Part shown: piece after piece, positions 1 through 64,000 of the stretch
Position numbering within the stretch: the stretch's first letter is position 1
Layout of the letters: each line of letters starts with the position of its first letter
Source: Tomocerus qinae
Taxonomy: Eukaryota > Arthropoda > Collembola > Entomobryomorpha > Tomoceridae
Direction: 5' to 3'
Length of the DNA stretch: 64,000 nt
Assembly (NCBI GenBank): GCA_020055645.1
Contig: JAECZT010000008.1
Span: forward strand, 682,001-746,000
Position numbers and translations under genes: made by a program
Notes under the pieces: model-generated
The model's database searches: none
The model's input: only the letters and a program-made list of their open reading frames with translations
What the model was told of the DNA's origin: nothing

Positions 1-1798
1 ACTTGAAAATTATTTTTTAAGCTTTTTGCCTCGTACAAGTTTAAAAAATAATTAAAACCTTTGAATGTTGTTTCTAAGCTTTTTGGCTCGTTCAAGTATT
101 AAATCATGAATTTCAACTCTTGAAAATTATTTTTTAAACTTTTTGGCTCGTACAAGTATTAAATCATGAATTTCAACTCTTGAAAATTAATTTTTAAACT
201 TTTTGCCTCGTACAAGTTTAAAAAATAATTAAAAGTGTTGAATGTTATTTTTAAGCCTTTTGGCTCGTACAATTATTAAATCTTGAATTTCAACACTTGA
301 AAATTATTTTTTAAGCTTTTTGCCTCGTACAAGTTTAAAAAATAATTAAAACTGTAAATGTTATTTGTAGGCTTTTTGGCTCGTATAAGTATTAAATCAT
401 GAATTTCAACTCTTGAAAATTATTTTTTAAGCTTTTTGGCTCGTACAAGTATTAAATCATGAATTTCAACTCTTGAAAATTATTTTTTAAACTTTTTGGC
501 TCGTACAAGTTTAAAAAATAATTAAAAGTGTTGAATATTATTTTTAAGCCTTTTGGCTCGTACAATTATTAAATCTTGAATTTCAACTCTTGAAAATTAT
601 TTTTTAAGCTTTTTGCCTCGTACAAGTTTAAAAAATAATTAAAACCTTTGAATGTTGTTTCTAAGCTTTTTGGCTCGTACAAGTATTAAATCATGAATTT
701 CAACTCTTGAAAATTATTTTTTAAACTTTTTGGCTCGTACAAGTATTAAATCATGAATTTCAACTCTTGAAAATTATTTTTTAAACTTTTTGGCTCTTAC
801 AAGTATTAAATCATGAATTTTAACTCTTGAAAATTATTTTTTAAACTTTTTGCTTCGTACAAGTTTAAAAAATAATTAAAAAGGTTGAATGTTATTTTTA
901 AGCTTTTTGTCTCGTATAAGTATTAAATCATGAATTTCAACTCTTGAAAATTATTTTTTAAGCTTTTTGGCTCGTACAAGTATTAAATCATGAATTTCAA
1001 CTCTTGAAAATTAATTTTTAAACTTTTTGCCTCGTACAAGTTTAAAAAATAATTAAAAAGGTTGAATGTTATTTTTAAGCTTTTTGTCTCGTATAAGTAT
1101 TAAATCATGAATTTCAACTCTTGAAAATTATTTTTTAACTTTTTGGCTCGTAAAAGTATTAAATCATGAATTTCAACTCTTGAAAATTATTTTTTAAACT
1201 TTTTGCCTCGTACAAGTTTAAAAAATAATTAAAAGTGTTGAATGTTATTTTTAAGCCTTTTGGCTCGTGCAATTATTAAATCTTGAATTTCAACACTTGA
1301 AAATTATTTTTTAAGCTTTTTGCCTCGTACAAGTTTAAAAAATAATTAAAACCTTTGAATGTTGTTTCTAAGCTTTTTGGCTCGTTCAAGTATTAAATCA
1401 TGAATTTCAACTCTTGAAAATTATTTTTTAAACTTTTTGGCTCGTACAAGTATTAAATCATGAATTTCAACTCTTGAAAATTATTTTTTAAACTTTTTGC
1501 CTCGTACAAGTTTAAAAAATAATTAAAAGCGTTGAATGTTATTTTTAAGCCTTTTGGCTCGTACAATTATTAAATCTTGAATTTCAACACTTGAAAATTA
1601 TTTTTTAAGCTTTTTGCCTCGTACAAGTTTAAAAAATAATTAAAACTGTAAATGTTATTTGTAGGCTTTTTGGCTCGTATAAGTATTAAATCATGAATTT
1701 CAACTCTTGAAAATTATTTTTTAAGCTTTTTGGCTCGTACAAGTATTAAATCATGAATTTCAACTCTTGAAAATTATTTTTTAAACTTTTTGGCTCGT
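1..1798 (+). repeat. Direct duplication inside block I, period 1,294 bp (1-504 and 1295-1798)
   Basis: Three rare markers recur at the same 1,294-bp offset: the B core at 28 and 1322, 'cgttcaag' at 89 and 1383, and 'actgtaaatg' at 351 and 1645. The copies part near 505 and 1799, where the first continues into a B monomer and the second into an A variant. Unequal crossover inside the array is the likely cause. The left limit is cut by the window edge. Confidence 0.8.
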
Positions 1799-3360
1799 AC
1801 AAGTATAAAATCTTGAATTTCAAATCTTGAAAATTATTTTTTAAGCTTTTTGCCTTGTACAAGTTTAAAAAATAATTAAAAGCGTTGAATGTTATTTTTA
1901 AGCCTTTTGGCTCGTACAATTATTAAATCTTGAATTTCAACTCTTGAAAATTATTTTTTAAGCTTTTTGCCTCGTACAAGTTTAAAAAATAATTAAAACT
2001 GTTAAATAGTATTTTTCAGCTTTTTGGCTCGTATAAGCATTAAATCCCGAATTTCAACTCTTGAAAATTATTTTTTAAGCTTTTTGGATCGTACAAGTAT
2101 TAAGTCATGAATATCAATTCTTAAAAATTATTTTTTAAGCTTTTTGCCTCGTACAAGTTTAAAAAATAATTAAAACCTTTCAATGTAGTTTCTAAGCTTT
2201 TTGGCTCGTACAAGTATTAAATCATGAATTTCAACTCTTGAAAATTATTTTTTAAACTTTTTGGCTCGTACAAGTATTAAATCATAAATTTCAACTCTTC
2301 AAAATTATTTTTTAAACTTTTTGGCTCGTACAAGTATTAAATCATGAATTTCAACTCTTGAAAATTATTTTTAAAACTTTTTGCCTCGTACAAGTTTAAA
2401 AAAAAATTAAAAGTGTTGAATATTATTTTTAAGCCTTTTGGCTCGTACAATTATTAAATCTTGAATTTCAACTCTTGAAAATTATTTTTTAAGCTTTTTG
2501 CCTCGTACAAGTTTAAAAAATAATTAAAACCTTTGAATGTTGTTTCTAAGCTTTTTGGCTCGTACAAGTATTAAATCATGAATTTCAACTCTTGAAAATT
2601 ATTTTTTAAACTTTTTGGCTCGTACAAGTATAAAATCATGAATTTCAACTCTTGAAAATTATTTTTTAAACTTTTTGGCTCGTACAAGTATTAAATCATG
2701 AATTTTAACTCTTGAAAATTATTTTTTAAACTTTTTGCTTCGTACAAGTTTAAAAAATAATTAAAAAGGTTGAATGTTATTTTTAAGCTTTTTGTCTCGT
2801 AAAAGTATTAAATCATGAATTTCAACTCTTGAAAATTATTTTTTAAGCTTTTTGGCTCGTACAAGTATTAAATCATGAATTTCAACTCTTGAAAATTATT
2901 TTTTAAACTTTTTGGCTCGTAAAATTATTAAATCATGAATTTCAACTCTTGAAAATTATTTTTTAAACTTTTTGGCTCGTACAAGTATTAAATCATGAAT
3001 TTCAACTATTGAAAATTATTTTTTAAACTTTTTGCCTCGTACAAGTTTAAAAAATAATTAAAACTGTTAAATGTTATTTTTAAGCTTTTTGGCTCGTACA
3101 AGTATTAAATCATGAATTTCAACTCTTGAAAATTATTTTTTAAACTTTTTGGCTCGTACAAGTATTAAATCATGAATTTCAACTCTTGAAAATTATTTTT
3201 TAAAATTTTTGCCTCGTACAAGTTTAAAAAATAATTAAAACTGTTAAATGTTATTTTTAAGCTTTTTGGCTCGTATAAGTATTAAATCATGAATTTCAAC
3301 TCTTGAAAATTATTTTTTAAACTTTTTGGCTCGTGCAAGTATTAAATCATGAATTTCAAC

Positions 3361-3400
3361 TTTTGAAAATTATTTTAAAAATTATTTTTTAAGCTTTTTG
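3361..3400. repeat. Overlong A monomer with an internal partial duplication
   Basis: The usual 'gaaaattattttttaag' is here followed by a second partial copy of the same AT-rich stretch, adding about 15 bp to the monomer. It is a small slippage or exchange scar. Confidence 0.7.
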
Positions 3401-5054
3401 GCTCGTACAAGTTTTAAATCATGAATTTCAAGTCTTAAAAATTATTTTTTAAACTTTTTGGCTCGTACAAGTATTAAATCATGAATTTCAACTCTTGAAA
3501 ATTATTTTTTAAACTTTTTGCCTCGTACAAGTTTAAAAAATAATTAAAAGTGTTGAATGTTATTTTTAAGCCTTTTGGCTCGTACAATTATTAAATCTTG
3601 AATTTCAACACTTGAAAATTATTTTTTAAGCTTTTTGCCTCGTACAAGTTTAAAAAATAATTAAAACTGTAAATGTTATTTGTAGGCTTTTTGGCTCGTA
3701 TAAGTATTAAATCATGAATTTCAACTCTTGAAAATTATTTTTTAAGCTTTTTGGCTCGTACAAGTATTAAATCATGAATTTCAACTCTTGAAAATTATTT
3801 TTTAAACTTTTTGGCTCGTACAAGTATAAAATCTTGAATTTCAAATCTTGAAAATTATTTTTTAAGCTTTTTGCCTTGTACAAGTAAAAAAAATAATTAA
3901 AACCTTTCAATGTTGTTTCTAAACTTTTTGGCTCGTACAACTATTAAATCATGAATTTCAACTCTTGAAAATTATTTTTTAAACTTTTTGGCTCGTACAA
4001 GTATTAAATCATAAATTTCAACTCTTCAAAATTATTTTTTAAACTTTTTGGCTCGTACAAGTATTAAATCATGAATTTCAACTCTTGAAAATTATTTTTA
4101 AAACTTTTTGCCTCGTACAAGTTTAAAAAATAATTAAAAGTGTTGAATATTATTTTTAAGCCTTTTGGCTCGTACAATTATTAAATCATGAATTTCAACT
4201 CTTGAAAATTATTTTTTAAACTTTTTGGCTCGTACAAGTATTAAATCATAAATTTCAACTCTTCAAAATTATTTTTTAAACTTTTTGGCTCGTACAAGTA
4301 TTAAATCATGAATTTCAACTCTTGAAAATTATTTTTAAAACTTTTTGCCTCGTACAAGTTTAAAAAATAATTAAAAGTGTTGAATGTTATTTTTAAGCTT
4401 TTTGGCTCGAATAAGCATTAAATCCTGAATTTCAACTCTTGAAAATTATTTTTTAAGCTTTTTGGCTCGTACAAGTATTAAGTCATGAATATCAATTCTT
4501 GAAAATTATTTTTTAAGCTTTTTGCCTCGTACAAGTTTAAAAAATAATTAAAACCTTTGAATGTTGTTTCTAAGCTTTTTGGCTCGTTCAAGTATTAAAT
4601 CATGAATTTCAACTCTTGAAAATTATTTTTTAAGCTTTTTGGCTCGTACAAGTATTAAATCATGAATTTCAACTCTTTAAAATTATTTTTTAAATTTTTT
4701 GGCACGTACAAGTATTAAATCATGAATTTCAACTATTGAAAATTATTTTTTAAACTGTTTGGCTCGTACAAGTATTAAATCATGAATTTCAATTCTTGAA
4801 AATTATTTTTTAAACTTTTTGCCTCGTACAAGTTTAAAAAATAATTAAAACTGTTGAATGTTATTTTTAAGCTTTTTGGCTCGTATAAGTATTAAATCAT
4901 GAATTTCAACTCTTGAAAATTATTTTTTAAACTTTTTGGCTCGTACAAGTATTAAGTCATGAATATCAATTCTTGAAAATTATTTTTTAAGCTTTTTGCC
5001 TCGTACAAGTTTAAAAAATAATTAAAACCTTTGAATGTTGTTTCTAAGCTTTTT

Positions 5055-5111
5055 GGCTCGTACAAGTTTAAAAAATAATTAAAACTGTAAATGTTATTTG
5101 TAGGCTTTTTG
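5055..5111. repeat. Mis-paired monomer: GGC-type core followed by a B body
   Basis: Almost everywhere the B body follows gCCTCG. Here it follows gGCTCG, the junction normally used by A monomers. The exchange appears to have happened in the shared core, joining an upstream part ready for A to a B monomer. Confidence 0.75.
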
Positions 5112-7869
5112 GCTCGTATAAGTATTAAATCATGAATTTCAACTCTTGAAAATTATTTTTTAAGCTTTTTGGCTCGTACAAGTATTAAATCATGAATTTC
5201 AACTCTTGAAAATTATTTTTTAAACTTTTTGGCTCGTACAAGTATAAAATCTTGAATTTCAAATCTTGAAAATTATTTTTTAAGCTTTTTGCCTTGTACA
5301 AGTTAAAAAAATAATTAAAACCTTTCAATGTTGTTTCTAAGCTTTTTGGCTCGTACAACTATTAAATCATGAATTTCAACTCTTGAAAATTATTTTTTAA
5401 ACTTTTTGGCTCGTACAAGTATTAAATCATAAATTTCAACTCTTCAAAATTATTTTTTAAACTTTTTGGCTCGTACAAGTATTAAATCATGAATTTCAAC
5501 TCTTGAAAATTATTTTTAAAACTTTTTGCCTCGTACAAGTTTAAAAAATAATTAAAAGTGTTGAATATTATTTTTAAGCCTTTTGGCTCGTACAATTATT
5601 AAATCTTGAATTTCAACTCTTGAAAATTATTTTTTAAGCTTTTTGCCTCGTACAAGTTTAAAAAATAATTAAAACTGTTGAATGTTATTTTTAAGCTTTT
5701 TGGCTCGTACAATTTTTAAATCTTGAATTTCAACTCTTGAAAATTATTTTTTAAGCTTTTTGCCTCGTACAAGTTTAAAAAATAATTAAAACTGTTGAAT
5801 GTTATTTTTAAGCTTTTTGGCTCGTATAAGCATTAAATCCTGAATTTCAACTCTTGAAAATTATTTTTTAAGCTTTTTGGCTCGTACAAGTATTAAGTCA
5901 TGAATATCAATTCTTGAAAATTATTTTTTAAGCTTTTTGCCTCGTACAAGTTTAAAAAATAATTAAAACCTTTGAATGTTGTTTCTAAGCTTTTTGGCTC
6001 GTTCAAGTATTAAATCATGAATTTCAACTCTTGAAAATTATTTTTTAAGCTTTTTGGCTCGTACAAGTATTAAATCATGAATTTCAACTCTTTAAAATTA
6101 TTTTTTAAATTTTTTGGCACGTACAAGTATTAAATCATGAATTTCAACTATTGAAAATTATTTTTTAAACTGTTTGGCTCGTTCAAGTATTAAATCATGA
6201 ATTTCAATTCTTGAAAATTATTTTTTAAACTTTTTGCCTCGTACAAGTTTAAAAAATAATTAAAACTGTTGAATGTTATTTTTAAGCTTTTTGGCTCGTA
6301 TAAGTATTAAATCATGAATTTCAACTCTTGAAAATTATTTTTTAAGCTTTTTGGCTCGTACAAGTATTAATTCATGAATTTCAACTCTTGAAAATTATTT
6401 TTTAAACTTTTTGCCTCGTACAAGTTTAAAAAATAATTAAAACTGTTGAATGTTATTTTTAAGCTTTTTGGCTCGTATAAGTATTAAATCATGAATTTCA
6501 ACTCTTGAAAATTATTTTTTAAGCTTTTTGGCTCGTACAAGTATTAAATCATGAATTTCAACTCTTAAAAATTACTTTTTAAATTTTTTGGCACGTACAA
6601 GTATTAAATCATGAGTTTCAACTCTTGAAAATTATTTTTTAAACTTTTTGCCTCGTACAAGTTTAAAAAATAATTAAAACTGTTAAATGTTATTTTTAAG
6701 CTTTTTGGCTCGTATAAGTATTAAATCATGAATTTCAACTCTTGAAAATTATTTTTTAAGCTTTTTGGCTCGTACAAGTATTAAATCATGAATTTCAACT
6801 CTTTAAAATTATTTTTTAAATTTTTTGGCACGTACAAGTATTAAATCATGAGTTTCAACTCTTGAAAATTATTTTTTAAACTTTTTGCCTCGTACAAGTT
6901 TAGAAAATAATTAAAACTGTTGAATGTTATTTTTAAGCTTTTTGGCTCGTATAAGTATTAAATCATGAATTTCAACTCTTGAAAATTATTTTTTAAGCTT
7001 TTTGGCTCGTACAAGTATTAAATCATGAATTTCAACTCTTTAAAATTATTTTTTAAATTTTTTGGCACGTACAAGCATTAAATCATGACTTTCAACTCTT
7101 GAAAATTATTTTTTAAACTGTTTGGCTCGTACAAGTATTAAATCTTGAATTTCAATTCTTGAAAATTATTTTTTAAACTTTTTGCCTCGTACAAGTTTAA
7201 AAAATAATTAAAACTGTTGAATGTTATTTTTAAGCTTTTTTGCTCGTACAAGTATTAAATCATGAATTTAAACTCTTGAAAATTATTTTTTAAACTTTTT
7301 GCCTCGTACAAGTTTAAAAAATAATTAAAACTGTTGAATGTTATTTTTAAGCTTTTTGGCTCGTATAAGTATTAAATCATGAATTTCAACCCTTGAAAAT
7401 TATTTTTTAAGCTTTTTGGCTCGTACAAGTATTAAATCATGAATTTCAACTCTTAAAAATTATTTTTTAAATTTTTTGGCACGTACAAGTATTAAATCAT
7501 GAGTTTCAACTCTTGAAAATTATTTTTTAAACTTTTTGCCTCGTACAAGTTTAAAAAATAATTAAAACTGTTGTATGTTATTTTTAAGCTTTTTGGCTCG
7601 TACAAGTATTAAATCATGAATTTCAACTCTTTAAAATTATTTTTTAAATTTTTTGGCACGTACAAGTATTAAATCATGAATTTCAACTCTTGAAAATTAT
7701 TTTTTAAACTGTTTGGCTCGTACAAGTATTAAATCTTGAATTTCAATTCTTGAAAATTATTTTTTAAACTTTTTGCCTCGTACAAGTTTAAAAAATAATT
7801 AAAACTGTTGAATGTTATTTTTAAGCTTTTTGGCTCGTACAAGTATTAAATCATGAATTTAAACTCTTG

Positions 7870-10800
7870 AAAATTATTTTTTAAGCTTTTTGGCTCGTAC
7901 AAGTATTAAATCATGAATTTCAACTCTTAAAAATTATTTTTTAAATTTTTTGGCACGTACAAGTATTAAATCATGAGTTTCAACTCTTGAAAATTATTTT
8001 TTAAACTTTTTGCCTCGTACAAGTTTAAAAAATAATTAAAACTGTTGTATGTTATTTTTAAGCTTTTTGGCTCGTATAAGTATTAAATCATGAATTTCAA
8101 CTCTTGAAAATTATTTTTTAAGCTTTTTGGCTCGTACAAGTATTAAATCATGAATTTCAACTCTTTAAAATTATTTTTTAAATTTTTTGGCACGTACAAG
8201 TATTAAATCATGAGTTTCAACTCTTGAAAATTATTTTTTAAACTTTTTGCCTCGTACAAGTTTAGAAAATAATTAAAACTGTTGAATGTTATTTTTAAGC
8301 TTTTTGGCTCGTATCAGTATTAAATCATGAATTTCAACTCTTGAAAATTATTTTTTAAGCTTTTTGGCTCGTACAAGTATTAAATCATGAATTTCAACTC
8401 TTTAAAATTATTTTTTAAATTTTTTGGCACGTACAAGTATTAAATCATGAATTTCAACTCTTGAAAATTATTTTTTAAACTGTTTGGCTCGTACAAGTAT
8501 TAAATCTTGAATTTCAATTCTTGAAAATTATTTTTTAAACTTTTTGCCTCGTACAAGTTTAAAGAATAATTAAAACTGTTGAATGTTATTTTTAAGCTTT
8601 TTGGCTCGTACAAGTATTAAATCATGAATTTAAACTCTTGAAAATTATTTTTTAAACTTTTTGCCTCGTACAAGTTTAAAAAATAATTAAAACTGTTGAA
8701 TGTTATTTTTAAGCTTTTTGGCTCGTATAAGTATTAAATCATGAGTTTCAACTCTTGAAAATTATTTTTTAAACTTTTTGGCTCGTACAAGCATTAAATC
8801 ATGAATTTCAACTCTTGAAAATTATTTTTTTTAGCTTTTTGCCTCGTACAAGCTTACAAAATAATTAAAACTGTAAATGTTATTTGTTGGCTTTTTGGCT
8901 CGTATAAGTATTAAATCATGAATTTCAACTCTTAAAAATTATTTTTTAAACTTTTCGCTTCGTACAAGTTTAAAAAATAACTAAAACTGTAAATGTTATT
9001 TGTAGGCTTTTTGGCTCGTACAAGTATTAAATCATGAGTTTCAACTCTTGAAAATTATTTTTTCAACTTTTTGCCTCGTACAAGTTTAAAAAATAATTAA
9101 AACTGTTGAATGTTATTTTTAAGCTTTTTGGCTCGTATAAGTATTAAATCATGAATTTCAACTCTTGAAAATTATTTTTTAAGCTTTTTGGCTCGTACAA
9201 GTATTAAATCATGAATTTCAACTCTTAAAAATTATTTTTTAAATTTTTTGGCACGTACAAGTATTAAATCATGAATTTCAACTCTTGAAAATTATTTTTT
9301 AAACTTTTTGGCTCGTACAAGTATTAAATCATGAATTTCAATTCTTGAAAATTATTTTTTAAACTTTTTGCCTCGTACAAGTTTAAAAAATAATTAAAAC
9401 TGTTGAATGTTATTTTTAAGCTTTTTGGCTCGTATAAGTATTAAATCATGAATTTCAACTCTTGAAAATTATTTTTTAAGCTTTTTGGCTCGTACAACTA
9501 TTAAATCATGAATTTCAACTCTTGAAAATTATTTTTTAAACTTTTTGCCTCGTACAAGTTTAAAAAATAATTAAAACTGTTGAATGTTATTTTTAAGCTT
9601 TTTGGCTCGTATAAGTATTAAATCATGAATTTCAACTCTTGAAAATTATTTTTTAAACTTTTTGGCTCGTACAAGTATTAAATCATGAATTTCAACTCTT
9701 GAAAATTATTTTTTAAACTTTTTGCCTCGTACAAGTTTAAAAAATAATTAAAACTGTTGAATACTATTTTTAAGCCTTTTGGCTCGTACAATTATTAAAT
9801 CTTGAATTTCAACTCTTGAAAATTAATTTTTAAGCTTTTTGCCTCGTACAAGTTCAAAAAATAATTAAAACTGTTGAATGTTATTTTTAAGCTTTTTGGC
9901 TCGTATAAGTATTAAATCATGAATTTCAACTCTTGAAAATTATTTTTTAAGCTTTTTGGCTCGTACAAGTATTAATTCATGAATTTCAACTCTTGAAAAT
10001 TATTTTTTAAACTTTTTGCCTCGTACAAGTTTAAAAAATAATTAAAACTGTTGAATGTTATTTTTAAGCTTTTTGGCTCGTATAAGTATTAAATCATGAA
10101 TTTCAACTCTTGAAAATTATTTTTTAAACTTTTTGGCTCGTACAAGCATTAAATCATGAATTTCAACTCTTGAAAATTTTTTTTTTAGCTTTTTGCCTCG
10201 TACAAGCTTACAAAATAATTAAAACTGTAAATGTTATTTGTTGGCTTTTTGGCTCGTATAAGTATTAAATCATGAATTTCAACTCTTGAAAATTATTTTT
10301 TAAACTTTTTGGCTCGTACAAGTATTAAATCATGAATTTCAACTCTTGAAAATTATTTTTTAAACTTTTTGCCTCGTACAAGTTTAAAAAATAATTAAAA
10401 CTGTTGAATGTTATTTTTAAGCTTTTTGGCTCGTATAAGTATTAAATCATGAATTTCAACTCTTGAAAATTATTTTTTAAACTTTTTGGCTCGTACAAGC
10501 ATTAAATCATGAATTTCAACTCTTGAAAATTTTTTTTTTAGCTTTTTGCCTCGTACAAGCTTACAAAATAATTAAAACTGTAAATGTTATTTGTTGGCTT
10601 TTTGGCTCGTATAAGTATTAAATCATGAATTTCAACTCTTGAAAATTATTTTTTAAACTTTTTGGCTCGTACAAGTATTAAATCATGAATTTCAACTCTT
10701 GAAAATTATTTTTTAAACTTTTTGGCTCGTACAAGTATTAAATCATGAGTTTCAACTCTTCAAAATTATTTTTTCAACTTTTTGCCTCGTACAAGTTTAA

Positions 10801-12425
10801 AAAATAATTAAAACTGTTGAATGTTATTTTTAAGCTTTTTGGCTCGTATAAGTATTAAATCATGAATTTCAACTCTTGAAAATTATTTTTTAAGCTTTTT
10901 GGCTCGTACAAGTATTAAATCATGAATTTCAACTCTTAAAAATTATTTTTTAAATTTTTTGGCACGTACAAGTATTAAATCATGAGTTTCAACTCTTGAA
11001 AATTATTTTTTAAACTTTTTGCCTCGTACAAGTTTAAAAAATAATTAAAACTGTTGTATGTTATTTTTAAGCTTTTTGGCTCGTATAAGTATTAAATCAT
11101 GAATTTCAACTCTTGAAAATTATTTTTTAAGCTTTTTGGCTCGTACAAGTATTAAATCATGAATTTCAACTCTTTAAAATTATTTTTGAAATTTTTTGGC
11201 ACGTACAAGTATTAAATCATGAGTTTCAACTCTTGAAAATTATTTTTTAAACTTTTTGCCTCGTACAAGTTTAGAAAATAATTAAAACTGTTGAATGTTA
11301 TTTTTAAGCTTTTTGGCTCGTATAAGTATTAAATCATGAATTTCAACTCTTGAAAATTATTTTTTAAGCTTTTTGGCTCGTACAAGTATTAAATCATGAA
11401 TTTCAACTCTTTAAAATTATTTTTTAAATTTTTTGGCACGTACAAGTATTAAATCATGAATTTCAACTCTTGAAAATTATTTTTTAAACTGTTTGGCTCG
11501 TACAAGTATTAAATCTTGAATTTCAATTCTTGAAAATTATTTTTTAAACTTTTTGCCTCGTACAAGTTTAAAAAATAATTAAAACTGTTGAATGTTATTT
11601 TTAAGCCTTTTGGCTCGTACAAGTATTAAATCATGAATTTAAACTCTTGAAAATTATTTTTTAAACTTTTTGCCTCGTACAAGTTTAAAAAATAATTAAA
11701 ACTGTTGAATGTTATTTTTAAGCTTTTTGGCTCGTATAAGTATTAAATCATGAGTTTCAACTCTTGAAAATTATTTTTTAAACTTTTTGGCTCGTACAAG
11801 CATTAAATCATGAATTTCAACTCTTGAAAATTATTTTTTTAGCTTTTTGCCTCGTACAAGCTTACAAAATAATTAAAACTGTAAATGTTATTTGTTGGCT
11901 TTTTGGCTCGTATAAGTATTAAATCATGAATTTCAACTCTTAAAAATTATTTTTTAAACTTTTCGCTTCGTACAAGTTTAAAAAATAACTAAAACTGTAA
12001 ATGTTATTTGTAGGCTTTTTGGCTCGTACAAGTATTAAATCATGAATTTCAACTCTTGAAAATTATTTTTTAAACTTTTTGGCTCGTACAAGTATTAAAT
12101 CATGAGTTTCAACTCTTGAAAATTATTTTTTTAACTTTTTGCCTCGTACAAGTTTAAAAAATAATTAAAACTGTTGAATGTTATTTTTAAGCTTTTTGGC
12201 TCGTATAAGTATTAAATCATGAATTTCAACTCTTGAAAATTATTTTTTAAGCTTTTTGGCCCGTACAAGTATTAAATCATGAATTTCAACTCTTAAAAAT
12301 TATTTTTAAAATTTTTTGGTACGTACAAGTATTAAATCATGAATTTCAACTCTTGAAAATTATTTTTTAAACTTTTTGGCTCGTACAAGTATTAAATCAT
12401 GAATTTCAATTCTTGAAAATTATTT
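7870..12425 (+). repeat. Direct duplication of about 1.5 kb: 7870-9360 and 10880-12425
   Basis: Markers recur at an offset of 3,008-3,009 bp: 'ctgttgtatg' (8042 and 11051), 'tttagaaaa' (8261 and 11270), 'atttaaactc' (about 8629 and 11638), and 'cttttcgcttcg' (8951 and 11959). After about 9010 the second copy has one additional A monomer, so the offset becomes about 3,068. The copies part at about 9360 and 12425. Limits are approximate because adjacent monomers are so alike. Confidence 0.8.
10018..10723 (+). repeat. Perfect-period tandem duplication of a six-monomer unit, 2 x 353 bp
   Basis: Units 10018-10370 and 10371-10723 each contain B(57)-A-A-B(56)-A-A. Both carry the unusual 'caagcattaaatcatg' A monomer, an expanded T-run before 'agcttttt', and the 'aagcttacaaaa' B monomer. 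The sum 57+60+60+56+60+60 gives exactly 353. This is a young local duplication. Confidence 0.88.
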
Positions 12426-13031
12426 TTTAAGCTTTTTGCCTCGTACAAGTTTAAAAAATAATTGAAAGTGTTGAATGTTATTTTTAAGCTTTTTGTCTCG
12501 TATAAGTATTAAATCATGAATTTCAACTCTTGAAAATTATTTTTTAAGCTTTTTGCCTCGTACAAGTTTAAAAAATAATTAAAACCTTTGAATGTTGTTT
12601 CTAAGCTTTTTGGCTCGTACAAGTATTAAATCATGAATTTCAACTCTTGAAAATTATTTTTTAAACTTTTTGCCTCGTACAAGTTTAAAAAATATTTAAA
12701 AGTGTTGAATATAATTTTTAAGCCTTTTGGCTCGTACAATTATTAAATCTTGAATTTCAACTCTTGAAAATTATTTTTTAAGCTTTTTGCCTCGTACAAG
12801 TTTAAAAAATAATTAAAACTGTTGAATGTTATTTTTAAGCTTTTTGGCTCGTATAAGCATTAAATCCTGAATTTCAACTCTTGAAAATTATTTTTTAAGC
12901 TTTTTGGCTCGTACAAGTATTAAGTCATGAATATCAATTCTTGAAAATTATTTTTTAAGCTTTTTGCCTCGTACAAGTTTAAAAAATAATTAAAACTGTT
13001 GAATATTATTTTTAAGCCTTTTGGCTCGTAC

Positions 13032-13035
13032 AATT
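13032..13035. other. Empty (uninterrupted) version of the insertion site
   Basis: The C monomer here reads 'gtacaattattaaatcttg' without a break. At every insert the same monomer is split, with 'gtacaatt' on the left and 'aattattaaatcttg' on the right. Comparison gives a 4-bp AATT duplication. Similar empty C monomers occur elsewhere, for example near 267, 1567 and 3590. Confidence 0.85.
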
Positions 13036-13324
13036 ATTAAATCTTGAATTTCAACTCTTGAAAATTATTTTTTAAACTTTTTGGCTCGCACAAGTATTAA
13101 ATCATGAATTTCAACTCTTGAAAATTATTTTTTTAGCTTTTTGCCTCGTACAAGTTTACAAAATAATTAAAACTGTAAATGTTATTTGTTGGCTTTTTGG
13201 CTCGCACAAGTATTAATTCATGAATTTCAACTCTTGAAAATTATTTTTTAAACTTTTCGCCTTGTACAAGTTTAAAAAATAACTAAAACTGTTGAATGTT
13301 ATTTTTAAGCCTTTTGGCTCGTAC

Positions 13325-13328
13325 AATT
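13325..13328. other. Target-site duplication AATT, left of copy 1
   Basis: AATT here and at 14908-14911 flanks the insert and occurs once in the empty site. A longer duplication, TACAATT (7 bp), would also fit the bases. It would leave the TIR ends out of register by three bases, so AATT is preferred. Confidence 0.7.
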
Positions 13329-13360
13329 GAAATCCTGACGGGAACAAGGGGGAATCTCGA
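13329..13360 (+). repeat. Left terminal inverted repeat of the insert (copy 1)
   Basis: These 32 nt pair with the reverse complement of 14876-14907 at 28 positions, with mismatches at positions 2, 6, 9 and 15. The inner 17 nt, 'acaagggggaatctcga', are a perfect match. A copy starting at s has its TIRs at s to s+31 and s+1547 to s+1578. Confidence 0.92.
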
Positions 13361-13885
13361 ATAGTTAAAAATATAACATTAATTCCAATAGCAACTAAGT
13401 TTGCAAATCAAAATTTTGCACATCTAGGGACTTTCCATAAACAAATTTAAAAATTTTACCAACCAAATGTGAGCACCCAAACTTACTGATATTTTCCTAT
13501 CCCACACAATCGTGCATCTGCACTAGAAAATCATTGATTAGTTATAATATTACATCATTAAACTATACCTAAACCTTTGTGTGCGAATTACACAAAATAG
13601 TGGCAAAAAACTTACAGATAAACAATGAATAGTGTTTAGGTACAGAAAGTCTAGTCCATGTCTCTAATGTTTTGTTCTTGGACTCTATTTTAATAATAGT
13701 TGAAACATTTCTAAAAGCTGAAAATTCTTTTGGTGGCATTTAAAAAATATTTAAAAATTCTATTTAAAGTATTTTTGTTAAAAATTTCTTACTTATAAAT
13801 ATTCTAAGCACTTTGCGGCCCCTTCACTTAATGTCTACAGTTTAAAGCTATACTTAAGCGTAATGCGTAGTCTAATTCAAAATAG

Positions 13886-13895
13886 TAGTCGGATT
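13886..13895. repeat. Long-range internal inverted repeat, left arm (partner 14657-14666)
   Basis: 'tagtcggatt' here is the exact reverse complement of 'aatccgacta' at 14657-14666. The arms lie near one third and five sixths of the insert. A 10-bp match over 1.58 kb could be chance, though a third 'gtcggatt' at about 14534 makes it mildly notable. Confidence 0.45.
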
Positions 13896-13930
13896 GCTTC
13901 ATTAAGGGATTGCCTTAAAAGATTGTTTTG

Positions 13931-13946
13931 CCACTAATGATAGTGG
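13931..13946. repeat. Short hairpin-forming inverted repeat in the insert
   Basis: CCACTA, four bases, TAGTGG: six base pairs and a 4-nt loop. It occurs in all ten copies at the same internal position. No function is claimed. Confidence 0.5.
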
Positions 13947-14018
13947 TGATAAGTAATCAGCAAAATTGTCATAGAGGGTAAATGTGAATCACAAAATTCG
14001 TTTTTGTTAGGTAATTCC

Positions 14019-14031
14019 CTAAGGACCTTAG
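14019..14031. repeat. Short palindrome in the insert
   Basis: CTAAGG-a-CCTTAG, two 6-bp arms around one base. It could be a protein site or chance. Confidence 0.45.
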
Positions 14032-14119
14032 ACCACTAGTCCTACACCCATTAAAAAATTCATCAAACGTAAGTTGTTGCACTGAAAATTTCACATTTTT
14101 GTCTGTGTATTTTCTGACT

Positions 14120-14137
14120 GTTTGGAACATTCCAAAC
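14120..14137. promoter_or_regulatory. Palindrome resembling a heat-shock element
   Basis: GTTTGGAA-CA-TTCCAAAC has perfect 8-bp arms. It contains the nGAAnnTTCn pairing of the heat-shock factor site, and 6 bp further right 'attcaagaa' gives a second TTCnnGAA pair. The two dimers are not in continuous pentamer phase, so the match is imperfect. Binding is inference from sequence alone. Confidence 0.3.
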
Positions 14138-14169
14138 ATTCAAGAAATAATTGGAGTGTTCCATGGTCG

Positions 14170-14179
14170 CTGATTGGCT
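14170..14179 (-). promoter_or_regulatory. Consensus CCAAT box (minus strand)
   Basis: The minus strand reads AGCCAATCAG, a full match to the NF-Y type CCAAT consensus. It lies 32 bp right of the heat-shock-like palindrome. The pairing may mark an old promoter, but the motif is short and no transcript evidence exists here. Confidence 0.3.
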
Positions 14180-14352
14180 CAACCCCTCACAAATTTTGAT
14201 GTGAAAGGAGACCAACATTAGCCAGATAACCTCGGAAGCGATTCAGCTATCTGACTGGAAGTGATCAAGAATTCTTCCTAAAAGAATAGATCCACCAGTA
14301 CTTTATACCTACTAAAATACCGACTCTATTTATTAATACATAGTGCATAAGC

Positions 14353-14370
14353 ATAAATAGGGCTATTTAT
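14353..14370. repeat. AT-rich palindrome in the insert
   Basis: ATAAATAG-gg-CTATTTAT has perfect 8-bp arms and a 2-nt centre. It lies in a locally AT-rich stretch right of the CCAAT-box region. It resembles TATA-like sequence on both strands, but nothing decides a function. Confidence 0.45.
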
Positions 14371-14875
14371 TATTATATTAAAGTCAAGCAAGGATCCGGG
14401 ATATAACCTTAGTGTCATAGTTCAATGTAACAACTGAAAATAGATAGTTCGATTATTTTAAAAAATTACTGCATGGCAAGTGGTTTCAAATCCTTAGATG
14501 ATTTCATAAAAATATTACTAGGGTATATGGTTGTCGGATTAATCTGTCCGTAGCTGGGCAACATTTAAGGAAATTTTTTAACGATACAATGGTTTAGTTC
14601 AAAAGAGATTTTTAAATTGAACGCACCCCATAACATTTTTTCTGACTAGGTTTTTGAATCCGACTATAATACTTTCTGGATTGCATTCCAAAGTATTTTT
14701 CAACACTGCAATGCATAAGCCCTGTCTCAGTCCTGGTTACTTATGCAAATCTCTACAGTATAGTAATCTTATCCATTTCGCGAGCAAAAAATCGAAGAGT
14801 ACGTAATTCATGAACATTCCCTGAAACCTATAGTTTTGTTTATTCGTCAAATTGTAACTATATGGAAATACTAAA

Positions 14876-14907
14876 TCGAGATTCCCCCTTGTCCCCGTTA
14901 GCATTAC
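14876..14907 (-). repeat. Right terminal inverted repeat of the insert (copy 1)
   Basis: This is the partner of 13329-13360. It begins 'tcgagattcccccttgt' and ends 'cattac' directly before AATT. Confidence 0.92.
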
Positions 14908-15953
14908 AATTATTAAATCTTGAATTTCAACTCTTAAAAATTATTTTTTAAGCTTTTTGCCTCGTACAAGTTTAAAAAATAATTAAAACTGTTGAATGTT
15001 ATTTTTAAGCTTTTTGGCTCGTATAAGCATTAAATCCTGAATTTCAACTCTTGAAAATTATTTTTTAAACTTTTTGCCTCGTACAAGTTTAAAAAATAAT
15101 TGAAAGTGTTGAATGTTATTTTTAAGCTTTTTGTCTCGTATAAGTATTAAATCATGAATTTCAACTCTTGAAAATTATTTTTTAAGCTTTTTGCCTCGTA
15201 CAAGTTTAAAAAATAATTAAAACCTTTGAATGTTGTTTCTAAGCTTTTTGGCTCGTACAAGTATTAAATCATGAATTTCAACTCTTGAAAATTATTTTTT
15301 AAACTTTTTGCCTCGTACAAGTTTAAAAAATATTTAAAAGTGTTGAATATAATTTTTAAGCCTTTTGGCTCGTACAATTATTAAATCTTGAATTTCAACT
15401 CTTGAAAATTATTTTTTAAGCTTTTTGCCTCGTACAAGTTTAAAAAATAATTAAAACTGTTGAATGTTATTTTTAAGCTTTTTGGCTCGTATAAGTATTA
15501 AATCATGAATTTCAACTCTTGAAAATTATTTTTTAAGCTTTTTGGCTCGTACAACTATTAAATCATGAATTTCAACTCTTGAAAATTATTTTTTAAACTT
15601 TTTGCCTCGTACAAGTTTAAAAAATAATTAAAACTGTTGAATGTTATTTTTAAGCTTTTTGGCTCGTATAAGTATTAAATCATGAATTTCAACTCTTGAA
15701 AATTATTTTTTAAACTTTTTGGCTCGTACAAGTATTAAATCATGAATTTCAACTCTTGAAAATTATTTTTTAAACTTTTTGCCTCGTACAAGTTTAAAAA
15801 ATAATTAAAACTGTTGAATGTTATTTTTAAGCTTTTTGGCTCGTATAAGTATTAAATCATGAGTTTCAACTCTTGAAAATTATTTTTTAAACTTTTTGGC
15901 TCGTACAAGCATTAAATCATGAATTTCAACTCTTGAAAATTATTTTTTTAGCT

Positions 15954-18297
15954 TTTTGCCTCGTACAAGCTTACAAAATAATTAAAACTGTAAATGTTAT
16001 TTGTTGGCTTTTTGGCTCGTATAAGTATTAAATCATGAATTTCAACTCTTAAAAATTATTTTTTAAACTTTTCGCTTCGTACAAGTTTAAAAAATAACTA
16101 AAACTGTAAATGTTATTTGTAGGCTTTTTGGCTCGTACAAGTATTAAATCATGAATTTCAACTCTTGAAAATTATTTTTTAAACTTTTTGGCTCGTACAA
16201 GTATTAAATCATGAGTTTCAACTCTTGAAAATTATTTTTTCAACTTTTTGCCTCGTACAAGTTTAAAAAATAATTAAAACTGTTGAATGTTATTTTTAAG
16301 CTTTTTGGCTCGTATAAGTATTAAATCATGAATTTCAACTCTTGAAAATTATTTTTTAAGCTTTTTGGCCCGTACAAGTATTAAATCATGAATTTCAACT
16401 CTTAAAAATTATTTTTTAAATTTTTTGGCACGTACAAGTATTAAATCATGAATTTCAACTCTTGAAAATTATTTTTTAAACTTTTTGGCTCGTACAAGTA
16501 TTAAATCATGAATTTCAATTCTTGAAAATTATTTTTTAAACTTTTTGCCTCGTACAAGTTTAAAAAATAATTAAAACTGTTGAATGTTATTTTTTAAACT
16601 TTTTGGCTCGTATAAGTATTAAATCATGAATTTCAACTCTTGAAAATTATTTTTTAAGCTTTTTGGCTCGTACAAGTATTAAATCATCAATTTCAACTCT
16701 TGAAAATTATTTTTTAAACTTTTTGCCTCGTACAAGTTTAAAAAATAATTAAAACTGTTGAATGTTATTTTTAAGCTTTTTGGCTCGTATAAGTATTAAA
16801 TCATGAATTTCAACTCTTGAAAATTATTTTTTAAACTTTTTGGCTCGAACAAGTATTAAATCATGAATTTCAACTCTTGAAAATTATTTTTTAAACTTTT
16901 TGCCTCGTACAAGTTTAAAAAATAATTAAAACTGTTGAATACTATTTTTAAGCCTTTTGGCTCGTACAATTATTAAATCTTGAATTTCAACTCTTGAAAA
17001 TTAATTTTTAAGCTTTTTGCCTCGTACAAGTTCAAAAAATAATTAAAACTGTTGAATGTTATTTTTAAGCTTTTTGGCTCGTATAAGCATTAAATCCTGA
17101 ATTTCAACTCTTGAAAATTATTTTTTAAACTTTTTGGCTCGTACAAGTATTAAATCATGAATTTCAACTCTTGAAAATTATTTTTTAAACTTTTTGCCTC
17201 GTACAAGCTTACAAAATAATTAAAACTGTAAATGTTATTTGTTGGCTTTTTGGCTCGTATAAGTATTAAATCATGAATTTCAACTCTTAAAAATTATTTT
17301 TTAAACTTTTCGCTTCGTACAAGTTTAAAAAATAACTAAAACTGTAAATGTTATTTGTAGGCTTTTTGGCTCGTACAAGTATTAAATCATGAATTTCAAC
17401 TCTTGAAAATTATTTTTTAAACTTTTTGGCTCGTACAAGTATTAAATCATGAGTTTCAACTCTTGAAAATTATTTTTTCAACTTTTTGCCTCGTACAAGT
17501 TTAAAAAATAATTAAAACTGTTGAATGTTATTTTTAAGCTTTTTGGCTCGTATAAGTATTAAATCATGAATTTCAACTCTTGAAAATTATTTTTTAAGCT
17601 TTTTGGCCCGTACAAGTATTAAATCATGAATTTCAACTCTTAAAAATTATTTTTTAAATTTTTTGGCACGTACAAGTATTAAATCATGAATTTCAACTCT
17701 TGAAAATTATTTTTTAAACTTTTTGGCTCGTACAAGTATTAAATCATGAATTTCAATTCTTGAAAATTATTTTTTAAACTTTTTGCCTCGTACAAGTTTA
17801 AAAAATAATGAAAACTGTTGAATGTTATTTTTAAGCTTTTTGGCTCGTATAAGTATTAAATCATGAATTTCAACTCTTGAAAATTATTTTTTAAGCTTTT
17901 TGGCTCGTACAAGTATTAAATCATCAATTTCAACTCTTGAAAATTATTTTTTAAACTTTTTGCCTCGTACAAGTTTAAAAAATAATTAAAACTGTTGAAT
18001 GTTATTTTTAAGCTTTTTGGCTCGTATAAGTATTAAATCATGAATTTCAACTCTTGAAAATTATTTTTTAAACTTTTTGGCTCGAACAAGTATTAAATCA
18101 TGAATTTCAACTCTTGAAAATTATTTTTTAAACTTTTTGCCTCGTACAAGTTTAAAAAATAATTAAAACTGTTGAATACTATTTTTAAGCCTTTTGGCTC
18201 GTACAATTATTAAATCTTGAATTTCAACTCTTGAAAATTAATTTTTAAGCTTTTTGCCTCGTACAAGTTCAAAAAATAATTAAAACTGTTGAATGTT
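15954..18297 (+). repeat. Tandem duplication within block 1-2, period about 1,238 bp
   Basis: Markers pair up at 1,237-1,238 bp: 'aagcttacaaaa' (15968 and 17206), 'caactttttg' (16241 and 17479), and 'ctcgaacaag' (16844 and 18081). A one-base length change between 16580 and 16600 explains the shift. It is absent from the other insert intervals, so it arose after the common ancestor of the units. Confidence 0.82.
16578..16608. repeat. Chimeric B monomer with an A-type tail
   Basis: The B sequence 'gttgaatgtta' continues into the A tail (six T then 'aaac') instead of the B tail (five T then 'aagc'), yet is followed by the CTCGTATAAG monomer that normally follows B. Its duplicate 1,238 bp to the right has the normal tail, so this is a small conversion tract. 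Confidence 0.65.
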
Positions 18298-18795
18298 GTT
18301 TCTAAGCTTTTTCGCTCGTACAAGTATTAAATCATGAATTTCAACTCTTGAAAATTATTTTTTAAACTTTTTGGCTCGCACAAGTATTAAATCATGAATT
18401 TCAACTCTTGAAAATTATTTTTTAAACTTTTTGCCTCGTACAAGTTTAAAAAATAATTAAAACTGTTGAATATTATTTTTAAGCCTTTTGGCTCGTACAA
18501 TTATTAAATCTTGAATTTCAACTCTTGAAAATTATTTTTTAAACTTTTTGGCTCGCACAAGTATTAAATCATGAATTTCAACTCTTGAAAATTATTTTTT
18601 TAGCTTTTTGCCTCGTACAAGTTTACAAAATAATTAAAACTGTAAATGTTATTTGTTGGCTTTTTGGCTCGCACAAGTATTAATTCATGAATTTCAACTC
18701 TTGAAAATTATTTTTTAAACTTTTCGCCTTGTACAAGTTTAAAACATAACTTAAACTGTTGAATGTTATTTTTAAGCCTTTTGGCTCGTACAATT

Positions 18796-20374
18796 GAAAT
18801 CCTGACGGGAACAAGGGGGAATCTCGAATAGTTAAAAATATAACATTAATTCCAATAGCAACTAAGTTTGCAAATCAAAATTTTGCACATCTAGGGACTT
18901 TCCATAAACAAATTTAAAAATTTTACCAACCAAATGTGAGCACCCAAACTTACTGATATTTTCCTATCCCACACAATCGTGCATCTGCACTAGAAAATCA
19001 TTGATTAGTTATAATATTACATCATTAAACTATACCTAAACCTTTGTGTGCGAATTACACAAAATAGTGGCAAAAAACTTACAGATAAACAATGAATAGT
19101 GTTTAGGTACAGAAAGTCTAGTCCATGTCTCTAATGTTTTGTTCTTGGACTCTATTTTAATAATAGTTGAAACATTTCTAAAAGCTGAAAATTCTTTTGG
19201 TGGCATTTAAAAAATATTTAAAAATTCTATTTAAAGTATTTTTGTTAAAAATTTCTTACTTATAAATATTCTAAGCACTTTGCGGCCCCTTCACTTAATG
19301 TCTACAGTTTAAAGCTATACTTAAGCGTAATGCGTAGTCTAATTCAAAATAGTAGTCGGATTGCTTCATTAAGGGATTGCCTTAAAAGATTGTTTTGCCA
19401 CTAATGATAGTGGTGATAAGTAATCAGCAAAATTGTCATAGAGGGTAAATGTGAATCACAAAATTCGTTTTTGTTAGGTAATTCCCTAAGGACCTTAGAC
19501 CACTAGTCCTACACCCATTAAAAAATTCATCAAACGTAAGTTGTTGCACTGAAAATTTCACATTTTTGTCTGTGTATTTTCTGACTGTTTGGAACATTCC
19601 AAACATTCAAGAAATAATTGGAGTGTTCCATGGTCGCTGATTGGCTCAACCCCTCACAAATTTTGATGTGAAAGGAGACCAACATTAGCCAGATAACCTC
19701 GGAAGCGATTCAGCTATCTGACTGGAAGTGATCAAGAATTCTTCCTAAAAGAATAGATCCACCAGTACTTTATACCTACTAAAATACCGACTCTATTTAT
19801 TAATACATAGTGCATAAGCATAAATAGGGCTATTTATTATTATATTAAAGTCAAGCAAGGATCCGGGATATAACCTTAGTGTCATAGTTCAATGTAACAA
19901 CTGAAAATAGATAGTTCGATTATTTTAAAAAATTACTGCATGGCAAGTGGTTTCAAATCCTTAGATGATTTCATAAAAATATTACTAGGGTATATGGTTG
20001 TCGGATTAATCTGTCCGTAGCTGGGCAACATTTAAGGAAATTTTTTAACGATACAATGGTTTAGTTCAAAAGAGATTTTTAAATTGAACGCACCCCATAA
20101 CATTTTTTCTGACTAGGTTTTTGAATCCGACTATAATACTTTCTGGATTGCATTCCAAAGTATTTTTCAACACTGCAATGCATAAGCCCTGTCTCAGTCC
20201 TGGTTACTTATGCAAATCTCTACAGTATAGTAATCTTATCCATTTCGCGAGCAAAAAATCGAAGAGTACGTAATTCATGAACATTCCCTGAAACCTATAG
20301 TTTTGTTTATTCGTCAAATTGTAACTATATGGAAATACTAAATCGAGATTCCCCCTTGTCCCCGTTAGCATTAC
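18796..20374 (+). mobile_element. Insert copy 2
   Basis: 1,579 bp, same orientation and target position as copy 1, with no internal difference noticed. Its left satellite neighbour has private substitutions, while its right neighbour is of the common 'aattaaaactg' lineage. Confidence 0.85.
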
Positions 20375-22843
20375 AATTATTAAATCTTGAATTTCAACTC
20401 TTAAAAATTATTTTTTAAGCTTTTTGCCTCGTACAAGTTTAAAAAATAATTAAAACTGTTGAATGTTATTTTTAAGCTTTTTGGCTCGTATAAGCATTAA
20501 ATCCTGAATTTCAACTCTTGAAAATTATTTTTTAAACTTTTTGCCTCGTACAAGTTTAAAAAATAATTGAAAGTGTTGAATGTTATTTTTAAGCTTTTTG
20601 TCTCGTATAAGTATTAAATCATGAATTTCAACTCTTGAAAATTATTTTTTAAGCTTTTTGCCTCGTACAAGTTTAAAAAATAATTAAAACCTTTGAATGT
20701 TGTTTCTAAGCTTTTTGGCTCGTACAAGTATTAAATCATGAATTTCAACTCTTTAAAATTATTTTTTAAATTTTTTGGCACGTACAAGTATTAAATCATG
20801 AATTTCAACTCTTGAAAATTATTTTTTAAACTGTTTGGCTCGTACAAGTATTAAATCTTGAATTTCAATTCTTGAAAATTATTTTTTAAACTTTTTGCCT
20901 CGTACAAGTTTAAAAAATAATTAAAACTGTTGAATGTTATTTTTAAGCTTTTTGGCTCGTACAAGTATTAAATCATGAATTTAAACTCTTGAAAATTATT
21001 TTTTAAACTTTTTGCCTCGTACAAGTTTAAAAAATAATTAAAACTGTTGAATGTTATTTTTAAGCTTTTTGGCTCGTATAAGTATTAAATCATGAGTTTC
21101 AACTCTTGAAAATTATTTTTTAAACTTTTTGGCTCGTACAAGCATTAAATCATGAATTTCAACTCTTGAAAATTATTTTTTTTAGCTTTTTGCCTCGTAC
21201 AAGCTTACAAAATAATTAAAACTGTAAATGTTATTTGTTGGCTTTTTGGCTCGTATAAGTATTAAATCATGAATTTCAACTCTTAAAAATTATTTTTTAA
21301 ACTTTTCGCTTCGTACAAGTTTAAAAAATAACTAAAACTGTAAATGTTATTTGTAGGCTTTTTGGCTCGTACAAGTATTAAATCATGAATTTCAACTCTT
21401 GAAAATTATTTTTTAAACTTTTTGGCTCGTACAAGTATTAAATCATGAGTTTCAACTCTTGAAAATTATTTTTTCAACTTTTTGCCTCGTACAAGTTTAA
21501 AAAATAATTAAAACTGTTGAATGTTATTTTTAAGCTTTTTGGCTCGTATAAGTATTAAATCATGAATTTCAACTCTTGAAAATTATTTTTTAAACTTTTT
21601 GGCTCGTACAAGTATTAAATCATGAATTTCAACTCTTGAAAATTATTTTTTAAACTTTTTGCCTCGTACAAGTTTAAAAAATAATTAAAACTGTTGAATG
21701 TTATTTTTAAGCTTTTTGGCTCGAATAAGCATTAAATCCTGAATTTCAACTCTTGAAAATTATTTTTTAAACTTTTTGCCTCGTACAAGTTTAAAAAATA
21801 ATTGAAAGTGTTGAATGTTATTTTTAAGCTTTTTGTCTCGTATAAGTATTAAATCATGAATTTCAACTCTTGAAAATTATTTTTTAAGCTTTTTGCCTCG
21901 TACAAGTTTAAAAAATAATTAAAACTGTTGAATGTTATTTTTAAGCTTTTTGGCTCGTATAAGTATTAAATCATGAATTTCAACTCTTGAAAATTATTTT
22001 TTAAACTTTTTGGCTCGTACAAGTATTAAATCATGAATTTCAACTCTTGAAAATTATTTTTTAAACTTTTTGCCTCGTACAAGTTTAAAAAATAATTAAA
22101 ACTGTTGAATACTATTTTTAAGCCTTTTGGCTCGTACAATTATTAAATCTTGAATTTCAACTCTTGAAAATTAATTTTTAAGCTTTTTGCCTCGTACAAG
22201 TTCAAAAAATAATTAAAACTGTTGAATGTTATTTTTAAGCTTTTTGGCTCGTATAAGCATTAAATCCTGAATTTCAACTCTTGAAAATTATTTTTTAAGC
22301 TTTTTGCCTCGTACAAGTTTAAAAAATATTTAAAACTTTTGAATGTTGTTTCTAAGCTTTTTCGCTCGTACAAGTATTAAATCATGAATTTCAACTCTTG
22401 AAAATTATTTTTTAAACTTTTTGGCTCGTACAAGTATTAAATCATGAATTTCAACTCTTAAAAATTTTTTTTAAACTTTTTGCCTCGTACAAGTTTAAAA
22501 AATAATTAAAACTGTTGAATATTATTTTTAAGCCTTTTGGCTCGTACAATTATTAAATCTTGAATTTCAACTCTTGAAAATTATTTTTTAAACTTTTTGG
22601 CTCGCACAAGTATTAAATCATGAATTTCAACTCTTGAAAATTATTTTTTAACTTTTTGCCTCGTACAAGTTTACAAAATAATTAAAACTGTAAATGTTAT
22701 TTGTTGGCTTTTTGGCTCGCACAAGTATTAATTCATGAATTTCAACTCTTGAAAATTATTTTTTAAACTTTTCGCCTTGTACAAGTTTAAAAAATAACTA
22801 AAACTGTTGAATGTTATTTTTAAGCCTTTTGGCTCGTACAATT
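20375..22843. repeat. Satellite block between copies 2 and 3 (2,469 bp)
   Basis: First of three near-equal blocks (with 29421-31891 and 33471-35940) giving the higher-order unit of about 4,049 bp. The marker order is: 'aattgaaagtg', 'ggcacg', 'ctgtttgg', 'atttaaactc', 'catgagtttc', 'aagcttac', 'cttttcgcttcg', 'ctcgaataagc', 'gaatactatt', 'agttcaaaa', 'tttttcgctcg'. Differences from the others are CTCGTACAAG instead of CTCGCACAAG near 22426, a shortened T-run near 22466, and 'ttaactttttg' near 22648. Confidence 0.93.
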
Positions 22844-24422
22844 GAAATCCTGACGGGAACAAGGGGGAATCTCGAATAGTTAAAAATATAACATTAATTC
22901 CAATAGCAACTAAGTTTGCAAATCAAAATTTTGCACATCTAGGGACTTTCCATAAACAAATTTAAAAATTTTACCAACCAAATGTGAGCACCCAAACTTA
23001 CTGATATTTTCCTATCCCACACAATCGTGCATCTGCACTAGAAAATCATTGATTAGTTATAATATTACATCATTAAACTATACCTAAACCTTTGTGTGCG
23101 AATTACACAAAATAGTGGCAAAAAACTTACAGATAAACAATGAATAGTGTTTAGGTACAGAAAGTCTAGTCCATGTCTCTAATGTTTTGTTCTTGGACTC
23201 TATTTTAATAATAGTTGAAACATTTCTAAAAGCTGAAAATTCTTTTGGTGGCATTTAAAAAATATTTAAAAATTCTATTTAAAGTATTTTTGTTAAAAAT
23301 TTCTTACTTATAAATATTCTAAGCACTTTGCGGCCCCTTCACTTAATGTCTACAGTTTAAAGCTATACTTAAGCGTAATGCGTAGTCTAATTCAAAATAG
23401 TAGTCGGATTGCTTCATTAAGGGATTGCCTTAAAAGATTGTTTTGCCACTAATGATAGTGGTGATAAGTAATCAGCAAAATTGTCATAGAGGGTAAATGT
23501 GAATCACAAAATTCGTTTTTGTTAGGTAATTCCCTAAGGACCTTAGACCACTAGTCCTACACCCATTAAAAAATTCATCAAACGTAAGTTGTTGCACTGA
23601 AAATTTCACATTTTTGTCTGTGTATTTTCTGACTGTTTGGAACATTCCAAACATTCAAGAAATAATTGGAGTGTTCCATGGTCGCTGATTGGCTCAACCC
23701 CTCACAAATTTTGATGTGAAAGGAGACCAACATTAGCCAGATAACCTCGGAAGCGATTCAGCTATCTGACTGGAAGTGATCAAGAATTCTTCCTAAAAGA
23801 ATAGATCCACCAGTACTTTATACCTACTAAAATACCGACTCTATTTATTAATACATAGTGCATAAGCATAAATAGGGCTATTTATTATTATATTAAAGTC
23901 AAGCAAGGATCCGGGATATAACCTTAGTGTCATAGTTCAATGTAACAACTGAAAATAGATAGTTCGATTATTTTAAAAAATTACTGCATGGCAAGTGGTT
24001 TCAAATCCTTAGATGATTTCATAAAAATATTACTAGGGTATATGGTTGTCGGATTAATCTGTCCGTAGCTGGGCAACATTTAAGGAAATTTTTTAACGAT
24101 ACAATGGTTTAGTTCAAAAGAGATTTTTAAATTGAACGCACCCCATAACATTTTTTCTGACTAGGTTTTTGAATCCGACTATAATACTTTCTGGATTGCA
24201 TTCCAAAGTATTTTTCAACACTGCAATGCATAAGCCCTGTCTCAGTCCTGGTTACTTATGCAAATCTCTACAGTATAGTAATCTTATCCATTTCGCGAGC
24301 AAAAAATCGAAGAGTACGTAATTCATGAACATTCCCTGAAACCTATAGTTTTGTTTATTCGTCAAATTGTAACTATATGGAAATACTAAATCGAGATTCC
24401 CCCTTGTCCCCGTTAGCATTAC
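22844..24422 (+). mobile_element. Insert copy 3
   Basis: 1,579 bp, unchanged relative to copy 1 as far as seen. The block to its right switches to a different arrangement at about 24658, so this copy ends a stretch of the 4,049-bp unit type. Confidence 0.85.
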
Positions 24423-27400
24423 AATTATTAAATCTTGAATTTCAACTCTTAAAAATTATTTTTTAAGCTTTTTGCCTCGTACAAGTTTAAAAAATAATTA
24501 AAACTGTTGAATGTTATTTTTAAGCTTTTTGGCTCGTATAAGCATTAAATCCTGAATTTCAACTCTTGAAAATTATTTTTTAAACTTTTTGCCTCGTACA
24601 AGTTTAAAAAATAATTGAAAGTGTTGAATGTTATTTTTAAGCTTTTTGTCTCGTATAAGTATTAAATCATGAGTTTCAACTCTTGAAAATTATTTTTTAA
24701 ACTTTTTGGCTCGTACAAGCATTAAATCATGAATTTCAACTCTTGAAAATTATTTTTTTAGCTTTTTGCCTCGTACAAGCTTACAAAATAATTAAAACTG
24801 TAAATGTTATTTGTTGGCTTTTTGGCTCGTATAAGTATTAAATCATGAATTTCAACTCTTAAAAATTATTTTTTAAACTTTTCGCTTCGTACAAGTTTAA
24901 AAAATAACTAAAACTGTAAATGTTATTTGTAGGCTTTTTGGCTCGTACAAGTATTAAATCATGAATTTCAACTCTTGAAAATTATTTTTTAAACTTTTTG
25001 GCTCGTACAAGTATTAAATCATGAGTTTCAACTCTTCAAAATTATTTTTTCAACTTTTTGCCTCGTACAAGTTTAAAAAATAATTAAAACTGTTGAATGT
25101 TATTTTTAAGCTTTTTGGCTCGTATAAGTATTAAATCATGAATTTCAACTCTTGAAAATTATTTTTTAAGCTTTTTGGCTCGTACAAGTATTAAATCATG
25201 AATTTCAACTCTTAAAAATTATTTTTTAAATTTTTTGGCACGTACAAGTATTAAATCATGAGTTTCAACTCTTGAAAATTATTTTTTAAACTTTTTGCCT
25301 CGTACAAGTTTAAAAAATAATTAAAACTCCTGTATGTTATTTTTAAGCTTTTTGGCTCGTATAAGTATTAAATCATGAATTTCAACTCTTGAAAATTATT
25401 TTTTAAGCTTTTTGGCTCGTACAAGTATTAAATCATGAATTTCAACTCTTTAAAATTATTTTTTAAATTTTTTGGCACGTACAAGTATTAAATCATGAGT
25501 TTCAACTCCTGAAAATTATTTTTTAAACTTTTTGCCTCGTACAAGTTTAGAAAATAATTAAAACTGTTGAATGTTATTTTTAAGCTTTTTGGCTCGTATA
25601 AGTATTAAATCATGAATTTCAACTCTTGAAAATTATTTTTTAAGCTTTTTGGCTCGTACAAGTATTAAATCATGAATTTCAACTTTTTAAAATTATTTTT
25701 CAAATTTTTTGTCACGTACAAGTATTAAATCATGAATTTCAACTCTTGAAAATTATTTTTTAAACTGTTTGGCTCGTACAAGTATTAAATCTTGAATTTC
25801 AATTCTTGAAAATTATTTTTTAAACTTTTTGCCTCGTACAAGTTTAAAAAATAATTAAAACTGTTGAATGTTATTTTTAAGCTTTTTGGCTCGTACAAGT
25901 ATTAAATCATGAATTTAAACTCTTGAAAATTATTTTTTAAACTTTTTGCCTCGTACAAGTTTAAAAAATAATTAAAACTGTTGAATGTTATTTTTAAGCT
26001 TTTTGGCTCGTATAAGTATTAAATCATGAGTTTCAACTCTTGAAAATTATTTTTTAAACTTTTTGGCTCGTACAAGCATTAAATCATGAATTTCAACTCT
26101 TGAAAATTATTTTTTAAGCTTTTTGCCTCGTACAAGCTTACAAAATAATTAAAACTGTAAATGTTATTTGTTGGCTTTTTGGCTCGTATAAGTATTAAAT
26201 CATGAATTTCAACTCTTAAAAATTATTTTTTAACTTTTCGCTTCGTACAAGTTTAAAAAATAACTAAAACTGTAAATGTTATTTGTAGGCTTTTTGGCTC
26301 GTACAAGTATTAAATCATGAATTTCAACTCTTGAAAATTATTTTTTAAACTTTTTGGCTCGTACAAGTATTAAATCATGAGTTTCAACTCTTGAAAATTA
26401 TTTTTTAAGCTTTTTGCCTCGTACAAGTTTAAAAAATAATTAAAACTGTTGAATGTTATTTTTAAGCTTTTTGGCTCGTATAAGTATTAAATCATGAATT
26501 TCAACTCTTGAAAATTATTTTTTAAGCTTTTTGGCTCGTACAAGTATTAAATCATGAATTTCAACTCTTAAAAATTATTTTTTAAATTTTTTGGCACGTA
26601 CAAGTATTAAATCATGAATTTCAACTCTTGAAAATTATTTTTTAAACTTTTTGGCTCGTACAAGTATTAAATCATGAATTTCAATTCTTGAAAATTATTT
26701 TTTAAACTTTTTGCCTCGTACAAGTTTAAAAAATAATTAAAACTGTTGAATGTTATTTTTAAGCTTTTTGGCTCGTATAAGTATTAAATCATGAATTTCA
26801 ACTCTTGAAAATTATTTTTTAAGCTTTTTGGCTCGTACAAGTATTAAATCATGAATTTCAACTCTTGAAAATTATTTTTTAAACTTTTTGCCTCGTACAA
26901 GTTTAAAAAATAATTAAAACTGTTGAATGTTATTTTTAAGCTTTTTGGCTCGTATAAGTATTAAATCATGAATTTCAACTCTTGAAAATTATTTTTTAAA
27001 CTTTTTGGCTCGTACAAGTATTAAATCATGAATTTCAACTCTTGAAAATTATTTTTTAAACTTTTTGCCTCGTACAAGTTTAAAAAATAATTAAAACTGT
27101 TGAATACTATTTTTAAGCCTTTTGGCTCGTACAATTATTAAATCTTGAATTTCAACTCTTGAAAATTAATTTTTAAGCTTTTTGCCTCGTACAAGTTCAA
27201 AAAATAATTAAAACTGTTGAATGTTATTTTTAAGCTTTTTGGCTCGTATAAGCATTAAATCCTGAATTTCAACTCTTGAAAATTATTTTTTAAGCTTTTT
27301 GCCTCGTACAAGTTTAAAAAATATTTAAAACTTTTGAATGTTGTTTCTAAGCTTTTTCGCTCGTACAAGTATTAAATCATGAATTTCAACCCTTGAAAAT

Positions 27401-27841
27401 TATTTTTTAAACTTTTTGGCTCGCACAAGTATTAAATCATGAATTTCAACTCTTGAAAATTATTTTTTAAACTTTTTGCCTCGTACAAGTTTAAAAAATA
27501 ATTAAAACTCTTGAAAATTATTTTTTAAGCCTTTTGGCTCATACAATTAATAAATCTTGAATTTCAACTCTTGAAAATTATTTTTTAAACTTTTTGGCTC
27601 GTACAAGTATTAAATCATGAATTTCAACTCTTGAAAATTATTTTTTTAGCTTTTTGCCTCGTACAAGTTTACAAAATAATTAAAACTGTAAATGTTATTT
27701 GTTGGCTTTTTGGCTCGCACAAGTATTAATTCATGAATTTCAACTCTTGAAAATTATTTTTTAAACTTTTCGCCTTGTACAAGTTTAAAAAATAACTAAA
27801 ACTGTTGAATGTTATTTTTAAGCCTTTTGGCTCGTACAATT
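24423..27841. repeat. Satellite block between copies 3 and 4 (3,419 bp)
   Basis: The first 235 bp are the usual right flank. A junction lies near 24658, where the 'gtctcgtataag' monomer runs directly into the 'catgagtttc' monomer. From there to the next insert the block is colinear with 41.7-44.8 kb, sharing the rare 'actcctgtatg' (25326 and 42310) and 'ttgtcacg'. It has one A monomer more than that partner block. Confidence 0.93.
27502..27545. repeat. Chimeric B/A monomer with a mutated core following
   Basis: The B start 'aattaaaact' passes straight into the A tail 'cttgaaaattattttttaag' where other units have the B tail. The next core reads CTCATACAATTAAT, losing the CpG. The partner block near 44490 is normal, so this is a private conversion or exchange scar. 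Confidence 0.75.
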
Positions 27842-29420
27842 GAAATCCTGACGGGAACAAGGGGGAATCTCGAATAGTTAAAAATATAACATTAATTCCA
27901 ATAGCAACTAAGTTTGCAAATCAAAATTTTGCACATCTAGGGACTTTCCATAAACAAATTTAAAAATTTTACCAACCAAATGTGAGCACCCAAACTTACT
28001 GATATTTTCCTATCCCACACAATCGTGCATCTGCACTAGAAAATCATTGATTAGTTATAATATTACATCATTAAACTATACCTAAACCTTTGTGTGCGAA
28101 TTACACAAAATAGTGGCAAAAAACTTACAGATAAACAATGAATAGTGTTTAGGTACAGAAAGTCTAGTCCATGTCTCTAATGTTTTGTTCTTGGACTCTA
28201 TTTTAATAATAGTTGAAACATTTCTAAAAGCTGAAAATTCTTTTGGTGGCATTTAAAAAATATTTAAAAATTCTATTTAAAGTATTTTTGTTAAAAATTT
28301 CTTACTTATAAATATTCTAAGCACTTTGCGGCCCCTTCACTTAATGTCTACAGTTTAAAGCTATACTTAAGCGTAATGCGTAGTCTAATTCAAAATAGTA
28401 GTCGGATTGCTTCATTAAGGGATTGCCTTAAAAGATTGTTTTGCCACTAATGATAGTGGTGATAAGTAATCAGCAAAATTGTCATAGAGGGTAAATGTGA
28501 ATCACAAAATTCGTTTTTGTTAGGTAATTCCCTAAGGACCTTAGACCACTAGTCCTACACCCATTAAAAAATTCATCAAACGTAAGTTGTTGCACTGAAA
28601 ATTTCACATTTTTGTCTGTGTATTTTCTGACTGTTTGGAACATTCCAAACATTCAAGAAATAATTGGAGTGTTCCATGGTCGCTGATTGGCTCAACCCCT
28701 CACAAATTTTGATGTGAAAGGAGACCAACATTAGCCAGATAACCTCGGAAGCGATTCAGCTATCTGACTGGAAGTGATCAAGAATTCTTCCTAAAAGAAT
28801 AGATCCACCAGTACTTTATACCTACTAAAATACCGACTCTATTTATTAATACATAGTGCATAAGCATAAATAGGGCTATTTATTATTATATTAAAGTCAA
28901 GCAAGGATCCGGGATATAACCTTAGTGTCATAGTTCAATGTAACAACTGAAAATAGATAGTTCGATTATTTTAAAAAATTACTGCATGGCAAGTGGTTTC
29001 AAATCCTTAGATGATTTCATAAAAATATTACTAGGGTATATGGTTGTCGGATTAATCTGTCCGTAGCTGGGCAACATTTAAGGAAATTTTTTAACGATAC
29101 AATGGTTTAGTTCAAAAGAGATTTTTAAATTGAACGCACCCCATAACATTTTTTCTGACTAGGTTTTTGAATCCGACTATAATACTTTCTGGATTGCATT
29201 CCAAAGTATTTTTCAACACTGCAATGCATAAGCCCTGTCTCAGTCCTGGTTACTTATGCAAATCTCTACAGTATAGTAATCTTATCCATTTCGCGAGCAA
29301 AAAATCGAAGAGTACGTAATTCATGAACATTCCCTGAAACCTATAGTTTTGTTTATTCGTCAAATTGTAACTATATGGAAATACTAAATCGAGATTCCCC
29401 CTTGTCCCCGTTAGCATTAC
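27842..29420 (+). mobile_element. Insert copy 4
   Basis: 1,579 bp, no difference noticed. It shares its left flank of about 3.2 kb with copy 7 but has a different right flank, so an exchange boundary between the two arrangements lies in or next to the insert. Confidence 0.85.
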
Positions 29421-31891
29421 AATTATTAAATCTTGAATTTCAACTCTTAAAAATTATTTTTTAAGCTTTTTGCCTCGTACAAGTTTAAAAAATAATTAAA
29501 ACTGTTGAATGTTATTTTTAAGCTTTTTGGCTCGTATAAGCATTAAATCCTGAATTTCAACTCTTGAAAATTATTTTTTAAACTTTTTGCCTCGTACAAG
29601 TTTAAAAAATAATTGAAAGTGTTGAATGTTATTTTTAAGCTTTTTGTCTCGTATAAGTATTAAATCATGAATTTCAACTCTTGAAAATTATTTTTTAAGC
29701 TTTTTGCCTCGTACAAGTTTAAAAAATAATTAAAACCTTTGAATGTTGTTTCTAAGCTTTTTGGCTCGTACAAGTATTAAATCATGAATTTCAACTCTTT
29801 AAAATTATTTTTTAAATTTTTTGGCACGTACAAGTATTAAATCATGAATTTCAACTCTTGAAAATTATTTTTTAAACTGTTTGGCTCGTACAAGTATTAA
29901 ATCTTGAATTTCAATTCTTGAAAATTATTTTTTAAACTTTTTGCCTCGTACAAGTTTAAAAAATAATTAAAACTGTTGAATGTTATTTTTAAGCTTTTTG
30001 GCTCGTACAAGTATTAAATCATGAATTTAAACTCTTGAAAATTATTTTTTAAACTTTTTGCCTCGTACAAGTTTAAAAAATAATTAAAACTGTTGAATGT
30101 TATTTTTAAGCTTTTTGGCTCGTATAAGTATTAAATCATGAGTTTCAACTCTTGAAAATTATTTTTTAAACTTTTTGGCTCGTACAAGCATTAAATCATG
30201 AATTTCAACTCTTGAAAATTATTTTTTTTAGCTTTTTGCCTCGTACAAGCTTACAAAATAATTAAAACTGTAAATGTTATTTGTTGGCTTTTTGGCTCGT
30301 ATAAGTATTAAATCATGAATTTCAACTCTTAAAAATTATTTTTTAAACTTTTCGCTTCGTACAAGTTTAAAAAATAACTAAAACTGTAAATGTTATTTGT
30401 AGGCTTTTTGGCTCGTACAAGTATTAAATCATGAATTTCAACTCTTGAAAATTATTTTTTAAACTTTTTGGCTCGTACAAGTATTAAATCATGAGTTTCA
30501 ACTCTTGAAAATTATTTTTTCAACTTTTTGCCTCGTACAAGTTTAAAAAATAATTAAAACTGTTGAATATTATTTTTAAGCCTTTTGGCTCGTATAAGTA
30601 TTAAATCATGAATTTCAACTCTTGAAAATTATTTTTTAAACTTTTTGGCTCGTACAAGTATTAAATCATGAATTTCAACTCTTGAAAATTATTTTTTAAA
30701 CTTTTTGCCTCGTACAAGTTTAAAAAATAATTAAAACTGTTGAATGTTATTTTTAAGCTTTTTGGCTCGAATAAGCATTAAATCCTGAATTTCAACTCTT
30801 GAAAATTATTTTTTAAACTTTTTGCCTCGTACAAGTTTAAAAAATAATTGAAAGTGTTGAATGTTATTTTTAAGCTTTTTGTCTCGTATAAGTATTAAAT
30901 CATGAATTTCAACTCTTGAAAATTATTTTTTAAGCTTTTTGCCTCGTACAAGTTTAAAAAATAATTAAAACTGTTGAATGTTATTTTTAAGCTTTTTGGC
31001 TCGTATAAGTATTAAATCATGAATTTCAACTCTTGAAAATTATTTTTTAAACTTTTTGGCTCGTACAAGTATTAAATCATGAATTTCAACTCTTGAAAAT
31101 TATTTTTTAAACTTTTTGCCTCGTACAAGTTTAAAAAATAATTAAAACTGTTGAATACTATTTTTAAGCCTTTTGGCTCGTACAATTATTAAATCTTGAA
31201 TTTCAACTCTTGAAAATTAATTTTTAAGCTTTTTGCCTCGTACAAGTTCAAAAAATAATTAAAACTGTTGAATGTTATTTTTAAGCTTTTTGGCTCGTAT
31301 AAGCATTAAATCCTGAATTTCAACTCTTGAAAATTATTTTTTAAGCTTTTTGCCTCGTACAAGTTTAAAAAATATTTAAAACTTTTGAATGTTGTTTCTA
31401 AGCTTTTTCGCTCGTACAAGTATTAAATCATGAATTTCAACTCTTGAAAATTATTTTTTAAACTTTTTGGCTCGCACAAGTATTAAATCATGAATTTCAA
31501 CTCTTGAAAATTATTTTTTAAACTTTTTGCCTCGTACAAGTTTAAAAAATAATTAAAACTGTTGAATATTATTTTTAAGCCTTTTGGCTCGTACAATTAT
31601 TAAATCTTGAATTTCAACTCTTGAAAATTATTTTTTAAACTTTTTGGCTCGCACAAGTATTAAATCATGAATTTCAACTCTTGAAAATTATTTTTTTAGC
31701 TTTTTGCCTCGTACAAGTTTACAAAATAATTAAAACTGTAAATGTTATTTGTTGGCTTTTTGGCTCGCACAAGTATTAATTCATGAATTTCAACTCTTGA
31801 AAATTATTTTTTAAACTTTTCGCCTTGTACAAGTTTAAAAAATAACTAAAACTGTTGAATGTTATTTTTAAGCCTTTTGGCTCGTACAATT
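29421..31891. repeat. Satellite block between copies 4 and 5 (2,471 bp)
   Basis: Second block of the 4,049-bp unit. It differs from the block at 33471-35940 by a longer T-run near 30223-30231, by 'atttaaactc' where the other has 'atttcaactc' (about 30026), and by 'gaatattatttttaagcc' near 30566, where the others have the 'gaatgtt' and 'aagc' form. Confidence 0.93.
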
Positions 31892-33470
31892 GAAATCCTG
31901 ACGGGAACAAGGGGGAATCTCGAATAGTTAAAAATATAACATTAATTCCAATAGCAACTAAGTTTGCAAATCAAAATTTTGCACATCTAGGGACTTTCCA
32001 TAAACAAATTTAAAAATTTTACCAACCAAATGTGAGCACCCAAACTTACTGATATTTTCCTATCCCACACAATCGTGCATCTGCACTAGAAAATCATTGA
32101 TTAGTTATAATATTACATCATTAAACTATACCTAAACCTTTGTGTGCGAATTACACAAAATAGTGGCAAAAAACTTACAGATAAACAATGAATAGTGTTT
32201 AGGTACAGAAAGTCTAGTCCATGTCTCTAATGTTTTGTTCTTGGACTCTATTTTAATAATAGTTGAAACATTTCTAAAAGCTGAAAATTCTTTTGGTGGC
32301 ATTTAAAAAATATTTAAAAATTCTATTTAAAGTATTTTTGTTAAAAATTTCTTACTTATAAATATTCTAAGCACTTTGCGGCCCCTTCACTTAATGTCTA
32401 CAGTTTAAAGCTATACTTAAGCGTAATGCGTAGTCTAATTCAAAATAGTAGTCGGATTGCTTCATTAAGGGATTGCCTTAAAAGATTGTTTTGCCACTAA
32501 TGATAGTGGTGATAAGTAATCAGCAAAATTGTCATAGAGGGTAAATGTGAATCACAAAATTCGTTTTTGTTAGGTAATTCCCTAAGGACCTTAGACCACT
32601 AGTCCTACACCCATTAAAAAATTCATCAAACGTAAGTTGTTGCACTGAAAATTTCACATTTTTGTCTGTGTATTTTCTGACTGTTTGGAACATTCCAAAC
32701 ATTCAAGAAATAATTGGAGTGTTCCATGGTCGCTGATTGGCTCAACCCCTCACAAATTTTGATGTGAAAGGAGACCAACATTAGCCAGATAACCTCGGAA
32801 GCGATTCAGCTATCTGACTGGAAGTGATCAAGAATTCTTCCTAAAAGAATAGATCCACCAGTACTTTATACCTACTAAAATACCGACTCTATTTATTAAT
32901 ACATAGTGCATAAGCATAAATAGGGCTATTTATTATTATATTAAAGTCAAGCAAGGATCCGGGATATAACCTTAGTGTCATAGTTCAATGTAACAACTGA
33001 AAATAGATAGTTCGATTATTTTAAAAAATTACTGCATGGCAAGTGGTTTCAAATCCTTAGATGATTTCATAAAAATATTACTAGGGTATATGGTTGTCGG
33101 ATTAATCTGTCCGTAGCTGGGCAACATTTAAGGAAATTTTTTAACGATACAATGGTTTAGTTCAAAAGAGATTTTTAAATTGAACGCACCCCATAACATT
33201 TTTTCTGACTAGGTTTTTGAATCCGACTATAATACTTTCTGGATTGCATTCCAAAGTATTTTTCAACACTGCAATGCATAAGCCCTGTCTCAGTCCTGGT
33301 TACTTATGCAAATCTCTACAGTATAGTAATCTTATCCATTTCGCGAGCAAAAAATCAAAGAGTACGTAATTCATGAACATTCCCTGAAACCTATAGTTTT
33401 GTTTATTCGTCAAATTGTAACTATATGGAAATACTAAATCGAGATTCCCCCTTGTCCCCGTTAGCATTAC
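31892..33470 (+). mobile_element. Insert copy 5, with the one base change noticed
   Basis: 1,579 bp. At 33357 it has A where the other nine copies have G ('aaaatcaaag' against 'aaaatcgaag'). The change removes a CpG, so a C-to-T event on the minus strand would explain it. Confidence 0.86.
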
Positions 33471-35940
33471 AATTATTAAATCTTGAATTTCAACTCTTAA
33501 AAATTATTTTTTAAGCTTTTTGCCTCGTACAAGTTTAAAAAATAATTAAAACTGTTGAATGTTATTTTTAAGCTTTTTGGCTCGTATAAGCATTAAATCC
33601 TGAATTTCAACTCTTGAAAATTATTTTTTAAACTTTTTGCCTCGTACAAGTTTAAAAAATAATTGAAAGTGTTGAATGTTATTTTTAAGCTTTTTGTCTC
33701 GTATAAGTATTAAATCATGAATTTCAACTCTTGAAAATTATTTTTTAAGCTTTTTGCCTCGTACAAGTTTAAAAAATAATTAAAACCTTTGAATGTTGTT
33801 TCTAAGCTTTTTGGCTCGTACAAGTATTAAATCATGAATTTCAACTCTTTAAAATTATTTTTTAAATTTTTTGGCACGTACAAGTATTAAATCATGAATT
33901 TCAACTCTTGAAAATTATTTTTTAAACTGTTTGGCTCGTACAAGTATTAAATCTTGAATTTCAATTCTTGAAAATTATTTTTTAAACTTTTTGCCTCGTA
34001 CAAGTTTAAAAAATAATTAAAACTGTTGAATGTTATTTTTAAGCTTTTTGGCTCGTACAAGTATTAAATCATGAATTTCAACTCTTGAAAATTAATTTTT
34101 AAACTTTTTGCCTCGTACAAGTTTAAAAAATAATTAAAACTGTTGAATGTTATTTTTAAGCTTTTTGGCTCGTATAAGTATTAAATCATGAGTTTTAACT
34201 CTTGAAAATTATTTTTTAAACTTTTTGGCTCGTACAAGCATTAAATCATGAATTTCAACTCTTGAAAATTATTTTTTTAGCTTTTTGCCTCGTACAAGCT
34301 TACAAAATAATTAAAACTGTAAATGTTATTTGTTGGCTTTTTGGCTCGTATAAGTATTAAATCATGAATTTCAACTCTTAAAAATTATTTTTTAAACTTT
34401 TCGCTTCGTACAAGTTTAAAAAATAACTAAAACTGTAAATGTTATTTGTAGGCTTTTTGGCTCGTACAAGTATTAAATCATGAATTTCAACTCTTGAAAA
34501 TTATTTTTTAAACTTTTTGGCTCGTACAAGTATTAAATCATGAGTTTCAACTCTTGAAAATTATTTTTTCAACTTTTTGCCTCGTACAAGTTTAAAAAAT
34601 AATTAAAACTGTTGAATGTTATTTTTAAGCTTTTTGGCTCGTATAAGTATTAAATCATGAATTTCAACTCTTGAAAATTATTTTTTAAACTTTTTGGCTC
34701 GTACAAGTATTAAATCATGAATTTCAACTCTTGAAAATTATTTTTTAAACTTTTTGCCTCGTACAAGTTTAAAAAATAATTAAAACTGTTGAATGTTATT
34801 TTTAAGCTTTTTGGCTCGAATAAGCATTAAATCCTGAATTTCAACTCTTGAAAATTATTTTTTAAACTTTTTGCCTCGTACAAGTTTAAAAAATAATTGA
34901 AAGTGTTGAATGTTATTTTTAAGCTTTTTGTCTCGTATAAGTATTAAATCATGAATTTCAACTCTTGAAAATTATTTTTTAAGCTTTTTGCCTCGTACAA
35001 GTTTAAAAAATAATTAAAACTGTTGAATGTTATTTTTAAGCTTTTTGGCTCGTATAAGTATTAAATCATGAATTTCAACTCTTGAAAATTATTTTTTAAA
35101 CTTTTTGGCTCGTACAAGTATTAAATCATGAATTTCAACTCTTGAAAATTATTTTTTAAACTTTTTGCCTCGTACAAGTTTAAAAAATAATTAAAACTGT
35201 TGAATACTATTTTTAAGCCTTTTGGCTCGTACAATTATTAAATCTTGAATTTCAACTCTTGAAAATTAATTTTTAAGCTTTTTGCCTCGTACAAGTTCAA
35301 AAAATAATTAAAACTGTTGAATGTTATTTTTAAGCTTTTTGGCTCGTATAAGCATTAAATCCTGAATTTCAACTCTTGAAAATTATTTTTTAAGCTTTTT
35401 GCCTCGTACAAGTTTAAAAAATATTTAAAACTTTTGAATGTTGTTTCTAAGCTTTTTCGCTCGTACAAGTATTAAATCATGAATTTCAACTCTTGAAAAT
35501 TATTTTTTAAACTTTTTGGCTCGCACAAGTATTAAATCATGAATTTCAACTCTTGAAAATTATTTTTTAAACTTTTTGCCTCGTACAAGTTTAAAAAATA
35601 ATTAAAACTGTTGAATATTATTTTTAAGCCTTTTGGCTCGTACAATTATTAAATCTTGAATTTCAACTCTTGAAAATTATTTTTTAAACTTTTTGGCTCG
35701 CACAAGTATTAAATCATGAATTTCAACTCTTGAAAATTATTTTTTTAGCTTTTTGCCTCGTACAAGTTTACAAAATAATTAAAACTGTAAATGTTATTTG
35801 TTGGCTTTTTGGCTCGCACAAGTATTAATTCATGAATTTCAACTCTTGAAAATTATTTTTTAAACTTTTCGCCTTGTACAAGTTTAAAAAATAACTAAAA
35901 CTGTTGAATGTTATTTTTAAGCCTTTTGGCTCGTACAATT
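33471..35940. repeat. Satellite block between copies 5 and 6 (2,470 bp)
   Basis: Third block of the 4,049-bp unit. Private features are 'gagttttaac' near 34191 and 'gaaaattaattttt' near 34087. Otherwise the marker order is the same as in 29421-31891. Confidence 0.93.
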
Positions 35941-37519
35941 GAAATCCTGACGGGAACAAGGGGGAATCTCGAATAGTTAAAAATATAACATTAATTCCAA
36001 TAGCAACTAAGTTTGCAAATCAAAATTTTGCACATCTAGGGACTTTCCATAAACAAATTTAAAAATTTTACCAACCAAATGTGAGCACCCAAACTTACTG
36101 ATATTTTCCTATCCCACACAATCGTGCATCTGCACTAGAAAATCATTGATTAGTTATAATATTACATCATTAAACTATACCTAAACCTTTGTGTGCGAAT
36201 TACACAAAATAGTGGCAAAAAACTTACAGATAAACAATGAATAGTGTTTAGGTACAGAAAGTCTAGTCCATGTCTCTAATGTTTTGTTCTTGGACTCTAT
36301 TTTAATAATAGTTGAAACATTTCTAAAAGCTGAAAATTCTTTTGGTGGCATTTAAAAAATATTTAAAAATTCTATTTAAAGTATTTTTGTTAAAAATTTC
36401 TTACTTATAAATATTCTAAGCACTTTGCGGCCCCTTCACTTAATGTCTACAGTTTAAAGCTATACTTAAGCGTAATGCGTAGTCTAATTCAAAATAGTAG
36501 TCGGATTGCTTCATTAAGGGATTGCCTTAAAAGATTGTTTTGCCACTAATGATAGTGGTGATAAGTAATCAGCAAAATTGTCATAGAGGGTAAATGTGAA
36601 TCACAAAATTCGTTTTTGTTAGGTAATTCCCTAAGGACCTTAGACCACTAGTCCTACACCCATTAAAAAATTCATCAAACGTAAGTTGTTGCACTGAAAA
36701 TTTCACATTTTTGTCTGTGTATTTTCTGACTGTTTGGAACATTCCAAACATTCAAGAAATAATTGGAGTGTTCCATGGTCGCTGATTGGCTCAACCCCTC
36801 ACAAATTTTGATGTGAAAGGAGACCAACATTAGCCAGATAACCTCGGAAGCGATTCAGCTATCTGACTGGAAGTGATCAAGAATTCTTCCTAAAAGAATA
36901 GATCCACCAGTACTTTATACCTACTAAAATACCGACTCTATTTATTAATACATAGTGCATAAGCATAAATAGGGCTATTTATTATTATATTAAAGTCAAG
37001 CAAGGATCCGGGATATAACCTTAGTGTCATAGTTCAATGTAACAACTGAAAATAGATAGTTCGATTATTTTAAAAAATTACTGCATGGCAAGTGGTTTCA
37101 AATCCTTAGATGATTTCATAAAAATATTACTAGGGTATATGGTTGTCGGATTAATCTGTCCGTAGCTGGGCAACATTTAAGGAAATTTTTTAACGATACA
37201 ATGGTTTAGTTCAAAAGAGATTTTTAAATTGAACGCACCCCATAACATTTTTTCTGACTAGGTTTTTGAATCCGACTATAATACTTTCTGGATTGCATTC
37301 CAAAGTATTTTTCAACACTGCAATGCATAAGCCCTGTCTCAGTCCTGGTTACTTATGCAAATCTCTACAGTATAGTAATCTTATCCATTTCGCGAGCAAA
37401 AAATCGAAGAGTACGTAATTCATGAACATTCCCTGAAACCTATAGTTTTGTTTATTCGTCAAATTGTAACTATATGGAAATACTAAATCGAGATTCCCCC
37501 TTGTCCCCGTTAGCATTAC
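35941..37519 (+). mobile_element. Insert copy 6
   Basis: 1,579 bp, no difference noticed. Its left flank is the 4,049-bp unit. Its right flank resembles that of copy 1, with the private variant CTCGAATAAGC near 37631. It marks another change of arrangement at an insert. Confidence 0.85.
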
Positions 37520-38392
37520 AATTATTAAATCTTGAATTTCAACTCTTAAAAATTATTTTTTAAGCTTTTTGCCTCGTACAAGTTTAAAAAATAATTAAAA
37601 CTGTTGAATGTTATTTTTAAGCTTTTTGGCTCGAATAAGCATTAAATCCTGAATTTCAACTCTTGAAAATTATTTTTTAAACTTTTTGCCTCGTACAAGT
37701 TTAAAAAATAATTGAAAGTGTTGAATGTTATTTTTAAGCTTTTTGTCTCGTATAAGTATTAAATCATGAATTTCAACTCTTGAAAATTATTTTTTAAGCT
37801 TTTTGCCTCGTACAAGTTTAAAAAATAATTAAAACCTTTGAATGTTGTTTCTAAGCTTTTTGGCTCGTACAAGTATTAAATCATGAATTTCAACTCTTGA
37901 AAATTATTTTTTAAACTTTTTGCCTCGTACAAGTTTAAAAAATATTTAAAAGTGTTGAATATAATTTTTAAGCCTTTTGGCTCGTACAATTATTAAATCT
38001 TGAATTTCAACTCTTGAAAATTATTTTTTAAGCTTTTTGCCTCGTACAAGTTTAAAAAATAATTAAAACTGTTGAATGTTATTTTTAAGCTTTTTGGCTC
38101 GTATAAGTATTAAATCATGAATTTCAACTCTTGAAAATTATTTTTTAAACTTTTTGGCTCGTACAAGTATTAAATCATGAATTTCAATTCTTGAAAATTA
38201 TTTTTTAAACTTTTTGCCTCGTACAAGTTTAAAAAATAATTAAAACTGTTGAATGTTATTTTTAAGCTTTTTGGCTCGTATAAGTATTAAATCATGAATT
38301 TCAACTCTTGAAAATTATTTTTTAAGCTTTTTGGCTCGTACAAGTATTAAATCATGAATTTCAACTCTTGAAAATTATTTTTTAAACTTTTT

Positions 38393-38449
38393 GGCTCGTA
38401 CAAGTTTAAAAAATAATTAAAACTGTTGAATGTTATTTTTAAGCTTTTT
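38393..38449. repeat. Mis-paired monomer: GGC-type core followed by a B body
   Basis: gGCTCG precedes 'tacaagtttaaaaaataat' instead of the usual gCCTCG. A private A monomer with 'cgtataaatatt' follows, suggesting an exchange joint. Confidence 0.7.
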
Positions 38450-41179
38450 GGCTCGTATAAATATTAAATCATGAATTTCAACTCTTGAAAATTATTTTTT
38501 AAGCTTTTTGCCTCGTACAAATTTAAAAAATATTTAATACTTTTGAATGTTGTTTCTAAGCTTTTTCGCTCGTACAAGTATTAAATCATGAATTTCAACT
38601 CTTGAAAATTATTTTTTAAACTTTTTGGCTCGCACAAGTATTAAATCATGAATTTCAACTCTTGAAAATTATTTTTTAAACTTTTTGCCTCGTACAAGTT
38701 TAAAAAATAATTAAAACTGTTGAATGTTATTTTTAAGCCTTTTGGCTCGTACAATTATTAAATCTTGAATTTCAACTCTTGAAAATTATTTTTTAAACTT
38801 TTTGGCTCGAACAAGTATTAAATCATGAATTTCAACTCTTGAAAATTATTTTTTTAGCTTTTTGCCTCGTACAAGTTTACAAAATAATTAAAACTGTAAA
38901 TGTTATTTGTTGGCTTTTTGGCTCGCACAAGTATTAATTCATGAATTTCAACTCTTGAAAATTATTTTTTAAACTTTTCGCCTTGTACAAGTTTAAAAAA
39001 TAACTAAAACTGTAAATGTTATTTGTAGGCTTTTTGGCTCGTACAAGTATTAAATCATGAATTTCAACTCTTGAAAATTATTTTTTAAACTTTTTGGCTC
39101 GTACAAGTATTAAATCATGAGTTTCAACTCTTCAAAATTATTTTTTCAACTTTTTGCCTCGTACAAGTTTAAAAAATAATTAAAACTGTTGAATGTTATT
39201 TTTAAGCTTTTTGGCTCGTATAAGTATTAAATCATGAATTTCAACTCTTGAAAATTATTTTTTAAGCTTTTTGGCTCGTACAAGTATTAAATCATGAATT
39301 TCAACTCTTAAAAATTATTTTTTAAATTTTTTGGCACGTACAAGTATTAAATCATGAGTTTCAACTCTTGAAAATTATTTTTTAAACTTTTTGCCTCGTA
39401 CAAGTTTAGAAAATAATTAAAACTGTTGAATGTTATTTTTAAGCTTTTTGGCTCGTATAAGTATTAAATCATGAATTTCAACTCTTGAAAATTATTTTTT
39501 AAGCTTTTTGGCTCGTACAAGTATTAAATCATGAATTTCAACTCTTTAAAATTATTTTTTAAATTTTTTGGCACGTACAAGTATTAAATCATGAATTTCA
39601 ACTCTTGAAAATTATTTTTTAAACTGTTTGGCTCGTACAAGTATTAAATCTTGAATTTCAATTCTTGAAAATTATTTTTTAAACTTTTTGCCTCGTACAA
39701 GTTTAAAAAATAATTAAAACTGTTGAATGTTATTTTTAAGCTTTTTGGCTCGTACAAGTATTAAATCATGAATTTAAACTCTTGAAAATTATTTTTTAAA
39801 CTTTTTGCCTCGTACAAGTTTAGAAAATAATTAAAACTGTTGAATGTTATTTTTAAGCTTTTTGGCTCGTATAAGTATTAAATCATGAATTTCAACTCTT
39901 GAAAATTATTTTTTAAGCTTTTTGGCTCGTACAAGTATTAAATCATGAATTTCAACTCTTTAAAATTATTTTTTAAATTTTTTGGCACGTACAAGTATTA
40001 AATCATGAATTTCAACTCTTGAAAATTATTTTTTAAACTGTTTGGCTCGTACAAGTATTAAATCTTGAATTTCAATTCTTGAAAATTATTTTTTAAACTT
40101 TTTGCCTCGTACAAGTTTAAAAAATAATTAAAACTGTTGAATGTTATTTTTAAGCTTTTTGGCTCGTACAAGTATTAAATCATGAATTTAAACTCTTGAA
40201 AATTATTTTTTAAACTTTTTGCCTCGTACAAGTTTAAAAAATAATTAAAACTGTTGAATGTTATTTTTAAGCTTTTTGGCTCGTATAAGTATTAAATCAT
40301 GAGTTTCAACTCTTGAAAATTATTTTTTAAACTTTTTGGCTCGTACAAGCATTAAATCATGAATTTCAACTCTTGAAAATTATTTTTTTTAGCTTTTTGC
40401 CTCGTACAAGCTTACAAAATAATTAAAACTGTAAATGTTATTTGTTGGCTTTTTGGCTCGTATAAGTATTAAATCATGAATTTCAACTCTTAAAAATTAT
40501 TTTTTAAACTTTTCGCTTCGTACAAGTTTAAAAAATAACTAAAACTGTAAATGTTATTTGTAGGCTTTTTGGCTCGTACAAGTATTAAATCATGAATTTC
40601 AACTCTTGAAAATTATTTTTTAAACTTTTTGGCTCGTACAAGTATTAAATCATGAATTTCAACTCTTGAAAATTATTTTTTAAACTTTTTGGCTCGTACA
40701 AGTATTAAATCATGAGTTTCAACTCTTCAAAATTATTTTTTCAACTTTTTGCCTCGTACAAGTTTAAAAAATAATTAAAACTGTTGAATGTTATTTTTAA
40801 GCTTTTTGGCTCGTATAAGTATTAAATCATGAATTTCAACTCTTGAAAATTATTTTTTAAACTTTTCGCCTTGTACAAGTTTAAAAAATAACTAAAACTG
40901 TAAATGTTATTTGTAGGCTTTTTGGCTCGTACAAGTATTAAATCATGAATTTCAACTCTTGAAAATTATTTTTTAAACTTTTTGGCTCGTACAAGTATTA
41001 AATCATGAGTTTCAACCCTTCAAAATTATTTTTTCAACTTTTTGCCTCGTACAAGTTTAAAAAATAATTAAAACTGTTGAATGTTATTTTTAAGCTTTTT
41101 GGCTCGTATAAGTATTAAATCATGAATTTCAACTCTTGAAAATTATTTTTTAAGCTTTTTGGCTCGTACAAGTATTAAA

Positions 41180-41230
41180 TCATGAATTTCAACTCTTAAA
41201 AATTATTTTTAAGCTTTTTGGCTCGTATAA
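41180..41230. repeat. Chimeric A monomer with a B-type tail
   Basis: An A body ending 'ctcttaaaaattattttt' passes directly to 'aagc' with five T and is followed by CTCGTATAAG, the monomer that normally follows B. The start is A-like and the end B-like, as expected from crossover within the homologous tails. Confidence 0.7.
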
Positions 41231-41399
41231 GTATTAAATCATGAATTTCAACTCTTGAAAATTATTTTTTAAGCTTTTTGGCTCGTACAAGTATTAAATC
41301 ATGAATTTCAACTCTTAAAAATTATTTTTTAAATTTTTTGGCACGTACAAATATTAAATCATGAATTTCAACTCTTGAAAATTATTTTTTAAACTGTTT

Positions 41400-41456
41400 G
41401 GCTCGTACAAGTTTAAAAAATAATTAAAACTGTTGAATGTTATTTTTAAGCTTTTT
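41400..41456. repeat. Mis-paired monomer: GGC-type core followed by a B body
   Basis: The 'ctgtttgg' junction, elsewhere followed by a 'caagtattaaatcttg' A monomer, here leads into a B body. It lies a few hundred bases left of the point where colinearity with 24.66-27.84 kb begins. Confidence 0.72.
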
Positions 41457-44400
41457 GGCTCGTATAAGTATTAAATCATGAGTTTCAACTCTTGAAAATT
41501 ATTTTTTAAACTTTTTGCCTCGTACAAGTTTAAAAAATAATTAAAACTGTTGAATGTTATTTTTAAGCTTTTTGGCTCGTACAAGTATTAAATCATGAAT
41601 TTAAACTCTTGAAAATTATTTTTTAAACTTTTTGCCTCGTACAAGTTTAAAAAATAATTAAAACTGTTGAATGTTATTTTTAAGCTTTTTGGCTCGTATA
41701 AGTATTAAATCATGAGTTTCAACTCTTGAAAATTATTTTTTAAACTTTTTGGCTCGTACAAGCATTAAATCATGAATTTCAACTCTTGAAAATTATTTTT
41801 TTTAGCTTTTTGCCTCGTACAAGCTTACAAAATAATTAAAACTGTAAATGTTATTTGTTGGCTTTTTGGCTCGTATAAGTATTAAATCATGAATTTCAAC
41901 TCTTAAAAATTATTTTTTAAACTTTTCGCTTCGTATAAGTTTAAAAAATAACAAAAACTGTAAATGTTATTTGTAGGCTTTTTGGCTCGTACAAGTATTA
42001 AATCATGAATTTCAACTCTTCAAAATTATTTTTTCAACTTTTTGCCTCGTACAAGTTTAAAAAATAATTAAAACTGTTGAATGTTATTTTTAAGCTTTTT
42101 GGCTCGTATAAGTATTAAATCATGAATTTCAACTCTTGAAAATTATTTTTTAAGCTTTTTGGCTCGTACAAGTATTAAATCATGAATTTCAACTCTTAAA
42201 AATTATTTTTTAAATTTTTTGGCACGTACAAGTATTAAATCATGAGTTTCAACTCTTGAAAATTATTTTTTAAACTTTTTGCCTCGTACAAGTTTAAAAA
42301 ATAATTAAAACTCCTGTATGTTATTTTTAAGCTTTTTGGCTCGTATAAGTATTAAATCATGAATTTCAACTCTTGAAAATTATTTTTTAAGCTTTTTGGC
42401 TCGTACAAGTATTAAATCATGAATTTCAACTCTTTAAAATTATTTTTTAAATTTTTTGGCACGTACAAGTATTAAATCATGAGTTTCAACTCCTGAAAAT
42501 TATTTTTTAAACTTTTTGCCTCGTACAAGTTTAGAAAATAATTAAAACTGTTGAATGTTATTTTTAAGCTTTTTGGCTCGTATAAGTATTAAATCATGAA
42601 TTTCAACTCTTGAAAATTATTTTTTAAGCTTTTTGGCTCGTACAAGTATTAAATCATGAATTTCAACTTTTTAAAATTATTTTTTAAATTTTTTGTCACG
42701 TACAAGTATTAAATCATGAATTTCAACTCTTGAAAATTATTTTTTAAACTGTTTGGCTCGTACAAGTATTAAATCTTGAATTTCAATTCTTGAAAATTAT
42801 TTTTTAAACTTTTTGCCTCGTACAAGTTTAAAAAATAATTAAAACTGTTGAATGTTATTTTTAAGCTTTTTGGCTCGTACAAGTATTAAATCATGAATTT
42901 AAACTCTTGAAAATTATTTTTTAAACTTTTTGCCTCGTACAAGTTTAAAAAATAATTAAAACTGTTGAATGTTATTTTTAAGCTTTTTGGCTCGTATAAG
43001 TATTAAATCATGAGTTTCAACTCTTGAAAATTATTTTTTAAACTTTTTGGCTCGTACAAGCATTAAATCATGAATTTCAACTCTTGAAAATTATTTTTTT
43101 TAGCTTTTTGCCTCGTACAAGCTTACAAAATAATTAAAACTGTAAATGTTATTTGTTGGCTTTTTGGCTCGTATAAGTATTAAATCATGAATTTCAACTC
43201 TTAAAAATTATTTTTTTAAATTTTCGCTTCGTACAAGTTTAAAAAATAACTAAAACTGTAAATGTTATTTGTAGGCTTTTTGGCTCGTACAAGTATTAAA
43301 TCATGAATTTCAACTCTTGAAAATTATTTTTTAAACTTTTTGGCTCGTACAAGTATTAAATCATGAGTTTCAACTCTTGAAAATTATTTTTTCAACTTTT
43401 TGCCTCGTACAAGTTTAAAAAATAATTAAAACTGTTGAATGTTATTTTTAAGCTTTTTGGCTCGTATAAGTATTAAATCATGAATTTCAACTCTTGAAAA
43501 TTATTTTTTAAGCTTTTTGGCTCGTACAAGTATTAAATCATGAATTTCAACTCTTAAAAATTATTTTTTAAATTTTTTGGCACGTACAAGTATTAAATCA
43601 TGAATTTCAACTCTTGAAAATTATTTTTTAAACTTTTTGGCTCGTACAAGTATTAAATCATGAATTTGAATTCTTGAAAATTATTTTTTAAACTTTTTGC
43701 CTCGTACAAGTTTAAAAAATAATTAAAACTGTTGAATGTTATTTTTAAGCTTTTTGGCTCGTATAAGTATTAAATCATGAATTTCAACTCTTGAAAATTA
43801 TTTTTTAAGCTTTTTGGCTCGTACAAGTATTAAATCATGAATTTCAACTCTTGAAAATTATTTTTTAAACTTTTTGCCTCGTACAAGTTTAAAAAATAAT
43901 TAAAACTGTTGAATGTTATTTTTAAGCTTTTTGGCTCGTATAAGTATTAAATCATGAATTTCAACTCTTGAAAATTATTTTTTAAACTTTTTGGCTCGTA
44001 CAAGTATTAAATCATGAATTTCAACTCTTGAAAATTATTTTTTAAACTTTTTGCCTCGTACAAGTTTAAAAAATAATTAAAACTGTTGAATACTATTTTT
44101 AAGCCTTTTGGCTCGTACAATTATTAAATCTTGAATTTCAACTCTTGAAAATTAATTTTTAAGCTTTTTGCCTCGTACAAGTTCAAAAAATAATTAAAAC
44201 TGTTGAATGTTATTTTTAAGCTTTTTGGCTCGTATAAGCATTAAATCCTGAATTTCAACTCTTGAAAATTATTTTTTAAGCTTTTTGCCTCGTACAAGTT
44301 TAAAAAATATTTAAAACTTTTGAATGTTGTTTCTAAGCTTTTTCGCTCGTACAAGTATTAAATCATGAATTTCAACTCTTGAAAATTATTTTTTAAACTT

Positions 44401-44826
44401 TTTGGCTCGCACAAGTATTAAATCATGAATTTCAACTCTTGAAAATTATTTTTTAAACTTTTTGCCTCGTACAAGTTTAAAAAATAATTAAAACTGTTGA
44501 ATATTATTTTTAAGCCTTTTGGCTCGTACAATTATTAAATCTTGAATTTCAACTCTTGAAAATTATTTTTTAAACTTTTTGGCTCGCACAAGTATTAAAT
44601 CATGAATTTCAACTCTTGAAAATTATTTTTTTAGCTTTTTGCCTCGTACAAGTTTACAAAATAATTAAAACTGTAAATGTTATTTGTTGGCTTTTTGGCT
44701 CGCACAAGTATTAATTCATGAATTTCAACTCTTGAAAATTATTTTTTAAACTTTTCGCCTTGTACAAGTTTAAAAAATAACTAAAACTGTTGAATGTTAT
44801 TTTTAAGCCTTTTGGCTCGTACAATT

Positions 44827-46405
44827 GAAATCCTGACGGGAACAAGGGGGAATCTCGAATAGTTAAAAATATAACATTAATTCCAATAGCAACTAAGTTT
44901 GCAAATCAAAATTTTGCACATCTAGGGACTTTCCATAAACAAATTTAAAAATTTTACCAACCAAATGTGAGCACCCAAACTTACTGATATTTTCCTATCC
45001 CACACAATCGTGCATCTGCACTAGAAAATCATTGATTAGTTATAATATTACATCATTAAACTATACCTAAACCTTTGTGTGCGAATTACACAAAATAGTG
45101 GCAAAAAACTTACAGATAAACAATGAATAGTGTTTAGGTACAGAAAGTCTAGTCCATGTCTCTAATGTTTTGTTCTTGGACTCTATTTTAATAATAGTTG
45201 AAACATTTCTAAAAGCTGAAAATTCTTTTGGTGGCATTTAAAAAATATTTAAAAATTCTATTTAAAGTATTTTTGTTAAAAATTTCTTACTTATAAATAT
45301 TCTAAGCACTTTGCGGCCCCTTCACTTAATGTCTACAGTTTAAAGCTATACTTAAGCGTAATGCGTAGTCTAATTCAAAATAGTAGTCGGATTGCTTCAT
45401 TAAGGGATTGCCTTAAAAGATTGTTTTGCCACTAATGATAGTGGTGATAAGTAATCAGCAAAATTGTCATAGAGGGTAAATGTGAATCACAAAATTCGTT
45501 TTTGTTAGGTAATTCCCTAAGGACCTTAGACCACTAGTCCTACACCCATTAAAAAATTCATCAAACGTAAGTTGTTGCACTGAAAATTTCACATTTTTGT
45601 CTGTGTATTTTCTGACTGTTTGGAACATTCCAAACATTCAAGAAATAATTGGAGTGTTCCATGGTCGCTGATTGGCTCAACCCCTCACAAATTTTGATGT
45701 GAAAGGAGACCAACATTAGCCAGATAACCTCGGAAGCGATTCAGCTATCTGACTGGAAGTGATCAAGAATTCTTCCTAAAAGAATAGATCCACCAGTACT
45801 TTATACCTACTAAAATACCGACTCTATTTATTAATACATAGTGCATAAGCATAAATAGGGCTATTTATTATTATATTAAAGTCAAGCAAGGATCCGGGAT
45901 ATAACCTTAGTGTCATAGTTCAATGTAACAACTGAAAATAGATAGTTCGATTATTTTAAAAAATTACTGCATGGCAAGTGGTTTCAAATCCTTAGATGAT
46001 TTCATAAAAATATTACTAGGGTATATGGTTGTCGGATTAATCTGTCCGTAGCTGGGCAACATTTAAGGAAATTTTTTAACGATACAATGGTTTAGTTCAA
46101 AAGAGATTTTTAAATTGAACGCACCCCATAACATTTTTTCTGACTAGGTTTTTGAATCCGACTATAATACTTTCTGGATTGCATTCCAAAGTATTTTTCA
46201 ACACTGCAATGCATAAGCCCTGTCTCAGTCCTGGTTACTTATGCAAATCTCTACAGTATAGTAATCTTATCCATTTCGCGAGCAAAAAATCGAAGAGTAC
46301 GTAATTCATGAACATTCCCTGAAACCTATAGTTTTGTTTATTCGTCAAATTGTAACTATATGGAAATACTAAATCGAGATTCCCCCTTGTCCCCGTTAGC
46401 ATTAC
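44827..46405 (+). mobile_element. Insert copy 7
   Basis: 1,579 bp, no difference noticed. Its left flank is shared with copy 4. Its right flank is the shortened type that jumps directly to 'aattgaaagtg', also found after copies 8, 9 and 10. It sits at the switch between the two lineages of insert-bearing unit. Confidence 0.85.
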
Positions 46406-47347
46406 AATTATTAAATCTTGAATTTCAACTCTTAAAAATTATTTTTTAAGCTTTTTGCCTCGTACAAGTTTAAAAAATAATTGAAAGTGTTGAATGTTAT
46501 TTTTAAGCTTTTTGTCTCGTATAAGTATTAAATCATGAATTTCAACTCTTGAAAATTATTTTTTAAGCTTTTTGCCTCGTACAAGTTTAAAAAATAATTA
46601 AAACCTTTGAATGTTGTTTCTAAGCTTTTTGGCTCGTACAAGTATTAAATCATGAATTTCAACTCTTGAAAATTATTTTTTAAACTTTTTGCCTCGTACA
46701 AGTTTAAAAAATATTTAAAAGTGTTGAATATAATTTTTAAGCCTTTTGGCTCGTACAATTATTAAATCTTGAATTTCAACTCTTGAAAATTATTTTTTAA
46801 GCTTTTTGCCTCGTACAAGTTTAAAAAATAATTAAAACTGTTGAATGTTATTTTTAAGCTTTTTGGCTCGTATAAGCATTAAATCCTGAATTTCAACTCT
46901 TGAAAATTATTTTTTAAGCTTTTTGGCTCGTACAAGTATTAAGTCATGAATATCAATTCTTGAAAATTATTTTTTAAGCTTTTTGCCTCGTACAAGTTTA
47001 AAAAATAACTAAAACTGTTGAATATTATTTTTAAGCCTTTTGGCTCGTACAATTATTAAATCTTGAATTTCAACTCTTGAAAATTATTTTTTAAACTTTT
47101 TGGCTCGCACAAGTATTAAATCATGAATTTCAACTCTTGAAAATTATTTTTTTAGCTTTTTGCCTCGTACAAGTTTACAAAATAATTAAAACTGTAAATG
47201 TTATTTGTTGGCTTTTTGGCTCGCACAAGTATTAATTCATGAATTTCAACTCTTGAAAATTATTTTTTAAACTTTTCGCCTTGTACAAGTTTAAAAAATA
47301 ACTAAAACTGTTGAATGTTATTTTTAAGCCTTTTGGCTCGTACAATT
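46406..47347. repeat. Satellite block between copies 7 and 8 (942 bp)
   Basis: Shortest interval. With one insert it makes a 2,521-bp higher-order unit. Compared with the block at 48927-49868 I noticed one substitution (C at 47009, T at 49530). The right flank lacks the 117-bp B+A pair found after copies 1 to 6. Confidence 0.95.
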
Positions 47348-48926
47348 GAAATCCTGACGGGAACAAGGGGGAATCTCGAATAGTTAAAAATATAACATTA
47401 ATTCCAATAGCAACTAAGTTTGCAAATCAAAATTTTGCACATCTAGGGACTTTCCATAAACAAATTTAAAAATTTTACCAACCAAATGTGAGCACCCAAA
47501 CTTACTGATATTTTCCTATCCCACACAATCGTGCATCTGCACTAGAAAATCATTGATTAGTTATAATATTACATCATTAAACTATACCTAAACCTTTGTG
47601 TGCGAATTACACAAAATAGTGGCAAAAAACTTACAGATAAACAATGAATAGTGTTTAGGTACAGAAAGTCTAGTCCATGTCTCTAATGTTTTGTTCTTGG
47701 ACTCTATTTTAATAATAGTTGAAACATTTCTAAAAGCTGAAAATTCTTTTGGTGGCATTTAAAAAATATTTAAAAATTCTATTTAAAGTATTTTTGTTAA
47801 AAATTTCTTACTTATAAATATTCTAAGCACTTTGCGGCCCCTTCACTTAATGTCTACAGTTTAAAGCTATACTTAAGCGTAATGCGTAGTCTAATTCAAA
47901 ATAGTAGTCGGATTGCTTCATTAAGGGATTGCCTTAAAAGATTGTTTTGCCACTAATGATAGTGGTGATAAGTAATCAGCAAAATTGTCATAGAGGGTAA
48001 ATGTGAATCACAAAATTCGTTTTTGTTAGGTAATTCCCTAAGGACCTTAGACCACTAGTCCTACACCCATTAAAAAATTCATCAAACGTAAGTTGTTGCA
48101 CTGAAAATTTCACATTTTTGTCTGTGTATTTTCTGACTGTTTGGAACATTCCAAACATTCAAGAAATAATTGGAGTGTTCCATGGTCGCTGATTGGCTCA
48201 ACCCCTCACAAATTTTGATGTGAAAGGAGACCAACATTAGCCAGATAACCTCGGAAGCGATTCAGCTATCTGACTGGAAGTGATCAAGAATTCTTCCTAA
48301 AAGAATAGATCCACCAGTACTTTATACCTACTAAAATACCGACTCTATTTATTAATACATAGTGCATAAGCATAAATAGGGCTATTTATTATTATATTAA
48401 AGTCAAGCAAGGATCCGGGATATAACCTTAGTGTCATAGTTCAATGTAACAACTGAAAATAGATAGTTCGATTATTTTAAAAAATTACTGCATGGCAAGT
48501 GGTTTCAAATCCTTAGATGATTTCATAAAAATATTACTAGGGTATATGGTTGTCGGATTAATCTGTCCGTAGCTGGGCAACATTTAAGGAAATTTTTTAA
48601 CGATACAATGGTTTAGTTCAAAAGAGATTTTTAAATTGAACGCACCCCATAACATTTTTTCTGACTAGGTTTTTGAATCCGACTATAATACTTTCTGGAT
48701 TGCATTCCAAAGTATTTTTCAACACTGCAATGCATAAGCCCTGTCTCAGTCCTGGTTACTTATGCAAATCTCTACAGTATAGTAATCTTATCCATTTCGC
48801 GAGCAAAAAATCGAAGAGTACGTAATTCATGAACATTCCCTGAAACCTATAGTTTTGTTTATTCGTCAAATTGTAACTATATGGAAATACTAAATCGAGA
48901 TTCCCCCTTGTCCCCGTTAGCATTAC
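47348..48926 (+). mobile_element. Insert copy 8
   Basis: 1,579 bp, no difference noticed. It is the middle member of three inserts spaced exactly 2,521 bp apart (44827, 47348, 49869). Confidence 0.85.
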
Positions 48927-49868
48927 AATTATTAAATCTTGAATTTCAACTCTTAAAAATTATTTTTTAAGCTTTTTGCCTCGTACAAGTTTAAAAAATA
49001 ATTGAAAGTGTTGAATGTTATTTTTAAGCTTTTTGTCTCGTATAAGTATTAAATCATGAATTTCAACTCTTGAAAATTATTTTTTAAGCTTTTTGCCTCG
49101 TACAAGTTTAAAAAATAATTAAAACCTTTGAATGTTGTTTCTAAGCTTTTTGGCTCGTACAAGTATTAAATCATGAATTTCAACTCTTGAAAATTATTTT
49201 TTAAACTTTTTGCCTCGTACAAGTTTAAAAAATATTTAAAAGTGTTGAATATAATTTTTAAGCCTTTTGGCTCGTACAATTATTAAATCTTGAATTTCAA
49301 CTCTTGAAAATTATTTTTTAAGCTTTTTGCCTCGTACAAGTTTAAAAAATAATTAAAACTGTTGAATGTTATTTTTAAGCTTTTTGGCTCGTATAAGCAT
49401 TAAATCCTGAATTTCAACTCTTGAAAATTATTTTTTAAGCTTTTTGGCTCGTACAAGTATTAAGTCATGAATATCAATTCTTGAAAATTATTTTTTAAGC
49501 TTTTTGCCTCGTACAAGTTTAAAAAATAATTAAAACTGTTGAATATTATTTTTAAGCCTTTTGGCTCGTACAATTATTAAATCTTGAATTTCAACTCTTG
49601 AAAATTATTTTTTAAACTTTTTGGCTCGCACAAGTATTAAATCATGAATTTCAACTCTTGAAAATTATTTTTTTAGCTTTTTGCCTCGTACAAGTTTACA
49701 AAATAATTAAAACTGTAAATGTTATTTGTTGGCTTTTTGGCTCGCACAAGTATTAATTCATGAATTTCAACTCTTGAAAATTATTTTTTAAACTTTTCGC
49801 CTTGTACAAGTTTAAAAAATAACTAAAACTGTTGAATGTTATTTTTAAGCCTTTTGGCTCGTACAATT
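48927..49868. repeat. Satellite block between copies 8 and 9 (942 bp)
   Basis: Second copy of the 942-bp satellite segment, the same as 46406-47347 apart from one base noticed. Its last 907 bp also correspond to 12422-13328. Confidence 0.95.
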
Positions 49869-51447
49869 GAAATCCTGACGGGAACAAGGGGGAATCTCGA
49901 ATAGTTAAAAATATAACATTAATTCCAATAGCAACTAAGTTTGCAAATCAAAATTTTGCACATCTAGGGACTTTCCATAAACAAATTTAAAAATTTTACC
50001 AACCAAATGTGAGCACCCAAACTTACTGATATTTTCCTATCCCACACAATCGTGCATCTGCACTAGAAAATCATTGATTAGTTATAATATTACATCATTA
50101 AACTATACCTAAACCTTTGTGTGCGAATTACACAAAATAGTGGCAAAAAACTTACAGATAAACAATGAATAGTGTTTAGGTACAGAAAGTCTAGTCCATG
50201 TCTCTAATGTTTTGTTCTTGGACTCTATTTTAATAATAGTTGAAACATTTCTAAAAGCTGAAAATTCTTTTGGTGGCATTTAAAAAATATTTAAAAATTC
50301 TATTTAAAGTATTTTTGTTAAAAATTTCTTACTTATAAATATTCTAAGCACTTTGCGGCCCCTTCACTTAATGTCTACAGTTTAAAGCTATACTTAAGCG
50401 TAATGCGTAGTCTAATTCAAAATAGTAGTCGGATTGCTTCATTAAGGGATTGCCTTAAAAGATTGTTTTGCCACTAATGATAGTGGTGATAAGTAATCAG
50501 CAAAATTGTCATAGAGGGTAAATGTGAATCACAAAATTCGTTTTTGTTAGGTAATTCCCTAAGGACCTTAGACCACTAGTCCTACACCCATTAAAAAATT
50601 CATCAAACGTAAGTTGTTGCACTGAAAATTTCACATTTTTGTCTGTGTATTTTCTGACTGTTTGGAACATTCCAAACATTCAAGAAATAATTGGAGTGTT
50701 CCATGGTCGCTGATTGGCTCAACCCCTCACAAATTTTGATGTGAAAGGAGACCAACATTAGCCAGATAACCTCGGAAGCGATTCAGCTATCTGACTGGAA
50801 GTGATCAAGAATTCTTCCTAAAAGAATAGATCCACCAGTACTTTATACCTACTAAAATACCGACTCTATTTATTAATACATAGTGCATAAGCATAAATAG
50901 GGCTATTTATTATTATATTAAAGTCAAGCAAGGATCCGGGATATAACCTTAGTGTCATAGTTCAATGTAACAACTGAAAATAGATAGTTCGATTATTTTA
51001 AAAAATTACTGCATGGCAAGTGGTTTCAAATCCTTAGATGATTTCATAAAAATATTACTAGGGTATATGGTTGTCGGATTAATCTGTCCGTAGCTGGGCA
51101 ACATTTAAGGAAATTTTTTAACGATACAATGGTTTAGTTCAAAAGAGATTTTTAAATTGAACGCACCCCATAACATTTTTTCTGACTAGGTTTTTGAATC
51201 CGACTATAATACTTTCTGGATTGCATTCCAAAGTATTTTTCAACACTGCAATGCATAAGCCCTGTCTCAGTCCTGGTTACTTATGCAAATCTCTACAGTA
51301 TAGTAATCTTATCCATTTCGCGAGCAAAAAATCGAAGAGTACGTAATTCATGAACATTCCCTGAAACCTATAGTTTTGTTTATTCGTCAAATTGTAACTA
51401 TATGGAAATACTAAATCGAGATTCCCCCTTGTCCCCGTTAGCATTAC
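49869..51447 (+). mobile_element. Insert copy 9
   Basis: 1,579 bp, no difference noticed. Spacing to the next insert grows to 3,108 bp because the following satellite block contains extra monomers of flank type. Confidence 0.85.
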
Positions 51448-52976
51448 AATTATTAAATCTTGAATTTCAACTCTTAAAAATTATTTTTTAAGCTTTTTGC
51501 CTCGTACAAGTTTAAAAAATAATTGAAAGTGTTGAATGTTATTTTTAAGCTTTTTGTCTCGTATAAGTATTAAATCATGAATTTCAACTCTTGAAAATTA
51601 TTTTTTAAGCTTTTTGCCTCGTACAAGTTTAAAAAATAATTAAAACCTTTGAATGTTGTTTCTAAGCTTTTTGGCTCGTACAAGTATTAAATCATGAATT
51701 TCAACTCTTGAAAATTATTTTTTAAACTTTTTGCCTCGTACAAGTTTAAAAAATATTTAAAAGTGTTGAATATAATTTTTAAGCCTTTTGGCTCGTACAA
51801 TTATTAAATCTTGAATTTCAACTCTTGAAAATTATTTTTTAAGCTTTTTGCCTCGTACAAGTTTAAAAAATAATTAAAACTGTTAAATAGTATTTTTCAG
51901 CTTTTTGGCTCGTATAAGCATTAAATCCTGAATTTCAACTCTTGAAAATTATTTTTTAAGCTTTTTGGATCGTACAAGTATTAAGTCATGAATATCAATT
52001 CTTGAAAATTATTTTTTAAGCTTTTTGCCTCGTACAAGTTTAAAAAATAATTAAAACTGTAAATGTTATTTTTAAGCTTTTTGGCTCGTATAAGTATTAA
52101 ATCAGGAATTTCAACTCTTGAAAATTATTTTTTAAACTTTTTGGCTCGTAAAAGTATTAAATCATGAATTTCAACTCTTGAAAATTATTTTTTAAACTTT
52201 TTGCCTCGTACAAGTTTAAAAAATAATTAAAAGCGTTGAATGTTATTTTTAAGCCTTTTGGCTCGTACAATTATTAAATCTTGAATTTCAACTCTTGAAA
52301 ATTATTTTTTAAGCTTTTTGCCTCGTACAAGTTTAAAAAATAATTAAAACTGTTGAATGTTATTTTTAAGCTTTTTGGCTCGTATAAGCATTAAATCCTG
52401 AATTTCAACTCTTGAAAATTATTTTTTAAGCTTTTTGCCTCGTACAAGTTTAAAAAATATTTAAAACTTTTGAATGTTGTTTCTAAGCTTTTTCGCTCGT
52501 ACAAGTATTAAATCATGAATTTCAACTCTTGAAAATTATTTTTTAAACTTTTTGGCTCGCACAAGTATTAAATCATGAATTTCAACTCTTGAAAATTATT
52601 TTTTAAACTTTTTGCCTCGTACAAGTTTAAAAAATAATTAAAACTGTTGAATATTATTTTTAAGCCTTTTGGCTCGTACAATTATTAAATCTTGAATTTC
52701 AACTCTTGAAAATTATTTTTTAAACTTTTTGGCTCGCACAAGTATTAAATCATGAATTTCAACTCTTGAAAATTATTTTTTTAGCTTTTTGCCTCGTACA
52801 AGTTTACAAAATAATTAAAACTGTAAATGTTATTTGTTGGCTTTTTGGCTCGCACAAGTATTAATTCATGAATTTCAACTCTTGAAAATTATTTTTTAAA
52901 CTTTTCGCCTTGTACAAGTTTAAAAAATAACTAAAACTGTTGAATGTTATTTTTAAGCCTTTTGGCTCGTACAATT
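51448..52976. repeat. Satellite block between copies 9 and 10 (1,529 bp), mosaic
   Basis: It starts as the 942-bp type. From about 51,880 it carries 'gttaaatagtatttttcagc' and 'ttggatcgtacaag', otherwise seen only near 1,997-2,100 in the left flank. It continues with 'caggaatttc' and 'cgtaaaagt' monomers also seen right of 55.1 kb. It ends with the 'tttttcgctcg' and 'cgcacaag' approach of the 4,049-bp unit. At least three arrangements are joined here. Confidence 0.9.
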
Positions 52977-54555
52977 GAAATCCTGACGGGAACAAGGGGG
53001 AATCTCGAATAGTTAAAAATATAACATTAATTCCAATAGCAACTAAGTTTGCAAATCAAAATTTTGCACATCTAGGGACTTTCCATAAACAAATTTAAAA
53101 ATTTTACCAACCAAATGTGAGCACCCAAACTTACTGATATTTTCCTATCCCACACAATCGTGCATCTGCACTAGAAAATCATTGATTAGTTATAATATTA
53201 CATCATTAAACTATACCTAAACCTTTGTGTGCGAATTACACAAAATAGTGGCAAAAAACTTACAGATAAACAATGAATAGTGTTTAGGTACAGAAAGTCT
53301 AGTCCATGTCTCTAATGTTTTGTTCTTGGACTCTATTTTAATAATAGTTGAAACATTTCTAAAAGCTGAAAATTCTTTTGGTGGCATTTAAAAAATATTT
53401 AAAAATTCTATTTAAAGTATTTTTGTTAAAAATTTCTTACTTATAAATATTCTAAGCACTTTGCGGCCCCTTCACTTAATGTCTACAGTTTAAAGCTATA
53501 CTTAAGCGTAATGCGTAGTCTAATTCAAAATAGTAGTCGGATTGCTTCATTAAGGGATTGCCTTAAAAGATTGTTTTGCCACTAATGATAGTGGTGATAA
53601 GTAATCAGCAAAATTGTCATAGAGGGTAAATGTGAATCACAAAATTCGTTTTTGTTAGGTAATTCCCTAAGGACCTTAGACCACTAGTCCTACACCCATT
53701 AAAAAATTCATCAAACGTAAGTTGTTGCACTGAAAATTTCACATTTTTGTCTGTGTATTTTCTGACTGTTTGGAACATTCCAAACATTCAAGAAATAATT
53801 GGAGTGTTCCATGGTCGCTGATTGGCTCAACCCCTCACAAATTTTGATGTGAAAGGAGACCAACATTAGCCAGATAACCTCGGAAGCGATTCAGCTATCT
53901 GACTGGAAGTGATCAAGAATTCTTCCTAAAAGAATAGATCCACCAGTACTTTATACCTACTAAAATACCGACTCTATTTATTAATACATAGTGCATAAGC
54001 ATAAATAGGGCTATTTATTATTATATTAAAGTCAAGCAAGGATCCGGGATATAACCTTAGTGTCATAGTTCAATGTAACAACTGAAAATAGATAGTTCGA
54101 TTATTTTAAAAAATTACTGCATGGCAAGTGGTTTCAAATCCTTAGATGATTTCATAAAAATATTACTAGGGTATATGGTTGTCGGATTAATCTGTCCGTA
54201 GCTGGGCAACATTTAAGGAAATTTTTTAACGATACAATGGTTTAGTTCAAAAGAGATTTTTAAATTGAACGCACCCCATAACATTTTTTCTGACTAGGTT
54301 TTTGAATCCGACTATAATACTTTCTGGATTGCATTCCAAAGTATTTTTCAACACTGCAATGCATAAGCCCTGTCTCAGTCCTGGTTACTTATGCAAATCT
54401 CTACAGTATAGTAATCTTATCCATTTCGCGAGCAAAAAATCGAAGAGTACGTAATTCATGAACATTCCCTGAAACCTATAGTTTTGTTTATTCGTCAAAT
54501 TGTAACTATATGGAAATACTAAATCGAGATTCCCCCTTGTCCCCGTTAGCATTAC
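52977..54555 (+). mobile_element. Insert copy 10, the last one
   Basis: 1,579 bp, no difference noticed. The shortened right flank follows, and no insert is found in the remaining 9.4 kb. Confidence 0.85.
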
Positions 54556-57314
54556 AATTATTAAATCTTGAATTTCAACTCTTAAAAATTATTTTTTAAG
54601 CTTTTTGCCTCGTACAAGTTTAAAAAATAATTGAAAGTGTTGAATGTTATTTTTAAGCTTTTTGTCTCGTATAAGTATTAAATCATGAATTTCAACTCTT
54701 GAAAATTATTTTTTAAGCTTTTTGCCTCGTACAAGTTTAAAAAATAATTAAAACCTTTGAATGTTGTTTCTAAGCTTTTTGGCTCGTACAAGTATTAAAT
54801 CATGAATTTCAACTCTTGAAAATTATTTTTTAAACTTTTTGCCTCGTACAAGTTTAAAAAATATTTAAAAGTGTTGAATATAATTTTTAAGCCTTTTGGC
54901 TCGTACAATTATTAAATCTTGAATTTCAACTCTTGAAAATTATTTTTTAAGCTTTTTGCCTCGTACAAGTTTAAAAAATAATTAAAACTGTTGAATGTTA
55001 TTTTTAAGCTTTTTGGCTCGTATAAGCATTAAATCCTGAATTTCAACTCTTGAAAATTATTTTTTAAGCTTTTTGGCTCGTACAAGTATTAAGTCATGAA
55101 TATCAATTCTTGAAAATTATTTTTTAAGCTTTTTGCCTCGTACAAGTTTAAAAAATAATTAAAACTGTAAATGTTATTTTTAAGCTTTTTGGCTCGTATA
55201 AGTATTAAATCAGGAATTTCAACTCTTGAAAATTATTTTTTAAACTTTTTGGCTCGTAAAAGTATTAAATCATGAATTTCAACTCTTGAAAATTATTTTT
55301 TAAACTTTTTGCCTCGTACAAGTTTAAAAAATAATTAAAAGTGTTGAATGTTATTTTTAAGCCTTTTGGCGCGTACAATTATTAAATCTTGAATTTCAAC
55401 ACTTGAAAATTATTTTTTAAGCTTTTTGCCTCGTACAAGTTTAAAAAATAATTAAAACTGTAAATGTTATTTGTAGGCTTTTTGGCTCGTATAAGTATTA
55501 AATCATGAATTTCAACTCTTGAAAATTATTTTTTAAGCTTTTTGGCTCGTAAAAGTATTAAATCATGAATTTCAACTCTTGAAAATTATTTTTGAAACTT
55601 TTTGGCTCGTACAAGTATAAAATCTTGAATTTCAAATCTTGAAAATTATTTTTTAAGCTTTTTGCCTTGTACAAGTTAAAAAAATAATTAAAACCTTTCA
55701 ATGTTGTTTCTAAGCTTTTTGGCTCGTACAAGTATTAAATCATGAATTTCAACTCTTGAAAATTATTTTTTAAACTTTTTGGCTCGTACAAGTATTAAAT
55801 CAGGAATTTCAACTCTTGAAAATTATTTTTTAAGCTTTTTGGCTCGTACAAGTATTAAATCATGAATTTCAACTCTTGAAAATTATTTTTTAAACTTTTT
55901 GGCTCGTAAAAGTATTAAATCATGAATTTCAACTCTTGAAAATTATTTTTTAAACTTTTTGCCTCGTACAAGTTTAAAAAATAATTAAAAGCGTTGAATG
56001 TTATTTTTAAGCCTTTTGGCTCGTACAATTATTAAATCTTGAATTTCAACTCTTGAAAATTATTTTTTAAGCTTTTTGCCTCGTACAAGTTTAAAAAATA
56101 ATTAAAACTGTAAATGCTATTTGTAGGCTTTTTGGCTCGTATAAGTATTAAATCATGAATTTCAACTCTTGAAAATTATTTTTTAAGCTTTTTGCTCGTA
56201 CAAGTATTAAATAATGAATTTCAACTCTTGAAAATTATTTTTTAAACTTTTTGGCTCGTACAAGTATAAAATCTTGAATTTCAAATCTTGAAAATTATTT
56301 TTTAAGCTTTTTGCCTTGTACAAGTTAAAAAAATAATTAAAACCTTTCAATGTTGTTTCTAAGCTTTTTGGCTCGTACAAGTATTAAATCATGAATTTCA
56401 ACTCTTGAAAATTATTTTTTAAACTTTTTGGCTCGTACAAGTATTAAATCATAAATTTCAACTCTTCAAAATTATTTTTTAAACTTTTTGGCTCGTACAA
56501 GTATTAAATCATGAATTTCAACTCTTGAAAATTATTTTTAAAACTTTTTGCCTCGTACAAGTTTAAAAAATAATTAAAAGTGTTGAATATTATTTTTAAG
56601 CCTTTTGGCTCGTACAATTATTAAATCTTGAATTTCAACTCTTGAAAATTATTTTTTAAGCTTTTTGCCTCGTACAAGTTTAAAAAATAATTAAAACTGT
56701 TGAATGTTATTTTTAAGCTTTTTGGCTCGTATAAGCATTAAATCCTGAATTTCAACTCTTGAAAACTATTTTTTAAGCTTTTTGGCTCGTACAAGTATTA
56801 AGTCATGAATATCAATTCTTGAAAATTATTTTTTAAGCTTTTTGCCTCGTACAAGTTTAAAAAATAATTAAAACCTTTGAATGTTGTTTCTAAGCTTTTT
56901 GGCTCGTTCAAGTATTAAATCATGAATTTCAACCCTTGAAAATTATTTTTTAAACTTTTTGGCTCGTTCAAGTATTAAATCATGAATTTCAACTCTTGAA
57001 AATTAATTTTTAAACTTTTTGCCTCGTACAAGTTTAAAAAATAATTAAAAAGGTTGAATGTTATTTTTAAGCTTTTTGTCTCGTATAAGTATTAAATCAT
57101 GAATTTCAACTCTTGAAAATTATTTTTTAAACTTTTTGGCTCGTAAAAGTATTAAATCATGAATTTCAACTCTTGAAAATTATTTTTTAAGCTTTTTGCC
57201 TCGTACAAGTTTAAAAAATAATTAAAAGTGTTAAATGTTATTTTTAAGCCTTTTGGCTCGTACAATTATTAAATCTTGAATTTCAACTCTTGAAAATTAT
57301 TTTTTAAGCTTTTT

Positions 57315-57371
57315 GGCTCGTACAAGTTTAAAAAATATTTAAAACTGTTGAATGTTATTTTTAAGCTTTTT
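57315..57371. repeat. Mis-paired monomer: GGC-type core followed by a B body
   Basis: gGCTCG leads into 'tacaagtttaaaaaatattt', a B body with an extra substitution. It is one of the few breaks of the core/body rule in the right flank. Confidence 0.7.
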
Positions 57372-58846
57372 GGCTCGTATAAGCATTAAATCCTGAATTT
57401 CAACTCTTGAAAATTATTTTTTAAGCTTTTTGGCTCGTAGAAGTATTAAGTCATGAATATTAATTCTTAAAAATTATTTTTTAAGCTTTTTGCCTCGTAT
57501 AAGTTTAAAAAATAATTAAAACCTTTCAATGTTGTTTCTAAACTTTTTGGCTCGTACAAGTATTAAATCATGAATTTCAACTCTTGAAAATTATTTTTTA
57601 AACTTTTTGCATCGTACAAGTTTAAAAAAAATTAAAAGTGTTGAATGTTATTTTTAAGCTTTTTGGCTCGTATAAGCATTAAATCCTGAATTTCAACTCT
57701 TGAAAACTATTTTTTAAGCTTTTTGGCTCGTACAAGTATTAAGTCATGAATATCAATTCTTGAAAATTATTTTTTAAGCTTTTTGCCTCGTACAAGTTTA
57801 AAAAATAATTAAAACCTTTGAATGTTGTTTCTAAGCTTTTTGGCTCGTTCAAGTATTAAATCATGAATTTCAACCCTTGAAAATTATTTTTTAAACTTTT
57901 TGGCTCGTTCAAGTATTAAATCATGAATTTCAACTCTTGAAAATTAATTTTTAAACTTTTTGCCTCGTACAAGTTTAAAAAATAATTAAAAAGGTTGAAT
58001 GTTATTTTTAAGCTTTTTGTCTCGTATAAGTATTAAATCATGAATTTCAACTCTTGAAAATTATTTTTTAAACTTTTTGGCTCGTAAAAGTATTAAATCA
58101 TGAATTTCAACTCTTGAAAATTATTTTTTAAACTTTTTGCCTCGTACAAGTTTAAAAAATAATTAAAAGCGTTGAATGTTATTTTTAAGCCTTTTGGCTC
58201 GTACAATTATTAAATCTTGAATTTCAACTCTTGAAAATTATTTTTTAAGCTTTTTGCCTCGTACAAGTTTAAAAAATAATTAAAACTGTTGAATGTTATT
58301 TTTAAGCTTTTTGGCTCGTATAAGCATTAAATCCTGAATTTCAACTCTTGAAAATTATTTTTTAAGCTTTTAGGCTCGTAGAAGTATTAAGTCATGAATA
58401 TCAATTCTTAAAAATTATTTTTTAAGCTTTTTGCCTCGTATAAGTTTAAAAAATAATTAAAACCTTTCAATTTTGTTTCTAAACTTTTTGGCTCGTACAA
58501 GTATTAAATCATGAATTTCAACTCTTGAAAATTATTTTTTAAACTTTTTGGCTCGTACAAGTATTAAATCATGAATTTAAACTCTTGAAAATTATTTTTT
58601 AAACTTTTTGCCTCGTACAAGTTTAAAAAATAATTAAAACTGTTGAATGTTATTTTTAAGCTTTTTGGCTCGTACAAGTATTAAATCATGAATTTCAACT
58701 CTTGAAAATTATTTTTTAAACTTTTTGGCTCGTACAAGTATTAAATCATAAATTTCAACTCTTCAAAATTATTTTTTAAACTTTTTGGCTCGTACAAGTA
58801 TTAAATCATGAATTTCAACTCTTGAAAATTATTTTTTAAACTTTTT

Positions 58847-58906
58847 GCCTCGTACAAGTATTAAATCATGAATTTCAACTCTTGAAAATTATTTTTTAAA
58901 CTTTTT
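58847..58906. repeat. Mis-paired monomer: GCC-type core followed by an A body
   Basis: gCCTCG is followed by 'tacaagtattaaatcatg', the opposite error to those at 5055 and 57315. The same arrangement recurs at 60323, so the joint itself was duplicated. A third GCC-core/A-body case is at 62927. Confidence 0.75.
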
Positions 58907-59039
58907 GCCTCGTACAAGTTTAAAAATTATTAAAAGTGTTGAATATTATTTTTAAGCCTTTTGGCTCGTACAATTATTAAATCTTGAATTTCAACTCTTG
59001 AAAATTATTTTTTAAGCTTTTTGCCTCGTACAAGTTTAA

Positions 59040-61980
59040 AAAATAATTGAAAGTGTTGAATGTTATTTTTAAGCTTTTTGTCTCGTATAAGTATTAAATC
59101 ATGAATTTCAACTCTTGAAAATTATTTTTTAAGCTTTTGTCCTCGTACAAGTTCAAAAAATAATTAAAACCTTTGAATGTTGTTTCTAAGCTTTTTGGCT
59201 CGTACAAGTATTAAATCATGAATTTCAACTCTTGAAAATTATTTTTTAAACTTTTTGGCTCGTACAAGTATTAAATCATGAATTTCAACTCTTGAAAATT
59301 ATTTTTTAAACTTTTTGGCTCGTACAAGTATTAAATCATGAATTTCAACTCTTGAAAATTATTTTTTAAACTTTTTGGCTCGTACAAGTATTAAATCATG
59401 AGTTTAAACTCTTGAAAATTTTTTTAAGCTTTTTGGCTCGTACATGTATTAAATCATGAATTTCAACTCTTGAAAATTATTTTTTAAACTTTTTGGCTCG
59501 TAAAAGTATTAAATCATGAATTTCAACTCTTGAAAATTATTTTTTAAACTTTTTGCCTCGTACAAGTTTAAAAAATAATTAAAAGCGTTGAATGTTATTT
59601 TTAAGCCTTTTGGCTCGTACAATTATTAAATCTTGAATTTCAACTCTTGAAAATTATTTTTTAAGCTTTTTGCCTCGTACAAGTTTAAAAAATAATTAAA
59701 ACTGTTGAATGTTACTTTTAAGCTTTTTGGCTCGTATAACCATTAAATCCTGAATTTCAACTCTTGAAAATTATTTTTTAAGCTTTTTGGCTCGTAGAAG
59801 TATTAAGTCATGAATATCAATTCTTAAAAATTATTTTTTAAGCTTTTTGCCTCGTATAAGTTTAAAAAATAATTAAAAACTTTCAATGTTGTTTCTAAAC
59901 TTTTTGGCTCGTACAAGTATTAAATCATGAATTTCAACTCTTGAAAATTATTTTTTAAACTTTTTGGCTCGTACAAGTATTAAATCATAAATTTCAACTC
60001 TTGAAAATTATTTTTTAAGCTTTTTGGCTCGTAGAAGTATTAAGTCATGAATATCAATTCTTAAAAATTATTTTTTAAGCTTTTTGCCTCGTATAAGTTT
60101 AAAATATAATTAAAACCTTTCAATGTTGTTTCTAAACTTTTTGGCTCGTACAAGTATTAAATCATGAATTTCAACTCTTGAAAATTATTTTTTAAACTTT
60201 TTGGCTCGTGCAAGTATTAAATCATAAATTTCAACTCTTCAAAATTATTTTTTAAACTTTTTGGCTCGTACAAGTATTAAATCATGAATTTCAACTCTTG
60301 AAAATTATTTTTTAAACTTTTTGCCTCGTACAAGTATTAAATCATGAATTTCAAATCTTGAAAATTATTTTTTAAACTTTTTGCCTCGTACAAGTTTAAA
60401 AATTATTAAAAGTGTTGAATATTATTTTTAAGCCTTTTGGCTCGTACAATTATTAAATCTTGAATTTCAACTCTTGAAAATTATTTTTTAAGCTTTTTGC
60501 CTCGTACAAGTTTAAAAAATAATTGAAAGTGTTGAATGTTATTTTTAAGCTTTTTGTCTCGTATAAGTATTAAATCATGAATTTCAACTCTTCAAAATTA
60601 TTTTTTAAGCTTTTTGCCTCGTACAAGTTTAAAAAATAATTAAAACCTTTGAATGTTGTTTCTAAGCTTTTTGGCTCGTACAAGTATTAAATCATGAATT
60701 TCAACTCTTGAAAATTATTTTTTAAACTTTTTGGCTCGTACAAGTATTAAATCATGAATTTCAACTCTTGAAAATTAGTTTTTAAACTTTTTGGCTCGTA
60801 CAAGTATTAAATCATGAATTTCAACTCTTGAAAATTATTTTTTAAACTTTTTGCATCGTACAAGTTTAAAAAATAATTAAGTGTTGAATATTATTTTTAA
60901 GCTTTTTGGCTCGTATAAGTATTAAATCATGAATTTCAACTCTTGAAAATTATTTTTTAAGCTTTTTGGCTCGTACAAGTATTAAATCATGAATTTAAAC
61001 TCTTGAAAATTTTTTTTAAGCTTTTTGGCTCGTAGATGTATTAAATCATGAATTTCAACTCTTGAAAATTATTTTTTAAACTTTTTGGCTCGTAAAAGTA
61101 TTAAATCATGAATTTCAACTCTTGAAAATTATTTTTTAAACTTTTTGCCTCGTACAAGTTTAAAAAATAATTGAAAGTGTTGAATGTTATTTTTAAGCTT
61201 TTTGTCTCGTATAAGTATTAAATCATGAATTTCAACTCTTGAAAATTATTTTTTAAGCTTTTGTCCTCGTACAAGTTCAAAAAATAATTAAAACCTTTGA
61301 ATGTTGTTTCTAAGCTTTTTGGCTCGTACAAGTATTAAATCATGAATTTCAACTCTTGAAAATTATTTTTTAAACTTTTTGGCTCGTACAAGTATTAAAT
61401 CATGAATTTCAACTCTTGAAAATTATTTTTTAAACTTTTTGGCTCGTACAAGTATTAAATCATGAATTTCAACTCTTGAAAATTATTTTTTAAACTTTTT
61501 GGCTCGTACAAGTATTAAATCATGAGTTTAAACTCTTGAAAATTTTTTTTTAAGCTTTTTGGCTCGTACATGTATTAAATCATGAATTTCAACTCTTGAA
61601 AATTATTTTTTAAACTTTTTGGCTCGTAAAAGTATTAAATCATGAATTTCAACTCTTGAAAATTATTTTTTAAACTTTTTGCCTCGTACAAGTTTAAAAA
61701 ATAATTAAAAGTGTTGAATGTTATTTTTAAGCCTTTTGGCTCGTACAATTATTAAATCTTGAATTCAACTCTTGAAAATTATTTTTTAAGCTTTTTGCCT
61801 CGTACAAGTTTAAAAAATAATTAAAACTGTTGAATGTTACTTTTAAGCTTTTTGGCTCGTATAACCATTAAATCCTGAATTTCAACTCTTGAAAATTATT
61901 TTTTAAGCTTTTTGGCTCGTAGAAGTATTAAGTCATGAATATCAATTCTTAAAAATTATTTTTTAAGCTTTTTGCCTCGT
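59040..61980 (+). repeat. Direct duplication in the right flank, offset about 2,124 bp
   Basis: Paired markers: 'aagcttttgtcctcg' (59131 and 61255), 'gagtttaaactc' (about 59400 and 61524), and 'ataaccattaaatcc' (59736 and 61861). The offset is 2,124-2,125 bp. A longer T-run in the second copy and a one-base loss near 61763 adjust the length. Confidence 0.78.
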
Positions 61981-62502
61981 ATAAGTTTAAAAAATAATTA
62001 AAAACTTTCAATGTTGTTTCTAAACTTTTTGGCTCGTACAAGTATTAAATCATGAATTTCAACTCTTGAAAATTATTTTTTAAACTTTTTGGCTCGTACA
62101 AGTATTAAATCATAAATTTCAACTCTTGAAAATTATTTTTTAAGCTTTTTGCCTCGTACAAGTTTAAAAAATAATTGAAAGAGTTGAATGTTATTTTTAA
62201 GCTTTTTGTCTCATATAAGTATTAAATCATGAATTTCAACTCTTCAAAATTATTTTTTAAGCTTTTCGCCTCGTACAAGTTTAAAAAATAATTAAAACCT
62301 TTGAATGTTGTTTCTAAGCTTTTTGGCTCGTACAAGTATTAAATCATGAATTTCAACTCTTGAAAATTATTTTTTAAACTTTTTGGCTCGTACAAGTATT
62401 AAATCATGAATTTCAACTCTTGAAAATTATTTTTTAAACTTTTTGGCTCGTACAAGTATTAAATCATGAATTTCAACTCTTGAAAATTATTTTTTAAACT
62501 TT

Positions 62503-63980
62503 TTGCATCGTACAAGTTTAAAAAATAATTAAGTGTTGAATATTATTTTTAAGCTTTTTGGCTCGTATAAGTATTAAATCATGAATTTCAACTCTTGAAA
62601 ATTATTTTTTAAGCTTTTTGGCTCGTACAAGTATTAAATCATGAATTTAAACTCTTGAAAATTTTTTTTTAAGCTTTTTGGCTCGTAGATGTATTAAATC
62701 ATGAATTTCAATTCTTGAAAATTATTTTTTAAACTTTTTGGCTCGTAAAAGTATTAAATCATGAATTTCAACTCTTGAAAATTATTTTTTAAACTTTTTG
62801 CCTCGTACAAGTTTAAAAAATAATTAAAAGCGTTGAATGTTATTTTTAAGCCTTTTGGCTCGTACAATTATTAAATCTTGAATTTCAACTCTTGAAAATT
62901 ATTTTTTAAGCTTTTTGCCTCGTAGAAGTATTAAGTCATGAATATCAATTCTTAAAAATTATTTTTTAAGCTTTTTGCCTCGTATAAGTTTAAAAAATAA
63001 TTAAAAACTTTCAATGTTTTTTCTAAACTTTTTGGCTCGTACAAGTATTAAATCATGAATTTCAACTCTTGAAAATTATTTTTTAAACTTTTTGGCTCGT
63101 ACAAGTATTAAATCATAAATTTTAACTCTTGAAAATTACTTTTTAAGCTTCTTGGCTCGTAGAAGTATTAAGTCATGAATATCAATTCTTAAAAATTATT
63201 TTTTAAGCTTTTTGCCTCGTATAAGTTTAAAAAATAATTAAAACCTTTCAATGTTGTTTCTAAACTTTTTGGCTCGTACAAGTATTAAATCATGAATTTC
63301 AACTCTTGAAAATTATTTTTTAATTTTTTTGGCTCGTACAAGTATTAAATCATAAATTTCAACTCTTCAAAATTATTTTTTAAACTTTTTGGCTCGTACA
63401 AGTATTAAATCATGAATTTCAACTCTTGAAAATTATTTTTTAAACTTTTTGGCTCGTACAAGTATTAAATCATGAATTTCAACTCTTGAAAATTATTTTT
63501 TAAACTTTTTGGCTCGTACAAGTATTAAATCATGAATTTCAACTCTTGAAAATTATTTTTTAAACTTTTTGCATCGTACAAGTTTAAAAAATAATTAAGT
63601 GTTGAATATTATTTTTAAGCTTTTTGGCTCGTATAAGTATTAAATCATGAATTTCAACTCTTGAAAATTATTTTTTAAGCTTTTTGGCTCGTACAAGTAT
63701 TAAATCATGAATTTAAACTCTTGAAAATTTTTTTTTAAGCTTTTTGGCTCGTAGATGTATTAAATCATGAATTTCAATTCTTGAAAATTATTTTTTAAAC
63801 TTTTTGGCTCGTAAAAGTATTAAATCATGAATTTCAACTCTTGAAAATTATTTTTTAAACTTTTTGCCTCGTACAAGTTTAAAAAATAATTAAAAGCGTT
63901 GAATGTTATTTTTAAGCCTTTTGGCTCGTACAATTATTAAATCTTGAATTTCAACTCTTGAAAATTATTTTTTAAGCTTT
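62503..63980 (+). repeat. Direct duplication at the right edge, offset 1,066 bp
   Basis: 'ttgcatcg' at 62503 and 63569, and 'gtagatgtatt' at 62685 and 63751, are both 1,066 bp apart. An earlier, more distant relative of the same stretch lies at 60851. The copies part near 62925 and after 63980. Confidence 0.75.
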
Positions 63981-64000
63981 TTGGCTCGTACAAGTATTAA

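Follow-up and report, generated by a model that had tools for sequence, protein, structure and literature searches.

It is still an open question how satellite DNA spreads out of large arrays and reaches new sites on the chromosomes. To our knowledge, circles and transposons are often invoked for this spread, without junctions resolved at the base level. The DNA analyzed here, a window of 64,000 bp, consists of a ∼59-bp satellite with ten inserts of 1,579 bp. It raises the question of how the ten inserts came to share one position in a satellite monomer, and whether such a block of satellite and insert has remained in its array.

Organization of the array and its inserts

The satellite array fills the window (1..64000, + strand), with ∼60-bp and ∼57-bp monomers running head to tail between the inserts. 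A total of 806 monomers were scored in the window, representing 190 distinct sequences. Identities within the two length classes are 94% and 91%, compared to 76% between classes (300 random pairs each).

The inserts are located at 13329..14907 (insert 1), 18796..20374 (insert 2), 22844..24422 (insert 3), 27842..29420 (insert 4), 31892..33470 (insert 5), 35941..37519 (insert 6), 44827..46405 (insert 7), 47348..48926 (insert 8), 49869..51447 (insert 9) and 52977..54555 (insert 10), all on the + strand. A 100-base test segment was counted ten times on this strand of the window, and a search of the window for minus-strand copies found none. Inserts 2–4 and 6–10 are identical in sequence to insert 1, while insert 5 has a single G-to-A change at insert position 1466, which is the only variation in 15,790 bp. 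Each of the ten is bordered on both sides by AATT (13325-13328 and 14908-14911 for insert 1). The uninterrupted monomer, GGCTCGTACAATTATTAAATC, has a single AATT, and 43 such host-type monomers are present in the window; the flanking AATT thus reads as a 4-bp target-site duplication (TSD). The left terminal inverted repeat (TIR) of insert 1 (13329..13360, + strand; GAAATCCTGACGGGAACAAGGGGGAATCTCGA) is identical over its 32 bases to the left end of a transposase-coding relative, L037. The right TIR (14876..14907, − strand) matches the left at 28 of 32 positions, compared to a maximum of 17 in 2,000 pairs drawn at random from the bases of the insert. An earlier note on this DNA had described ten nearly identical TIR inserts of one length, orientation and target position, making up about 25% of the window; the alignment and the common breakpoint bear this out, with a measured share of 24.7%.

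Shared flanks and higher-order units

Nine inserts are identical in the 100 bp before them and the 60 bp after them, and insert 2 has two upstream differences. The earlier note had pointed to a shared flank variant, the 12-mer ctcttaaaaatt. This 12-mer is found 38 times in the window and is by itself not diagnostic of an insert flank, but a longer shared flank does exist: a 54-bp right-flank signature (14908..14961, + strand), which contains the 12-mer, follows all ten inserts exactly. It occurs exactly 10 times in the window, always directly after an insert, and exactly 13 times in the genome; outside the window it is exact only where it follows the two inserts on another contig, C4, and where it forms the left edge of the island on C4 described below. 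A 76-bp left-flank signature (13253..13328, + strand), consisting of a monomer of type p and the host half-monomer ending in AATT, precedes nine of the ten inserts exactly and insert 2 with 2 mismatches. All 23 places within 3 mismatches of it were listed; besides those in the window, the only exact ones in the genome precede the two inserts on C4 and mark the right edge of the island there. The left monomer context, d-r-h-k-p, is exact in seven inserts and modified in the other three (copies 2, 3 and 4); on the right, ag, aB or nothing is followed by f in every case.

The inserts and their neighboring monomers form higher-order units of about 2.5, 3.1, 4.05, 5.0, 5.5 and 8.9 kb. A 4,048-bp unit (18796..22843, + strand), comprising an insert and 2,469 bp of satellite, recurs at 27842 (4,050 bp) and 31892 (4,049 bp), and a 4,048-bp unit is also found on C4. 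The three units of 4,048–4,050 bp differ by 5–7 mismatches, and the two 2,521-bp units that begin at inserts 7 and 8 by one, whereas random monomers of one length class are only 91–94% alike. In satellite higher-order repeats elsewhere, multi-monomer units are more alike than their monomers, and here they are far more alike. Unlike such repeats in general, however, the unit in this window is of variable length and takes in an entire non-satellite transposon.

Dispersed relatives and family placement

Relatives with similar ends are dispersed in the same 334-Mb genome, and the insert ends are common to relatives in non-satellite flanks. These relatives lie outside satellite on contigs C1–C5 and C7, in both orientations and with their own 4-bp duplications, and the insert is therefore mobile in origin. 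A perfect 4-bp TSD is present in 17 of 18 tabulated elements (ATAT in 10, AATT in 2, ATTT in 2, and AAAT, ATGT and ACAT in 1 each), and 15 of the 17 fit AWWT strictly. The exception, L016, has ACAT on one side and ATAT on the other. The two sides of the target site also differ in L018, which is outside the tabulated set. Among the 40 candidates scored, of 488, 12 copies of at least 99% identity were found, all embedded in satellite (10 in the window and 2 on C4), and the nearest dispersed relatives are ∼88–89% identical over gapped BLAST alignments. The check proposed earlier, a search for copies outside the array, therefore turned up relatives with their own TSDs, with the closest copies confined to satellite. 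The best dispersed relative is 93% identical when gaps are ignored; no dispersed copy is closer, and the donor of the insert is thus not seen.

In one relative, 2,312 bp long, TIRs of this type enclose an intact ORF for a 644-aa DUF7869 protein. The ORF matches DUF7869 with an E-value of 9.9e-6, just under the cut-off, and another relative, L046, is above the cut-off. Residues D361, D442 and E491 are invariant in ten aligned sequences. In the predicted fold (mean pLDDT 72.1), strands and helices follow an RNase H-like order, and a DDE core is predicted for the protein. Comparison of the model with the PDB gave weak matches to TnsB (E 0.011) and the Metnase transposase domain (probability 0.97, E 0.03), with no match at E 0.001 or less and unrelated proteins among the first ranks. 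A sequence search for a solved relative of the transposase yielded none at E up to 1, and a text search of the literature for DUF7869 found no paper.

The insert is a putative non-autonomous Sola2-like DNA transposon, an unproven placement drawn from TSDs and the published description. The Sola2 superfamily is described in PMC3627910 as having 4-bp A/T-rich TSDs of the AWWT kind (ATAT, AAAT, ATTT) and inverted ends, 12–21 bp long in its examples. The insert group resembles it in the AWWT-type TSDs, the terminal inverted repeats and the putative DDE-like protein of a coding relative. It differs in the ACAT and ATGT duplications of two of the 17 elements and in its longer ends (∼32 bp).

Origin of the ten copies

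One insertion followed by amplification predicts what is observed in all ten copies, namely the same breakpoint, orientation and length and shared satellite neighbors. Such a single founder with later amplification, proposed in the earlier note and upheld by neighbors shared over several monomers, is almost certain. A Sola2-like transposon would have inserted once into a ∼59-bp monomer, duplicating AATT, and unequal exchange or a similar amplification of the array would then have copied it with neighboring monomers into ten near-identical copies. An assembly-wide search for the pre-insertion allele, with the 60-bp flanks exactly joined, gave 0 exact places and 289 within 3 mismatches; the exact monomer pair that preceded the insertion is thus not seen. 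The element itself is probably a passenger of no use to the array. Its ends are intact and could be acted on by related transposases encoded in the genome.

Two other origins would account for parts of this pattern. Ten separate insertions into one hot-spot monomer would agree with the use of A/T-rich 4-mers by Sola2-like elements and with the 43 uninterrupted occurrences of this monomer type. However, the copies have flanks of several monomers in common, including the rare signatures, lie in one orientation and differ by 1 SNP in 15,790 bp, while none of the 12 near-identical copies found has another flank context or the opposite orientation; this origin has virtually no probability. The confinement to satellite of all 12 copies of at least 99% identity, among those scored, is what would be expected if the block were a non-mobile spacer belonging to the satellite itself. 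Such a spacer is extremely improbable in view of the TIRs, the AATT duplication and the dispersed relatives, which have their own TSDs and both orientations in non-satellite DNA.

A satellite island on another contig

What is new here is an island of the insert/satellite repeat on C4 with both edges on insertion breakpoints. The island (C4:8,569,857 to 8,579,132; 9,276 bp) has the order S1-INS-S2-INS-S3 between non-satellite flanks. The satellite segments S1, S2 and S3 each span precisely from one breakpoint to the next, so that both edges fall on breakpoints from which the insert is missing. The island thus comprises three full stretches of satellite from between inserts and has AATT at either end, and the flank signatures stand at both edges without an insert. 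These signatures are otherwise found only beside inserts, which strongly indicates that the edges once adjoined an insert. No TIR remnant was found at either edge. The unique right flank carries AATT, giving AATT before S1 and AATTAATT after S3; AATT has a frequency of 0.011 in the C4 flanks. The target, CTAAAT|AATTATATTC, needs no loss. A search of the whole assembly for an unoccupied paralogue of the site, in which the flanks would be directly joined, matched nothing but the two flanks on C4 themselves. The ends of the island were likely set by insert ends. The island, which lay beyond the reach of the earlier note, shows that the insert/satellite block did not only amplify locally.

The array or the island could also have been misassembled, as the 1.16-Mb contig of the window, C8, is rich in tandem repeats. 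An artefact is nevertheless very unlikely: the inserts are spaced unevenly, at 2,521 to 8,886 bp, individual units carry their own variants, the window and the island are free of N bases, and a random misjoin is not expected on insertion breakpoints at both ends. Excision, which is possible if somewhat short of probable, would start from a circle of three units that lost one insert to transposase, or a chromosomal stretch that lost two; the remaining linear S1-INS-S2-INS-S3, with AATT at each terminus, would then have joined C4. The product is the inter-transposon segment also released by reversed-ends transposition in maize, where PMC4270019 describes cleavage at the facing ends of two elements. 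Each edge of the island falls on a breakpoint to the exact base, the two TSD copies are kept and the target requires no loss. However, the maize model ligates the released segment into a circle, and reintegration is absent from that account as available. Double-AATT scars in satellite monomers number 0 within 1 mismatch, so that excision from the array is without direct support, and the AATT of the unique flank (∼1.1% of positions) would be a coincidence unless transposase made the break. Composite transposition of INS-S1-INS-S2-INS-S3-INS into an AATT target, with later loss of the two outer inserts, would instead account for the AATT that precedes S1 and the AATTAATT that follows S3 by target duplication plus excision, at a site where AATT is infrequent. 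This route, or a circle recombining with an older C4 insert, is unlikely, since two later losses would have to have struck the outer edges only, sparing both inner inserts and leaving no TIR remnant. Whether by excision from array or circle, or by reversed-ends or composite transposition, no specific route exceeds tentative standing. For the preferred account of breakage at insert ends, the break would have freed a stretch of satellite from between inserts, itself still holding two of them, and this stretch would have joined C4 at an AATT. We infer that amplification proceeded by unequal exchange and that the island arose via such breakage; the explanation taken as a whole is highly probable.

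Relation to other systems and implications

The C4 segment is bounded on both sides by element breakpoints, a feature of the reversed-ends (alternative) transposition shown for Ac/fAc in maize alleles (PMC4270019, PMC3744419), where Ac/Ds has 8-bp TSDs. The two systems have in common the facing ends of neighboring elements, an inter-transposon segment ending at breakpoints, and tandem duplication as a possible outcome; unlike the maize events, those proposed here are inferred from one assembly. For the TCAST transposon-like elements of Tribolium castaneum, a DNA-transposon route for satellite into euchromatin has been proposed (PMC3411249). A similar route is considered here, but TCAST satellite lies within a TIR element with the TSD ACT, whereas here satellite lies between whole transposon copies. 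Within each insert, a search for the satellite motif scored just one loose match, allowing up to 5 mismatches out of 17, as expected by chance. In molluscs, PMC5139131 describes non-random junctions for only one examined satellite and some arrays that belonged to Helitrons. Abrupt satellite/non-satellite junctions and links between satellite and transposable elements are found here as well, with the difference that both junctions lie on the insertion site of a TIR element. Co-amplified transposon/satellite units in this arrangement were not reported in the literature covered by our text search.

The C4 island suggests an escape of satellite DNA from the array via a break or transposition at transposon ends. 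With both junctions of one satellite island on transposon insertion breakpoints, a transposon-end route becomes testable. It is conceivable, if rather doubtful, that the array becomes a mobile substrate once a transposon is fixed in its higher-order repeat, in which case transposase supplied in trans may cut facing ends of neighboring copies, reshape the array and release satellite segments that seed euchromatic loci, as on C4.

Organization of the satellite array and its inserts

The window (G000:C8:682001-746000, within a contig of 1,162,030 bp) is a single tandem array in the T. qinae assembly G000, which comprises 334,443,149 bp in 115 contigs. Satellite monomers of two lengths, about 60 and 57 bp, follow one another head to tail, with 190 distinct sequences among the 806 monomers scored. 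A 37-bp monomer pattern gives 13,988 genome matches (≤3 mismatches); the places listed for it include the start of contig C4, a location towards the end of C3, and numerous small contigs. Thirteen of 15 stretches sampled along C8 are satellite, in mixed orientations, and two are not. The contig ends sampled at G000:C4:1-2000 (L065) and in the last 2 kb of C3 (L069) both lie in the array satellite, and neither sample contained TTAGGTTAGG or its complement. At least five small-subunit rRNA matches, each about 1,818 bp long, are widely separated on C1 and C2 (five of 1,584 candidates scored), suggesting that rRNA gene copies are dispersed in this assembly.

The coordinates at which an earlier note had placed ten 1,579-bp inserts in one orientation are borne out. 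Each insert is exactly 1,579 bp long with AATT on either side, the ten differ at one base in 15,790, and their terminal inverted repeats (TIRs) match at 28 of 32 positions. In the window, 43 host-type monomers are uninterrupted, each carrying AATT once. The flanking 12-mer that the note regarded as shared by all copies does lie in a 54-bp right-flank signature, found after 10/10 inserts and nowhere else in the window, but is not diagnostic alone, since it occurs there 38 times.

When clustered monomers are written as letters, the run d-r-h-k-p precedes seven of the ten inserts; before copies 2, 3 and 4, at least one position of the run is variant. On the right, ag, aB or nothing is followed by f in all ten. 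An insert-free d-r-h-k run was seen once, with a different monomer type next. Insert starts are spaced at 5467, 4048, 4998, 4050, 4049, 8886, 2521, 2521 and 3108 bp; three 4.05-kb units are 5–7 mismatches and 1–3 gap bases apart, and two 2,521-bp units differ by one base. Near-identical long units with altered lengths are the pattern left by unequal exchange in an array, and we infer that process here. A single founder insertion followed by array amplification, as the note had proposed, is well supported and ordinary in kind.

Dispersed relatives of the insert

A genome search with the insert returned at least 51 matches (40 of 488 candidates scored): ten in the window, two near-identical on C4, and diverged ones on C1–C4 and smaller contigs. 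A TIR pattern search gave 66 matches at ≤2 mismatches. Eighteen elements with both ends present were tabulated: nine A elements, whose bodies are related to that of the insert, and nine B elements, which have ends of the same type around a different body; partial loci were left out, as was L018, where the sides of the target-site duplication (TSD) are unlike (ATAT and ATTT). Identical 4-bp duplications flank 17 of the 18. The exception, L016 (C4:14219500-14223700), has a single right end and two A-type left ends separated by about 1 kb, suggesting a nested or tandem insertion.

Four A copies (L011, L012, L013 and L015) are 99.7–100% identical to one another, as are eight B copies, shorter than B copy L037, at 99.6–100%; this similarity suggests that the family moved recently. 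The direct donor of the insert is not among the nine A copies, because the insert, gaps ignored, is 91.6–93.3% identical to eight of them and 89% to L019, and its left end is B-type. Two loci on different contigs, L047 (C2:34900-38500) and L048 (C12:205500-209500), share the same B-type left end and left flank, and may represent a duplicated segment or a second haplotype.

Within the insert, a stretch of about 300 bp (positions 791–1094, e.g. window 14119-14422) shows 76–79% similarity to a portion of a 334-bp LTR bordering retrotransposon L025, which has RT, RNase H and integrase domains; a similar direct repeat is present in L024. The insert family appears to carry an old LTR fragment.

A transposase-like protein

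L037 (G000:C1:86081500-86084900) is a full B element of 2,312 bp that has the TSD ATTT and contains an intact 644-aa ORF. Its protein has a Pfam DUF7869 match that falls narrowly short of the cut-off, whereas that of a shorter relative clears it, and the genome holds at least 93 matches (69 of 495 candidates scored). D361, D442 and E491 are invariant in 10/10 aligned sequences, comprising L037, L046 and eight matched places picked for stop-free frames. In an AlphaFold2 model (mean pLDDT 72.1), we would assign these residues to the ends of expected strands and to the last helix, in RNase H-like order. Foldseek matches of the model are weak, none at E≤0.001, and mixed: TnsB ranks first (E 0.011), the Metnase transposase domain third and fifth, nuclease NurA second and phosphatase SHIP2 fourth. 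We call the element Sola2-like on account of its duplications, as those of Sola2 elements are AWWT, e.g. ATAT, AAAT and ATTT, according to PMC3627910.

A satellite island on contig C4

A second stretch of insert-bearing satellite lies interstitially in the 33.8-Mb contig C4 (C4:8,569,857-8,579,132; L066, L009 and L067), 9,276 bp without N; the flanking samples, 1.4 kb to the left and 3.8 kb to the right, are non-satellite. Satellite segments S1 (2,469 bp), S2 (2,469 bp) and S3 (1,180 bp) are separated by two inserts, which, when aligned with each other, disagree in five columns (four are gaps). Between S1 and window segment 2 there are six mismatches and two gap bases, and S3 is S2 minus 1,289 bases, with one mismatch. 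Each segment starts with AATTATTAAATC and ends with GCTCGTACAATT, and so runs from just after one insert to just before another.

Exact matches to the 54-bp right-flank signature number 13 genome-wide: after the ten window inserts, after the two C4 inserts, and at the left edge of the island, without an insert. A 76-bp left-flank signature has 12 exact occurrences (nine in the window, three on C4) and is present with two mismatches before window insert 2; one of the exact occurrences, at the right edge of the island, lacks its insert. Each edge of the island thus falls on an insertion breakpoint from which the insert is missing. The left junction reads CTAAAT/AATT-ATTAAATC and the right one CGTAC-AATT/AATT-ATATTC (slash, junction). 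Since AATT accounts for 1.1% of 4-mers across the island flanks, finding it in the unique flank lends mild support to a target chosen by transposase. In contrast, satellite at the start of C4 grades into diverged monomers at the one junction viewed there.

Cutting at the ends of an insert, in the array or in a circle of units, may have freed such a segment. Cutting at facing ends of two insert copies, as described for maize Ac elements in PMC4270019, may free the same kind of segment. Alternatively, inserts and satellite may have moved as a composite that afterwards lost its outer inserts. Frequent excision is disfavored, as neither a double-AATT scar nor an exact restored (insert-free) monomer was found. 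No unoccupied version of the C4 site turned up in an assembly-wide search. Text searches, chiefly at the abstract level and with most subscription journals outside their coverage, returned no transposon/satellite arrangement of this kind. The island turns the case of founder insertion plus amplification into a more interesting variant.
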